Made by a program: the position numbers and the translations under genes
The notes under the pieces: model-generated
Told to the model about the DNA's origin: nothing
Database searches by the model: none
Seen by the model: the letters and a program-made list of their open reading frames with translations, nothing else
Part shown: piece after piece, positions 1 to 64,000 of the stretch
Layout of the letters: the number at the start of each line of letters is the position of its first letter
Numbering within the stretch: the stretch's first letter is position 1
DNA from: Haliotis asinina
Taxonomy: Eukaryota > Mollusca > Gastropoda > Lepetellida > Haliotidae
DNA: 64,000 nt
Direction: 5' to 3'
Assembly (NCBI RefSeq): GCF_037392515.1
Contig: NC_090280.1
Span: forward strand, 76,303,004 to 76,367,003

Positions 1-122
1 TCATTTCAACAGAGAGTCTTATATGAACACATCAGACAATCAGACAATATAAACAGTTAGCTCAGAAACGATAAATTATAGTTGAAAAGAATTATAGTTT
101 AACTAGAATACAGAATGCTCAC

Positions 123-486
123 CTGCTACCGTTTGGGTGTAGCCCGCCAATCGAGTCGGCTTCTTTCTGTAATCGGCTGGAATGATGGCAACACATATTG
201 CAATAAATGCCCCGAGACACAGAAGTCCGCACCCCCCTCCATACAACACACACGATGCCTGCCACGCCCCTGAAGGAATGCTCCCCAGGTTGAAATTACC
301 CCCATAGGCGAGGCAAGTCTCCCTAGAGTAAGCGAACCGAGTGTTTCCGAAGCAGTAGCTGATGAGTCCGAAGGAGTGGGTGTAGTCCAAGTGGATGAAC
401 CAGAATGGTTGAAGAAAACTGAAAGTACATGTACCCGCAACTAAAACCGACAGTAGAGCCCATATCATTAGTATCGGAGACGGCAT
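123..486 (-). CDS. LHFPL-family tetraspan membrane protein, first coding exon (partial)
   Basis: This exon starts at ATG 486 and ends at a consensus donor (GCAG|gtgagc) below base 123, giving 121 complete codons plus one base (phase 1). Later exons lie outside the window. It encodes a first membrane segment at about residues 5-25, a PFWF motif at 27-30, and a first extracellular loop containing FGLISYCFGN and GSIPSGAWQA. A second hydrophobic segment lies at about 78-100, followed by a basic turn (YRKKPTR). A short cytosolic start, PxW after helix 1, a YC.GN motif, a loop Cys and IPSGAWQA before helix 2 are the hallmarks of the LHFPL family (lipoma HMGIC fusion partner-like, four-pass membrane proteins). 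The FGL..YC.GN pattern is closest, from memory, to LHFPL3/4/5, which are known as subunits or auxiliaries of the hair-cell channel and GABA-A receptors. The exact paralogue is not assigned. Confidence 0.85.
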
Positions 487-1500
487 TGCTCCATCCCCGG
501 ACAGTGGTTCCGAAGTTGACGTTTAAGTCAATAATAAAGGCCCTTTAATCGACGTTCATCATCACATTTTGGAAGTTTACCTCTCGCGTCGGTTCGATAT
601 GGTTGTTTAAAGACCACTTGGTACACAACACATCATGTGTCGATCAAACTAGGTGTTAAGTACATACGTCTAAACTATCCAGTGGTAAATGAGACCCGAC
701 GTCCATCGCACAAGTTCCGCACGTGAGTGTCTCTCACTAAAGTCATTAGAAATAGCGTCAAAATGGTTCATTAGCGGAAACAGCCTTCTGGTCTTTGAAG
801 CTCGGGGTTAGAGCACACCCAGCTGACGGGAGTCCTCCAAGCATGTTCAGCGCTAGTCTGCACCTCCCAAGCAGACGACAACTTCCTGGCGTTATCACAC
901 GGATATCAAGAACAATCATTATTGTGCGAGCTTCTCTGAGAATCAATACGGGACCTATGCCCTATTCGGCGTCACTTGCAGGTACCGTCGAGCCTTCATT
1001 TCGCTCGGACAGCCGGCCGCCAACAAGCTAGCGCGTGCAGAGAGGAAGAGGGAGCACGCGCTACTCACCAGGCGTCTCTTGGTGGAGGAGGAGGGCGGGA
1101 GGGTCGGTTGTGTGGAAATCAATTACAGAATGTCTTATATTTCCTCTGACCTGAGGGTATGGATTTACCATATGGTGCCAAGTCAAGCCGTGACCAATCG
1201 GTTGTATTGGTTTTGAGAGGGTTTTGCTGGGGATAAATTCATCAAACGTTGCCGGTCGGTTGCAGTAGAATTTGAGATGGTGTTTATACAACAGTGAATG
1301 AAAAAGGCCGACACAGCGTGCCAGGTCTCAGTGGTGTTTGGTAAATGTTAGAGTGATTTTGTTGATGAAAGTAACACGTAAAGGTCAAGTCAGGCGATGG
1401 TATGTGTTGGGATACTGAAGTAAGATAAATGAATTTTCAAAGAGGAATCTCGAGGGAAACACACATGGATCGTCTGACTAATTAATTCTCTTAAGTTATG
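487..1500. other. Upstream region of the LHFPL gene, no gene seen
   Basis: This interval holds the presumed 5' UTR and promoter side of the minus-strand LHFPL exon. It is locally CpG-richer than its surroundings (about 970-1070). I see no convincing TATA box, exon or known repeat. Confidence 0.3.

Positions 1501-1504
<4 letters not shown>

Positions 1505-1535
<31 letters not shown>
1505..1535. repeat. (CT)n microsatellite
   Basis: An uninterrupted CT dinucleotide run of about 31 bp. It accounts for the Ser-Leu open frame that crosses it. Confidence 0.95.
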
Positions 1536-1537
<2 letters not shown>

Positions 1538-1629
1538 TGTCTTATAGGTTAATTAAGATACTGTTGAAAATGGCTCACTGTACAGACCTCATCCAAAACC
1601 AAACCACGCATGCGCACCCATGCAACCAT

Positions 1630-1703
1630 TTACACACACACACGCACGCCACACACACGTATGCACACACACACACGCGCGCACACACACATACATACAT
1701 GCT
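1630..1703. repeat. (CA)n-rich simple repeat
   Basis: An imperfect CACACA/CACG/CATA simple repeat. Confidence 0.85.
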
Positions 1704-2338
1704 CACATACTCATGAAGTAACAAATACCCTACACTGAATAGTTGCCTCTAAAGACAATGTCTTCAGGGTGGATCGCCGACATGCATATCTGTGATACAC
1801 AACATTGAACATCGCGACCCGTAGAAGAAGGGTTGATTTCTATCTGTTGAAATATTAGAGTACTTAGCTGAACAGAAAAGCATGTAAATGTTCTTGATCA
1901 GCACTCCGTGGTGGTGGCGGCTGCGGGAACGGCGGTTATAGATTTTACATCTCTGCTGCCAGCATTGCATGTGTGGGCATGGACGGTTGTGGCGTGAGTT
2001 AGCCAGTTCTCTGGGAATATCGACCCCTAGCAATGGTGTCAGGTTGGCGGAGTGAGTGAGTGAGTGAGTGAGGGTTTCAGCCGACTCTCATCGTTTCCAC
2101 CGAGAACGCACACAATGGGTTATAGGTTACCTAGCTCTAAGGCTTAACTGAACGGTAAGCCCATGGGTGTATAGTGTATAGTAGTTCTAGCCATTAAAGT
2201 GACAGTTCTAAGGACGCCAGTTTGTTTGTATTCCCTTTAGATATTAACCGTTAATAAATTTCTATTTTTGCTATATCTGATAAACGAATAAAGACTACAT
2301 TGTAGATGCAATGCTTAGGGAGATCATACAACGTGTAG

Positions 2339-2457
<119 letters not shown>

Positions 2458-2465
2458 AGGTGCAT

Positions 2466-2545
2466 GTTGGGGTAGCCTAGCGGTTAAAGAGTGTGGTCGT
2501 CCTATGGAGACCTTTTCTGGTGTCAGCCGTCGTGATCATGGGTTT
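2466..2545 (+). repeat. SINE-A fragment (tRNA-derived), degenerate
   Basis: The head GGGGTAGCCTAGCGGTTAAA matches the A-box end of SINE-A, and TTTCTGGTGTCAGCC.TCGTGAT matches its body. The B-box segment is missing. Confidence 0.55.
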
Positions 2546-2923
2546 CACGTCACAAAGACAAACACATCTTCGATCACCATTCAGCAATATTCCAGTGACA
2601 TAAGGAATTACGGCAACGCAAATCAAACCCCTTTAATCGGTGTGGCAACAATAACATTCTCCTGATGCCCGTTTCATCCGGGTCTTCAGTGGTTTTTCCT
2701 CGCTGTCTTTCAAATCTGAATTCTTGATTGGATACTAATGCTTGTCACTATTGATTAGTACTTGATTAGTAACGGTAATGCAATCCACCCATGAGACGAG
2801 TGACACAGAGCAGAAGAGTCCGTGTTATCAACACTGGCGGAACTATATAGATTGATGACAGTCAAACCTTGGGCTCGGATTCCCGATAATATCGGCAGTC
2901 AGCCATGTCTAGCTGGTACTGGG

Positions 2924-3025
2924 GAGGTGGGGTAGCCTAGTGGTTAAAGCGTTCGCTCATCACGCCGAAGACCTAGGTTCCATTCCCCACATGGGTACAA
3001 TGTGTGAAATCCACATCTGGAAAAA
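2924..3025 (+). repeat. SINE-A head, 3'-truncated
   Basis: The tRNA-like head reads GGGGTAGCCTAGTGGTTAAA (A box), then GTTCGCTCATCACGCC, then GGTTCCATTCC (B box), then CCCACATGGGTACAATGTG. The usual tail (GCTGGAATATTGCT, GGCGTAAAAC, CTCACTCAC) is absent. Confidence 0.8.
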
Positions 3026-3321
3026 AAAACATGTTCACTCTAGCTGGTCTTATGAGACGATTTACAGGACTAAGTGGTCAAACGTACCAGCGTACCCCGA
3101 GGGCGTTGATTGTTGCTCTTAATGTCGATTGTCTGACACATGCTGGGTTATTTACTGCCTGTCAAATCTGTGCAATACTGACGGGCTCGACCTTGTAACA
3201 CAGAAAATAACCAGTCGTGGTCGGGGTTACGCCTATTTATTAAACCAAAAATCTTCATTATGGTTGATAAGTAACAATATAGATATGTTAGTTTCACCCG
3301 AATATAAACCGAGATTTGAGA

Positions 3322-3575
3322 GTGAGTGAGCTTAGTTTTACGCCGCAGTCATCGATATTCCAGCTATATGGCGGCGGTCTCTAAGTAATCGAGTCTAGAT
3401 CAGACAATCCAGTGATCAACAGAATGAACATCGATCTGCACAATTGGGAACCGATGACATGTGTCAACCAAGTCAGCGAGCCTGACCACTCGGTCCTGTT
3501 AGTCGCCTCCAACGTACAGTCGCCATTTGTGGCAAGCGTGGACTGCAGAAGGTCTAATCTACGGACCTTCACGAG
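3322..3575 (-). repeat. SINE-B copy
   Basis: On the plus strand this reads from the tail: GAGTGAGTGAGCTTAGTTTT, ACGCCGC, ATATTCCAGCTATATGGCGG, AATCGAGTCT, GATCAACAGAATGAACATCG, CCGATGACATGTGTCAACCA, and ends in GGACCTTCACG. It is nearly full length. Open frames across it are incidental. Confidence 0.85.
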
Positions 3576-3929
3576 TGACTATGAGTATAATACGCGCTTC
3601 AGTCAAAGAGAAACGCTCGATATATTGTGACTGCAATAGCAATGAAGACAATCCCAACGTTTGAATCTCTTTGAATGTCGTGGTTGTGGTGTGTTGCGCT
3701 CAAACGCATCCCATAGTATGTTTGTAAAAGCTTGTCATATAAAATAAAAACGGATGCATGAAAAGTGCATGCAGAAAAAGTTTTCCAAGACATGCACGTG
3801 CAATTTGAATTTATCGGAAAACATGAGTAGAAACATCGAGTATGAAAGACAAAATCAATTTCATTACGACATTTTACGATGTAAACGAAGATAAGAAATG
3901 CCAAGTTTGGCTGCTACTCACTGGACGTT

Positions 3930-4500
3930 TGGAAGCAAGGGGCGTCCCAGTCTGCCTTTCCTACAGACTCTCCACCACGGCACCCAAGCTCGGTAATGGC
4001 GTCGACATACCCTTCAATTCCACCCAAGATCGCCCCAGAAGTGGAACATCAAGACTTATAACTCCTGTTCATGATTCATCCGGGTGTTTCACCCACGGCA
4101 CCGATTTACTACAGCAACGGACACTGCAGGACGTGTGCCTGACCTTCGAAGAATTTCCGACCAAACTATCAGAAATCAGAAGTCGGAATTCTATCATATC
4201 GACCAAAGGTTCGACCTGTCCTGACACGACCACACCGACAACGACGTGTCCATTGGTGAAACAGGGTACATGCATGGAACATGGGGAACTGGCGACCCGT
4301 TTGGTTCAGCGATGAATCGCACTTCCTCCTGCAACGACTTGCAGAACTTGTCAACGCGTTTCAGGGGGAAGAGATCCCCACCTCAAATCTGACGACTTGT
4401 GCAATCCCTTCAAGGCGGAGTCGAGCAGTGATGGCTGCAGGGGTGTGTCACCAGGTACTGACCTGAACGCCACCTTGTGCCCAGTGGTGTGCAGTAAGTG
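3930..4500 (+). pseudogene. Tc1/mariner transposase fossil
   Basis: Pieces of a Tc1-like DDE transposase appear in shifting plus-strand frames. QDRPRSGTSRLITP at about 4024-4065 is the linker before the second helix-turn-helix domain. NWRPVWFSDESHFLLQR at about 4284-4335 is the (L/F)FSDESRF catalytic motif with the second catalytic Asp. A degraded stretch follows. At least one frame change separates the linker frame from the DES frame, and the third catalytic residue is not visible. I could not delimit terminal inverted repeats. This is an old, dead, plain DNA transposon. Confidence 0.7.
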
Positions 4501-4689
4501 ACCTGAATTAATGCTGACAGTTACAACAATGCATACATTCATACGTGTGTCGAATTTCCTTCATCCATGCTCGCGCTTATTCGGCCTTTGTAAACTTGAA
4601 TACGTTCAAGATATATGTTTGGTCTGTGCATTTCTTTTTTGAAGAGCTCATATACATGGTCACTCAATTTGATATCCTCTCCTCACGTA

Positions 4690-4870
4690 CATTTCATGTA
4701 CCTCACCTCGCCTCGCCCACCACACCTCTCCGCATCTCTTCTCACCTCAGCAACCTCATCTCACCTCTTCTCACCTCACCAACTTCACTTCGCCTCACCA
4801 ACCTAACCTAACTTCACCTCACTTTCAAGTACATCGCCTCGCCTTACCTCACCTCATCACAATCCTTAAA
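4690..4870. repeat. (CCTCA)n-like simple repeat
   Basis: An imperfect CTCACCTCGCCTCACC array. Similar motifs recur without a strict period. Confidence 0.8.
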
Positions 4871-5404
4871 CCCCAATTCTAGAATGAAGCTAAAAATGAA
4901 ATAAAACCCATCTCACTCACTCACTCACTCATAAATGTGTATCATATTTCTTAATGCCGCGTCAGCAGGTTTCGCGACAAATCACACTCTAAAAATCAAG
5001 ACAGCGGTACATATAACAGCATCACGAGTAGCACCCCTTCTCTCAGCAACAGCAAACGAATCAGTCGTATACTGTTCCCAAACCAGTGTTTTCTCACCGT
5101 TTTTTCACCTCCCAAATCACGTACTAAAGCTGCAGCCCCCAACATGGTGTCCCCACTCTGGGCGATTGGTATGTATTGATTGCGTGAGCCTGTTTCCCAT
5201 CGGTGAGACAGCTAACTGACCTAGGGACCCCTCCTGTTGTATCTGGGGTTGTTTTCAAGTCACTCCAGGCATATAATAAATACTCACTTTCAATTTCTGT
5301 CACAGCACTAAGTGGAATCTTTGAGCTCGCCATGTCCGTGGAATAATGATTCCTGGAGCTCCAAGGATTGGGAAGAACAACAGAGAGTGTGTATCAACAT
5401 ACGG

Positions 5405-5745
5405 TGGCTTGTTGAGAAGAAACCAGTTTAACAAAATTGTTGAGACAGAAGTCAGTTTAACAACATTGTTGAAATAAAAGCAAGTTTATTTAAATTGTTG
5501 AAATAAAAGCCAGTTTAACAAAGTTGTTGAAATGAAAGCCAGTTTAACAAAATTGTTGAAATAATAGAAACTTTATCTAAATTGTTGAATTAAAAGTAAG
5601 TTTATTTATTATGTTGTAATAAAAGCCAGTTTAACAAAACTGTTGCAATAAAAGCCAGTTTAACATAATTGTTGAAATAAAAACAAGTTTAACTAAATTA
5701 TTGAAATAAAAGCTAGTTTACCAAATTTGTTGCAAAAAAGCCACT
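5405..5745. repeat. About 28-29-bp tandem repeat, roughly 12 copies
   Basis: The unit is approximately ATTGTTGAAATAAAAGCCAG plus TTTAACAAA. Copies vary at GCCAG/GCAAG and TTTAAC/TTTATT. No coding frame persists. Confidence 0.9.
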
Positions 5746-5759
5746 GGTGCAGCAATAAG

Positions 5760-7680
5760 ACAGAGTGAGTGAATGAGCAGGGTTTGACTCTACTTATTCT
5801 AGCTGCAAGACGGAATGTCAGCTCTGTCACTTTTAGTTGGAAAAATACAAAGCATTCGGCAAAATCGATTTTCAGGACAAGTGGATTTCATAACCTTGAC
5901 AGACGAAATTCATTGTTACACTCATAACCTTAAACGAAGTAATATCCCACTCGATCGTAACTGTCGATCAACAGGAAGTAATACCCCCAGGTTTGAAGGG
6001 GGTGGGGATGTCAGGGTGGGAAGCAAACACTGCGCCATGCATGCTCCTCACAGGTAGCGTACACATGTTTCCTTAAAAAATGCGGTAGCAATTTCAAAAT
6101 AACCAATCAGCAGGGAGAGGTGTGAATGTTATAATGTGCACTTTCTTTTTAGCGGTTGGTTACATCTGTTACTGTGATCTGACTATTCCGGGTCTGTTCT
6201 CGGTGCAAAACGAGATGATTCCGAGTGTACGTCATGTATTTTCCGGCTTTGAAAACACAGTTACTCCATTTCATCGGATCATTTCGAACTTAAACGCTAC
6301 TTTATTTACTAGGAATAAAGATCTATGTTTACGTTTTGCCTCCTGCATCCCATTAAACCCCAATTAAGAAGAAAGATTGAAGAATCATGACCCTGATGGT
6401 TCCAGTAAAGTCAGCTGTGTCTTTGGTTCCGTATCTCGTCGCTGTTTCGGTTATTTACAAGGACAAAGTTCAAAAAGCATATGTCTTCTTGTTTTGAAAA
6501 GCACAGCGGGGTAAAATAGACACACGTTCCTAACACATAAATAATTTCTTATAATAAACCCCTCTTCTGTTTTTTATTCAATGAGGTAACTTCATTAGCT
6601 GATACAAAATAACAGTCTTTGTTGTTCTTCCTCTTGAAGACTGTTGTGCTAGCATGTTCAGACAATCAGGAACGGGCGCTTTACCGACCAGCTGTTCCAC
6701 GCAGTCCGTTTGAAAACAAGCAATGGGGCTCTCGTTTACGCGGCAGATTGGGATATCATGGGTATTTCGTCGCGAAGATCACTGACATGCGTTATATATA
6801 CTACTTACAAGCAATTGAAGCCATGTGTGATCTCTGGCATGTGTTTTAAAATAAGCATATACTTATAGAGAACATTTCATCATTAATTAAACGCAATGCC
6901 AGCTGTTTACGAAACTAATCCATTGTGTATTTTTGTACGGAGCGAGCCATCCATAGCTTGTTTCGTATTTCAAGTGCTGTGTGTTTCAGTTGTGAAGTGA
7001 AATATTTTTGCACGTTATGACTTAGAGAACTAAGCGGAGACACAAATGTCTTTCACTGAAAAATGAAATTAAAATATATGGTTATCACATGAAATGTTGA
7101 GTTCATAGGGAAATCTTCAACTAAAGGAGATACACACCATGTTTGAAATATAACAAGATATCTACATTCGATAATATATTGTTTATGAGTATTAGGGTAT
7201 TTAATCTTCAATCTTTAATTTGCCGACTGTTTTGTGATTGTAGTTTTGGGGTAAAATACAATTATCAAATTATAATTTCGTTGCGCAGCAGTTTATGTAA
7301 TGCAAAATGTAAGTTTATATACCATGTAAAAGAATAGGGTATATTCCATACAGCAAACAAACCACTAGCCTGTGCCAATGCATATAAGAAAAAGTCATAA
7401 TCATTCATAGAGATGAAATATTACCAAAGGAATGGAATACATTGTCATGTTTCCCTTAATTTGTCCTTTCCAACTGTTTTCTCCTTGGCGTTATCATCTG
7501 CGTTTTAATAATCTTGAAAATCCAACACCCCAACTTTCTTTGAATAGTATATTTCGTTTAACTTATTAGTAGAATATTATTGGTCATCCTGAGGTTCTTT
7601 CACTCTCTCCGAGCTCTGCTGGATCCGCTGATGTAGTGAATAAGTTTTGTTTTCTGCCGCTTTGTATTATATTTCATTGT
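5760..7680. other. No gene or recognised repeat
   Basis: AT-rich sequence with only short incidental open frames. I could not place any repeat family, RNA gene or exon here. Confidence 0.4.
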
Positions 7681-7689
7681 ATTATGGGT

Positions 7690-7978
7690 GCGAGTGAGTG
7701 AGTTTAGTTTTACGCCGCACTCAACAATATTTATCCTATATGGCGGTGGTCTGTAAAAAAATGTGTCTGGACCAGACAGTCAAGTGATCAACAGCATGAG
7801 CATCGATCTGTGCAATTGGGAGGCGATGACATGTGTCAACCAAATCTGCGAGCCTGACAACCCGATCCCATTCGTCGCCTCTTACGACAAGCATTGTCGC
7901 CTTCTATGGCTTGCATGGGTTGCTGAAGGCCTAGTCTACCCCGGACCTTCACGGGTCTATTATGGGTGTGCAGGAAAG
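7690..7978 (-). repeat. SINE-B copy, near full length
   Basis: Tail GTGAGTGAGTTTAGTTTTAC, then ACGCCGCACTCAACAATATT, GCATGAGCATCGATCTG, ACATGTGTCAACCAAATC, CTTACGACAAGCATTG, CTACCCCGGACCTTCACGGG (plus-strand reading). This is one of the best-preserved copies. Confidence 0.9.
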
Positions 7979-8077
7979 TGAAAAATGTGTAATAAGTTAT
8001 CATGTTCTTGATACTCACGGACACGGACCTGCTGCACAACATGCAAACATAATTTCCAAATTCAGTCGTGCCGTCGA

Positions 8078-8225
8078 GGGCGACTGGGTAGCCTGGTGAT
8101 AAGAGCGTCCGCTCGTCACACTGGATACCTTGTACAATATACGAAGCCCATTTCTGGTGTCACCCGCCGTGATATTGCTGGAATATTACCGAGAGAGGCG
8201 TAAACCCATACTCAATCACTCACTT
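8078..8225 (+). repeat. SINE-A copy
   Basis: Head GGGTAGCCTGGTGATAAGAG, GTCCGCTCGTCACAC, body GAAGCCCATTTCTGGTGTCA, GATATTGCTGGAATATTACC and tail ACTCAATCACTCACTT. The B box is degraded. Confidence 0.8.
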
Positions 8226-8229
8226 GTAC

Positions 8230-9020
8230 AAACGAAAGCTGTTCCTGCTACGCTAAAGGGATGCAACTTTACACCACTCATGCCCAGCCTCAAGCACCGA
8301 GGTGTCCGTATCCCCGATTCGCTGGTGATACGTACTGAGCTTAGTCTAGTCTAGTCATGCTGCTGCCGTTTGTCCTGGGTTCGAACTTCAGATTAAACTG
8401 AGTACGATATGGTCTTCCAGCAGAGGGTTGGGTGGTGATTTTGTGCGTGTGCATGTTCGTCCGGATTAGTGCTAAAAATGGTGTAAAACCACGCTCACTC
8501 CAACATCCTTCGCCCTTGCCAATATCATACGCTATCATTATAAAATACAACTGAACACAGATTAAATATAATTCTCTTTCCACTGGCGGGGATGCACGGG
8601 TGCGCTCGCAGACATATGCACCCACGCACACCAGCCGTGCCCTCACCATCGCCCCATCTTTGTCCTGAAGGTTTATTAAATGACATGTGTGCGCAGTTTG
8701 TGTGTTTGTTGTTTGTTTGTTACTACATCATCAGATGACTATAAAAGTGGTCACTATTACAACTGAGATATTTACGTTTGCGAGGACTTGGCCATCATGG
8801 CGTCATGATAAACAGGGTAATCAGTTTGGCTACTATCTGCGGAGGGTTTCATCACTGTCTGTAAACACCTAAAGACAACAATGAAGGTACTCCCCTTTGT
8901 ATCGTCTTTACATGGCAAGGGAGGTAACTGACTATAAAATACAATGACTGCAGTTTGTAAATAATATTTTGGCTGGCTTAACGAGTCAGATCACAATTTG
9001 CGTAACGAAAACGACTTCCG
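8230..9020. other. No gene seen
   Basis: Unique-looking sequence. I found no recognised repeat, RNA gene or exon signal pair. Confidence 0.35.
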
Positions 9021-9021
9021 A

Positions 9022-9030
9022 TAGTAGTAA

Positions 9031-9064
<34 letters not shown>

Positions 9065-9098
9065 TATTGTTGTAGAAGTAGTAGTAGTTGTAGTTATT

Positions 9099-9142
<44 letters not shown>
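9022..9142. repeat. (AGT)n trinucleotide repeat
   Basis: An AGT/TAG array of about 120 bp with a short GTTATTGTTGTAGA interruption. It explains the poly-Ser open frame, which is not a gene. Confidence 0.95.
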
Positions 9143-9242
9143 CTGATAGTGTTGGTCACAATGATAACATTTTGTTTGCAGTACTGCCCATACTACAAGT
9201 ATTCATCAAAGAGTTCGCCCTTCTCACTATCAGATCAATATT

Positions 9243-9382
9243 AATGTGGGTGAGTATGACTTCAGCAATATTCCAGCAACATCACGGCACGGGACACCAG
9301 AAATGGAGTCACACATTGTACCCATGTGGCGAATCCAGCTCGGGCCTTCGGTGTGACGAGCGAAGACTTTCAGATATCTTTG
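9243..9382 (-). repeat. SINE-A copy, head-truncated
   Basis: Plus reading: GTGGGTGAGTATGACTTCAG, CAATATTCCAGCAACATCAC, GGGACACCAGAAATGG, ACACATTGTACCCATGTGGC, then the degraded B box and TTCGGTGTGACGAGCG. The A box is missing. Confidence 0.8.
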
Positions 9383-10011
9383 TTTACGGTTGTGCACACT
9401 GTAACATTCATCAAAATGATAACGGGACACCATCTTTGAGATGCATCATTTTATTGCGAGATTCTTAAAAGCTTTGAGATGGCTGTCCAAGTTTCAAACG
9501 AACAATGTACACGGCGACAGTCTTCCTGCGTTGTCAAATAACTGATACTACATTCAGCACGAAGTCCTCAACACGTGCAGGCTATCGGAAACGAGGGGAC
9601 TTTAATGCGCCGAGCAAATCAGTGTTTATACATGTTAAAAATGAATAAATGATTAAATGAACACAAAATAAGCGGTGATACTTCGTGGTCTCATATGTTT
9701 TGACAGTTCGCTGTAAACCGGTTATAGACATAAAGTATTTTACATTTCGTTGTTCTGTCCCCGCGGAGCAATCTGCAGACGTATACGTCACATCAAATCT
9801 TGAAAAGAAATAGATCTCTTGAGCTCACAAGCTGTGGTGTTCACATGTTCTTCTGTATGCGTGTATTCAGTTTATTCTGAATGGAAAAAATAAATTGAAA
9901 ATAAAGCGGATAGTGGCATCGTAACAATTATAATGTAATCATGTAATTATCATCATTATTGATAGTTGGAAGCACGCTGTATGACATGGCATAACAATGA
10001 AGTGAAGGAAT

Positions 10012-10083
10012 TAATAACATGCTTGTTTTACTATAATCATGATATTAGTGGTCATGCTTGTTTTACTATAATCATGAAATTAG
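10012..10083. repeat. 35-bp direct duplication
   Basis: GCTTGTTTTACTATAATCAT plus GA.ATTAGTGGT occurs twice back to back with one internal difference. Confidence 0.85.
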
Positions 10084-10353
10084 TGGTATAGTCAATATAT
10101 TAACAGTCGCCAAAATAAGTCGATATACAGACGTGGTTTATTATCTACCGTATAATGGTTCTATTAAGATTATCATTATATTGATACCTTGGATTTATTC
10201 CTCCGTAAAGCCTCGTTTTGAAGCCTATCCAAAATGGCACGACGCAAATAGTCATCCAGTCAAATTACTCTCAGTAGAGGGGCACGCGACCCGGAAGTGG
10301 TAACGTTACTTGCGGTATAACGCCATGATGGAGAAAGAGTCCAGCGTCCAAAT

Positions 10354-10436
10354 TTTCAAAGCTCTTTAAGCGCTATGATAGTCGTAACTGCCATACATTA
10401 AGCTTAACTTACGTCTGTCGTAACGGTAAGAGAGCT
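10354..10436. repeat. Imperfect palindrome (foldback element)
   Basis: The left arm TTTTCAAAGCTCTTTAAGCG pairs with the right arm, whose complement reads TTTTCGAAGCTCTCTTACCG. Both arms contain a (G/C)TCGTAA-type core. It resembles the larger foldback element immediately downstream. Confidence 0.6.
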
Positions 10437-10451
10437 TCGAAAACTCTAGAT

Positions 10452-10724
10452 CCAAGGTCCCGTGCTTCAAAGTGATCGTAGCGCTGCGACTGTCGTAGGT
10501 CTACATTAAAGTATGGGAGTTACGATCATCTTAGCGCTGCGACAGTCGTAGGTCAACGTTAAAGTATGGGAGGTATGATCATCTTAGCGCTGCGACAGTC
10601 GTAGGTCAACGTTAAAGTATGGGAGTTACGATCATCTTAGCGCTGCGACTGTCGTAAGTCTACGTTAAAGTATGGGAGTTACGATCATCTTAGCGCTGCA
10701 ATCGCTTTGAGGAACGGGACCCAG
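10452..10724. mobile_element. Foldback/palindromic MITE with internal 53-bp tandem units
   Basis: The left end AAGGTCCCGTGCTTCAAAGT and the complement of the right end (TGGGTCCCGTTCCTCAAAGC) are inverted copies, continuing into (T/C)GTAGCGCT. Between them are about four 53-bp units of ACGATCATCTTAGCGCTGCG, ACAGTCGTAGGTCAACG and TTAAAGTATGGGAGTT. It is noncoding and non-autonomous. Superfamily unassigned. Confidence 0.7.
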
Positions 10725-11048
10725 GCTATTATATGAACAGAACTGATAAAAAGCGCTAGCTTTAGTTGTGATGGCATGTTTGTTGCTGACTATTTCAACA
10801 GACGTAGCAAAGCTCTAGGTGGGTGGAACAGTAAAAGCATCATAGAACACGCGATGCAGGCATTGCAGAAAAAATGGGATGCGGGAAATAACTGGATGTC
10901 ATGAGAAATGGAATTTATTGACATCGGCGTGCCATCACAGATCACCAGAGCATCAAGAGTTATCACCCTTTAACAGATAGTGCGTAAAAGCATCTTTTGA
11001 CAACGCAGGTTCCGAAATGACTTGTGAATGCGTAGCGTGTCAGTTTAT

Positions 11049-11219
11049 AGTGAGTGAGTGAGTTTGGTTTTACGCCGCTTTTAGCAATATTCCAGTGATA
11101 TCACGGCGGGGGACACACGAAAATGGGCCTCACACATTGTACCCATGTGGGGAATCGAACCCGGGTCTTCGGCGTGACGAGCAAACGCTTTAACCACTAG
11201 GCTACCCCACCGCCCGTCA
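11049..11219 (-). repeat. SINE-A copy, full length
   Basis: One of the best full copies. In minus orientation it runs: GGTGGGGTAGCCTAGTGGTT (A box), AAAGCGTTTGCTCGTCACGC, CCGGGTTCGATTCCCCACAT (B box), GGGTACAATGTGTGAGGCCC, GTGATATCACTGGAATATTG, GCGGCGTAAAACC, and (CTCA)n tail. The RNA polymerase III A and B boxes mark it as a tRNA-derived SINE. Confidence 0.93.
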
Positions 11220-11462
11220 GTTTATACAAAACGTATATGAACTGAAGGAATCAAGGAGTTCGAAAACTCCACACAGAAAACAAAATACGCTTATCTCACA
11301 AATTTGATAAAAGAGATTTCGATATGAAATTTGGAGTGAATTACAGTGCCAAAAACGAATATGAAAAGGTGTTTCTGAACAAAATCCGGGGCAATTTCTG
11401 TCGACTTAGGAAGGACGGGGCGTATTTTACACAGTCCTGAATCACTAACTGATGGAAGCACA

Positions 11463-11665
11463 ATGTGAGTGAGTATAGTTTTACGCCGCATTCAGCATTG
11501 TTCCAGCTATATGTCGGAGGTCTGTAAATAATCGAGTCTGGACCAGACAATCCAGTGATCAACAGCATGAGCATTGGTCTACGCAATTGGGATACGATGA
11601 CGTGTGTTAACCAAGTCAACGAGCCTGACCAACCGATCCCGTTAGACGTACAATGTAATGACGAT
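11463..11665 (-). repeat. SINE-B copy, truncated
   Basis: Plus reading: GTGAGTGAGTATAGTTTTAC, GCATTCAGCATTGTTCCAGC, ATCGAGTCTGGACCAGACAA, AACAGCATGAGCATTGGTCT, then it breaks off after CCGATCCCGTTAGACG. Confidence 0.88.
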
Positions 11666-11799
11666 AAGCGAAGATACACATACGTGATATCCATTAACGC
11701 ATCTTAAGTGTATGTCAATTAGCTGTTAATGTATACGATTAAACAGTGATACTCTGAGATCAGATGAAAGAGGCTTTCGTAACTTGTGAAAATCCTAGA

Positions 11800-11950
11800 T
11801 ATAACCTGGGCTACCCGAATATCTCCGAATCGGAACTCCATATGGTTACGTAGAGGGTGTCAACAGTGAACGTGAGTCTTCTGTTAAGGCACTTTCGGTA
11901 TTTGATATTGCAGTGAAAAAAGCTGAGCAATAACCAAAGCTGATAACGAA
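11800..11950 (-). repeat. Repeat C (3' extension of SINE-A), copy 1
   Basis: Plus reading: GAATCGGAACTCCATATGGT, GTCAACAGTGAACGTGAGTC, TTCTGTTAAGGCACTTTCGG, then a SINE-A tail. It matches 12852-12962 and, inverted, 17476-17635. Confidence 0.8.
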
Positions 11951-12117
11951 ATGCAGTGAGTGCGTGAGTTAAGTTTTACCCCTTTTAGCAATATTCAAGC
12001 CATGTCACGGTGGTGGACACCAGAAATGGGCTTACCACATATTGCACCCATGTAGGGAATCAAACGCGAGTCTGCGACGTGACGAGCGAACGTTGTAATA
12101 TCTAGGCTACGCCCACA
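11951..12117 (-). repeat. SINE-A copy
   Basis: Plus reading: AGTGAGTGCGTGAGTTAAGT, TTTTAGCAATATTCAAGCCA, CACCAGAAATGGGCTTACCA, CACCCATGTAGGGAATCAAA (degraded B box), GTGACGAGCGAACG, CTAGGCTACGCCCAC. Confidence 0.85.
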
Positions 12118-12196
12118 GTCCCCGACGTAATGCAGAGAGGCAATGATTGGATCCTAAAGAAAGACAAAGACTACGCAAAGAGTGACAGAACAATGT

Positions 12197-12320
12197 AGAG
12201 TGAGTGAGTTAGTTTTAGCAATATTCCAGCACTCTCGCGGCGGGGACAGTAAGAGTCAAACCTGGGGCTTCGTCGTGAGGAGTGAACGCTCAAGCCACTG
12301 AGCTAGCCTGTCACCCAGGG
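12197..12320 (-). repeat. SINE-A copy with internal deletion
   Basis: Plus reading: AGAGTGAGTGAGTTAGTTTT, AGCAATATTCCAGC, GCGGGGACAGTAAGAGTCAA (deleted middle), GGGGCTTCGTCGTGAGGAGT, CAAGCCACTGAGCTAGCC. Confidence 0.75.
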
Positions 12321-12339
12321 CAGTGCAGAGGCCTGTCAC

Positions 12340-12765
12340 CCAGGGCAGTGCAGAGAGACAATGAGTGAAGAATGCAGAGAGACAATGAATGAAGAATGCA
12401 GAGAGACATTCACAGTGCAGTACAGGATGAGTGAAGAATTCAGAGAGACATTCACAGTGCAGTACAGGGAGAGGTTGACAGAGAAGTACAGAGAGAAGCT
12501 CACAGAGCAGTACAGAGTAAAGTTGACAGAACAGTACAACGAGAAGTTGACAGAGCAGTACAGAGTAAAGTTGGCAGAGCAGTACAGAGCGAAGCTGACA
12601 GAGCAGTACAGCGAGAAGTTGACAGAGCATTAAAGAGTAAAGTTGACAGAACAGTACAGAATAAAGTCATCAGAGCAATATAGAGAGAAGTTGACAGAAG
12701 AGCACAGAGAGAAGTTGACAGAGCAGTACAGAGAGAAGTTGACAGAGCAAAACGTATAGGTAATG
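12340..12765. repeat. 24-bp minisatellite
   Basis: The unit is GAGAAGTTGACAGAGCAGTA plus CAGA (24 bp, eight codons), with variants. The period is a multiple of three, so frames stay open on both strands (Glu/Tyr/Arg/Leu-rich on plus, Leu/Cys-rich on minus). I see no start context, splice sites or homology for a gene. Confidence 0.85.
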
Positions 12766-12799
12766 TTGGGAGGTTAAAGAATGACAGAACGTTATAGAA

Positions 12800-13100
12800 A
12801 AAGTGAGTGAGTTAAGTTTTACGTGGCTTATGGCAATAGCCCATCAATATCACGTAATGGTTACGTAAAGGGCGTCAACAGTGAACGTGAGTCCTCTGTT
12901 GAGGGCATTTTCGGTATTTGATACTGCAGTGAAAACTGCAGAGCAATAGCAAAAGCTGAGAACGCTTCTTTTTAGCAATATTCCAGCGATATCACGGCGG
13001 TGGGCACTACAAATGGGCTTCCCTCATAGTACCCATGTGGGTAATCAAAGCCGGGTCTTTGGCGTGACGCTTTAACCACTAGGCTACCCCACTGCCACTC
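12800..13100 (-). repeat. SINE-A/Repeat C composite
   Basis: From left to right: a short SINE-A tail (GTGAGTGAGTTAAGTTTTAC), Repeat C copy 2 at 12852-12962 (GTCAACAGTGAACGTGAGTC), then a SINE-A body and head at 12966-13098 ending GCTTTAACCACTAGGCTACC. The order SINE-A then Repeat C (minus orientation) is the same as at 11.8-12.1 kb. Confidence 0.8.
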
Positions 13101-13246
13101 ACAGAAAGACAATGGTAGGATAAATCTTGGAGACAGCATTAAGACAATCCAGAAAGGCAATGGCAAAGCAATACAGAAAATACTATTCAGTAAGAATTTG
13201 CGTGAGAGAGAGTTATATAGGCAACTAGAGAAGAGCGAGAACGTGA

Positions 13247-13413
13247 AAGTGAGTGAGTGAGTTTTGTTTTACGCCGCTTTTAGCAATATTCCCGCAACAC
13301 CACGACGGGGGACACCAGAAATGGGCTTCACACATTGTACCGTGGGGAATGGAACCCGGATCGACGGCGTTACGAGCGGACGCATTAACCTTTAGGTTAC
13401 CCCACCGCCCCAG
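13247..13413 (-). repeat. SINE-A copy, full length
   Basis: Plus reading: GTGAGTGAGTGAGTTTTGTT, TTACGCCGCTTTTAGCAATA, GACACCAGAAATGGGCTTCA, GGGGAATGGAACCCGGATCG (B box), TTAACCTTTAGGTTACCCCA (A box). Confidence 0.9.
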
Positions 13414-13419
13414 AAAGCG

Positions 13420-14545
13420 GAAGAAACACAGAAAGATACGCATTCAAAAGCATCACAGACAACTATTGGATGGTGCGCAGCACTAATGAGAAAAAGCAAT
13501 GGCTATGGTATCGAAAGCAAAATAAACCAAGAGTAATAAAGAAGGGTGACAAAAGCATGAGTGGGTGACAGATGAAAGCTCAGTACTGGTCATGCAGTCA
13601 CCGTGTTGCATTCCATATGTTTAGAAGGGAGATAAAATCATAACATCATCATTAGCGGATGCTACAGTCTCCGATTCTAGAACCATACACAATTCGCCAT
13701 CCTATAAATGCTGATTTGTTTGTACCAAGCTATTGATCATTATACCACAGGTTGAGTTGACATGTTGTCTGATGTCCATTGAAATTAAATAATGAGGCAT
13801 GCATTCACTTTTACGAACTTTTAAAGGTTTTGATTTCTCTATTATAAGAAAAGATACAGATTTGTTTCACCAAAATTTTTGTTTTAAATTTGGTAGGGAA
13901 TACATACTCTCTCATACGTCACTGAATTTGGAAAACAAGAGAACCAAACGATTTCAAGTAAACAAAGTTATATAAATCGGGAATAACCAATTTCGGATAG
14001 AATGAATGATCGTATGGAAAGGGAAAGTCCCATATAATCTATGAATGAGACTTTCAATTACGATTATAAATAAAAATTGGAAAAAAAACAAACATGAAAA
14101 TAGTGCAATAGACCTGAGCAAACCTGAACTGTGAGGAAACAAACCCTGAATTAGGTGTGCCAATCTGGCTCTCTGCACAACAGGCCATCACACCACTACG
14201 TGTTGTAATGAGCCAGAGTGTACTCCTCAACAGTTGAGGTTAGACGGTTTTACACAGTGGAAACGAAAATAACTTTCATTACTAATTACTTGGTGTTTGG
14301 ATCCATTCAACAACAATGTAGTAAATATGAAATTTGAAATAGTATTCTATATTTCTTCATGTAATGTATGAATTTCCTGAATACAAAGTTTTAAGTACGC
14401 CAGTAGGAAAGTCGTTAACTTTTGACTAGTGTTTTATTCTTTGTTAAAAAGTTATCAGGAAATCGCATTCATAAATACGAGTTATTTTCATTTGGATTTT
14501 CGATCCAACATTTCGAAAATTATTCCACAGAACAATTAATTAGAA
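13420..14545. other. No gene or recognised repeat
   Basis: AT-rich, apparently unique sequence with short incidental open frames only. Confidence 0.4.
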
Positions 14546-14550
14546 AGAAC

Positions 14551-15515
14551 AGACTTCAAATTGATCAAGCATGCCCTCGATACAGGAGCTATCTGGGTAT
14601 ATAGACTAGAGATGTGAGAGACTTCAAATTGATCAAGTATGTTCCTCGATACAGGAGCTATCTGGGTATATAGACTAGAGATGTGACAGACTTCAAATTG
14701 ATCAAGTATGTTCCTCGATACAGGAGCTATCTGGGTATATAGGCTAGAGATGTGACAGACGTCAAATTGATCAAGCATGTCCTCGGATACAGGAGCTATC
14801 TGGGTATATAGACTAGAGATGTGAGAGACTTCAAATTGATCAAGTATGTTCCTCGATACAGGAGCTATCTGGGTATATAGACTAGAGATGTGACAGACTT
14901 CAAATTGATCAAGTATGTTCCTCGATACAGGAGCTATCTGGGTATATAGGCTAGAGATGTGACAGACGTCAAATTGATCAAGCATGTCCTCGGATACAGG
15001 AGCTATCTGGGTATATAGACTAGAGATGTGAGAGACTTCAAATTGATCAAGTATGTTCCTCGATACAGGAGCTATCTGGGTATATAGACTAGAGATGTGA
15101 CAGACTTCAAATTGATCAAGTATGTTCCTCGATACAGGAGCTATCTGGGTATATAGGCTAGAGATGTGACAGACGTCAAATTGATCAAGCATGTCCTCGG
15201 ATACAGGAGCTATCTGGGTATATAGACTAGAGATGTGAGAAACTTCAAATTGATCAAGTATGTTCCTCGATACAGGAGCTATCTGGGTATATAGACTAGA
15301 GATGTGAGAGACTTCAAATTGATCAAGTATGTTCCTCGATACAGGAGCTATCTGGGTATATAGACTAGAGATGTGACAGACTTCAGATTGATAAAGTATG
15401 TTCCTCGATACAGGAGCTATCTGGGTATATAGACTAGAGATGTGAGAGACTTCAAATTGATCAAGCATGTCCTCGGATACAAGAGCTATCTGCGTATATA
15501 GACTAGAGATGTGAC
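14551..15515. repeat. 69-bp satellite, about 14 units, with 207-bp higher-order repeat
   Basis: The unit runs AGACTTCAAATTGATCAAGT, ATGTTCCTCGATACAGGAGC, TATCTGGGTATATAGACTAG, AGATGTGAC. The period is exactly 69 bp (units start at 14619 and 14688). A three-unit cycle is marked by the GGCTAG variant at 14742, 14949 and 15156, exactly 207 bp apart. As 69 is 23 codons, the minus strand stays open for 348 codons, but I regard this as a by-product and not a gene. The last 12 bp of each unit equal the first 12 bp of the adjacent hAT-like element. Confidence 0.95.
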
Positions 15516-15775
15516 GAAAATTCACGATACGATATGTATCGCGATATCTTGCAACGCTACGATATGATTCTATACAAATCACGATATGCTATCTTCACTT
15601 ATTTTCTTTTGATATCAAGTAACAGTGTAAATATTGACATAACCGTCAATTTCTCGTGACAATTAACAATTTTGAGGTCAACGATACGTATGATGATACG
15701 AAATAAGTATAGATATATTTATCGTTCCATGAAGTATCAGGATTATCGATACTACGATATTTCGTCACACCTCTA
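15504..15775. mobile_element. hAT-like MITE, 272 bp
   Basis: The left terminus TAGAGATGTGACGAAA and the complement of the right terminus (TAGAGGTGTGACGAAA) form terminal inverted repeats, continuing into ACGATA-type sequence. The flanks are 8-mers ATATAGAC (15496-15503) and GTATAGAC (15776-15783), a target duplication with one mismatch. TIRs of the form TAGNGRTGTNACGA with 8-bp duplications are typical of hAT elements (from memory). No transposase. Confidence 0.8.
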
Positions 15776-15828
15776 GTATAGACTGTACTTTATGCTGGAC
15801 ATCAGAAACTCTAACACTGTGATATAAC

Positions 15829-16184
15829 TTAACATTGTTCATCACATGTCCTTTGAATTATGCGAACAGTGGCACAGTCATCAACGATGTTATTGCAGCC
15901 GTCATATAAGGAGACGCTGACTTCGGTTGGGCTTGGCGGGTTGTCACAGGCAGCGCCTGGAATGGTGAACCTCTCGCTTATGAATGCCCTGTAGCCCTTG
16001 CATAATCCGACCAGACCAGGAGGGGATGGTCGGACGCCCGTGGCATCTGCGAACGACGGTGTGTTGATGGCGACGCGTTTGACGTTGGTGCAGCTGCTTC
16101 CAATAACAACGAAGACGTATACGGCGTTCGGGTGTTGTCTGCCGCAGTAGGGGTCGCAGCGAGCTGTTAGTTGACCCCGGATTT
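15829..16184 (-). CDS. Gene A exon 3: cysteine-rich domain and stop
   Basis: The acceptor is ctctcaatttcag above 16184 and the TAA stop is at 15829-15831. The exon supplies two bases of codon 60, residues 61-177 and the stop. Visible motifs are RCDPYCG (68-74), a hydrophobic strand AVYVFVVIGSSC (80-91), RVAINT (96-101), a Cys at 121, F(T)IPGAAC (132-139), and VSVSLYDGC (148-156) followed by Cys 163, 173 and 177. The alternating beta-like strands and even spacing of Cys suggest a small disulfide-bonded extracellular fold. Gene B carries the same landmarks: RCAPYCG, RVAINT, F.IPG..C, (L)(Y/F)D.C. I do not recognise the family. Function unknown; an effector, shell-matrix or mucus protein is possible but unsupported. 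Confidence 0.78.
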
Positions 16185-16256
16185 CTGAAATTGAGAGAAT
16201 AAGTTTAGTATTTAGTGTTCAGACATAACCCACAATGCCGACCGACCTCGACTAGG

Positions 16257-16470
16257 ACTGTGAGTGAGGTTAGCTTTACGCCCCACTTGGCTATATTCCA
16301 ACTATATGGCGGCGGTCTGTAAATAATCGTGTCTGAACCAGACAATCCAGTGATCTGCAGCATGAGCATTAAAGAAACGATAACATGTGTCAACCAAGTC
16401 AGCCACTCGATGCCGTTTGTAGCTTCTAACAATAAGCATGCCATCTTCACGGGTAGCTAGGTTTGTGAAA
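16257..16470 (-). repeat. SINE-B copy
   Basis: Plus reading: GTGAGTGAGGTTAGCTTTAC, ATTCCAACTATATGGCGGCG, ATCGTGTCTGAACCAGACAA, GATAACATGTGTCAACCAAG. It lies in gene A intron 2. Confidence 0.85.
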
Positions 16471-16512
16471 CAGATAGGCGCACGATACTGACAAACCCAA
16501 AGACAAAAGACA

Positions 16513-16677
16513 AAGAGTGGGTGAGTTGGGTTTCATGCCGATTTTAGCAGTAATTACAGAATTATCACCAGGAGATACCAGAAATGGGCGCCATACCTTG
16601 TACTCATGTGGGGAATCGAACGTGGGTCTTTGGCGCGACGAGCGAACGCTTTAACCACAAGGCTACCCCACTGCTCC
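16513..16677 (-). repeat. SINE-A copy, full length
   Basis: Plus reading: GAGTGGGTGAGTTGGGTTTC, AGATACCAGAAATGGGCGCC, GTGGGGAATCGAACGTGGGT (B box), GCTTTAACCACAAGGCTACC (A box). It lies in gene A intron 2. Confidence 0.88.
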
Positions 16678-17354
16678 TCAAATAAAGAGAAGCTGTAACG
16701 TCACTTTCATGGGAGTACGATTATAAAGGCCTCAAATGACTACTAATTTGAGTTTGTAATATTCGTAAGTTCGCCATAAGCGTATTACACATACGAGTGT
16801 CCAGGCTGGTCTCCCTTGGCGGATTTTCTCAGATGTCGGAACTTCCGGTCACGTGGAACGAGAGACCACATTGTGCAGAATCTCAAGTTTACTACAACGG
16901 TGGGGTTGATGCGTTACATTCCGATATCATTTTTTTAAAGATTTCCTAGTGGCGAGAAACAATATTTAGTGAAGCCTGTCTGTCTCCCCTCGCCGCCACC
17001 TTTGGTGATATTTATGCCGTCTCGGGGGACTGCCGTTGCGTACGCTCGGCGACCGTTCTCGGTCGCTCATGTAGCTGATACGCGAGTTTTGTTTCCATTT
17101 TGATCGATCAGTTTTCCATTACAGATGCGTCTGTTTGGGTTTCTATTTGCAAACCCTGTGGAAGTTTTGGAAGTTTGTTTTCCAATTTTGGTGATTATTG
17201 TTCTGGTTTGGTGTGTATGAGTTCAGATTTTCGGATTTTGAGGGGTTGGCATGATATGCCAGTTTGTGAAAATTGCACTCTCATCCTGGAAAGTTAGGGG
17301 TAGTGACCTGGACTCTGACAGTTATTCTTAAATCGACACTCGGCACTTCCAGTA

Positions 17355-17475
17355 CTGTGGGGCAGTGGGGTAGCCTACTGGTTAAAGCGTTCGCTCGTCA
17401 CACTGAAACCCGGGTTCGATTCCTCACATGGGCGCAGTGGGTGCGTAAAGTTAAATTCACTTACTCACTGCAATG
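17355..17475 (+). repeat. SINE-A copy with short body
   Basis: GCAGTGGGGTAGCCTACTGG (A box), TTCGCTCGTCACACTGAAAC, CCGGGTTCGATTCCTCACAT (B box), then a shortened body straight into TAAATTCACTTACTCACTG. Repeat C follows directly. Confidence 0.88.
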
Positions 17476-17635
17476 CATTATCAACTTTCGCTACTGCGAT
17501 GCCTTTTTCAGAGCAGTATCAATTACCAAAAGTGCCTTAAACAGAAGACTCACGTTCACTGTTGACACCCTTTCCTTACCATAAGGAGTTCCGATTTGGA
17601 GATACCCGGTAGTCCAGTGAACAAGGAGTTACAGT
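17476..17635 (+). repeat. Repeat C, copy 3
   Basis: Contains GAAGACTCACGTTCACTGTT, GACACCC and GGAGTTCCGATTTGGAGATA. In reverse complement it matches 11800-11950. It sits immediately after the SINE-A tail, as in the other two copies. Confidence 0.78.
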
Positions 17636-17639
17636 ATCT

Positions 17640-19130
17640 ATCATCTGATTTAAGAGTATCAGAATTTGAAAGTATACATGTCCAACTCACTATCTCACGG
17701 TCAAAGTGAGAACGGACATGCTGACAGGCAAAGCAAATGAGAGCAGTTCACCCTAGGCAGGATAACCCGGATACCGGGGACTCGTGGGTAATGATTTGGA
17801 CCCGGGTACCCTCAAGCAGACCCGTTGCGATCAGGTGACTAATAGATTAAACAATATTATACGTTTTTCTTTTATGATTAAAAGGTTGTATTGTCTTTGA
17901 AGATTTTGATATAATTATGCAGTCATCTGATTGGAATAAATTTATAATGCATGGTTAAGATATGGAAAAACTTGGAATTATAGCATCTAAGCTGAAGAAT
18001 ATATTGACGTTTCTTACAAATTTGATGTCCAGAATTAACATAACATTTATCCGGGTAGGGTGGGGGTAATATTTGCAATATTTATTTTGCCAACTTGCTA
18101 TCAGGACCTGCTGCTGCCTGCGGGCTTTAAAATCTACAGGCCTTGAATGAAAGCTACATCCCCAATTTGTTAAGTCAAACAAAAATAGACTAAACCGTAC
18201 ACTGTACCTACAAAATCAATTTGCGAAGGCTATCGCGCAGAGAGGTTCTTATTTTGTTTATAAGAACAAAAATATGGAAAACAAACTGAAAAAAAAAGAT
18301 AATTTACCGAAGGCCACATGGGCCTGGAAATATTTGAAACTCTCAACCTGATACAATAAAAAACCGGCGCTGGGAAAACGGACCGGTGATTATTTTGAAA
18401 GCTGAATAGGGGGTGGTGTAACCGGGTAAAAAAATTGGACCCGTCCCAGCCGTACCAGGCACTGTGATGGTGCTGCTGTCGATGTCAGACCGAGCATGCG
18501 GCAGCTGGTGGGCCTAGCTCTTGGGACCTGAGAAGACAAAGGTGTGAAGACTGTTGCCTTCATCAAATTAATAATTCCAGACGAAGGTTTCAGGCGAGTG
18601 CATTTTGAAGATTCCGTCCATGTCAAAATACAGCCCATGTTGATTCCAAGTACAAAAGGACCTTGGGTACGCGCTTGAATTATCACCTTGGCTTCAGAGA
18701 CTACTGATTAGTGTGTGTCGTGCAATGCTTTCAGATGTTCGTAAGTGCCACAGACTAGGTTGCAAACATAACGTTGGTTAAAATCGCCGCAGTGGTTGTT
18801 AAGCTAAAACACGTAATCTTGGGTTCTTGCGGATGTTAAAGGTACCTAAGTTTACGCCCTTTCTGAATGACGCTGACAAAAGGCCTAGTTTTTTAACAGT
18901 GCATTTGGTATCCTGTGGCCTCTCGCTTCTTGTTCACCTACTTAGTAAACGGGTCTCCCTCTTGGCTAGCAATATCGTAGCTTGACAGCGAGTCAAAGTG
19001 CCAACCCTCAAAGATATGAAACAGTTGACAACCACACTCTCGAACAGCATTCTGCAGTTCCCTGTTGACGAACGTTCCGACCAATGACGGTCTCCATCAC
19101 TGATGGGACAGGGACCCTACAGCTATCCTT
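17640..19130. other. Gene A intron 2, no recognised feature
   Basis: No exon signal pair, RNA gene or repeat family could be placed with confidence. A G/C-rich patch at about 17755-17830 (ACCCGGATACCGGGGACTCG) stands out but is unassigned. Confidence 0.35.
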
Positions 19131-19137
19131 CAACACA

Positions 19138-19265
19138 GGTGGGTGGGTGATTATGGTTTTACGGCACTTTTAGCAAGGTTCCACCAATATCTCACGGCAA
19201 GGGACACTCGTGTGGAGAATCGACAATCAAACGTTTCAACCGCAAGGCCACCTCACCAGCATAAT
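19138..19265 (-). repeat. SINE-A copy, degenerate
   Basis: Plus reading: GTGGGTGGGTGATTATGGTT, TTACGGCACTTTTAGCAAGG, GTGTGGAGAATCGA, CGTTTCAACCGCAAGGCCAC. Confidence 0.7.
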
Positions 19266-19872
19266 TTGGACACAGAGGAAATATCATGGTGTGGTCATGA
19301 ATGGCAATTTAAATGTGGTAAAGAAGAACAAGGTGATAGACATGGGTGGGCGACAAAGTCATGGAATACAAACTTGTCGTTCATTATCTTCATAAGTACC
19401 ACTGGTGGTTTGGGCACACGTTGAGCGAGCGAGTGATGAATCACTTCATTTGGTGACAGGCCCTTTGCAGGGTACAACATATCGGAGTGTTACAGAGACA
19501 CAGGAAGTGCCTGTAAAATCAGAAACACAGGTGGCAGGTTGGCAGTAGAGGGATTGACTGAAAATAGGGAACTTCAGCTTAAGTAAATAATGGTGATAGG
19601 AACTTTTTTTGCAATTTAAATGCAAGAAATTTTTACTTTAATTGTCATTTCATCAGCTGTTTATGGAAATTCCAAGAAATATCTGGGAATAGATGTTTTC
19701 TGAGATCATCATAGAAAGAAGATTCTGGGTTGAAGTGGAGCTCAGTTTTTATCACAGGAATAACACAAGGGGGGCATAATCGCTGATCTCTAATTATTTC
19801 TAATTTGTGACTATATTCAGTCAGGACACAGTGGCTGGAGTACCTAAGAGAGCACACAAAATTTCTGTACAC

Positions 19873-19955
19873 TTGAGTGAGTGAGTTGGGTTATTAGCGA
19901 TACTCCAGCAATATCACGGCGGGGGACACAAGAAATCGCCTTCACACCCCTCTCA
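19873..19955 (-). repeat. SINE-A tail fragment
   Basis: Plus reading: TTGAGTGAGTGAGTTGGGTT, GATACTCCAGCAATATCACG, GCGGGGGACACAAGAAATCG. The tRNA head is missing. Confidence 0.75.
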
Positions 19956-20275
19956 TGGGGGCTGAATTCATTATCAGTGGTGATTTTAACGCAAGGACAT
20001 GGAATGAAACTGACATTTCCGACGATGAAACAAAATATTTTCCAGTCGATCAACACTACAAATCTGATAACTTCTGCTGCAGTAGAGAATCATGTGATAA
20101 CGTGATATGTGGTAGATGCTAGATATGTATAAATTGTTGGCTGTTCATATTGTAAGTGGACCATTTGATGGTTATAATGTGGTGATTTTACGTTTGTTTC
20201 ACACACTGGGTGTGGTAAAGTTGACTGCTTTATTATTTCTTATTTGTTCGCTTATGCTATTGATTTGTCTGTTCA

Positions 20276-20360
20276 AAGGACCCACGAAGGTCCGGGCTAG
20301 ATTGAACGTTCATCAGCCCATGCTTGCCATTAAAGGCGACCGTGCTTGTAGTAAGGGGTG
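20276..20360 (+). repeat. SINE-B head fragment
   Basis: CACGAAGGTCCGGGCTAGAT, then CATCAGCCCATGCTTGCCAT and AAGGCGACCGTGCTTG match the SINE-B head in plus orientation. An opposite-orientation fragment follows within 20 bp. Confidence 0.75.
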
Positions 20361-20377
20361 ACTAGAATGTCGTAAGA

Positions 20378-20462
20378 CAGAGTTTAGTTTTACGCCGCAC
20401 TCAGCAATATTCCAGTCATATGGCGGCGGTCCAGTGATCAACAGCATGAGCATCGATCTTAG
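20378..20462 (-). repeat. SINE-B tail fragment
   Basis: Plus reading: AGAGTTTAGTTTTACGCCGC, ACTCAGCAATATTCCAGTCA, TATGGCGGCGGTCCAGTGAT, CAACAGCATGAGCATCGATC. There is an internal deletion between GGCGGT and CCAGTG. Confidence 0.82.
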
Positions 20463-20550
20463 TTTTACTTGTCTAACACAAATTGGAGCTGTGAAACAAT
20501 CAGTAATACCCTTGTCTGTTCTGATACATGCTTTGACTGATGCATATACC

Positions 20551-20712
20551 CGTGAAGGTCCCGGGTAGAATAGGTCTTCAGCAACCCATGCTTGCCATAA
20601 ATGGCGACTGTACTTGTCGTAATAGGCGACTAACGGGATCGGGTGGTCAGACTCACTGACTTGGTTGACACATGTCATCGGTTTCCAATTGCGAAGATCG
20701 ATGGTCATAGTT
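20551..20712 (+). repeat. SINE-B head and middle
   Basis: ACCCGTGAAGGTCCCGGGTA, GCAACCCATGCTTGCCATAA, GGCGACTAACGGGATCGGGT, GACTTGGTTGACACATGTCA, ATTGCGAAGATCGATGGTCA. Plus orientation, tail absent. Confidence 0.85.
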
Positions 20713-20714
20713 TC

Positions 20715-21330
20715 TACAGATATTTCAGTATTGAGATGAATTTTCAATACTGCATGTACACGTTGACGCGTTAATTAACTGCCAAAACAGGAATTCAAAA
20801 TTATATCGATTCATCAATTACTAAAGAATTTTATAACAACAAAAACATTTGATAACTTTTATATAGTTAATTCACACTAGATTAATATTAAAAAATTAAA
20901 AACTATATGTTTTTGATGAGTATCAACATTATTTCCAATTAAAACAGCATAGTTACCCAAATTGAATTTTATAAGGGGAGATAACTCTTGCCCAAGTTTA
21001 CCTCAAGATAAATGTTTGCGTTACCGAAACGTCATAAAGCATGATTAGAAGCAAGATAAAGTGAAATAACTGCGTAGCATATGTACGCGCTCCTAATGGC
21101 ACATCCCGTCGCATACGGTATGCGCACAAGCTGTAATATCCAACCTCTTTAAGAGACCATCCAAAATCAACTTCAGTGCGTCTTACAGTTGGTTGAACCC
21201 GTATAGATCCCATTATGACCTCCTTCGTGCCCCCAACACAACAATAGACCATCCGCCAACTGCCCTTTTCAGGGGCACCGCAAATCTTTTCAAACAAAAT
21301 TACTTGTACAAACACATTCCCCTTTGCCAA
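20715..21330. other. Gene A intron 2, AT-rich, unassigned
   Basis: A 153-codon minus-strand open frame overlaps 20998-21459. I see no family signature, and its 5' third lies in a dispersed repeat, so I do not call it a gene. Confidence 0.3.
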
Positions 21331-21332
21331 AC

Positions 21333-21565
21333 CGGAAGTACACCCCCTGGAACCACTCTCCTGCAGAGGTGCATTGATGGGGTGACTGTCCGCCTGCATT
21401 TGCAGTGATTGCGTGCTTGGTGGCGAATGTAAGATCGGTGTTAAATATCTAGACACCATTTGCGAAACAATATCGTTATTAACATTTCACGAATGCACAG
21501 GTCCTAATGGTGAAATATAGAAAGTTTCAAGTTTGTAGGCTAAACATCGGCAGATCATATCTTTT
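21333..21565 (+). repeat. Dispersed repeat D, copy 1
   Basis: CACCCCCTGGAACCACTCTC, GTCCGCCTGCATTTGCAGTG, AAGATCGGTGTTAAATATCT, CATTTCACGAATGCACAGGT, GAAAGTTTCAAGTTTGTAGG. It matches 25690-25950 in inverted orientation. Family unknown. Confidence 0.8.
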
Positions 21566-21569
21566 CAAG

Positions 21570-22500
21570 TAGACAAATACTGGTTTTATGTCAAATATAT
21601 TTCCATTTTTCCTATGAATGGTGTCACCAGTAGTACCCTCTGTGAAAAGAGGAAGTCATTCGGATGAAAACTGAAGAAGTTATTGTATAAAATGTAAACC
21701 TGATATTCAGTGAAGTGATCGCGGGAGAACAGTGAACACATAATTCAGTGACCGTAAATTTGGAATATGCAGAGATCTGAAATTTCTGTACACTTTTTCT
21801 CAAAATGTATAGGAAATATGAAATAAGTAGGTTTAGTATGTAACAAAGTATATTTTCAGTCAGTTTCAGACGGAGAAACATGAATGAGGGGGTTATGTGT
21901 GGATATTGCCCTTCTATGGATGACTTTTCTGCAGTTGTCAATCACTGTGTGCAGAAACATGGAGATTTGAAAATAGGGACATTGACCATAACACTTAACA
22001 AAAACAAAGGCAATAATTCACATTTACCAAGCGTACACGTATGACAATGTATATCAAGCCAACCTGAGGGTACTAAAAAGACATTACCCATCTGCAAAAA
22101 CTAAACATCTCTAGGCATAGTACCTTAAGCCACAGCTAGTTCCCTAAGCAAGAAAGCGAACCAGAGACACATATCCAGGATATATCGCCACAGTGTGAAA
22201 ATCAGTGTTGTCATTTGGCGGAAATATGCGTCGTACTCCGACTTTCCATTAACATACTCACAACTACCCACATAGATTTGTTGTTGACCAACTGATCAGT
22301 GGTCACCACACAGACAACCATGTAGACACGAAAGGATTCCTCAGTGTGGAGTGCATACAATCAATCCGTGTATCATGCGAGACGTGGAAAGAGGACAATT
22401 CGTAGTTTTTGTACTATTTTATATTCTCTGAATAATTTTCATAAGACATATTCAGGGATATTTGTAGTTCCAAACATATTGATGGAATTACACTCCATTA
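21570..22500. other. Gene A intron 2, nothing recognised
   Basis: AT-rich sequence without exon, RNA or repeat signatures that I can name. Confidence 0.35.
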
Positions 22501-22502
22501 CC

Positions 22503-22667
22503 GGTGTTGTGAATTTAGTTTTACGCCGCCCTTAGCGATATTCCAGCAATTTCCTGCCGGGGACACCAGAAATGAACTTCACACCTTCTACCCATATAGG
22601 AAATTGAACCCGATTGCTCGGCATGAAGAGCGAACGCTTTAACTTCTAGCATACCCAACCGCCACAG
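22503..22667 (-). repeat. SINE-A copy
   Basis: Plus reading: GTGAATTTAGTTTTACGCCG, CCCTTAGCGATATTCCAGCA, GGGGACACCAGAAATGAACT, GAAATTGAACCCGATTGCTC (B box), AACGCTTTAACTTCTAGCAT (A box). Confidence 0.85.
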
Positions 22668-22777
22668 TAATGGTGTTGAAGGAAGGCTAAATTCACCGCT
22701 ACGTCTGCTAGCGTCATTGATGAAGGGCCAAGCTTTTAGTAACAACATTTTTTTAAAGTTGTAAAATCTTCGTTTTT

Positions 22778-23762
22778 CTCCCCGGCATGTAATGCTGGGG
22801 GATATAGTCGACGCCTCGTCTGTCTGTCCGTCCGTCCGTAATCATTTCGTTCCCGGAGAGTAACTCAAAAACCATTGAAAATTTTTAGACCAAAACTGAT
22901 AGATAAAGTAATCTCACCCTATGGTTGTGCCTTTTGCTATTTACAGATTTTTTGCAGTTTTAATTTTTGTTATTTTTCCATGGAACGTTTTGTAATTAGT
23001 CCAATAGTGGGGCGGGTTTGTTTCCGGATCATAACTCAAAAACCGTTGAATATTTTTTTCTGCAAAACTTGGTAGATATATCAGTCAGAACCTAAAGTGG
23101 TGCATTTTGCTATTTACAGGTTTTTGTGATTTCTCATTTTCTCGGTTTCCCATGGAAACGTTTGGACTTAGTCTCAAAGTTAGAGGTGTATTTCGTTTCA
23201 GGAGCACAATTCGAAAAGGAAAACCTGGTAGATATATGTGGCAGACCCCAAGGTGGTGCCTTTTGCTATTTGCAGGTTTTTGTGATTTATCAATTTCTAG
23301 GTTTCCAAGGAAACAATTCGGACTGCGTCTCAAAATGGAGGAAAGGACCTCGTTTTCCGGAGCACAACTCGAAAACTATTTAATATCTTCCATCAACACT
23401 TGGCAGATATTTGAGGCAGACCACAAAGTGGTGCCTTTTGCTATTAACAAAGTTTTGGCATTTTTATTTTTTCCGGTTTCCATGGAAACAATTCGGACTT
23501 AGTCTCAACATGAAGGGATGGACTTCATTTCCAGAGTACAACTCGAAAACCATTCGATAGCTTTCAACGGATCTTGGCAGATATATGAGACAGATCTTGA
23601 AGTGGTGCCTTTTGCTGTTTACAGATATATGGTATTTATTCTTTTCACGATTTCCATGGAAATAATTCAGATCTAGTCTACAAACAGATCAAGTGTCAGA
23701 TGATTTATCCTTTCAAATATATGGGGGGCCGGGTGGATATGTCATCTTGTGATGACTCTTGT
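22778..23762 (+). mobile_element. Tandem-core mobile element (Pearl/Helitron-like, tentative)
   Basis: The left part holds a hairpin (CCCCGGCATGTAATGCTGGG) and a GTCTGTCCGTCCGTCCGTAA run. The core has about five imperfect units of 160-176 bp, each carrying GTGGTGCCTTTTGCTATTTA, GGTTTCCATGGAAACAATTC and GGACTTAGTCTCAAA (unit landmarks near 22932, 23104, 23261, 23437, 23608). The right end has a hairpin (GTCATCTTGTGATGAC) followed by TCTTGTT. Mollusc Pearl elements, which are non-autonomous and Helitron-related, have a tandem core of similar unit size; that match is from memory and inferred. Confidence 0.6.
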
Positions 23763-23764
23763 TG

Positions 23765-24165
23765 TTTCAAACAAATACAACTGGGTTTTTACAAACCTTC
23801 TTAACAGTATGGAAAACACATTTAGTCCTTCAATGTGCGATACATTCTGTTTCAAGTGACACACATTTTAATCAAAATGTCGACGTGGAAATCCATTTGT
23901 TGACACTTGCTGAAACGTGTCAGACCTAGACTAATGTTTAGATAATCATAATTTTGATAGCAACCAACAAACCTATTATAAATTGAAAAGGTGCCCCGAG
24001 GAGACAAGGGGTTCTGAACCAGGGGAAATCTAGACTTGATTCATTTAAGACTTTAGCATTGCAGGGAAGCTAGAATGTATGGAAAATAATGTGGTTCAGG
24101 GACTGTGAGAGTGTCAGACCATAGGCCTGGTCAAATTCAGCAGTAGGTTGCTATCCGCTTTTATG
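23765..24165. other. Gene A intron 2, nothing recognised
   Basis: No assignable feature, although the Tc1 fossil's left end may extend into it. Confidence 0.3.
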
Positions 24166-24169
24166 TGAG

Positions 24170-24640
24170 TCAGGATGCTGTTGGTAGACTGTGGCAGAGA
24201 TTTCAAGAATTCAAACTAGTCAGCAGTCTTAGATGATAGGCATATGATTAACGCTGCGTTATTACACCGATTCCTTGCCGCAACATATCTTCCAACAAAA
24301 CACTTCAATGTTAACAATGTAAGGATATCTAGGAGCACCGATCGTCGACGTTTAAAGGCAGCCGGACTCTTCTGTAGGCGACATGCATTTCGTCCACCAC
24401 TAACACCACGTCACAGGCAAGCGCGTTTAAGGTGGAGTAGACATCATGGCCAGTGGTTTCGTGTGCTCTTCACGGATGAAAGTTGATTCAATTTGTTCTT
24501 CCATGGTGGTCGGCAGAAGACAGACAGACAAGGCCTTGATTGTTTCTCCTCCCCACCTACCACCCAGGGTAATAAACCCATGTAACCACTTTTTAGTATA
24601 CACACAATACAGGTTGTTCACTGGCCAGGAGGCGAACATG
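24170..24640 (+). pseudogene. Tc1/mariner transposase fossil
   Basis: A plus-strand frame reads RFLAATYLPTKHFNVNNVRI, then STDRRRLKAAGLFCRR, PPLTPRHRQARLRWSRHH, WFRVLFTDES. This is the classic Tc1 sequence from the second helix-turn-helix region (R.LR..GL..RRP...P.LT.RHR.ARL.WA) to the catalytic (L/V)LF(S/T)DE(S)RF motif. The Arg codon expected after DES is TGA, and the following FNLFFHGGRQKTD continues the fold in the same frame. About 110 readable residues, no intact ends seen. A second, more decayed relative lies at 3930-4500. Confidence 0.85.
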
Positions 24641-24649
24641 GGTTGATGT

Positions 24650-25685
24650 ACCCTCGATGTTTGTTTATGTTCCCTATGTTAACTTTGAATTGTTTGAAGC
24701 AAGGGTGCAATACTTTTGTGTAGACATTGCTAGAATTTGCCAAGAAAACCAAATTTAGAGTTATCTCCCTTATATCGGTAATTTCTGTATATCATACGTG
24801 ATTCATTGTAACTCGAGATGAAGAATTACTATAGCGAAGTACCAAATGAGCTCGGCTTTCCCAGCGGCGGGGTACATAGGAAATGTTACTCACTTTTAAG
24901 CGGGGTACATTGAAAAGCGATCAGCCAATCACAAAGCGACATCCAGGCGTGAAGTGTGATAATAAACATTATGATGACACTCTTAGTTCTATCATTTCTA
25001 AGAAACGTTTCTAGGCTTGTGTTAGGCTCTATATCGTTTGACTATTAATGACTACTATAGTCCGTTTGGCACAAAAGAGGACGATGAATTGCGATCTAAC
25101 TCGGAAGCTGTTAAACATAGCATACTCAGTAGAACGCTGATCATATTCAAACCATCATACCAACTCTGTGAGGATTTTTTGTCCTAAAAATGAAAAAAGT
25201 TGTTTAACAATCTATCATTAAAATTCTCACACAGTTCACTGTTTGTTAGGAGGATGAGTGCACAGAAACGGAAAGCCAGGTGTTCGTGAAGCACGTGTAA
25301 TTTTTTCATTAACTTGTGCTGTGCCGTTATTTTTTCATTAATTTGTGCTGTGTCGCCTGAATCCTTTCTCGCACAATAGCTGGGACTTTAATTTCTGATT
25401 CTATGCCAATAAAGCGTAGATCCAAACAATGTAATTCAGTCATCTTCACTTCTACATGGTCCATGTGCATGTTTGAAAAGATTGTACGTTACCCATCACT
25501 GCAAGAAAAAATATGATCACATGCACAGTGGGTGTACAGTCATTGGACCCCCGATCACTTCACGATCACATTTAGATAGATAAAATTAATATTATGCATT
25601 CAATAGGGCAAAGACGTCACATACATGTGGAAAAATGCATTATTAACAATATTGGCTCACAGAAATGCTGCAAAATCAAACCATT
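24650..25685. other. Gene A intron 2, nothing firmly recognised
   Basis: Apparently unique sequence. A small direct repeat of TTTTTTCATTAACTTGTGCT occurs at about 25303 and 25330. Confidence 0.35.
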
Positions 25686-25689
25686 AGGA

Positions 25690-25950
25690 AATAAACTTAT
25701 ATCTTCTGCCGATAATCGACGATTGCTTCTTTCGTGTTTAACCTAGCAACTTGAAACTTTCCATTTATAACCACCACATCATGTGCATTCGTGAAATGCT
25801 AACATTTCAACCATACTGTTCATGTTTCACAAATGGTGACTAGATTTTTAACACCGATCATACATTCACTACCAAAACAAGCACGTGATCACTGCAAACG
25901 CAGGCGGACGGTCACTGCACTCTGCAGGAGAGTGGTTCCAGGGGGTGACT
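25690..25950 (-). repeat. Dispersed repeat D, copy 2 (inverted)
   Basis: The reverse complement shows CACCCCCTGGAACCACTCTC, GTCCGCCTGCGTTTGCAGTG, ATGATCGGTGTTAAAAATCT, CATTTCACGAATGCACATGA and GAAAGTTTCAAGTTGCTAGG. All align with 21333-21565. Confidence 0.8.
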
Positions 25951-26204
25951 ACAGCTGTCTTGGAAAGCAGGATGCCTACAAGCGGCGTGTATAGACCTCC
26001 GTATGGAATCCTAGAATGGGTTTTTTCATATATCTTAGATGCCGACGAATATTTTTACCTTAATATTGTCGCTCTGTCGCATTTTCGCCCCTTGGATGAA
26101 TATATTATTGATAGCTTGAAAACGCGACAATGTCCCTTCCAAGATTCCATACCGCCGTGTCTGTCGCTGGTGGTACTTGTCTTAACGTCTTCAGACTAAG
26201 ACTC

Positions 26205-26300
26205 CCAGCGGTTCAGACCTTGATTAGTCGCCTCTTAGGACAAGCATGGATTGCTGAAGATCAATTCTAACCCGAATCTTCACGGGTAGATCATTATGTA
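26205..26300 (-). repeat. SINE-B head fragment
   Basis: Plus reading: GATTAGTCGCCTCTTAGGAC, AAGCATGGATTGCTGAAGAT, ACCCGAATCTTCACGGGTAG. Confidence 0.75.
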
Positions 26301-26418
26301 TTGTAGCATTGTTCGTGCTATCAGCCACACGTTTGCTATGCCCAGATCTGACTATTTACAGGCCGCTGTAATTAAGTTGGAACATTCATGCCCATAGCGT
26401 AAAACATTATGTACTCAC

Positions 26419-26517
26419 TGGTCATCTGGCAGTCTGAAGTCTGGGTACCCGTTAGCATATCAACAATCGCGACCACCGTTCTCGGGCAAATCGTCGATTT
26501 CCAGCGCATAGAGAAAT
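26419..26517 (-). CDS. Gene A exon 2
   Basis: The exon lies between acceptor ttgtcttttcag and donor ACCA|gtgagt. Its 99 nt complete codon 27 (Asp), encode residues 28-59 and give the first base of codon 60. Phase 1 at both ends matches exons 1 and 3, so the frame is open throughout. It contains ICPRT (36-40) and the pair DC (55-56). Gene B exon 2 also has CPRT at exactly residue 37 and a closing DDC, with the same phases, which is the main argument that this small exon is real. Confidence 0.72.
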
Positions 26518-26604
26518 CTGAAAAGACAACAAAATAACAGAAAACAGTTAGGCATTTAATGGGGGTAAGGGAGGGGAGGTAACTCAATTCTTCAATAAAA
26601 TCAC

Positions 26605-26705
26605 ACGTTCGGTAGTTCTAAGCGTTCGCGCGTCACGCCGAACAAGGTTCAATTTCCCACATGGGAAGCCCATTTCTAGTGTCCCCCGCCGCACACTCAA
26701 TAAAA
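26605..26705 (+). repeat. SINE-A copy, degenerate
   Basis: TAAGCGTTCGCGCGTCACGC, AGGTTCAATTTCCCACATGG (B box), AAGCCCATTTCTAGTGTCCC, CCGCCGCACACTCAATAAAA. The A box and tail are eroded. Confidence 0.75.
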
Positions 26706-26949
26706 TCACTGAGCACTGACGGAAATAGTAGAAATCTGTTTTCAGCAAGAGTATGTCGAAATAATCCACATTGGTCTAACCACAGGGGCTTGTATGTTTT
26801 AAAATAATAAGTCCTGGGTCCAACAAGCGTACACTGATATACATATACATATAAAGAAGGAAAGGGACGAGCTGCTCTCTGATTGGTCAAAAATAAAATA
26901 CCAGTATTATTTATATTTCGTGGCGCTATATATCGTGTTGGTGCGAGCT

Positions 26950-27615
26950 TATAATAATAATAATAATCTACTTCTACAGCGCCGAGTTCCATCTAGGCTG
27001 CTCACAGGCGCTTGCGCAGTTCAGTCTATTTCAAACAGATGTGTCTTTAGATGTTTTCTAAAAGTTTGTAGACTTGGGGCTGATTTTAGCGACAAAGGAA
27101 CTTCAAGGTTATTCCATAGCATGGGAGCTGCATTCAAAGCAGCGGTCCCCGTATTTGGTCCTAGATGGTCTGGTGACAAGTAGATCTTTATCTTGTGATC
27201 TAAGAGTTCTTGTTGGTCTGTGGCTGTTCAGAAGAGATGACAGGTAAGCTGGAGCGGTGTTAGTCTTCAGGCACATGTAGATGATGGTGAGCACCTTGAA
27301 TTTTATTCGTCTAGCAACAGGTAGCCAATGCAGTTCTCTTAACCTGTGGGTGATGTGGTCTCTTCGAGGACAACGAGTTATTATCCTGGCCGCTGTGTTT
27401 TGTATAAGCTGCAGTCGATGAATCAGGGAAGCTGTTATCCCATACAGAAGTGAACTGGCATAGTCAAGGCGAGATATGACTATTGCTTGAGTGAGAGTTT
27501 TGGCGGTTTCATCTGAAAGATATCGTCTTGGTTTACCAACCTGATGAAGATGGTAATAAGAAGACTGAGGTGAAGCGTATGGAGGGTGAAGGACAAACAT
27601 GGTGGACTCCATCAC
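26950..27615 (-). pseudogene. LINE 3' end (CR1/L2-like reverse transcriptase C-terminus)
   Basis: The minus frame reads AIVISRLDYASSLLYGITAS, RLQLIQNTAARIITRCPRRD, LRELHWLPVARRIKFKVLTI, KTNTAPAYLSSLL, TRPSRTKYGDRCFECSSHAM. This is the standard C-terminal end of CR1/L2-type LINE polymerases (SRLDYCNSLL..GLP, Q.VQN.AARL, HWLPV..RI.FK). The continuation NLEVPLSLKSAPSLQTFRKH then LKTHLFEID and stop lies in another frame (27000-27110). The element ends in an (ATT)n tail at about 26950-26966. It is 5'-truncated at about 27620, as usual for dead-on-arrival LINE copies, and sits in gene A intron 1. Confidence 0.88.
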
Positions 27616-27619
27616 TCGA

Positions 27620-28335
27620 TACCGCTAATTTCCCAATAGGGTCGTGTATTGCAGGTAAAAAAATAACATATTTCATTTGAGAGGTTGTAGAAAGCGGAAT
27701 ATCAAGCGATTACGAAAAGGTTATGTTTTTTCGCCTATCGGGTGTTTTAAAGTGAAATACATGATAGTATTTCTTCTCCGAGAGGCGATGATTTTCGTAG
27801 GCAGTTTTTTTGGGCGTACAAACTAAAAACTTTCACACAACTTTACTCGGTACATACCGATTTTGATAATTTTGGATTTATTCGAAAGGGAATTTATCTG
27901 GCTTTATTTCAGTAAGCGGCTGTTCTCACACAGAATTCACCCATAATCGAGAGTGGAGTGCTTGACAACTTTGTGCACGTTACATCCCTTTCCATCTTCA
28001 TATCAGGTAGCCTATATAGAGGGGGAGATGAAATTCCTCGAAAAGCCTCTGAACGTATGTCTCGGGTCGTTACGTAACCAGTGTAGTCAATATGGTGGCA
28101 GCGTAGTAGTTAAGATTGAGCCCGGTTTATTTTCAACAGCTGATTAAGTTCCTTGAGTGTTGTAACAACTGAAATCCTACACGCAGAAGATAGGCTAACT
28201 ATTTTCTCACTTCAGTTTAAGTCAAATAATTGGTACTAGTGTCCGTATTAGGACTGTAGATTTGTAGTAAAGTTTCAAGTCGGTATGTAATAGCTCACTG
28301 GCTTCTATCCTCGATTCACCGCGAAGATAAACTAA
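27620..28335. other. Gene A intron 1, nothing recognised
   Basis: No exon, RNA or known repeat signature. Confidence 0.35.
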
Positions 28336-28339
28336 ATTG

Positions 28340-28930
28340 TGCCGATAAAAACTTCTTTCACACATTCGTTTAATTTCTAGCAGGAGAACATACCTTTAGT
28401 TGAAAGGTATTTGCAAGTAATAGTGACAGTTTCATGACTTAAAAATTGTTAGGGTGTAATTGAGGTGTGTAAAAAATATGACATTTCGCCACTGAAATGC
28501 AATACGCGGTTGTTGGAGTATTCCTAGTTACTTCCTCAAAAACATCTTTCACATACACCTTTAATTCATATGAGGGGAATCTACTATCGGGTGAAATATG
28601 TTTGCAAGTAATTGTGATAGTTTCATAATCTAATAAAGAATGTTAGGGTGTATTTGAGGTGTGTGAAAAATGTGACATATCGCCGATCTGCTCTGTTCCG
28701 CCATTAATACTATACGCCGCTGTTTGAGTGTTTCTAGTTATTACTTCAAAAACATCTTTCACATACACCTTTAATTCTTATGAGGAGAATATACTATCAG
28801 GTGAAATGTGTTTGCAAGTAATAGTGATAGCTCCATAATCTAAAACAAAATGTTAGGGTGTATTTGAGGTGTGAGAAAAATATGACATATTGCTGATCTG
28901 ATCTGATTCGCCATTGATGCTTGAGGGTTA
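28340..28930. repeat. About 200-bp tandem repeat, three units
   Basis: The landmark AAAACATCTTTCACATACAC starts units near 28347 (diverged), 28540 and 28748. Each also has GTGAAATRTGTTTGCAAGTA, then AATAGTGATAG, and TGTTAGGGTGTATTTGAGGT. Noncoding. Confidence 0.85.
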
Positions 28931-29835
28931 TAGTTCCATAACTTCTTTCTTTTTTGTTGATCTTATTATTTGACAAAACTGGAAAGGTGTTTTAGAACGT
29001 TTTGTGTGAGTTTTACACTTTATTTTTAAGGGTACAGTGACAGTGTCAGTTAACATTTTGTTAATGTTCATTCCATTCCCCAAATGCAATAAGATATCTG
29101 AATTAATTATTGAAGTAAACAAAAATGTTTCAAAGTAGATTTTTTAAAAGGACAGCTGATGTTAACACGCGTTCTCGCGATACTTTTGCGTTCTTTAATA
29201 TGCATATGTTTTGGGAGGGACGGCCGTGGTGTATCGTTTATTCTTTCATTCATTCACATACATGTATGTACTTCTTTCTTTTATTTTTTTTTCTTTATTT
29301 CGTTCATTCATTCACATAATTCTTGCTCTTAATTCTTACTCTAATTCATTCATTGTAAAATTCCTACTGATACAATAAACTGGCTGAAGTTCTGTTAAAC
29401 CAGGGACAATCTACAACGTATATACTCTATATAGTCTCCCTGGTTAAACACAACTGAAGTTGCACTGAGAACGAGCAAAGTCACTGTGTGCGCTGGAGCA
29501 TGACGAGGCACACGTCAGTTAGTACAAATGGGAAAGAAAGTAAGCGAGTGACCTATCCCTGTTGTAGAGTATCCCTGTTCATATGTATATGGATATCAGT
29601 GTACACTTGTTGGACCCAGGACGTATTATTTTTCAGCAATACAAGCCCCTGTGGATCTAACTAGACATTCAGTGGAATGCGTAACAGGATATCCATAACG
29701 ACTGTTTACTCGTAAGATCGGGCAAACCTTGATAAAGTTGACCAGGATCAGACTATAGATGGCAGTTATTTCGCCCAGGTATGCCGATAGACAGTCGTCG
29801 ACTCGACAAATGGTATGAAATGTGCTGCCTACAGG
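28931..29835. other. Gene A intron 1, nothing recognised
   Basis: AT-rich, with an ATTCATTCACATA-type repetition at about 29240-29350. No gene seen. Confidence 0.35.
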
Positions 29836-29844
29836 CACATGGGG

Positions 29845-29920
29845 TCACCCAAGGGCGAATATAGATTTTTGAAAAAAGTGGGGATGTGCACACTTCATTT
29901 TCACCCAAATTTCAGTGGTC
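29845..29920 (+). repeat. Fragment of a GGGG...GTGTGCACA repeat
   Basis: AGGGCGAATATAGATTTTTG, AAAAAAGTGGGGATGTGCAC, ACTTCATTTTC parallels 33655-33745 (AGGGGCGGTTACAGCTTTTT, GTGCACACTTCTTTTCC). Family unnamed. Confidence 0.6.
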
Positions 29921-29927
29921 ATTTACG

Positions 29928-30045
29928 CAGATCGATGTTTATGTTGTTTATCACTTTATTGTCTGTTCTAGACTCGATTTTTTACAGACCGCCGCCATAT
30001 AGCTGTAATGCGGTGTAAAAGTAAACTCACTCACTCACTGTTCAA
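29928..30045 (+). repeat. SINE-B 3' half
   Basis: CAGATCGATGTTTATGTTGT, TTATCACTTTATTGTCTGTT, ACAGACCGCCGCCATATAGC, GGTGTAAAAGTAAACTCACT, CACTCACTG. Plus orientation. Confidence 0.85.
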
Positions 30046-30059
30046 AGTAGAACAGAGAA

Positions 30060-30500
30060 TGAATTCATGCAAGATTTCTTCGCTGAGTCATATATACACG
30101 CCCCGATACCGAAAACTCATATAAGCGCGCTGGTGAAGTTTCCTCATGGTATCGCCCCCCTGAGGATTGAAAAAGGCCGCAATGAGAACCAACAGAAGCA
30201 AGTCTATGCCCCAACTGCAATGAAATTGACCCCGAATTCCACACGTTGTTCAAATGTCAAATGTACGAAGAGGATAGAGATGAACCTTGTTAGGGAAAGT
30301 GTCCAGATATATCGAGTTCTTACAAACCTTAATGATATTTTAAAGTTTACGTACTTTTTAGTGACCGCAATATTGTTTTACAGAGGGCCAGAACCTGCAA
30401 TTTTATCCTATCTAAACGACATCACCTTTTATACATGTATTCCTAATTATACTGTTCTACTGCTTAATGACAGCATCATAATGCGTTTACATGTGTACAT
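30060..30500 (+). pseudogene. Possible LINE C-terminal fragment
   Basis: A 146-codon frame contains KTHISALVKFPHGIAPLRIE then KGRNENQQKQVYAPTAMK. Its start resembles the RS.LAK.R.G..PLRIE.GRY.N.....R.C..C segment downstream of the polymerase in several LINEs, but the Cys residues and the expected EDE.H motif are missing, so at best it is decayed. The match is from memory. It is not convincing as a host gene. Confidence 0.35.
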
Positions 30501-30979
30501 GATTTGATACATATGTATGTTTTTACTATTTTCTGGTCTCTAAGTCACTAAGTGATTGTTCGTGTACCTTATGTACTATTTTTACTAAAGCTATCAGCTG
30601 TATGTACACAAGTGAGATTGTAATGAAATCATTGTCTGTGTGCATGAATTCAGACATTACCGGTTTGACTGGCTAACAAGGGCCACAGCTTGGTTAACGA
30701 GAGATCAACGACAACAAGTCTCTGGAGGCCTACACAATCTCCGGCTACGTTTCTTGTGCCTTTCAGTATATTTGGGTTTAACACCTTCTTAGAATGTAAT
30801 GCGTTAGTTCTTTTATTGAGTTCAGTCCCATCTCGGACGTGGAACCCACACGCTCAGAGTCAGGCACCTAAACTCCAGCACACAAAGTCAACCGGCCTTC
30901 GCAAAGATGGTGGTACCCAAGATTGCGGACTTTGTGTACCCTTCTGATGAGTGTCAACTGGTACGACTCAGACGGTCTG

Positions 30980-31115
30980 AATGAGTGAGGGAATCTTTTC
31001 AACTATATTCCAGCGATATCTTGGCAAGGGGCACAAGAGATTTACATTGTGCCCATGATGAGAACAGAACCCGCGTCCTCGGCGTGTCGAACGAACGCTA
31101 TAACCACTAGGCTAT
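30980..31115 (-). repeat. SINE-A copy, degenerate
   Basis: Plus reading: GAATGAGTGAGGGAATCTTT, ATATTCCAGCGATATCTTGG, GAACAGAACCCGCGTCCTCG (B box), CGCTATAACCACTAGGCTAT (A box). Confidence 0.82.
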
Positions 31116-31519
31116 GAAAGCGATGCAAGCAAAATGCCAGTTAGTGGTCAAATGTTTTTATTTACACTTTCTCATTCAAGGTGGCGATTAGGTACCTGAG
31201 GGTGAGAGTTCGAGTACTGCACGGGACTCAACCCAAGAAAGTTACAAGCAGCTGCTCTTTCCTGAGAAAGTGTTTATCCCAAATAAAAATGTGTTTCGTT
31301 TGACCGCTTTCTATATGCCATTGTGTATATAAATTTGGTTCGAATCCCCAGACAGCTACTGGTTGCATCAGTTGCAAGGAACATAATTTGACATCATCGA
31401 GCAATTTTGGATGTGTCGAAACCTCACACTGGAACCAGTTACGGAAGCCAGCATCTGGAGGTAGCAGATCCTGCAACCTAAAGAGCACACCTACACGAGT
31501 CACCCATACCCGTCCTCAT

Positions 31520-31675
31520 AACCGTGGGGTAGCCTTGTGGTTAAAGCGTTCGCTCATCACGCCAAAGTCCCTGGTTCGATTCCCCACATGAGTGAAGCCC
31601 ATTTCTGGTGCCCCAGGCCGTTACTTTGCTGGAATATTGCTGAAAACGGCATGAAAATAAACTCACTCACTCTAA
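31520..31675 (+). repeat. SINE-A copy, full length
   Basis: ACCGTGGGGTAGCCTTGTGG (A box), TTAAAGCGTTCGCTCATCAC, CTGGTTCGATTCCCCACATG (B box), GAAGCCCATTTCTGGTGCCC, TTGCTGGAATATTGCTGAAA, AACTCACTCACTC. It ends about 45 bp from gene A exon 1. Confidence 0.92.
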
Positions 31676-31719
31676 TAGGCGTCAATAATGAAAAGTAAAG
31701 CTGTAGGAAATAGACTTAC

Positions 31720-31798
31720 CCCCATGCACGTGCATTTTCGGCGCTAAGAGGAACATGGATACTATCATAAGGAAAGCCGGCATAATGCGGATGGCCAT
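31720..31798 (-). CDS. Gene A exon 1: start and signal peptide
   Basis: ATG at 31798 opens 26 codons plus one base, then donor GGGG|gtaagt. The peptide MAIRIMPAFLMIVSMFLLAP has a basic n-region and a long hydrophobic core, followed by KMHVHG: a typical secretory signal peptide. Gene B exon 1 has the same arrangement (basic residue, PAF, ILIAP) and the same phase-1 donor. Both starts share the context GCAGAATGG, which supports this ATG. A TATA box lies about 70 bp upstream. Confidence 0.78.
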
Positions 31799-31863
31799 TC
31801 TGCTACCTTTGGGGAGGTGTCTTGTGAGGTGTCCCACAGGTGTGCCTGTGTACCTTGGACAGC

Positions 31864-31874
31864 CTATTTTATAG
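31864..31874 (-). promoter_or_regulatory. TATA box of gene A
   Basis: The minus strand reads GGGCTATAAAATAGGCT, a near-perfect TATA box. It lies about 66-76 bp upstream of the ATG, leaving room for a start site about 30 bp downstream and a roughly 40-nt 5' UTR. Confidence 0.65.
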
Positions 31875-32129
31875 CCCACGCCAATCATGTGACATGTTTG
31901 CTCACCTCTAAAACGTTATTTGTTCAAAAGTTTTAATGTACCTTTGTCACGAAAAGACGATATTGAGTGATGAGCGGGATACCAAGCATTGTGTCAAGTG
32001 TCAGATAAGGTACAAATTAAGCATCTCGCACTTCCGATGTATATATAATTCGAAAATTGGGGAAGTTAGGATAGAATATTTAAATATTTGTTGTTTGGTA
32101 ATACGTAATATGAGTACGCGTGTTTCGCT

Positions 32130-32650
32130 GCTCTGTATTGCTATTGTTGTTATGACGTTATTGTTGGTGTTAATGTTTTTTGTTGTTATGATTGTTTTTA
32201 ATGTAGCTGTTATTTTTTATTGATGTTAGCGTTGTGTTTTAGTTGCTAATATTGTTGTTAATGTTGTTGGTGGTGTTTTGGTTAGTATTGTTGCTAATAT
32301 TATTGTTTATGTTGTTGGTGTTTTGGTTAGTATTGTTGCTAATATTGCTGTTTATGTTGTTGGTGTTTTGGTTAGTATTGTTGCTAATATTGCTGGTAGT
32401 GTTGGTTGTGGTGTTAATGTTATTACTGTTGCTAATATTGTCGTTAATATTGGTGGTGCCGTTTTGATTATAATTGTTGTTATTAATGCTGTTAATGTTG
32501 GTGGTGTTTTGATTTTATTGTTGCTAATATTGTTGTTAATATTGTTGTCGGGGCTTTGGTTAGTATTCTTGCTATTAGTGTTGTTAATGCTGTTGTTACA
32601 CTTTTTTATGTGTTGTTGATGCTGTTATTTTTGTTGTTGTGGCGGTTGTT
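32130..32650. repeat. GTT/ATTGTTGCTAAT-rich minisatellite
   Basis: Repeating ATTGTTGCTAATATTGTTGT and TTGGTTAGTATTGTTGCTAA units of about 42 bp (TTATGTTGTTGGTGTTTTGG occurs twice, at about 32309 and 32351). It makes Leu/Val-rich open frames that I do not call genes. Confidence 0.88.
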
Positions 32651-32769
32651 GTCAACCCTATCGAAAAGACCTTCGTAGACTCATTAAACTACTCTTAGAA
32701 CAGGCAAGTCCTGAAACCTAGACTTTGATTGTATGCATTGAAAGACGACGTATTGTACCTTCTAAACAT

Positions 32770-33640
32770 TACTAAGTCAAGTGAGGGAAGTTGGGTAACC
32801 TGTTGGTTTAAGCGCTGAAGACTCGGGTTTGATACTCACACACAAAGCCAAATGCTGCTCTCAAAGCAAACTCCCGAGTGATCATCTCTAGCTTTATATC
32901 AAATCCAAAACAGGTTTTATACTGTTTAATAGAAACGTTTATGGATGCAACTATGACGCCGTGTCGTGCAAAGTCTAGTCAGGCTGTGTTCTAACATGTG
33001 TAGGTTCTAATACAAGCGTACTATTGTGTTGTCTCTTTCCAGACTCTTGGTCAACAATTGCCCTGATTTGCACTGAAAAGTGTATACAGGGATCCAAACA
33101 ACAATCGTCCTGATTGGCAAGACTTCCAGTTTAACCTGGTCCGAGTATGTAAGATTTGCACTGGTGTCATTCACATTGAACATGCTTCATCACAAAGATT
33201 CATCGTTACCAACCCTAAAACTCCCCCACCCCTACCCCCACACCCCCACACCCACCCCAATTTCCGCTTTCCAGTGCTGTCGGGAATTACATATTAGTTG
33301 GGATGTACGACGAAAACAGTCTTCTTATTTAATGAGCGTGTACAATATTTAACATACATCCTGTAACCTTACTGTCGTGCAAATTACCACGCGTCCATAA
33401 CCTACAATCAGCCGTTTCCTGGCACGAGGAGTCCAGTTCGTTGTAGCGCAGTCATAAATCATATATCACGCGTCGTCAATGTGCGCAGATCAAGAATAAC
33501 TAGGATAAGTCTAAGATTTAGTACCTTATGTCGAAACTTTGAACTGTAGAAGAAATCACGTTTCTAAAACTTTATCCTTAACACCACGCTCGGATTATTC
33601 GTGAGGTTCAAATGATGTGTTCACATATAAACGTCAAAGC
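32770..33640. other. Intergenic, only a very decayed SINE-A head
   Basis: GAAGTTGGGTAACCTGTTGG at about 32789 and GACTCGGGTTTGATACTCAC at 32819 look like eroded A and B boxes. Nothing else was identified. Confidence 0.4.
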
Positions 33641-33654
33641 CAGAAAATAACCAG

Positions 33655-33745
33655 GGGCGGTTACAGCTTTTTGAGAAAGAGGGGGTGTGCACATTATTCA
33701 GACAAGTAGGGGGTGGGTGGGGGTGCACACTTCTTTTCCCCCGAG
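33655..33745 (+). repeat. GGGGCGG...GTGTGCACA repeat fragment
   Basis: ACCAGGGGCGGTTACAGCTT, GAAAGAGGGGGTGTGCACAT and GGGTGCACACTTCTTTTCCC. A related fragment is at 29845-29920. Confidence 0.6.
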
Positions 33746-33949
33746 TTTCATTGCTTATTTTTAAAAAATACACGACCAAGGGGGTATGCGCAGCCCTTCA
33801 GCCCTTGAAGATTGTCTTGAAAAAAAACAGTCCAGTGACACGTGTGAGTATTTACAGCTTTTGGTGACACTAAAAACGATATGTTAATTTAAAACTACGA
33901 ATTACGTGTGTAAGTTCAAATATTCTCCTACTTTAAGTGAAGAAAAAAG

Positions 33950-34645
33950 GCCAGTCAGTCAGTCTTTCAGTCTCTCAGTCTTTCAGTCTGTCAGTCTGTC
34001 AGTCTTTCAGTCAGTTAGCCAATCGGTATTAGTCAGTCAGTATCTGACCATCAGTCAGTTAGTATCAGTGAGGCACTAAGAGTCAGTATCAGCCACTATC
34101 AGTCAGGCAGTATCACTGAGGCAGTACTAGTCAGTATCAGTCACCATCAGTCAGGCAGTATCAGTCAACATCAGTCAGGCAGTACTAGTCAGTATCAGTC
34201 ACCATCAGTCAGGCAGTATCAGTCAACATCAGTCAGGCAGTGCCAGTCAGTATCTGTCACCATCAGTCCATCAGGCAGTATCAGACAGGCAGTATCAGTT
34301 AGGCAGTATCAGTCACCATCAGTCCGTCAGTATCAGTCAGTATCAGCCACCAGAAGTCAGTCAGTCAGTACCTTTCAGGAAGGATCAGTCAGTATTAGTT
34401 AGTCAGTATTAGTCAGGCAGAATCAATCAGTACCAGTCAGTCAGTGTTCGTCACCAAGAGTCAGGCAGGATCAGTCGGGCAGGACCACGCAGGATCAGTC
34501 AGTGTCCGTCAAGCAGTACCAGTCAGACAGTATCAGTAGGGCAGGATCAGTCAGTGTCAGTCTGTATCCGTCAGTCAGACAGTATCACTCAGTATCGGTC
34601 AGTGTACATGAGTCTGTATCAGTCAGTCTGTCAGTTAGTATCAAT
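33950..34645. repeat. (CAGT)-rich satellite
   Basis: About 700 bp of CAGTCAGTATCAGTCACCAT-type units. A roughly 70-bp segment (CAACATCAGTCAGGCAGTAC or close variants) recurs at about 34120-34230. Confidence 0.93.
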
Positions 34646-34815
34646 CAGCAACGGTAATTGTAGTAATACTGTGACCTGTAGCAGTACTAAATGTAGTACA
34701 GTCTGTAATAACACTATGGCATGTGGCAGTACTAACTGTAGTACAGTCTGTAGTAATACTATGCCATGTGGCAGTGTCATCTGTAGTGCATGTTGTAGTA
34801 AGTATCAAACAGACA
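34646..34815. repeat. About 51-bp satellite, block 1
   Basis: The unit includes GTAGTACAGTCTGTAGTAAT, ACTATGGCATGTGGCAGTA. The same satellite resumes at 37826-38282 beyond a LINE, which indicates that one array was split by insertions. Confidence 0.88.
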
Positions 34816-34835
34816 GTCAGTCAGTATCAACCAGT

Positions 34836-34981
34836 GCCCCGTTTCACAAAACTCTCGTAAGCCTAAGATCTCGTACGTTTTCTCGTAGCCATTGTACCTG
34901 CTATACTGTAACACAGGAGCTACGGATGCTACGAGAAAACTTACGAGACCTTAGCCTTACGAGACTTTTGTGAAACGGGGC
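34836..34981. mobile_element. Palindromic (foldback) MITE, 146 bp
   Basis: The left arm GCCCCGTTTCACAAAACTCT, CGTAAGCCTAAGATCTCGTA pairs with the right arm, whose complement is GCCCCGTTTCACAAAAGTCT, CGTAAGGCTAAGGTCTCGTA. The arms are over 55 bp with a short loop. It interrupts the CAGT/GTAGTA satellites. No coding capacity. Confidence 0.85.
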
Positions 34982-35059
34982 CCTGAGTCAGTATCATTCA
35001 GTAGTATTATTGTGATTTGTGGAAGTAGCACCAGTGGTACAATCTGTAGTAATGCTAAT

Positions 35060-37830
35060 GTGAAGCATTTAAGACCGATTTCATGAAAATGAAATCTGGC
35101 ATTGTCACCAATCCTCAAAGTGATGTTGATGATATATGTCCGACTGCCTTCTGGAACTCGCTCTCGGGATGTCTTAACATTCATGCGTCTTTGGAGGTAA
35201 GCAAATCCCTACACGAGATGGTTCGAATGTTAACAAAACCAAGGCTCAGCGACGTGTGGCATAACGGCGCCGGAGGTCTGCACGTCTTGAGGTGCACAGA
35301 CAGACGTACAAAGTAGCAAGAAACCATATTAATGTATTTATCAGGAAATCGAAAACGGCATTTGTCAACAAAAGCACTGAACAAAATGTTCAGAATCCTA
35401 AAAAGTCATTTTCAGTTCTGAACCATCACCTTGGAAAATCAAAGGACGCTGTACCGAAAGATGATAAAAGTCGTTTAGCCTCAGTCTAAGTAAACTTATC
35501 CTCAGTACTTTTCGTTACACTCCACCACTGAGTCTAAAAAAACTAATAGGAGGTCGCGTCAGGTAACCTTTGACCAATCAGAACACAACTTACCAAATCG
35601 CGAAAGTGCACATCTGCACTTCCCTTATGAACTTTTTATCTCGAAAAGGTTCGTACCCGAACGATTCCGAATGCTGTTTAGCGCACGATCGCTTCCGGGT
35701 GATGCACACGGCGTACATACTGCCATGACAACGGTGAGTAAACAGTCGCTGAAAATAGTGTTTTTGACAATATTCAAAGATGTTAATTTGCGGAAATATT
35801 AGCTAATGGTAACCATGTGAACAGAAATCACAAAGCGTATATACTACAGGTCAAATAACTGTGTTATATGCTGATTTTTGTTTGTGGAGAGATCTGTGTC
35901 GGTGACCTGAATGTTTTGAAAGTCCCTCCAATCCCTAAATAGTAGCCGTTTTCTGATTAGTTAAATCTGTTTAACCGCATCGCATTTGATTGGACCGTCA
36001 TTGGTCTCCCAAAGGTTACCTGACGCGACCTTCTACTAGGTTTTGTTAGACTCAGTGGTGGAGTGTAACGAAATACACCGAGACTAAGTTTACTTAGACT
36101 GCGTATAGCCTAAAACTTCTCCAGTTTCTTGATTGAGAAGACTGACAAGATTAGGATAAACCTTGGACCCTAAGATCATGAATAGTCTACGCCATATTCT
36201 GGAACCAGTTTTAATAGTTTTCGCCCAGGAGTGAAGAGAATCTGCACAATGTAAGCATAGACTCTAAACTCACAGCCTGTGAAATTGATCAAGATTTTGT
36301 ACACGATCATTGATGTTGTATTACCTACCCTTCTACAACTGGTAAATATGTACTTCATTGGAATCAGAAACTGTACCCAAGTGTTTCAAGCCTGCCGTGA
36401 TCAAACCACTGATAAAAAGGCTTTCACTCGATTCCCAACTGCTTCAAAGCTACAGACCAATGTCGAACCTTCGATTCCTATCCATAATTCTGGAGAAGAT
36501 AGTGAAATGTCAGACTGGGGAGCATCTTATTTAACATGGACTGATGGACCAGTACCGGTCTGCCTACAGATCATGCCATACTCAGCTTTTTTGTGGATAA
36601 CTCGAAGTGGTCTGTGGATGGTGGTAAAAATGGAATGCTTGCTCTATTGGACTTGTCTTCCGCCTTTGATACTGTGGATCATCACCTTCTGACAGATGGG
36701 TTGGGAAAAGATTACGGTAGATCCGCGGGCCTGTCTTCAAGTGGTGAGTTTATTATCTAATATGGCAGAACCCAGTCTGTATGTGCACAGAACACCGTGA
36801 CACCTGTTATTGTATTGAAGTGTGGAGTACTCCAGATTTCTGTCCTTGGGCCACTCATGTTCACCCTTTATACCAGACCACCCGGCTCTCTCATCAGTAA
36901 CCAGCATGTTACCCATTGCCCTGGCGACTCTCTCTGCTCATGGCGACTCTCTCTGCTCATGGATTAACTTCACCAGTGGTCCCCAGTGTCAGACTGAGGT
37001 CTGTGCCAAGATGGAGACGTATTTGAAAGGTGTTAAAACTTAATGCTTGATGTCTAAGAACACGCTAAATAGCACAACAGCTGAACTCATGATCATTGTT
37101 TCTAAGTCCAGATTGCAGAAATATGGTATCGATCATCTCCAGATGGATGACGTAGAACTTCCTGTTTCTCGTAGTTTAAAAAACCTAGGCGTCTTTGTAG
37201 ATGAGAATCTATCTATGGAACAGCATATTAACCACCTGAGGAACATTCTATTCGTCACCCCCTCACCAGAAACACCACACCTACACTGATGGGATCCTTA
37301 GTGATGTCTCGGTGAGACTACTGCAATAGTCTCTTGATTGGTATTACCAGTGACCAACTTCACAGACTACAGAAGGTGCAGAACACCGGCATTATCGCAC
37401 GCTCAAAACTAACACATCCAGCCTGTATTGAAGTCCTTCCACTGGCTGAGTGTCAAAGAAAGAACACAGTTTAAGATTTTAACTCTAAACCACAAAGCCC
37501 TACATGGAACTGCTCTACTCTATTTCCCAGCCCTTGTCTCACCCTACGTCCGACAGAGGAATCTCAGGTCAGTCGATCAATCACATCTTCGTGTGCTTCC
37601 ATATAAACTAAAACCACTCGGACATAGATCATTCAAACATTCAGCTGGTTTCCTTTGGAACTCTCTCCGTATAGACATCAAATCTGCTCAAACTCTCGCA
37701 AGTGTTAAATCTCACCTTTTTCTTCGGTACTGACTTGATTGTGTTTGTGCTTAGAGTATGGCCAAGTGTTGCTGAGTCCGGCGCTTTACAGATAACCTAT
37801 ATTATTATTATTATTATTATTCTGACCTGT
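35060..37830 (+). pseudogene. CR1/L2-like LINE copy, degenerate, split by a TIR element
   Basis: Pieces of one LINE ORF2 appear in order along the plus strand. The pre-RT linker is RNHINVFIRKSKTAFVN..(N)PKKSFSVLNHHLGKSK (35320-35455). After the inserted element at 35482-36101 come NFSSFLIEKTDKIRINL (36115 on), LIKILYTIIDVVLPTLLQLV (36283 on), then NYRPMSNL- and AYRS-type RT motifs in shifting frames (36450-36580). LLALLDLSSAFDTVDHHLL-type sequence follows at 36640-36690, then SRSLKNLGVFVDENLSMEQH (37163 on), HWLSVKERTQFKILTLNHKA (37437 on) and FLWNSLRIDIKSAQTLASVK (37650 on), ending in stop and an (ATT)n tail at about 37800-37821. Many stops and frame changes, 5'-truncated. Confidence 0.87.
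35482..36101. mobile_element. TIR element E, 620 bp, copy 1 (10-bp target duplication)
   Basis: The left end CAGTCTAAGTAAACTTATCC and the complement of the right end (CAGTCTAAGTAAACTTAGTC) begin inverted repeats of about 105 bp. These continue through TTCGTTACACTCCACCACTG, AGTCTAA and GTCGCGTCAGGTAACCTTTG. The flanks are CGTTTAGCCT (35472-35481) and CGTATAGCCT (36102-36111), a 10-bp target duplication with one mismatch, inside a LINE. No transposase ORF. The long TIRs and 9-10-bp duplications point to a Mutator-like (MULE) origin, which is inference. Confidence 0.88.
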
Positions 37831-38282
37831 GGCAGTAGCACCTGTAGTACTGACTGTAGTAATACCGTAACCTGTCGAAGTAGCAGTGGTAGCACAATCT
37901 GTAATACTATAGCCTATGGCATTAGAAACTGTAATACAGTCTGCAGTAATACTAGGACGCTTAAAAGCAGTAACTGTAGTACAGTCTGTAGTATTACTGT
38001 GATGTGTGGTAGTGTCAACGGTAGTACAGTGTGTAGTAATACAATGACCTGTGGAAGTGTCAACGACAGAACAGTCTGTAGGAATACTGTGATGTGTATA
38101 AGTAGCACCTGTAGTACATTCTGTAGTAATACTAAGATCTGTGGCATTAGAAACTGTAGTACAGCCTGTAGTAATACTATGGCATGTGTAGAACAGTCTG
38201 TAGTAATACTATGGCATGCGTAGAACAGTCTGTAGCAATACTATGGCATGTGTAGAACAGTCTGTAGTAATACTATGAGCTG
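37826..38282. repeat. About 51-bp satellite, block 2
   Basis: GTAGTACAGTCTGTAGTAAT and ACTATGGCATGTGTAGAACA units. Continuation of 34646-34815 on the far side of the LINE. Confidence 0.9.
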
Positions 38283-38324
38283 AAGCGTTGCTGTACGATG
38301 TAATGAGCATAATGGCATCCTATC

Positions 38325-39335
38325 TCTGCAGTGAGAGGGTGGTTTGGTCTGATTGAGTGAGTGAGAGGGTGGTTTGGTCTGATAGAGTGAGAGTGGTTTG
38401 GTCTGATTGAGTGAGTTAGAGTGGTTTGGTCTGATTGAGTGAGTGAGAGTGGTTTGGTCTGATAGAGTGAGAGTGGTTTGGTCTGATTGAGTGAGTGAGA
38501 GTGGTTTGGTCTGATAGAGTGAGTGAGAGTGGTTTGGTCTGATAGAGTGAGTGAGAGTGGTTTGGTCTGATTGAGTGAGAGTGGTTTGGTCTGATAGAGT
38601 GAGTGAGAGTGGTTTGGTCTGATAGAGTGAGTGAGAGTGGTTTGGTCTGATTGAGTGAGAGTGGTTTGGTCTGATAGAGTGAGTGAGAGTGTTTTGGTCT
38701 AATTAAATGAGTAAGAGAGTGCTTTGGTCTAATTAAATGAGTGAGAGAGTGGTTTAGTCTGATTGAGTGAGTGAGAGTGGTTTGGTCTTAGTGAGTGAGT
38801 AAGAGTGGTTATGTCTGATTGAGTGAATTAGTGAGTGGTTATGTCTGATTGACACTGAGAGTGGTTATGTCTGATTGAGTGAGTGAGAGTGGTTTGGTCT
38901 TAGTGAGTGAGAGAGTGGTTTGATCTGATTGAGTGAGAGAGTGGATTGGTCTGATAGAGTGAGTTAGTGGTTTGGTCTGATAGAGTGATTCTTTTGGTCC
39001 GATTGATTGAGTGGTTTAGTCTGATTGAGAAAACAGTTTAGTCTGATTGGGTGGTTTGGTCTGGGTGAGAGAGAGAGAGAGAAAGAGAGCGTTGTTTGGT
39101 CTGAGAGAGTTATTGACTGATTGACTGGTTTTGTCTGATTGAGTGAGTGAGAGTAGTTTTGTCTGATGGAGTGAGTTAGTGAGTGGTTTTGTCTGATTGA
39201 GTGAGTTAGTGCGTGGCCTGGTCTGAGTGAGGAAGTGGTTTCGTCCGACTGAGTGAGTTAGAGAGTGGTTTTCTCTGTTTGAGTGAGTCAGTGAGGGAGT
39301 GGTTTGGTCTGATTGAATAAGTGGATGAGTCGGTA
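38325..39335. repeat. GAGTGAGAGTGGTTTGGTCTGATA minisatellite, about 1 kb
   Basis: Units of 24-32 bp: GAGTGAGAGTGGTTTGGTCT, GAT(T/A)GAGT. The array is regular at 38331-38700 and decays to the right with (GAGA)n and TTATGTCTG variants. Confidence 0.93.
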
Positions 39336-39604
39336 GATTAATATATTTGTACTGGAGTCGGCAGATTGCCGTTTGCGATTTTTATTGTAATCAGTTTAGT
39401 AGCAGCTCCCTGGTAGAATATTTCTATTGCTTTTTGCAGCGTTCTACTGCGTCATTACCATCTTACAGACATACCATGGCGGATAAGACAAACCACCGTC
39501 CTAACCATATCATTGATTCCCTAGTTGAACACTGAAAACAGCAGTAGGAATATTCGTTGAATTGTTCGTACTGCAGACTCCACCTCATATCGAAGTGTGC
39601 GTTC

Positions 39605-39815
39605 GAGTCATACTATACTGGACAACAAAAGAAACGCAACTCAGGCTTTTTGTGGAGTTCGTAAATGGGGATTCTTGACAGGCATTTTGAAGTTGGTATT
39701 TAAAACGTCTTTTACTTTAAGTTTTTAAATAGAAGACATAAACATGAGCGCTTACTTTTATGCGATTTCCTTTCTCTAACACTTGCGTTTCTTTTGCTGT
39801 TCTTTATATATTATA
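39605..39815. mobile_element. Tc1/mariner-type MITE
   Basis: The left terminus TATACTGGACAACAAAAGAA, ACGCAAC and the complement of the right terminus (AAAGAACAGCAAAAGAAACG, CAAGTG) form imperfect inverted repeats of about 28 bp. TA dinucleotides flank the element. An ACAA.AAAAGAAACGCA terminus is typical of Tc1-like MITEs. About 200 bp, noncoding. Confidence 0.72.
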
Positions 39816-40404
39816 TATGCAAACAAACAACCAAACACCGTCTTTGTGGTGCACAATTTTATTGCAGTTTTTTAGATGCTCTTGGAGGGCTGACCGAGTT
39901 TTGACAAAACAAGGTATCGACAACACACGGACATATTTTCTGCATCACCAATCAATCCCTTACATCACATTCCACAATAGGGAACCATAACGCAAACACG
40001 GCTCCATTTCACTGAGTGATCTTATATAACGTTACGACAGTAGAAAGTCTGCGGTTAAGACAAAAGTGTAAACCTGAGAAAACCTGTGAGACGAAACCCA
40101 TTGATATTGTACGAATGCAGTATGGGTAAAAACTAATGTTTTAGTTTCCTGTTGGTTTCAATGACAGTGACAACCTGCTTTTTAACTTTTTCAAGAAAAT
40201 TGTATTTTTACTTGAGCTGATGTAATACCAATGTTGACAATTTCATAGATAACGACTTCTTTATTTTGTGTGTGTGCGACTTTGTGATAGAGATTCTGGT
40301 ACCTTTGTCAAGCAGTTGACGAAATATAGAAGTTGCATTCCATGAAATTATACTTCCCAACTTCCCAACTTCCAAAATACCACTCAAAGAAATGCTATAT
40401 TCTC

Positions 40405-40765
40405 AGTAAATCAGGTGCTAAGGGAGGAAACTCAGCAGTGAATGCCGACAGAAGCAGCTCTGCACATCGGACGCTCAGGGAGGCAATTTCTCAAAGCATG
40501 TACTAAGGGCGACAACTCTGCATATAGGACAATAATGGGGGAGGTGGGGTGCGCAACTCTGAGCAGCGGATGCTAATGTGGCAATGCTGCAAACCGGATG
40601 CTGTGACACGACACAGGGTCCTAAGGGAGGCAACTACTTTGCACATCCGTCGCTATGCAGGCAACTCCACAAAGAGGACCAAGAGAGTACTAAATGGAGT
40701 CGTTCCGCACACCGGAACCCTTTGAAGCCAACTCCAGACAGCGCACATCTAAATTTGCTTTCATG
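40405..40765. repeat. Degenerate tandem repeat, about 40 bp
   Basis: Recurrent CTAAGGGAGGCAACTCTGCA and CACATCGGACGCT motifs with heavy drift, about eight units. Confidence 0.7.
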
Positions 40766-41242
40766 AGCCAAACCATATGTCAGCAAATTATCAAAAACCG
40801 AAAATCATGGGATTTTATCATGGAATATTTCTAAGCATCAATCAAACTGTCACGTATAGAGACAAAAAACGGCTTTACAATGTTAAACTACCGAATGTCA
40901 CGTTGTAACATAATCTACATATTGTTGCAAAAGCATACTCCGACAAAGTACGTGACAGATCGATTTAAATAATCTAACACACTCCGTAAAGACTCAGCAT
41001 TTTCCCTTGCCTACATAGTAGGTACACCAATGCTCAATAAATAGCATCTTTTACAGTGATGTAGCAGCCATTGTCAAAATTATTTTAAGCTCGCGAACCA
41101 ATCAGTATGTAGTGTTCTCAAATGTCGTGGTAGAAACTCGTCATATAAGCCACTGTACACGCTAAAACAAAGGTTGGCTATGCTTTCAGATAAAGGGGTG
41201 GGGAAATCTGAGACGAGGCAGTGGTGGTACGTGTTTCTCTTA

Positions 41243-41616
41243 CTACACTTCCATAAATCTTACAACGCGAACGTCTTCTTCACGGCAGCACAGGTTCTGA
41301 CTGCCGCAGCGATCGAACAATTCGACGGTGATGTTGGGCAAGTCCATGGCATTGGGGCCACAGAAATTGCCGGGAATAACAAACAGACCACTTAAGAATG
41401 GTCTGTATGTGCTGCCACACAACATCATCAGCCTTATGTTTCGCACTTGTAAGCGGTTAACATATGTCTCCGCTGAGAACGCTGTGGTGTTGATTGCGAC
41501 GCGCGTTATGTTGCCGCAACTGTCGTCGATGACGACGACGGCGTATATTTGCTGCTGCATGTCACTCCCGCAGTAGGGTGCACATCGAACTGTCCAGGGA
41601 CGGCTCAAGTTCACTT
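41243..41616 (-). CDS. Gene B exon 3: cysteine-rich domain and stop
   Basis: The acceptor is tcttgtttgacag above 41616 and the stop TAG is at 41243-41245. It completes codon 64 (Glu) and encodes residues 65-187. Landmarks shared with gene A are RCAPYCG (74-80), IYAVVVIDDSC (87-97), RVAINT (102-107), LC (129-130), YRPFLSGLFVIPGNFC (134-149), ITVELFDRC (159-167), CC (173-174) and (D)VRVVRF near the end. Four N-glycosylation sequons (N66, N99, N106, N158) occur here and none at the matching places in gene A. Secreted, probably glycosylated and disulfide-rich. The family is not recognised and its function is unknown. Confidence 0.82.
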
Positions 41617-42017
41617 CTGTCAAACAAGATGAAAGTTAATCAATGTAGGGTCAAGGATCATACATTATAACCAAAACAAAGGGCAGTTCATAATACATTT
41701 GTGTATGACCAGGGGAGTTTTACTGAATAATCTTTTGGAATTTTTTTACATATGTCTCATTTATTTGCTATTTATTTATCTATCTATCATTATCAGTTCT
41801 CTTTTGTTTTGGGAGTGGGGTGGGGGGGTGGGGGGGGGGTCACTGATTTTGTACATACGGGGGTTGGGGGGCACTTCCTATGTACAAGGCATTTACATGC
41901 TCCTCCTTCATCAAAGAATGAGTGTCGGCGGGAGGGCAGTGTTTCTGTGATATTTTCGTGATTGCGATTCTGTTGCGATTCAATTCACTCCCTCACTTTA
42001 ACAAATATTATTCTCAC

Positions 42018-42119
42018 CGCAATCATCCGCTGACGTTCCAACTAGTAAGCTCTCCCTGGCCATCTCCCTGGCCATCAGAGCGACCGCTGTCCGTGGACAG
42101 TGCAACGCTCGATTGAAGC
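42018..42119 (-). CDS. Gene B exon 2
   Basis: The exon lies between acceptor cttttctctttcag and donor TGCG|gtgaga. Its 102 nt complete codon 30 (Gly), encode residues 31-63 and give the first base of codon 64. HCPRTAVALM (36-45) aligns with ICPRTVVAIV of gene A at identical positions. A 12-bp direct repeat (CTCCCTGGCCAT on plus) encodes MARE twice in a row (45-52), and this accounts for much of the length difference from gene A. The exon closes with DDC. Confidence 0.75.
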
Positions 42120-42279
42120 CTGAAAGAGAAAAGAATTGTTGTTATAAAATTTGAAATTACTCGAATTTATGAACAAGTGATTCAAATCTGACGCTGTAGT
42201 TTAAAGGCCACGTTTCTAAGACTGTAGTAGAGTGTAGTCTCACTGTCCCTGCACTATATCATTTCCCATTTCACCCAGT

Positions 42280-42385
42280 CCAGGTCGGGTAGCCTAGTGG
42301 TTAAAGCGTTCGGTCGTCACACCGAGATCCGAGTTCATTGTTGGAATATGGTTAAAAGCGGCGTAAAACAAAACTAATTCATCCA
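42280..42385 (+). repeat. SINE-A copy with internal deletion
   Basis: CCAGGTCGGGTAGCCTAGTG, GTTAAAGCGTTCGGTCGTCA, a deleted B box, then TTGGAATATGGTTAAAAGCG and GCGTAAAACAAAACTAATTC. It lies in gene B intron 1. Confidence 0.82.
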
Positions 42386-42429
42386 GTCAACTCATCAGTG
42401 CGAAACCTCCAAATAAAGCTATAGATTTC

Positions 42430-43390
42430 CTCAGGTTATGCGTGGGTGAGGTTTACGCTGCACTCAGCAAAAAAAAATCGAGTCTCTTGGATTAGGTGTT
42501 TGGCTATTTTGTCCACAAAGCTTCGAAGGGTTGGTGTGAAGTATAGACCATGGCATTCCTCACAAGACGGGTAGCGCGGGCAGCGCACGTGTAGGACACG
42601 GGTAGCACGTGCATGGCAATATATCGGCTTCCTGTCGCATCCCATTTGAAATTAGACTTAGCTTCATTATAAACGTAAGTTGACGTAAAAAATAATTATA
42701 ACTTTTATGCTGAAACTATTAAGGATGTATCCACCATGGAGTCCCACTATCACTATAAAGAGAAACAGGTAGGAGGGGTCGTCTCAAAAGCAAAACCAGG
42801 ACGAGTGTAGCAGACAATGGTTGGGATCGGGCTCGGGGATTGAGAAATCAGCTAAAACATGTATATGATAATCCCATAGGAGAAATAAACTGTGGAAGAG
42901 CACGGCATGTGAAAACAATTTTAAAATAATATCCAATGCTGTATGTCTTCGTGTGGTCATGCTACCTGTACATTTTGAGACATTTAATTTTATTCTGTGG
43001 GTATCACGTATCATACTATTTTACATGTCGCAGCATAAACTTTATTGATGTCAATCAATAGATGAGACATAATCAACACACAGGTAAAAGCAAAACATAT
43101 GTCTTTAAGATGGCCCCTTGTGCCAGTGCGCACAAGGTGTGTCGACGGTGGGTCTTTAGTCTGAGCCAGTGTTTTCAGTAACCAGTCTATATTTTCTCAG
43201 CTTTGCCAGATTTTACGAGTAAGCAAGTTTTTCTGGATATCCTCTTACGCATCCCACTGAATTCCCGATTAGACAAAAGTGGGTTATTTCCACATATCCT
43301 ATGTGCAGTTGTGTAAATATTAGGGATGCAGAGTAACAACCTAGAAACAGTTTTTTTACTATCCCCGACAGTTCATTAGTTGCCTCATCC
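42430..43390. other. Gene B intron 1, mostly unassigned
   Basis: It begins with a SINE-B-like tail scrap (GTGAGGTTTACGCTGCACTC). A 69-codon minus frame here has Cys-rich sequence but no splice-site pair or paralogue, so I do not call it an exon. Confidence 0.35.
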
Positions 43391-43392
43391 GG

Positions 43393-43470
43393 CATTCGAG
43401 TATGGACCATACAACCTAGTGATCAAAATCATGAGCATCGATCTACGCAGTAGGGACATGACAATATATG
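43393..43470 (-). repeat. SINE-B fragment
   Basis: Plus reading: GAGTATGGACCATACAACCT, AAATCATGAGCATCGATCTA, CGCAGTAGGGACATGACAAT. Middle section only. Confidence 0.65.
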
Positions 43471-43587
43471 GCAACGGTAACCACCCGAAGAGCCACATTT
43501 GAAAACTACCTATGGCCGTTAAAGCCACATTTCAAGTACAAACCTGGTTGCCACGAAACCCACAACGAATAAGGGAATCATTAGGGG

Positions 43588-43845
43588 TTTTGTTTGTTTG
43601 GTTGGTTGGTTGGTTGGTTGGTTGGTTGGTTGGTGTGTGTGTGTGTGCTGTTTGTTTGTATGGGGTTTTTTGTCTTGTTTTTGTGTGTGTGTGTGTTTTG
43701 TTTTTGTTTTTTGGGGGGGGGTTCTTTTTGTTGTTTTTTTTTCTTTTTGGTGAAGGGGGGAGTTGTTTTTTGTTTTGTTTTGTTTTTGATGTTGTTCTTT
43801 GGGTTTTTTTTCTTTTTACGTTCATTATGTTCTTTAATCTAGCAT
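43588..43845. repeat. (GGTT)n and T/G-rich low-complexity tract
   Basis: GGTTGGTTGGTT (43597-43634), then GTGTGTGT and long T/G runs. Explains several overlapping open frames. Confidence 0.93.
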
Positions 43846-44496
43846 TTTCTGCTTTCAGTGTATATTCTAATATCTTAATTCCTATGAACAGAATCTGTTC
43901 TGAAATAAAATGATGCATGCAAATGGGTCAATGTATGGAAAAGGGCAATTTCAGCTTTAACTCTTAAGAAAATTTATTAAAATTTTGCATTTTTGCATTT
44001 ATTTCTTCAAGTGAACTACTTTGGTTTGTGTGAATTGTATATCGCTTACGCAAAGATGGTTTTACATAATATTTATTGTGACGTTCCAACTTCAAATCAA
44101 ATCCTTACCACAGCGGCGGCAAAAATACAGATTTGGGTAAATGTAGGCATAAAGCTTGCTTAAAACACCACCAGCTGTGAAACGGAAAAAGTCCCAAGGC
44201 TTCACATATGTGACTGTTTCTAGGTATAATCGTGCAATAAATGGTCACTGTAAACGTTTCGGGTGTTTTTATCATAAATTGTAAACAAACTAACTGAAGC
44301 AACAATAGCTCTTATCTCAAACCGTTATCAGAAAAAACACAAAACATTGAATTCCTTTGACATTCACTGAGCTAAAATGCTTCTAAGTAATAACTGGTTG
44401 TATAATCACACACAAAAAATCGTAAAAGGTGTTTGAGTACCCACGTGAGGCAGCTAGTTTGATATCCATTATTTACGATAACATGAATAAACATTG

Positions 44497-44623
44497 CCAG
44501 GCTAGCAATTCTCGAAACGTTCGTAGCCCTACGAAGTTCTTAAGCCCATTCTTAACACATTCTTAACTACGATCAATGTTATATATCCTTAGGGCTACGA
44601 ACCTTTCGAGAATATGGGCCCTG
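44497..44623. mobile_element. Palindromic (foldback) MITE, 127 bp
   Basis: The left arm ATTCTCGAAACGTTCGTAGC, CCTA and the complement of the right arm (ATTCTCGAAAGGTTCGTAGC, CCTAAGG) are inverted. The right edge is GGGCCC. Same logic as 34836-34981. Confidence 0.82.
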
Positions 44624-45009
44624 GAGAGCCACGCGCAGTTTTTACTCCGTAACCCTATCAACCAAGATAGCGAGTCTGACCAGCCAATACTATTATATAG
44701 CCTGTTTGCATGGAAAACGTACCGATGAATTCCACTTTATACAAAAAGGTAAATCAAATAAAGTGAAATTATGATTGAGAATCCCCATAATTTTACCTTG
44801 CCAATTGTATATTTAAATGTAAATAAATTTTCATCTCAGAGTAAAGGTTGTTTAACAAACGATTATATTTATAAATCGTTCTATGTGCTTGTATTACAAG
44901 GGGTTGTGCACATTAAATGAAACACCGAGAACAAGTACGGTTGGCCTTAGTTAACGCTTATCACGTACAGCACGTGCATTTGTTTCACTGTTCAAACTGA
45001 TACGCTCAA

Positions 45010-45108
45010 CACACATGGGTCTTACGGATTGTACAAATAATGGGAATCGAACCATAGTGTCATGCATGACGAGCGAAACCTTTAACCACTAAGCTACCCT
45101 ATCGTCTC
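45010..45108 (-). repeat. SINE-A head half
   Basis: Plus reading: CACATGGGTCTTACGGATTG, ATGGGAATCGAACCATAGTG (B box), GACGAGCGAAACCTTTAACC, ACTAAGCTACCCTATCG (A box). Confidence 0.8.
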
Positions 45109-45116
45109 TCTTGCCT

Positions 45117-45272
45117 ATGGTTTTAGTCCACTGGTAACAATATTCCAGCAATATCCCGCCGGGGAACACCAAAAATGGGCTTCACGCACTGTACAAATTT
45201 TGGGACTCGAACCCGGGTATTCTGCATGGCAAGTTCAAGTTATAACCACTAGGCTACCCCGCCGCCCCTATC
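45117..45272 (-). repeat. SINE-A copy
   Basis: Plus reading: ATGGTTTTAGTCCACTGGTA, CAATATTCCAGCAATATCCC, GGGACTCGAACCCGGGTATT (B box), TATAACCACTAGGCTACCCC (A box). It abuts gene B exon 1 on its intron side. Confidence 0.88.
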
Positions 45273-45299
45273 AACGACAGAACATCTGACCATACTCAC

Positions 45300-45387
45300 C
45301 CGGTAGGAGTTCCTGGAATTGGTGAGTAGGCGCGATCAGGATCATGACCACAGTCATTACAAACGCTGGTGCTTGTAGTCGTACCAT
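45300..45387 (-). CDS. Gene B exon 1: start and signal peptide
   Basis: ATG at 45387 gives 29 codons plus one base, then donor CCGG|gtgagt. The peptide MVRLQAPAFVMTVVMILIAP followed by THQFQELLP has an Arg in the n-region, a hydrophobic core and small residues before a polar stretch, as expected for a secretory signal. The start context GCAGAATGG equals that of gene A. The frame is open further upstream, but that longer reading begins in presumed 5' UTR and would bury the signal peptide, so the inner ATG is preferred. Confidence 0.8.
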
Positions 45388-45444
45388 TCTGCTCACACTT
45401 GACGGGATGTTCCTGACTGTGGTTCTATCGTTGGAAGAGGACTG

Positions 45445-45457
45445 ACATATATACACA
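45445..45457 (-). promoter_or_regulatory. Possible TATA box of gene B
   Basis: The minus strand reads GTGTATATATGTC about 60-70 bp upstream of the ATG, a similar distance to the TATA box of gene A. Confidence 0.5.
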
Positions 45458-46101
45458 TATGTGTTCAAAGGCATTTTTTTGACATATAACAAGAATCAAC
45501 TGGGCTCCTAAATTTGATCATGTCTGAATGATGTTCGTCACGTAAGCGAAAAAAATAGATTGATGGGAGACGCTGCAGGTCAGTGTGATCTTACTGTGTG
45601 ATGCACGGGCAATACGACACCTCACCTGGGTGCAATACAAGGAATGGGGGTGGGTAGTTGGGGGGTTATACATAGCGCTTACCTTGGACCTGGAATGAAC
45701 AATCAGGTTGTGGTGGTCCGTCTAGCGTCCTTGACCAGTGAATGGTTGGTGAGGGATGTTGCACTTAGTGCCATGTTTCATGCTTACGACACGTCATTAA
45801 CAAAGGTTCAAATGATAGCACATGTAAAGAAAAGTTTCTAAGAAATATTTCAACTAAGAGTGTCATCATGCTTAACGTGTTGAGAAACGTGACATACAGA
45901 GAAAAAGTTCAAACCGTACTAGCAAACATCAGTTGTACAGACCAGCCCCAAAGACAAACATAAAAAACCTCGTTCATTCAATATCTTGTGTACTCTTCTC
46001 GCCCGTCCAAGACACAAGTGCTTCTTGTTCACATGCTCTTTATCAAATTCAAAAAGAAAGCTTGCGGAATTGCATTCCTTTCCTCCACTAGAGCTCTTCG
46101 G

Positions 46102-46993
46102 CAGTCTAAGTAAACTTATCCTCGGTACTTTTCATTACAACCCACTACTGAGTCTAACTAAACCTTATGGAAGATCTCGTCTGGTAACCCTTGAGATTAA
46201 CCAGTCAGAACAGCTTACCAAATCGCAAAAGTGGACACTCGCACATACCTTCTGAACTTTTTTATCACGAAAAGGTTCGTACCCGAACGATACCGAATGT
46301 TATTAGCGTACGATCGCTTCCGGGTGATGGACACGGCGTACGTACAACCATGAAAACGGTGAGTAAACAGTCGCTGACAGTCGCTAAACTTATCCTCGGT
46401 ACTTTTCATTACAACCCACTACTGAGTCTAACTAAACCTTATGGAAGATCTCGTCAGGTAACCCTTGAGATTAACCAATCAGAACAGCTTACCAAATCGC
46501 AAAAGTGGACATTCGCACATACCTTCTGAACTTTTTTATCACGAAAAGGTTCGTACCCGAACGATCCCGAATGTTATTAGCGTACGATCGCTTCCGGGTG
46601 ATGGACACGGCGTACGTACAACCATGAAAACGGTGAGTAAACAGTCGCTGACAATGGTGTTTTTGGCGATATTCAAGGATGGCATCTCGCGGAAATATTA
46701 GCTAATGGTAACCATGTCAACAGAAACCCCAAAGCATATATACTGCAGGTCAAATATTTGTGTTATATGCGGATTTTGTTTGTGGAGAGATCTGTGTGAA
46801 AAATATTTTGAAAATCCCTCCGATCCCTAATTAGTAGCCGTTGTCTGATTGGTTAAATCTATTTAACCGTCTCGCGTTTGATTGGACAGTCATTGGTCGC
46901 TCGGAGGTTACCTGACGCGACCTTCTACTAGGTTTTGTTAGACTCAGCGATGGAGTGTAACGAAATACACTGAGACTACGTTTACTTAGACTG
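46102..46993. mobile_element. TIR element E, 892 bp, copy 2, internally duplicated
   Basis: The same termini as copy 1 (CAGTCTAAGTAAACTTATCC; complement of right end CAGTCTAAGTAAACGTAGTC) are flanked by perfect 10-bp duplications AGCTCTTCGG (46092-46101 and 46994-47003). The left 270 bp is tandemly duplicated: AAACTTATCCTCGGTACTTT recurs at about 46112 and 46386 (period near 274 bp), joined at CAGTCGCTGACAGTCGCTAA. The two copies of the duplicated block are nearly identical. Confidence 0.92.
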
Positions 46994-47004
46994 AGCTCTT
47001 CGGA

Positions 47005-48815
47005 GTCCTGGAAGATCCATTGGTACTGGATGACGTCAATCGTGTGTAGACTCGGCCGAGTTCATTCAAGGTATTCTCAAATGAGCCTTAAGCCCATCTG
47101 TCTGTTATACATAACCCAGATCTTCGCGAGTCTTCCAACTTGTAGAGTAAGTTAGTGAGTTGTGTAGGAGGATAAAGGGGGCTTACAGTTTTGTGTACAG
47201 AAACGCAGAATAATATTGTTTTACGCCGTCTTCAACATTATCTCACGTCACGCCGGGTACCAGAGTCCGACTGAAGATGATATATCGGAGAAGCAGGACT
47301 ATCTGTAATTCATGTTAATACTTTCTTCCATATAAATGCGTTTGTATTTGAAATATGAAATATGATTTTCGGATATAACAGCTATTACTGACATCCTGTG
47401 TAATCAGCTGTGATTCGTTTCGACACGACTGAGGTACACGTAATAAGGGTTCAAGTATCGGAATATCTTTTATGAAACATTTTGAGTCAGAAAAATGTTT
47501 AACTTACATCAATCATCATGGCAGTCCTAGGGCCTGCACGAACCTTGTCAGTTCGAGTATTATCGTGTGCAGGAGTGGGTGAAGTAACTTAAATAGCTTT
47601 CTGGATATATGAGTAATGTCGGAGGCAAGTCTGGACTCATGAAGGTCTCTGACGTTCTCATTAACTACACTCGGGCATTTTGAGTGCGTGGGTTTGGTCC
47701 GTAGCTCTTGAATATATGTCAGATGATTCACGAACCCCTGAGTGAGTGGGGTTTTACGCCGCTTTTAGCAATATTCAAGAAATATCGCAGCGGGTCACAA
47801 TAGTGTTGTCGACTATTGTATTGTTTCTTGTAATATGTACAATGTTGTAAATGATTTCGTTGTGTGTCTAAAACCGCTGTCTGAGTTGCCCACCATGGCC
47901 TACTTCTCGCGTCAATCTGAAGTTGACAACTCCTGACAGTCACATGGCGCGACACGTGCGCAGGAAACATGTATTTTCATAATTTACACAGATACATACT
48001 CGATGTTGATTGTCAACCGTCCCTGGTTTGTAACTTAAGAAATTCTCTTGTAGACAGTTTTCCTGACTCTAAGCAACTTGTCAATACTAACTTGCACGAA
48101 AGTGTATCATGTCTGCAGGATGTCTGTTATAAATCTCTGGCATCCCTCAAACACACATACTAATATGAGGAGTAGTACATTATTACTCACTTCCCCCAAT
48201 TGCATTACAACACGCATCCTGGCTTTTCTCACCCCTGCTTCCACCACCTTACACATCATCACACAAACGTGCCTTTGGTAGACAATTGTTTCAGAAAGAA
48301 TTTCTTTGTTTATTTATTTATCTATTTTTCCTAAATTACAACTGGGAATTTTATTATTCAAAGTGGCAACTGTACTTGTTGCCAGATGCAGGCTTTTTAT
48401 GGCAAGACTTTTTGGTAAGTTCAAATGATTGAAGTCCTTCAAAGAAAACTGTGGGACTGCCTACACGAGGTATTAAAACAATACAGTTTGTATTTGTTAA
48501 CAAAGGTTTATTGCAAAAAAATATTGTAAAATTATGAATTCTGTGGAAAACGCACAAAAATAATACGTAATGGATAGACTTCAAATGCTATAAAATTGTT
48601 GAAACTATTCAAGTTGTTGTTTGATAAATGTTGGGAATATATTTGTTACTTTCATAAGTTTCTAATATTCAATACACATCATATTTGGTGATGTTTGGTT
48701 GTCCCTATTTTTTATTCTTACTTGAAATAATCAAATGATTCCTTAGGTCAGTTTTATCCACAGATATGGAAATGTTTGCCCTGATGGAATAAAACAATAC
48801 TCTCACCCATCACAC
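47005..48815. other. No gene; SINE-A scraps only
   Basis: TTTTACGCCGTCTTCAACAT at about 47220 and GAGTGAGTGGGGTTTTACGC, CGCTTTTAGCAATATTCAAG at 47740-47800 are SINE-A tail fragments in minus orientation. The rest shows no exon or repeat I can name. Confidence 0.5.
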
Positions 48816-48819
48816 ACTC

Positions 48820-49040
48820 ATTGGTCAGCAAAATTCCAGTTATAGGGCGATGGTCTGAAAATTTGGAGCAGTCAATACAGTTATCAACGTCATGAACATC
48901 GATCAAGAAAGTGATGTGATATGATGACATGTGTCAACCAAGTAAGCAAGCAAGACAGATCAAGATCATCACCTCTTACGACATGTATAGGGGCTGAAGA
49001 TCAGTTCTAACCCGGATCTTCACGGTTAGGTCACCAAGAT
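48820..49040 (-). repeat. SINE-B copy, diverged
   Basis: Plus reading: AAAATTCCAGTTATAGGGCG, GTCATGAACATCGATCAAGA, GATGACATGTGTCAACCAAG, CATCACCTCTTACGACATGT, CCCGGATCTTCACGGTTAGG. Confidence 0.82.
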
Positions 49041-49273
49041 ATTTCTTCATCGATGTTATTAAAACCATTCTTTCCAAAGCAAAGAAACTTAATGTACATA
49101 ATAAATTAATTTAAAGACTAGTACCAAGTGAGCAAAATTTAAATACTTAAAAAAATTAGTCACACATTTAGTCAAAAGCATTTGTTAAAATGTTTTACTA
49201 TTTATAGTTTTCGCCCACCCATGCTTTTGATGGCCTTATGGACATAACACATCTGCAAAAGTATCTTTTGCAA

Positions 49274-49386
49274 GTAATTATAAAGTTGGGACTTCATCCT
49301 CGATAACTCCAGGGTATACGTTCCGATAAGTCCCCACTATACCCTGGACGCATCTACGACTCTGCCCGATAACTTTATTACCTCCT
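49274..49386. mobile_element. Short palindromic MITE-like element
   Basis: The left GTAATTATAAAGTT..CCTCGATAAC pairs with the right end, whose complement reads GTAATAAAGTTATCG. Internal CCAGGGTATA and TATACCCTGG are perfect inverses. About 113 bp, family unnamed. Confidence 0.55.
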
Positions 49387-49663
49387 TTGGCTGTCTCTTT
49401 ATCCAATCATGTGCCTATGCTGGGAAGTTGAGTGAACCAATCACAACTCACTTTCGTTTTTAAATTATCTAACCGATTAAACATGGCAACACAAACCATT
49501 CAGCGGTACTCTGAAAGAAGTAGAAGGAGTTCTTGTATATGTCGTTTTAAAGTTTCGAGAACGTGTATTGATGTTGGGACTAATGCTGCATCATTAACAT
49601 TCAAAGCAATCTATCCAGGAGTGAACCAGTGGGGTTTTATGCTGCTTTTTGCAATATTCCAGC

Positions 49664-49985
49664 AACAGTGAGTGAGTAAGTTTAGTTTAGCTCTCAGCAA
49701 TATTCCAGCTATATGACGGCGGTCTGTAAATAATCGAGTCTGGACCAGACAATCCAGTGATCAATAACATGAGCACCGATCTGCACAGTTAGGAACCGAT
49801 GACATGTGTCAACCAAGTCAGCGAGTCTGACCACCGATCCCGTTAGTCGCCTTTATGGCAAGCATGAGTTGCTGTAGGCCTATCCACAGGCAAACTATAT
49901 GAAGACTGGTCATTTTCTCTACGCTGTGCAACCACATTTGCGCTACAGTTTGCATGTGGCCTATCCTAGCCCGTGAGCTTCACGG
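49664..49985 (-). repeat. SINE-B copy with an extra internal segment
   Basis: Plus reading: GTGAGTGAGTAAGTTTAGTT, AATATTCCAGCTATATGACG, ATCGAGTCTGGACCAGACAA, GATGACATGTGTCAACCAAG, CCGATCCCGTTAGTCGCC, then about 100 bp of foreign sequence before CCCGTGAGCTTCACGGG. Confidence 0.88.
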
Positions 49986-50105
49986 GTACCAGCAATATCT
50001 TGTCAAGGGACACCAGAAGTGCACATCACGCTGTCAACATCTGGACCTTCAGTGTGACCAGGGTACGCTTAAACCAACACACGCTACCTCACCGTCCCAA
50101 GCAAC
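49986..50105 (-). repeat. SINE-A fragment
   Basis: Plus reading: ACCAGCAATATCTTGTCAAG, GGACACCAGAAGTGCACATC, CTTAAACCAACACACGCTAC, CTCACCGTCCC. Tail and B box eroded. Confidence 0.6.
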
Positions 50106-50109
50106 TTAT

Positions 50110-50435
50110 TAACAAAACAGAGAAAACTGTTACTATCAATAAATGGTGCCACTGATATAAGTCTGCCACATTTTGTGTATTATTTAAAATTATATCATAA
50201 GTATTACAGGAAAACAGATACTTTTAAACTTTTGAGTTTATTGGGACATCATGACTTACAGAACAATGTAGCACACTTAATATAATATCAAGAAATGAAG
50301 AAAGTATACCAGGAAGATCAGTGTAAATGCATATTTTACACACTGGCAAAGTATACATGTATTACTAATTATCACATCATGGATAATATTATCAAGGCAC
50401 TAAACCCAATATGATAAACGTGACTTGTTTGTTAG
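50110..50435. other. No feature recognised
   Basis: AT-rich, apparently unique sequence. Confidence 0.4.
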
Positions 50436-50439
50436 CAAT

Positions 50440-50765
50440 TTAATGCTGCATTCAGCAATATTCCAGCTATATGGCGGTGGTCTCTAAATAATGAGTGAGT
50501 GAATTTGGTTTTACACCGCACTCTGCAATATTCCAGCCATATAGCAGCGGTCTGTAAATAATCGAGTCTGGACCAGACAATCCAGTTATCAACAACATGA
50601 GCATCGATCTGCGCAGCTGGGAACCGATGACGTGCGTCAACCAAGTCAGACAGCCTGACCACCCAATCCCGTCAGTCGCCTCTTACAACAAGCATAGTCA
50701 CCTTTTACGGTAAGCATGGGTTGCTAAAGGCCTATTCTACCCCTGGACCTTCACGGGTCTTGTAA
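50440..50765 (-). repeat. SINE-B: one tail scrap followed by a full copy
   Basis: 50440-50485 is a tail scrap (GCATTCAGCAATATTCCAGC, TATATGGCGGTGGTCTCTAA). 50488-50765 is a full copy: GAGTGAGTGAATTTGGTTTT, ATCGAGTCTGGACCAGACAA, CATGAGCATCGATCTGCGCA, CACCCAATCCCGTCAGTCGC, TACCCCTGGACCTTCACGGG. Confidence 0.92.
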
Positions 50766-50784
50766 ATCATAATGTAAGAAAAAG

Positions 50785-50935
50785 CAGTGATCAAAAGCAT
50801 GAGGCTCAGTCTAGGTAACTGGGATACGATAACATGTGTCCTACCATGTCAGCGTGCCTGACAACCCTTCCCATTAGTCGCCTCTCACGACAAGCATGGG
50901 TTACTGAAGTTCACAGGGATAAGGATGGGTAGGAA
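50785..50935 (-). repeat. SINE-B partial copy
   Basis: Plus reading: AGTGATCAAAAGCATGAGGC, ACGATAACATGTGTCCTACC, CCTTCCCATTAGTCGCCTCT, ACGACAAGCATGGGTTACTG. Tail missing. Confidence 0.82.
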
Positions 50936-51174
50936 TGAAATAAGAGGAGAAATGGGCAAGACCTCTCTGGAGTCGTGTTTATTGAAACAATTTAACATAT
51001 ATCATGAACAACACCAGTGCCATCAAATGCGCAGAATTCGGCGGATTTCATCCCTGAGATATTCATCTAACCATGATCTTTACGGGTGACAAACTTGACA
51101 TCACTATCTGATGATTTATGCAGGATGAATAAAAAGAGCTAAGTACACTGTATAAACGTCATTCATCTACCTTC

Positions 51175-51865
51175 TTGTCCGGAGACTGCTGTGTCTGCTG
51201 AGACTGCGGAGTCTGCTGTGTGTGCTGAGACAGCTGCGTCTACCGAGACTGCTCTCTGCTGTGTCTACTCAGACTGCTTTGTCTGCTGCGTCTGCTGAGA
51301 CTGCTTTGTCTGCTGAGACTGCTTTGTCTGCTGAGACTGCTGTGTCTACTGCGTCTGCTGAGTGCTGAGTCTGCTGTGTGTGCTGAGACTGCTGTCTGCT
51401 GTGTGCTGAGTCTGCTGTGTGTGCTGAGACTGCTGTGTGCTGAGTCTGCTGAGACTGCTGTGTGCTGAGTCTGCTGAGTCTGCTGTGTCTGCTGAGTCTG
51501 CTGAGACTGCTGTGTGCTGAGTCTGCTGAGTCTGCTGTGTCTGCTGAGTCTGCTGTGTGTGCTGCATTTGCTGCATCTGCTGTGTGTGCTGTGTGTGCTG
51601 TGTCTGCTGTGTCTGCTGAGACTGCTGTGTCTGCTGTGTCTGCTGAGACTGCTGAGTCTGCTGTGTCTGCTGAGGCTGCTGTGTCTGCTGTGTCTGCTGT
51701 GTGTGCTGCATTTGCTGCGTGTGCTGTGTCTGCTGAGACTGCTGTGTCTGCTGAGTCTGCTGTGTCTGCTGAGACTGCTGTGTCTGCTGAGGCTGCTGTG
51801 TCTGCTGTGTGTTGAGACTGCTGTGTCTGCTGTGTCTGCTGCATCTGCTCAGACTGCGGTGTTGT
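51175..51865. repeat. 9-bp (xCTGCTGxx) minisatellite
   Basis: Units alternate among TCTGCTGTG, TCTGCTGAG and ACTGCTGTG over about 690 bp. The 9-bp period keeps several frames open on both strands (Gln/Thr or Ala/Asp/Ser/Val repeats). No start, splice or homology evidence for a gene. Confidence 0.95.
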
Positions 51866-52159
51866 TACACTGTTGACTCGTGATGCCAGTTTGTGATGGT
51901 TGTTCTATCAATCCTACTTATGAAGGCAACCATGAATAGTATGGGAACATGATACATTTGAAAGTTCCGTCATCTACTGATGTTGCATAGACATATATCA
52001 GGAATATCAGCTGTCTCATACAAGAATATTCCCAACACATGATTCAATCTAACACCCTGATCAAGGCAAATACTTCAAGTTGTCAGAGACAAAAGGAAAT
52101 TGTTGACTTTCCAGAATGTGCTGGAAGTACGTTTTGGAATGTGAACTTACTTTGAGACA

Positions 52160-52312
52160 AGGAAGTGAGTGAGGTAAGTTTAACACTGCTTTTTGCAATA
52201 TTTCAGCAATATCATGGACAGCAAACACCAGAAATTGTGGCCATATAGGGAATCAAACCTGTACCTTTGGTATCAAGACCAGGCTAACCACCAGGCTACC
52301 CCACCCTCCCTC
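52160..52312 (-). repeat. SINE-A copy
   Basis: Plus reading: GGAAGTGAGTGAGGTAAGTT, CAATATTTCAGCAATATCAT, GGGAATCAAACCTGTACCTT (B box), CTAACCACCAGGCTACCCCA (A box). Confidence 0.85.
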
Positions 52313-52675
52313 CAGACAATTGTAATTTTAAAAAAAAATGACTTCAAGAAAAGTGTAAATTGAAACAAAATGACTTTGACACAAATGTAACTTTGACAAA
52401 TCTGATTCAACTTATCTGAAGCTGAAAATTAAATAAAAACAAAACATGGAGCAACTAATCTTTCGCTCAGAGATAAACCTACACACAAGACATCAAAAGT
52501 TTAAGAAACAGTGTTTGGCATTGTTATGCTGCACAATCTCATCCAGACATTTCTATTTACTTGTGGGACATGTAACACAAAGGAGTCCTAAAATGAACCA
52601 TACCACAAGTTACATACAATCAAACAATGTCGTGTCAAACTTTGGCATGTCAAAGCGTAGGTAGTTTGAAGTGTA

Positions 52676-52848
52676 AGGGGTGGTGGGGTAGCTTTGTGAC
52701 TAAAGTGTTCACTCATCACGCCAAAGACCTGGTTTCTACTCCCTGCATGGGGATAATGTACAAAGCCTATTTCTGGTGTCCCACGTCATGATATTGCTGG
52801 AATATTGTTAAAAAACAACATAAAACAAAATCCACACACTCACTGTAC
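52676..52848 (+). repeat. SINE-A copy
   Basis: GTGGTGGGGTAGCTTTGTGA (A box), CTAAAGTGTTCACTCATCAC, CCTGGTTTCTACTCCCTGCA (B box), AAGCCTATTTCTGGTGTCCC, GATATTGCTGGAATATTGTT, CACACACTCACTG. Confidence 0.85.
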
Positions 52849-53397
52849 CTATGTGGGGAATGGAACCCAACCCCCAAACTTCACAACAACACCAAAGCCA
52901 TGTACATACATTTCCAAAATGGGGCGTAGTTGTCAATGCTGTAATGTGTTTCTTTCTTCTCAAAAACAGTCTAATTTAGTAATTTAATCTGTGTGTTTGA
53001 GCCTTGAAAATCCCCTGAAATTTCAGCTGCTTGCACACAAAACGACCTTCACACAGCAGGCTAAAGTTTGATAACACATGCTGTTAAAATTATAAAGTTG
53101 TCAAATTCATGTTTTCACAAGTCAAACATGTGTATTCAAACTTGTCAAGCTGACTAGATGACCAAAACATCATATGACAATTTTGACGGGTTTGACAACA
53201 CTTCACACGTCAAACTCAAGGTTGATAACACCGTAAGTTTGATGGAAAAGTTGGAGAGGATAGAGACAACAGTTTGACAGCTCTGAAATTGGTGTTGGTG
53301 GCGAGTTGTTGACATGTTCACACTCTCAAACTCAAGTTTTGTAAGAGTGTAGTTTGCGGTGTGAAGGCTGCTTCAGGTTATCAATCAGTGGTAATAA

Positions 53398-53507
53398 AAG
53401 TATACTACTCAAAAGAAGTTGAGGAACATAACGCTTGGTATGACAGAAAGAATAACCGTAGTAACATGAGCAAATCAAGTCTTTTAAGTTCCTCTGAGTA
53501 GTATATA
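53398..53507. mobile_element. Small Tc1/mariner-like MITE
   Basis: TATACTACTCAAAAGAAGTT at the left and the complement of the right end (TATACTACTCAGAGGAACTT) are inverted repeats of about 25 bp flanked by TA. About 110 bp, noncoding. It lies about 130 bp downstream of the CCDC62 stop. Confidence 0.65.
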
Positions 53508-53638
53508 CAGGGGACTGACAGCCTCTGCAAACATTGACATTCTCACTGGGATGAAGATATGGAATGATGTATGTGCAAGAGAACCTTCACATGTATGGTG
53601 AGCAAAGAGTTTTGACATTAACTGTTCGGAGCCTGTCA

Positions 53639-54283
53639 TCAGCTGTCAATCTGTCTTCTGAGAATGTTAGATGATTCTGTGTCACCAAACTCATTTTGAG
53701 CCACTGAAGGTAACTCTGACCCAAACAGGGAATGCTGGTACTGAAAATATTGTGACCTTGCATCATGACCTTCACCTTCCTGTGATGTTTCGGTTTGTGA
53801 CTGGAAGTCATATGACCTTGACACCTGTGAATAAGGGTCATGTGACCTTAGTCCTTGGGACTGGAAATCAAGTGACCTTGATACTTGATAATAAGAGTCA
53901 CCTGACCTTGACCCAAGAGGCTCAATGTGTGACCTCGACTGATCTTTGTGATGCTGATAAGGACTTGAAAATTCATCTTCCCTTGCTCCCTGTGTGTGAC
54001 AGTCCAGTGATGCAGAATTCAGACAAGAGTCTTGCTGAGTTATTTTCACATCTCCTTTTGATTCATGGTAGCATGATGCATGTGGCCTTGGCCTGAATTC
54101 TAATGGGGACACAATTCCAAAGTTGGTATTCTCTTGCAGCACAGGATAAGACTTGAGGTTCTCTTGGACTTCCTGGGTCTGTTGAACTTTGATTCCACTG
54201 AGTGTCTGCTCACTTGCCGATTTTTCTTGTACTGAGGAATTCTGGGAGGTCAATGGTGAAGTATGGTTGGACACAGAGTTTCC
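53639..54283 (-). CDS. CCDC62: CCDC62 last coding exon
   Basis: The acceptor is tttatattttcag above 54283, phase 0, followed by 214 residues to the stop at 53639-53641. The encoded tail is hydrophilic and rich in Ser, Gln, Tyr and Asp. It contains a tandem near-repeat: (Y)YQVSRSLDFQSQGLRSHDP and YSQVSRSYDFQSQTETSQ (about residues 141-178 of the exon). It ends ESSNILRRQIDS. This tail is much longer than the short sequence after the SKLQRLL motif that I recall in the human protein, so it looks like a lineage-specific extension. The frame is entered directly from exon 56677-56799 across an intron filled by the 45-bp minisatellite. Confidence 0.82.
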   Translation of the reverse strand, partial: GNSVSNHTSPLTSQNSSVQEKSASEQTLSGIKVQQTQEVQENLKSYPVLQENTNFGIVSPLEFRPRPHASCYHESKGDVKITQQDSCLNSASLDCHTQGAREDEFSSPYQHHKDQSRSHIEPLGSRSGDSYYQVSRSLDFQSQGLRSHDPYSQVSRSYDFQSQTETSQEGEGHDARSQYFQYQHSLFGSELPSVAQNEFGDTESSNILRRQIDS

Positions 54284-54591
54284 CTGAAAATATAAACCAT
54301 GCACTCATAAGTCTCAGTCAGCAATTTTCATGCTTGGTTTCCACTGTGCAAAGTTGCTATATGGCTGAAAACGCTGATGTGAGGTAATGTGATTTTAACT
54401 CAGTCACTCACCCCACTGTACGAAGTGTTCTCAATATATCTCAAATATACCTTAACCTTGCCTTACAACCAGATAGCTGTCTTTATACCTGCACCTAAAG
54501 GATAAAATGAATGACACTAGATGCAGATTGCTACAGAGGCCAGTGTTGTCCTCACCTAGTTAGCTTTGCTACTGAAAACTTGCAAAGCAGA

Positions 54592-56700
54592 TTTCTACTG
54601 CCTCACCTGGGTGTTAGTGGAGGCTAATACAGTGGACCTCTACTGACTCACCTCTGTGTTACTGGAGGTTGGTACAGTGGACCTTTACTGACTCACCTGG
54701 GTGTTCCCAGAGGTTGGTACAGTGGACCTCTACTGACTCACCTGGGTGTTAGTGGAGGCTGGTACAGTGGACCTTTACTGACTCACCTGGGTGTTCCCGG
54801 AGGTTGGTACAGTGGACCTCTACTGTCTCAGCTGGGTGTTAATTGAGGCTGGTACAGTGGACCTCTACTGACTCACCTGGGTGTTAGTGGAGGCTAGTAC
54901 AGTGGACCTTTACTGACTCACCCGGGTGTTCCCGGAAGCTGGTACAGTGGACCTTTACTGACTCACCTGGGTGTTCCCGGAGGTTGGTACAGTGGACCTT
55001 TACTGTCTCAGCTGGGTGTTAATTGAGGCTGGTAGAGTGGACCTCTACTGACTCACCTGGGTGTTCCCGGAGGTTGGTACAGTGGACCTCTACTGTCTCA
55101 GCTGGGTGTTAATTAAGGCTGGTACAGTGGACCTCTACTGACTCACCTGGGTGTTAGTGGAGGCTAGTACAGTGGACCTTTACTGACTCATCTGGGTGTT
55201 CCCGGAAGCTGGTACAGTGGACCTTTACTGACTCACCTGGGTGTTCCCGGAGGTTGGTACAGTGGACCTTTACTGTCTCAGCTGGGTGTTAATTGAGGCT
55301 GGTAGAGTGGACCTCTACTGACTCACCTGGGTGTTCCCGGAGGTTGGTACAGTGGACCTCTACTGTCTCAGCTGGGTGTTAATTAAGGCTGGTACAGTGG
55401 ACCTCTACTGACTCACCTGGGTGTTAGTGGAGGCTAGTACAGTGGACCTTTACTGACTCATCTGGGTGTTCCCGGAAGCTGGTACAGTGGACCTTTACTG
55501 ACTCACCTGGGTGTTCCCGGAGGTTGGTACAGTGGACCTTTACTGTCTCAGCTGGGTGTTAATTGAGGCTGGTAGAGTGGACCTCTACTGACTCACCTGG
55601 GTGTTCCCGGAGGTTGGTACAGTGGACCTCTACTGTCTCAGCTGGGTGTTAATTGAGGCTGGTACAGTGGACCTCTACTGACTCACCTGGGTGTTAGTGG
55701 AGGCTAGTACAGTGGACCTTTACTGACTCATCTGGGTGTTCCCGGAAGCTGGTACAGTGGACCTTTACTGACTCACCTGGGTGTTAGTGGAGGCTGGTAC
55801 AGTGGACCATTACTGACTCACCTGGGTGTTCCCGGAGGTTGGTACAGTGGACCTTTACTGTCTCAGCTGGGTGTTAATTGAGGCTGGTACAGTGGACCTC
55901 TACTGACTCACCTGGCTGTTACTGGAGGTTTGTACAGTGGACCTCTACTGACTCACCTGGGTGATACTAGAGGCTGGTACAGTGGACCTTTACTGACTCA
56001 CCTGGGTGATCCCGGAAGCTGGTACAGTGGACCTTTACCGACTCACCTGGGTGTTAACAGAGGCTGGTACAGTGGACCTCTACTGACTCACCTGGGTGTT
56101 ACTAGAGGCTGGTACAGTGGACCTCTACTGACTCACCTGGGTGTTACCAGAGGTTGGTACAGTGGACCTTTACTGACTAACCTGGGTGTTCCCGGAGGCT
56201 GGTACAGTGGACCTTAACTGACTCACCTGGGTGTTCCCGGAAGCTGGTACAGTGGACTTTTACAGAATCACCTGGGTGTGAATGGAGGCTGGTACAGTGG
56301 ACCTCTACTGACTCACCTGGGTGTTACTGGAGGCTGGTGCAATGGACCTTTACTGACTCACCTGGGTGTTCCTGGAGGCTGGTACAGTGGACCTCTACTG
56401 ACTCACCTGGGTGTTACTGAAGGTTGGTACAGTGGACCTCTACTGACTCACCTGGGTGTTACTGGAGGCTGGTGCAGTGGACCTTTACTGACTCGCCTGG
56501 GTGTTACCAGAGGTTGGTACAGTGGACCTCAACTGACTCACCTGGGTTTTACCGGAGGCTTTTACAGTGGACCTTTACTGACTGACCTGGGTGTTACCGG
56601 AGACTTTTACAGTGGACCTCTACAGACTGACCTGGGTGTTAACAGAGGCTGGTACAGTGGACCTTTACTGACTCACCTGGGTGTTACCGGAGACTGGTAC
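54592..56700. repeat. 45-bp minisatellite, about 47 units, derived from a CCDC62 exon-intron junction
   Basis: The minus-strand unit is TCCACTGTACCAACCTCCGG, GAACACCCAG, GTGAGTCAGTAAAGG. The first 30 bases equal the 3' end of the CCDC62 exon at 56677-56799 and the last 15 equal the start of its intron, so most units carry a consensus donor CAG|GTGAGT. A six-unit (270-bp) higher-order repeat is marked by GGTAGAGTGG at 55031, 55301 and 55571. Some units have lost the donor (CAGCTGAG, CAGATGAG). Plus-strand frames of 95 and 152 codons (YSGPLLTHLGV repeats) are antisense artefacts. Confidence 0.96.
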
Positions 56701-56799
56701 AGTGGACTTCTCCAGGCTCTCTATCATCATCCTTGACTCTGTCAACAGACGCTGTAGTTTACTCGCAGGGGAGGAGGCAACATCAGCATGGGTCACGGC
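56677..56799 (-). CDS. CCDC62: CCDC62 exon with the conserved SKLQRLL motif
   Basis: 41 codons, phase 0 at both ends, between acceptor atctgtttccag and donor CCCAG|gtgagt. It encodes AVTHADVASSPASKLQRLLT then ESRMMIESLE and KSTVPVSGNTQ. SP.SKLQRLL.ESR.M is the conserved C-terminal motif of CCDC62. The last ten codons (STVPVSGNTQ) are the seed of the adjacent minisatellite. Confidence 0.88.
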
Positions 56800-57113
56800 C
56801 TGGAAACAGATCTGTCTGCTACAAATCTTGATCTACTATGAAACATTGGCCATAGGCATCAATAGAGCTTCCAATCTATGGTGGATTGGATGGAGGAATC
56901 CCAAACTTTTGTATGTCAAGTTTCAACATTCTGCTGTCAAACACCAATCCAGAAACAGACACAAATAAGAACATTTAAATTAGTGGCATTTATATTTGTT
57001 TGTCAGAACAAATGCTTTGTCTCCATCTCCAAGTTTTCAACATTTTCGAAGTTTTACGCAAGACATATCAGTAATAATCAAAGCCTGTAGGTTATTCTAT
57101 TCTCTCAGCTCAC

Positions 57114-57264
57114 CTCAGTATCTGTGTCTTGATCAAGGAATGATGACAGGCGGTCTTCAAATGAAACACGGTGATTGTCACTGTCAACATCATGTTGCTG
57201 TAGAGACATATGTTGAACTGGTTCATCATTACCATGGCAACTGATGGAATCATCCAGACCAATG
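57114..57264 (-). CDS. CCDC62: CCDC62 exon
   Basis: One base plus 50 codons between acceptor tctcccatttctag and donor ACTGAG|gtgagc. It encodes IGLDDSISCHGNDEPVQHMS then LQQHDVDSDNHRVSFEDRLS and SFLDQDTDTE, an acidic, probably disordered linker between the coiled coil and the SKLQRLL motif. The phase fits both neighbours (previous exon ends AG, this one begins C: Ser). Confidence 0.85.
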
Positions 57265-57532
57265 CTAGAAATGGGAGAAAAACATTCAGTAATGGGGTAT
57301 GATTTCTCTAGATCAATACACCCAAAAATTACGAAGTGAGAAAAAGAAGGGAAAGAAATTGCAATGGTCTGACAAGGAAAGTGTCAAAGTAGATTCCTTT
57401 TTTTCCAGAATTAAAACCAAATACCAATCTATCTGAGCTCAAGGTTACAAGGACACAAGTCATGCACTTGTGATGTCATCACTTCTCCTGTAACCAGTAA
57501 CATATCGTTTGACTGTCAGATTATATCAAATG

Positions 57533-57680
57533 TCATGAGTGAGAGAGTATGGTTTTAAGTCGCTTTCAGCATTATTTCAGCAGTATTGTGGAAGCGGACA
57601 CCAGTAATAAACTTCACACATTGTACTCGTGTGCGGAACTGAACCCAAGTCTTCAGCCTGACACGCAGATGCTATGAACT
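57533..57680 (-). repeat. SINE-A copy in a CCDC62 intron
   Basis: Plus reading: ATGAGTGAGAGAGTATGGTT, TTCAGCATTATTTCAGCAGT, GGAACTGAACCCAAGTCTTC (B box). A box eroded. Confidence 0.8.
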
Positions 57681-57989
57681 TTGTTCAGTGAAACATGTTC
57701 ATTTCAGACACTAGTTGTTAGTCTAGGGCAGCTGGTACTCGGTATTTATCACAAAGTCATCAAGAGATGACAAAAAAGCAACAATCTGATGCAAGGGCTA
57801 CTTATACCAGAACTGTCAATGAAATCCTTCAGTTCAATCAAAAACATTTAATGTTGATCAACATTTTTCAATATCACAAATCATCAAACGTCCCCACATA
57901 GACCTCCAGTCAGATCTCTACAGCAAATTTCATCCAGAAATATTTAGTGGTTTTGAAATTGCTCCAGAAACTGACAACGGAGAACACAC

Positions 57990-58600
57990 AGTGAGTGAGT
58001 GAGTGAGTGAGTGAGTGAGTGAGTGAGTGAGTGAGTGAGTGAGTGAGTGAGTGAGTGAGTGAGTGAGTGAGTGAGTGAGTGAGTGAGTGAGTGAGTGAGT
58101 GAGTGAGTGAGTGAGTGAGTGAGTGAGTGAGTGTAGTTTTATGCCGCTTTTAGCAATATCCCAGGAATATCACTAGTGTCTCTACCAGAGTGTTTTAGAA
58201 GGGCGCTGCGCCCTGCCCTTTTCTTCTGGCACCCTGCCCGTTTTTACTGCGCCCTGCCCAGTACTTGTTAGTTGTGACAGAGCACAGGAACAGACTGAAA
58301 GTCAGCAACTGTAACAAGCATCTTATGATCAGCCTAAACACTGACAGCCACAATGACACCGACTTGGAAGCTGTTGTGAAAAGCTTCATGAGAAAAAAGC
58401 AAAGGAGACTGTAGGTTAATTATACATGAGGTTCAATCTGATAATTTTGTTTTGGTTTTTATTGTGGTTTGTGCCCTTTTCAAACTAGGGTGCCCTTTTC
58501 TATAGTCTATAGAAACTTCACCCTGCCCTTTTTGTGGTCTGGAGGAAACTCTAATCACGGTGAGGGACACCAGAAAATGGGCTTCACACATGAGGACAGA
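57990..58600 (-). repeat. Expanded (GTGA)n tail plus SINE-A copy split by an insertion
   Basis: 57990-58133 is about 36 perfect GTGA units. It continues into the SINE-A tail (GTGTAGTTTTATGCCGCTTT, TAGCAATATCCCAGGAATAT, CAC at 58180). The SINE resumes at about 58556 (GGTGAGGGACACCAGAAAAT, GGGCTTCACACAT). Between them lies a 370-bp insertion. Confidence 0.87.
58181..58555. mobile_element. Non-autonomous DNA element inside the SINE (hAT-like, tentative)
   Basis: The left end TAGTGTCTCTACCAGAG and the complement of the right end (TAGAGTTTCCTCCAGAC) are imperfect inverted repeats (12 of 17). ATCAC occurs on both sides. Internally, GCGCCCTGCCC and GTGCCCTTTTC-type motifs recur. It is placed by the interruption of the SINE consensus. 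Superfamily uncertain. Confidence 0.6.
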
Positions 58601-59397
58601 CAGATGGCGCGGGAACAACTGGCTGAATAACCGGTCATTTAATCAATCTTGCTTGCATCAGTGATTATCAATTGGCTCTTGAGACTAACTGATATTCTAA
58701 AACAATTAAACATCAAATTAAACTTTAGAAAGTTTGTTTATGAAATCAAAGTATAATCAAATGATGCAGTTTCACTACCTATAAAACTGCACTGGAAAAA
58801 AAAATACTTGTTGCATATTCTTACAAGAGTGGATTTTCTGTAAATTGTAGCATTGGCTAAGTGATGAATTTTGAGTGATAGTTACTATGGGTCACATTTG
58901 CATCATAAGTGTTCAGTGCCATAAGTATTTTAGCAGCAGGCCTTTAGGTTAGTTCTCTAGAGTTACCTCCCTTTGAGAATGTTTTGATTGAGGTACACAC
59001 AAGGCTGGCCAAGAAATTTCTAGGTAAATGGCGATGGTGAGTTGATACTATATTTGTGGTTCACTACTTTAGATTTGATTGCACATGAAACCTCTATTGT
59101 GGATCAATGTATCTTGCCCTTGTTTGCTCAATACATATTACTGAAAATTTTAGACTTGTCAGTGTTATATTTCACTAGTTCAGAGGTGATTTCTTATACC
59201 TTTTGTCATGGCAAACTTTTAACTATTTTCTTGGTATTACCTACAAGAGTTTTGTGGTTGTGGTTACAATTACAACTGCATATTGATTTATTCATTTGCA
59301 TATTATTAGCAATAACCAACTCTATAGAAAGATTAAACCACCAAGTAACCTGTTACACAGTCAGTGTATTACTCTTTGACCAGCAACAGTAACAAAC

Positions 59398-59492
59398 CTT
59401 TGTTCAATGTTGCTGTTCTGGTTGCTATTCTCCCGGGAGCTGTCCAGGTTGAGCTGCATCAGAGTTATCTCCCTTTGCTGGCGCTCATACAA
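59398..59492 (-). CDS. CCDC62: CCDC62 exon
   Basis: 95 nt between acceptor ccgtttgtgttccag and donor CAAAG|gtttgt, phase 0 in and phase 2 out. It encodes LYERQQREITLMQLNLDSSR then ENSNQNSNIEQ. The first half matches the end of the conserved CCDC62 coiled coil. The second half turns Asn/Ser/Gln-rich and ends the coiled coil. Confidence 0.88.
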
Positions 59493-60539
59493 CTGGAACA
59501 CAAACGGATTGCAGTAGTAAATGTGTATTCTATATATGCAAAGTCTGATGTACTGAGAGAACTGTTTCATCAAGAACATTATCACCATAGCACAGTTGGT
59601 GTGATTCTTCAGTGAATTTTGACCTTTTGCATCTCATAGACGAGAGAGAGGGTCTAACATGACAACTTAACGTCAATAGTTCACTGACATTGAAGTAATT
59701 AGATACTGGTTTAAGGTTTTGAACTTACCTAATGATAGGAACCATAAGCAATGTTATATCATGCTGTGTAATATTTACAGAGCTGGTAAGAAGACATGGG
59801 TGTATTATATTTTATTACCTATGACGGCAAACATATTGGGGTTCATATTTTTCACACAAAATATCATGGTAACGTGACATCATGAACAATGGTATGACAT
59901 TACATTTCTTTCTCTGATGTTGCTTTCCACAGGTGGCGATGGCGGGCCTGCTGTGTTTGACAGTAGATTTGGGTTCATTTTCCTCAATTTGACGACTTCA
60001 GTAATAAACAGATAATATCATATTTGTGCCCTTAACATACTTTGTTTACGACACTCTTGCCTAAATGTCGATATATCCCATGCTCTCACTCAGGAAATAC
60101 CAAAATTTTAGCACTCGTGTCATAAACATAGTATGACATGAGCACTCATATGATATCCTCTATATATCTAACAAAATAAATTATAGATTTCTTTATGTAT
60201 GGGGGGCCCAAGGAGTTGGAAATGTGGAATTATTTTTACAACAATTTTATCATAGTGTAAAAGGCTGCCAACAGTGATCAATTGTTAAAGATTTGTGTAA
60301 GTATCATCTTTAGATGTTTATTCATCAGTGAACCATATCAAATCTTTATAAAATCTCAAGATGCAAGGTGTAGAATTACATTACTAAGAATAGGTGCACT
60401 TCCTCATTTTAAATATACTGGTAGGCAGGGTGGAACAATAGCTATTACTTCTTAATACACATCTTTGTAATATTTTTTCAGATGCTACCAATTGTGTGAA
60501 TTAGTTCAAAGATATGCTTACATTTCATTAATCATGTTA

Positions 60540-60595
60540 TGAGTGAGTGAGTTTTATGACACTTCGTGCCATATTCAAGCAATATCATGGCAGCC
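60540..60595 (-). repeat. SINE-A tail fragment
   Basis: Plus reading: GAGTGAGTGAGTTTTATGAC, CATATTCAAGCAATATCATG. Confidence 0.7.
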
Positions 60596-60963
60596 ATATA
60601 TTTGGTACAAACTTAATATTGAAATGTTATCATGATTTTGTGTGTGGGCTTTAGGCCTTCTCACAAAACAGACTGATTGACTGACCCGAACTTGAAGTCT
60701 TTGAAAGTCAAGGATGCAACTTTCCAGAGAAGTAATTATATGAAATATGTAGTCCAATTCTCTGAGCTACATCTCATCAGAATATATAGTTAAACAAAAA
60801 AATATGTTCAGTAGAAACAGAAAAGTTAAATTGGTTCACTTCAAGGCATTTCATCAACTTGTGAGGGCTTAGTCAATTCAAACTCAAGATGTTTACAAGG
60901 ATTGTCACTGTGGCCCAGTAAGCACTGGCAGGGTATTTATGAATAAGTGAATGTCTGTCCTAC

Positions 60964-61052
60964 CTCACGAACACTCCGGAGTTCTGCCCGCGTTCGCTCC
61001 TGCTTTGACCTCAGTGACTCAATCAGGTCATCCTTGCTCTTCTCACGCTCAC
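60964..61052 (-). CDS. CCDC62: CCDC62 exon
   Basis: 89 nt between acceptor tattgttcatag and donor CGTGAG|gtagga. It encodes (G)EREKSKDDLIESLRSKQER, TRAELRSVRE. This is the highly conserved KSKQERT..EL(H/R).(L/V)R segment of the CCDC62 coiled coil. Phase 1 in, 0 out. Confidence 0.9.
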
Positions 61053-61084
61053 CTATGAACAATACAGATATTCATGTTAATAAA

Positions 61085-61830
61085 GAACATTGGCAATAAA
61101 ATCACTGACTGACCCTTCAATGACTCCTCCCTCCACTAACTCTATCCTCCACACCTCAAAAATGCCTCCCTCCACACTTCAATGACTCTTTCCTCCACAC
61201 TTCATTGACTCCTCCCTCCACACTTCAATGACTCCAACCTCCTCTGACTCTCCCTACACACTTCACTGACTCCTCCCTCCACACTTCAATGACTCCTCAC
61301 TCCACACTTCATTGACTCCTCCTCCACACTTCATTGACTCCTCCCTCCACATTTCATTGACTCCTCCCTCCACACTTCATTGACTCCTCCCTCCACACGT
61401 CAATGACTCCTCCCTCCACACGTCATTGACTCCTCCCTCCACACGTCACTGACTCCTCCCTCCACACTTCACTGACTCCTCCCTCCACACTTCATTGACT
61501 CCTCCCTCCACACTTCATTGACTCCTCCCTCCACTAACTCCATCCTCCACACCTCAAAAATGCCTCCCTCCACACTTCAATGACTCTTTCCTCCACACTT
61601 CATTGACTCCTCCCTCCACACTTCAATGACTCCTACCTCCTCTGACTCTCCCGGCACACTTCATTGACTCCTCCCGGCACACTTTACTGACTCCTCCCTC
61701 CACACTTCACTGACTCATCCCTCCACACTTAACTGACTCCTGCTCCACACTTCACTGACACCTCCCTCTATATTCCAATGACTCCACGTTTCAATGACTC
61801 TTCCTTCAACCCTCTTCACTTCACTGACAC
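61085..61830. repeat. 23-bp minisatellite in a CCDC62 intron
   Basis: The unit is CACTTCATTGACTCCTCCCT plus CCA. A block starting ACTAAC(T)CCATCCTCCACAC and CTCAAAAATGCCTCCCTCC occurs at about 61135 and 61531, so about 396 bp was duplicated as a whole. Confidence 0.93.
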
Positions 61831-61834
61831 CCAC

Positions 61835-61936
61835 CTGTTATCATCAGCTCCTCCTCTGCTGTCACCAACCTCTGCTGCAGCTGCTGCAGCTCACTCCTGA
61901 CTAGACTCAGCTCATTGTCCTTGCTTTGTATGGAGC
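61835..61936 (-). CDS. CCDC62: CCDC62 exon
   Basis: 102 nt between acceptor gaatggtttcag and donor ACAG|gtgggt, phase 1 to phase 1. It encodes (S)SIQSKDNELSLVRSELQQ, LQQRLVTAEEELMIT. Heptad-patterned Leu/Glu coiled coil. The donor side abuts the 23-bp minisatellite. Confidence 0.87.
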
Positions 61937-62212
61937 CTGAAACCATTCAAATCAACATCATTCCACAGAATGTTCACAGTCTCATGAGATGAAGACAGCA
62001 AGGATATATTCTATGTTACTTTGGAGAAACAGAAGGTGTCCAAGTTTAGCTGAGCCTGATTAGTCCAAAATATTCAACAAACAAGAGTGCTTTGGGACTC
62101 ACACTCAACCCCTCCCTTGATAACTGTCAGAACAATACTGTAATGCTGTTTACGCAGAACTTTACAGCACGGTGGTAAACAACTGACAGCAACGCCCTAC
62201 AGGCATCCCTAC

Positions 62213-62384
62213 TTGCATACTCTTCATTCTCATCTCTGGCCTGTGTGTATTTCTGCTTCCACTGCGTGGCACGGTGCAGGGCATCAGCTTCCCGAGTCTG
62301 GCTCTCCTTACATCGGATATCCAGATGCTGAATACAGGCGTTCAGTTCTGCCATGCTGCTGGTGGCCTGGGTCACGTCTTTCTC
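62213..62384 (-). CDS. CCDC62: CCDC62 exon
   Basis: 172 nt between acceptor gagtgtttcctag and donor TGCAA|gtaggg, phase 0 to phase 1. It encodes EKDVTQATSSMAELNACIQH then LDIRCKESQTREADALHRAT and QWKQKYTQARDENEEYA. This corresponds to human KDKDIIEAVNHIADCSGKF.. and the following coiled coil. Confidence 0.88.
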
Positions 62385-62571
62385 CTAGGAAACACTCTCA
62401 GTAAGTTATATGAGATCAATTACTGTGGCGTACTTACTGCAGACACCTTTGATTGCTTCTTTGTTACATGTGTCTACAGGAGGGTATACAAACTCATTTG
62501 TATATTAAATTCAAACTAACCCAAACTACTATTAGTTTAACGATACAAACACTGGCTATTATACCCAGGAG

Positions 62572-62690
62572 TGTGAGTAGACTTTTATGCAAATTTTAGC
62601 CATATTCAAGCAATATCATGATGGGGCTGCCAGAAATGAGCTTTGCACATTGTACCCATGTGGGGAATCGAACAAGGGTTTCAGCACAAC
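62572..62690 (-). repeat. SINE-A copy, partial
   Basis: Plus reading: GTGTGAGTAGACTTTTATGC, CATATTCAAGCAATATCATG, CACATTGTACCCATGTGGGG, AATCGAACAAGGGTTTCAGC (B box). A box missing. Confidence 0.8.
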
Positions 62691-62887
62691 CAAAAGTTTT
62701 CAGCACGACCACGTCCAATTACCATGGACTAATAAAATTATAATTCTTCTATTACATACAGCCTTAAGTTTTTTATTTTGTTTTGATCCTCTCAATTCTC
62801 CCTCTCAAATATGACATCTGAAAGACAGGTATCCCTGCTGCCCTTGGGCTTGTTTGTAATCTTTCACTCTTGTGTTGTGCGGCTTAC

Positions 62888-62989
62888 CTTGAGACGGAGC
62901 AGCGTCATCAGTTCCTGTTCCCGAGCCTCTAACTGACCAATTGTCCCGGACATGGCCTTAACAGAGTTACCCAGACTTTCGTTTTGCTT
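62888..62989 (-). CDS. CCDC62: CCDC62 exon
   Basis: 102 nt, 34 codons, phase 0 at both ends, between acceptor ttcctttaag and donor CTCAAG|gtaagc. It encodes KQNESLGNSVKAMSGTIGQL then EAREQELMTLLRLK. GQL.AREQ.L.T.(I/L)(K/R)LK is a signature stretch of CCDC62 in vertebrates as I recall it. Confidence 0.9.
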
Positions 62990-63545
62990 CTTAAAGGAAA
63001 ATGAAACGCAGCAACTTATTGCATATACCAAACTCAGACACCTTTGTGAGCAGATTTTTGTAAAACAAAGTATATTGTCAAACTGAAATTTGTGGCAGTG
63101 GTTCTACACATCAAAATGGAACATACAACTTTATGGATGACAACTCTCTTGGTTACTGTATGTTTCCATACTTGCTTGGAAATTTGACATTGTATTCAAT
63201 ACAATAATATACAGCTATACATTTTACAGAAAATTACGAAATTCAGACATGTCATAACACAGCTCTATTCTATGTGAAATGCAAGTTTAATCAAACCATC
63301 AGTATCATTAGTTGGACAGAGGCATTTCTTTGAAAATAAACTAATATAAAGGCCTCTCTGACTTGGCAAAACTCTCTCCTAACTGAACTTTATGGACTTT
63401 TTGTTTCTGAAATACATGTGAAATTGTTTTAAATCACATGAAATTCACTTATCCATACCAAACAGTCACTATAACTTCAGACATTGGCATGAAGAAAAGG
63501 AACAGTTGTAAATGTTGGTGCAGTTGATCGGACTTCCTGTCTCAC

Positions 63546-63712
63546 CTCCAGTGTGTCCACCTGAACTACACTGTGTTGTTTCTGCCGACTCAGCTGTTCC
63601 AGCTCTTCCTTGGTGGTGATGAGGCTGGCATTGTGGGTCTCCTGGTAACTTCGAGCTGCCTTCAGCTTTGACTTCATCATTTCGACCTGCTTCTTCTTTT
63701 GTTGTAGCTCAC
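63546..63712 (-). CDS. CCDC62: CCDC62 exon, first in window (5' exons beyond edge)
   Basis: 167 nt between acceptor tctcccttaccag and donor ACTGGAG|gtgaga. Two bases complete a split codon, then 55 codons: ELQQKKKQVEMMKSKLKAAR, SYQETHNASLITTKEELEQL, SRQKQHSVVQVDTLE. A charged coiled coil. The internal Met pair (MM) is not the start, because the frame enters from the acceptor in phase with no 5' signal. Confidence 0.83.
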
Positions 63713-64000
63713 CTGGTAAGGGAGAAACAGTTTACACAGCTTTCTGACATAACAAAATGATGGGAAATCAGAGGCAAGCTAGAAAATCCCTCCAACATCT
63801 CAAATTTGATGTTATCACATAGCTGGAATGTTGCAGAGTGTATGAATAACAATGCAATGAATTTCGCCTTCTAAGACATTACAAAATGAGCAAGAGTTCA
63901 TCAACAGGTGATTTGGTTTCTGGCTACGGACAATAATGTACAACTCAGCATCGGACATGCATAAGACAGGAAAGTGGACTGGTGTAGGACTGGTATGGAA
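63713..64000 (-). other. CCDC62 intron at the window edge
   Basis: Intron sequence upstream of the exon at 63712. No further exon or repeat is visible before the edge. Confidence 0.5.

Follow-up and report, generated by a model that had tools for sequence, protein, structure and literature searches.

A tandem pair of genes for predicted secreted, cysteine-rich proteins in the abalone Haliotis asinina

The window analyzed here, 64,000 nucleotides of the Haliotis asinina genome, carries on its minus strand two neighboring genes, A and B, each predicted to encode a small protein with a leader peptide and a cysteine-rich domain. The locus raises the questions of whether the two are relatives, whether they belong to any family already named, and what their products might do.

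Structure of the two genes

Both genes, read directly from the window, consist of three exons (Table 1). All four introns are of the GT-AG type, the spliced frames are intact (177 residues in A, 187 in B), and exon lengths of 79 and 99 bases in A and 88 and 102 in B place all four junctions in phase 1, after the first base of a codon. The shared three-exon, minus-strand architecture and the phase-1 junctions given in a preliminary description of this DNA are thereby confirmed. The introns of gene A are large, at 5.2 and 10.2 kb.

Table 1. Exons and TATA-like boxes of genes A and B, in window coordinates
Feature	Position	Strand	Remarks
Gene A exon 1	31720..31798	minus	ATG and leader peptide, 26 codons plus one base; donor GTAAGT
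Gene A exon 2	26419..26517	minus	CPRT..DC segment; acceptor TTTTCAG, donor GTGAGT
Gene A exon 3	15829..16184	minus	Cysteine-rich domain and stop
Gene B exon 1	45300..45387	minus	ATG and leader peptide; product is P0002
Gene B exon 2	42018..42119	minus	CPRT..DC segment; product is P0002
Gene B exon 3	41243..41616	minus	Cysteine-rich domain and stop; product is P0002
TATA-like box, gene A (TATAAA)	31868..31873	minus	Begins 75 bp before ATG; consensus only
Weak TATA-like box, gene B (TATATA)	45448..45453	minus	Begins 66 bp before ATG; consensus only

The spliced product of gene B agrees at all 187 residues with a database record, P0002, entered as ‘uncharacterized protein [Haliotis asinina]’, and its predictor presumably joined the same exons as our model. 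In a comparison with a profile that includes B, exon 2 of this gene ties with a longer form (42003-42119) that uses a donor 15 bases downstream; P0002 supports 42018 over 42003 as the predicted end. The model of gene A is, as far as sequence can tell, well supported.

The start regions had also been singled out earlier. Both start codons do lie within the same context, GCAGAATGG, and TATA-like boxes are present at about the distance described (65-75 bp), the one in B being the weaker. We give these features little weight, since the genome contains GCAGAATGG 7531 times, 3594 of them forward and 3937 reverse (its letters read backwards, 2717 times).

The window contains several other features. 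A minus-strand open frame at 103-522 matches PF10242 (lipoma HMGIC fusion partner-like; E 7.1e-12) and is probably an exon of a neighboring LHFPL gene. Three tandem repeats were noted: a 69-bp unit present 14 times at 14549-15515 (94% matches), which ends about 0.3 kb downstream of the stop of A and holds a 350-residue open frame that is probably not a gene; a 274-bp unit in two adjoining copies at 46111-46653 (98% matches), about 0.7 kb upstream of the start of B and probably a recent duplication; and a 45-bp unit in about 47 copies at 54594-56711 (86% matches), with long open stretches in one frame. Frames at 27109-27624 (minus strand, in the first intron of A) and 37413-37733 (plus strand) resemble what we take to be the ends of LINE reverse-transcriptase proteins, with no Pfam match up to E 0.1. 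A 221-residue open frame at 53639-54304 (minus strand) reaches Pfam only below the cut-off (C1-set, E 0.022). Rfam gives no match at gathering scores.

Relationship between A and B

The two predicted proteins are related across all three exons. Their global alignment scores 217.5, against at most 52.5 for 1000 shuffles of the mature part of A, and when exon 1 or exon 2 is compared alone, none of 2000 shuffles reaches the real score in either case. Locally, exon 3 of A is 42% identical to B (E 3.8e-13); over the full alignment the figure is 37.1%. This exon is also found clearly (E 1.5e-24), among 8820 frames, by a profile of the three B-type proteins, namely P0002 and its counterparts in two further abalones, from which A was left out. 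With that profile, exons 1 (E 0.052) and 2 (E 1.6) of A are not significant among the same 8820 frames, where the best reversed control scored 0.70. A profile of the H. rubra and H. cracherodii proteins alone finds exon 3 of B at E 1.1e-55; with it, exon 1 of A (0.093) ranks below a chance frame (0.072) and exon 2 of A is not significant (0.69).

Exon 2 of A becomes significant by profile only when the comparison is restricted to AG..GT segments between A exons 1 and 3 that are open, in phase, and 60-150 bases long. Against a profile from which A was left out, it tops the 289 candidates of this kind (E 1.1e-05; best non-overlapping segment, 3.6), and the best of 409 segments in an opposite-strand control scored 3.7. 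By a crude score, good splice sites flank three of the 289 segments, among which exon 2 of A is the only one to contain CPR. In the exon-2 profile, alignment with B supplied the assumed bounds of the H. rubra and H. cracherodii pieces, the latter of which ends before its cysteine.

Nine cysteine columns are invariant in all four members (A, B, and the H. rubra and H. cracherodii proteins), and the alignment of A with B contains nine cysteine pairs, 10 cysteines of each protein being aligned. Nine such pairs had been listed in the preliminary description and nine stand, with one correction: C163 of A pairs with C174 of B, not with C173. B is P0002 itself, and A aligns with the family of P0002, P0003, and P0004 over three exons and in nine of nine cysteine columns. 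Since both proteins also begin with a leader that is hydrophobic as judged by eye, the earlier view of a tandem pair of related cysteine-rich genes with leaders holds; on the predicted leader, both products are probably secreted.

Beyond the common columns the members differ. Total cysteines number 11 in A, 10 in B, 11 in H. rubra, and 9 in H. cracherodii, and complete internal pairing is not assured, given the odd number in three of the four. N-glycosylation motifs number 0 in A, 4 in B, 4 in H. rubra, and 2 in H. cracherodii; A and B therefore need not share one job. With a cut assumed after residue 26, the predicted isoelectric point of the mature chain is 8.1 for A, 5.8 for B, 5.0 for H. 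rubra, and 7.5 for H. cracherodii, the last value meaning that an acidic chain is not common to all B-type proteins.

Distribution of the family

Searches for other members return few. When the genome is searched with the third exon of either gene or with the complete H. cracherodii protein, two loci, A and B, are the only ones to score at E <0.1 (other matches, E 0.62 or more); these searches score the best candidates only, so that a very diverged copy could escape. Scanning the surrounding 264 kb with profiles that include A and B gives significant scores at their exons only. Among proteins, the further relatives are P0003 in H. rubra (LOC124266704, 183 aa) and P0004 in H. cracherodii (181 aa). 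A did not turn up in searches of about 5.8 billion proteins, its exon 3 used alone as a query gave one candidate and no match, and no A-type protein of H. rubra was returned in the protein-database searches. A profile of all four proteins, with 2583 candidates scored, returned only the three B-type Haliotis proteins; such a search can overlook a distant relative, because it requires five-residue words in common and a suitable length. The label ‘undescribed’ attached to the pair is accordingly right for A, which was not found in the protein database, and wrong for B, whose record exists without a function. No literature was found for LOC124266704 or for peptide strings of the proteins, and among the matches listed in broader literature searches, no title or abstract start names the pair.

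Nor do domain libraries place the proteins. Pfam-A and NCBIfam, the latter a library covering bacteria and archaea, yield no family up to E 10 for any of the four members. A PDB search with the family profile reports no match up to E 10, and PDB as a whole offers nothing convincing. Pfam contains profiles for ZP and ependymin. At the level of sequence, not of fold, none of the four members matches ZP-domain egg-coat proteins or ependymin-related proteins there. The claim that the pair belongs to no named family is upheld, given no Pfam or NCBIfam match and only Haliotis proteins in the profile search; the databases searched suggest a family confined to abalones.

Apparently lineage-restricted families often turn out to be diverged branches of older ones, and the present family, rather than being new, could likewise have branched from a known animal family and diverged extremely, the more so as the beta-sandwich is a common arrangement. 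We put this somewhat short of an even chance; the lack of any match up to E 10, in Pfam-A for all four members or in PDB for the family profile, speaks against it. Structure models of B and of exon 3 of A, built from alignments of 4 and 5 rows, have mean pLDDT values of only 56.9 and 64.8. These low-confidence models appear beta-rich, with mostly strands in the exon-3 part, and that of B also contains, in the portion coded by exon 2, a helix of low confidence. Ig-like, TNF-like, and C2-like beta-sandwiches would be candidate folds. Compared with PDB, the weak models reveal no specific relative, so the profile searches and structure prediction proposed earlier for the pair end with no named family and, within what weak models allow, no specific fold match.

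A and B might instead serve immunity, as secreted recognition proteins or effectors belonging to blood cells or mucus. In favor of this reading, the weak fold lists from these low-pLDDT models include Ig-like receptors and carbohydrate-binding modules, and immune proteins of this sort are often secreted, rich in disulfides, and diverging; we nevertheless think it unlikely. This and the other alternatives considered here are not mutually exclusive.

Divergence and possible roles

Relative to B, identity is 64.5% in H. rubra (183 aligned residues) and 47.8% in H. cracherodii, a considerable divergence, and these two proteins are 50.0% identical to each other. A is 36.4, 38.7, and 37.4% identical to B, H. 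rubra, and H. cracherodii, respectively. Because A is about equally distant from the B-type proteins and these are mutually closer, the split between A and B would have come first, if rates were similar.

The preliminary description had seen in the divergence of the two genes a sign of selection on a fast-evolving protein. Between A and B, dN is 0.64 and lies below a dS of 2.78 that is saturated, and identity at codon positions 1, 2, and 3 is 0.543, 0.578, and 0.376 over 173 codons, the third being least conserved. On average, then, the comparison shows purifying selection and not positive selection. This average constraint also weighs against the idea that A and B are egg-coat, seminal, or spawning-fluid proteins diverging under sexual selection in the manner of lysin, sp18, and VERL, as does the lack of a Pfam match, ZP included, for all four members. 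Leader peptides, duplication, and identities of 64.5 and 47.8% between abalone species would suit such proteins, and acrosomal genes of abalone are known, from passages of PMC9022041, to have arisen by tandem duplications that left exon boundaries shared; a reproductive role still strikes us as rather unlikely.

The same codon positions bear on whether only B functions, A being a copy that is decaying or not expressed. The failure to find A in the protein database could mean that its expression is low or nil, and its large introns and the 69-bp array ending about 0.3 kb past its stop could be taken as signs of decay. Against this, the frame, splice sites, and nine cysteines of A are intact, a run of 118 random codons would be free of stops with a probability of about 0.0035 (equal base use, indels ignored), and the codon positions show constraint, though part of it lies on the B branch. 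An unexpressed or decaying A seems quite unlikely.

In the explanation that we favor, A and B are the two members detected in this genome of a family of small secreted proteins confined to Haliotis, the pair having arisen by a tandem duplication that would predate the split of the sampled abalones. Once the pre-protein had shed its leader peptide, a mature chain of some 151-161 residues would remain. About four disulfide bonds, most of them in a putatively beta-rich domain coded by exon 3, would hold this chain, which would work extracellularly in a secretion, in either a structural or a binding capacity. Leaving the tissue aside, we consider a Haliotis-restricted family of secreted, disulfide-held proteins likely. 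As to the site, our guess would be an epithelial or mantle/mucus secretion first, reproductive fluid second, and an immune setting third. Mantle or mucus is ranked first for the wealth of novel secreted genes there in H. asinina: PMC1676022 reports that more than 25% of the genes expressed in the mantle encode secreted proteins and that almost 85% of this secretome is novel. Even so, the choice of mantle or mucus is tentative, and we would sooner expect it to fail than to hold.

A bolder version would have the family born in abalones with a disulfide scaffold of its own, the roles of A and B parting after the old tandem duplication and the products assembling into a secreted, abalone-specific dimer or network. 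The task of B, which has an acidic chain and predicted N-glycans, would then differ from that of the more basic A, which lacks N-glycosylation motifs, and the odd cysteine of three of the four members would join chains covalently; we judge this combination quite improbable.

What the locus adds is one well-supported gene, A, not found in the protein database, to a small abalone-only family of predicted secreted proteins, together with exact exon models and a cysteine pattern that are now usable for asking where such orphan genes act. As a small family of secreted orphan genes restricted to one lineage, the pair is nothing unusual, and by itself it leaves existing knowledge unchanged.

Among known proteins, P0003 and P0004 resemble B in the nine invariant cysteines and, at the identities given above, are nearer to B than to A; both are uncharacterized. 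The mantle secretome of H. asinina presented in PMC1676022 resembles A and B in that its proteins are secreted, mostly novel, and from the same species. The pairs lysin/lysin-dup and sp18/sp18-dup, in passages of PMC9022041, are like A and B abalone tandem duplicates with shared exon boundaries; sp18, for which those passages name one structural disulfide, is set apart by this description from A and B with their nine conserved cysteines.
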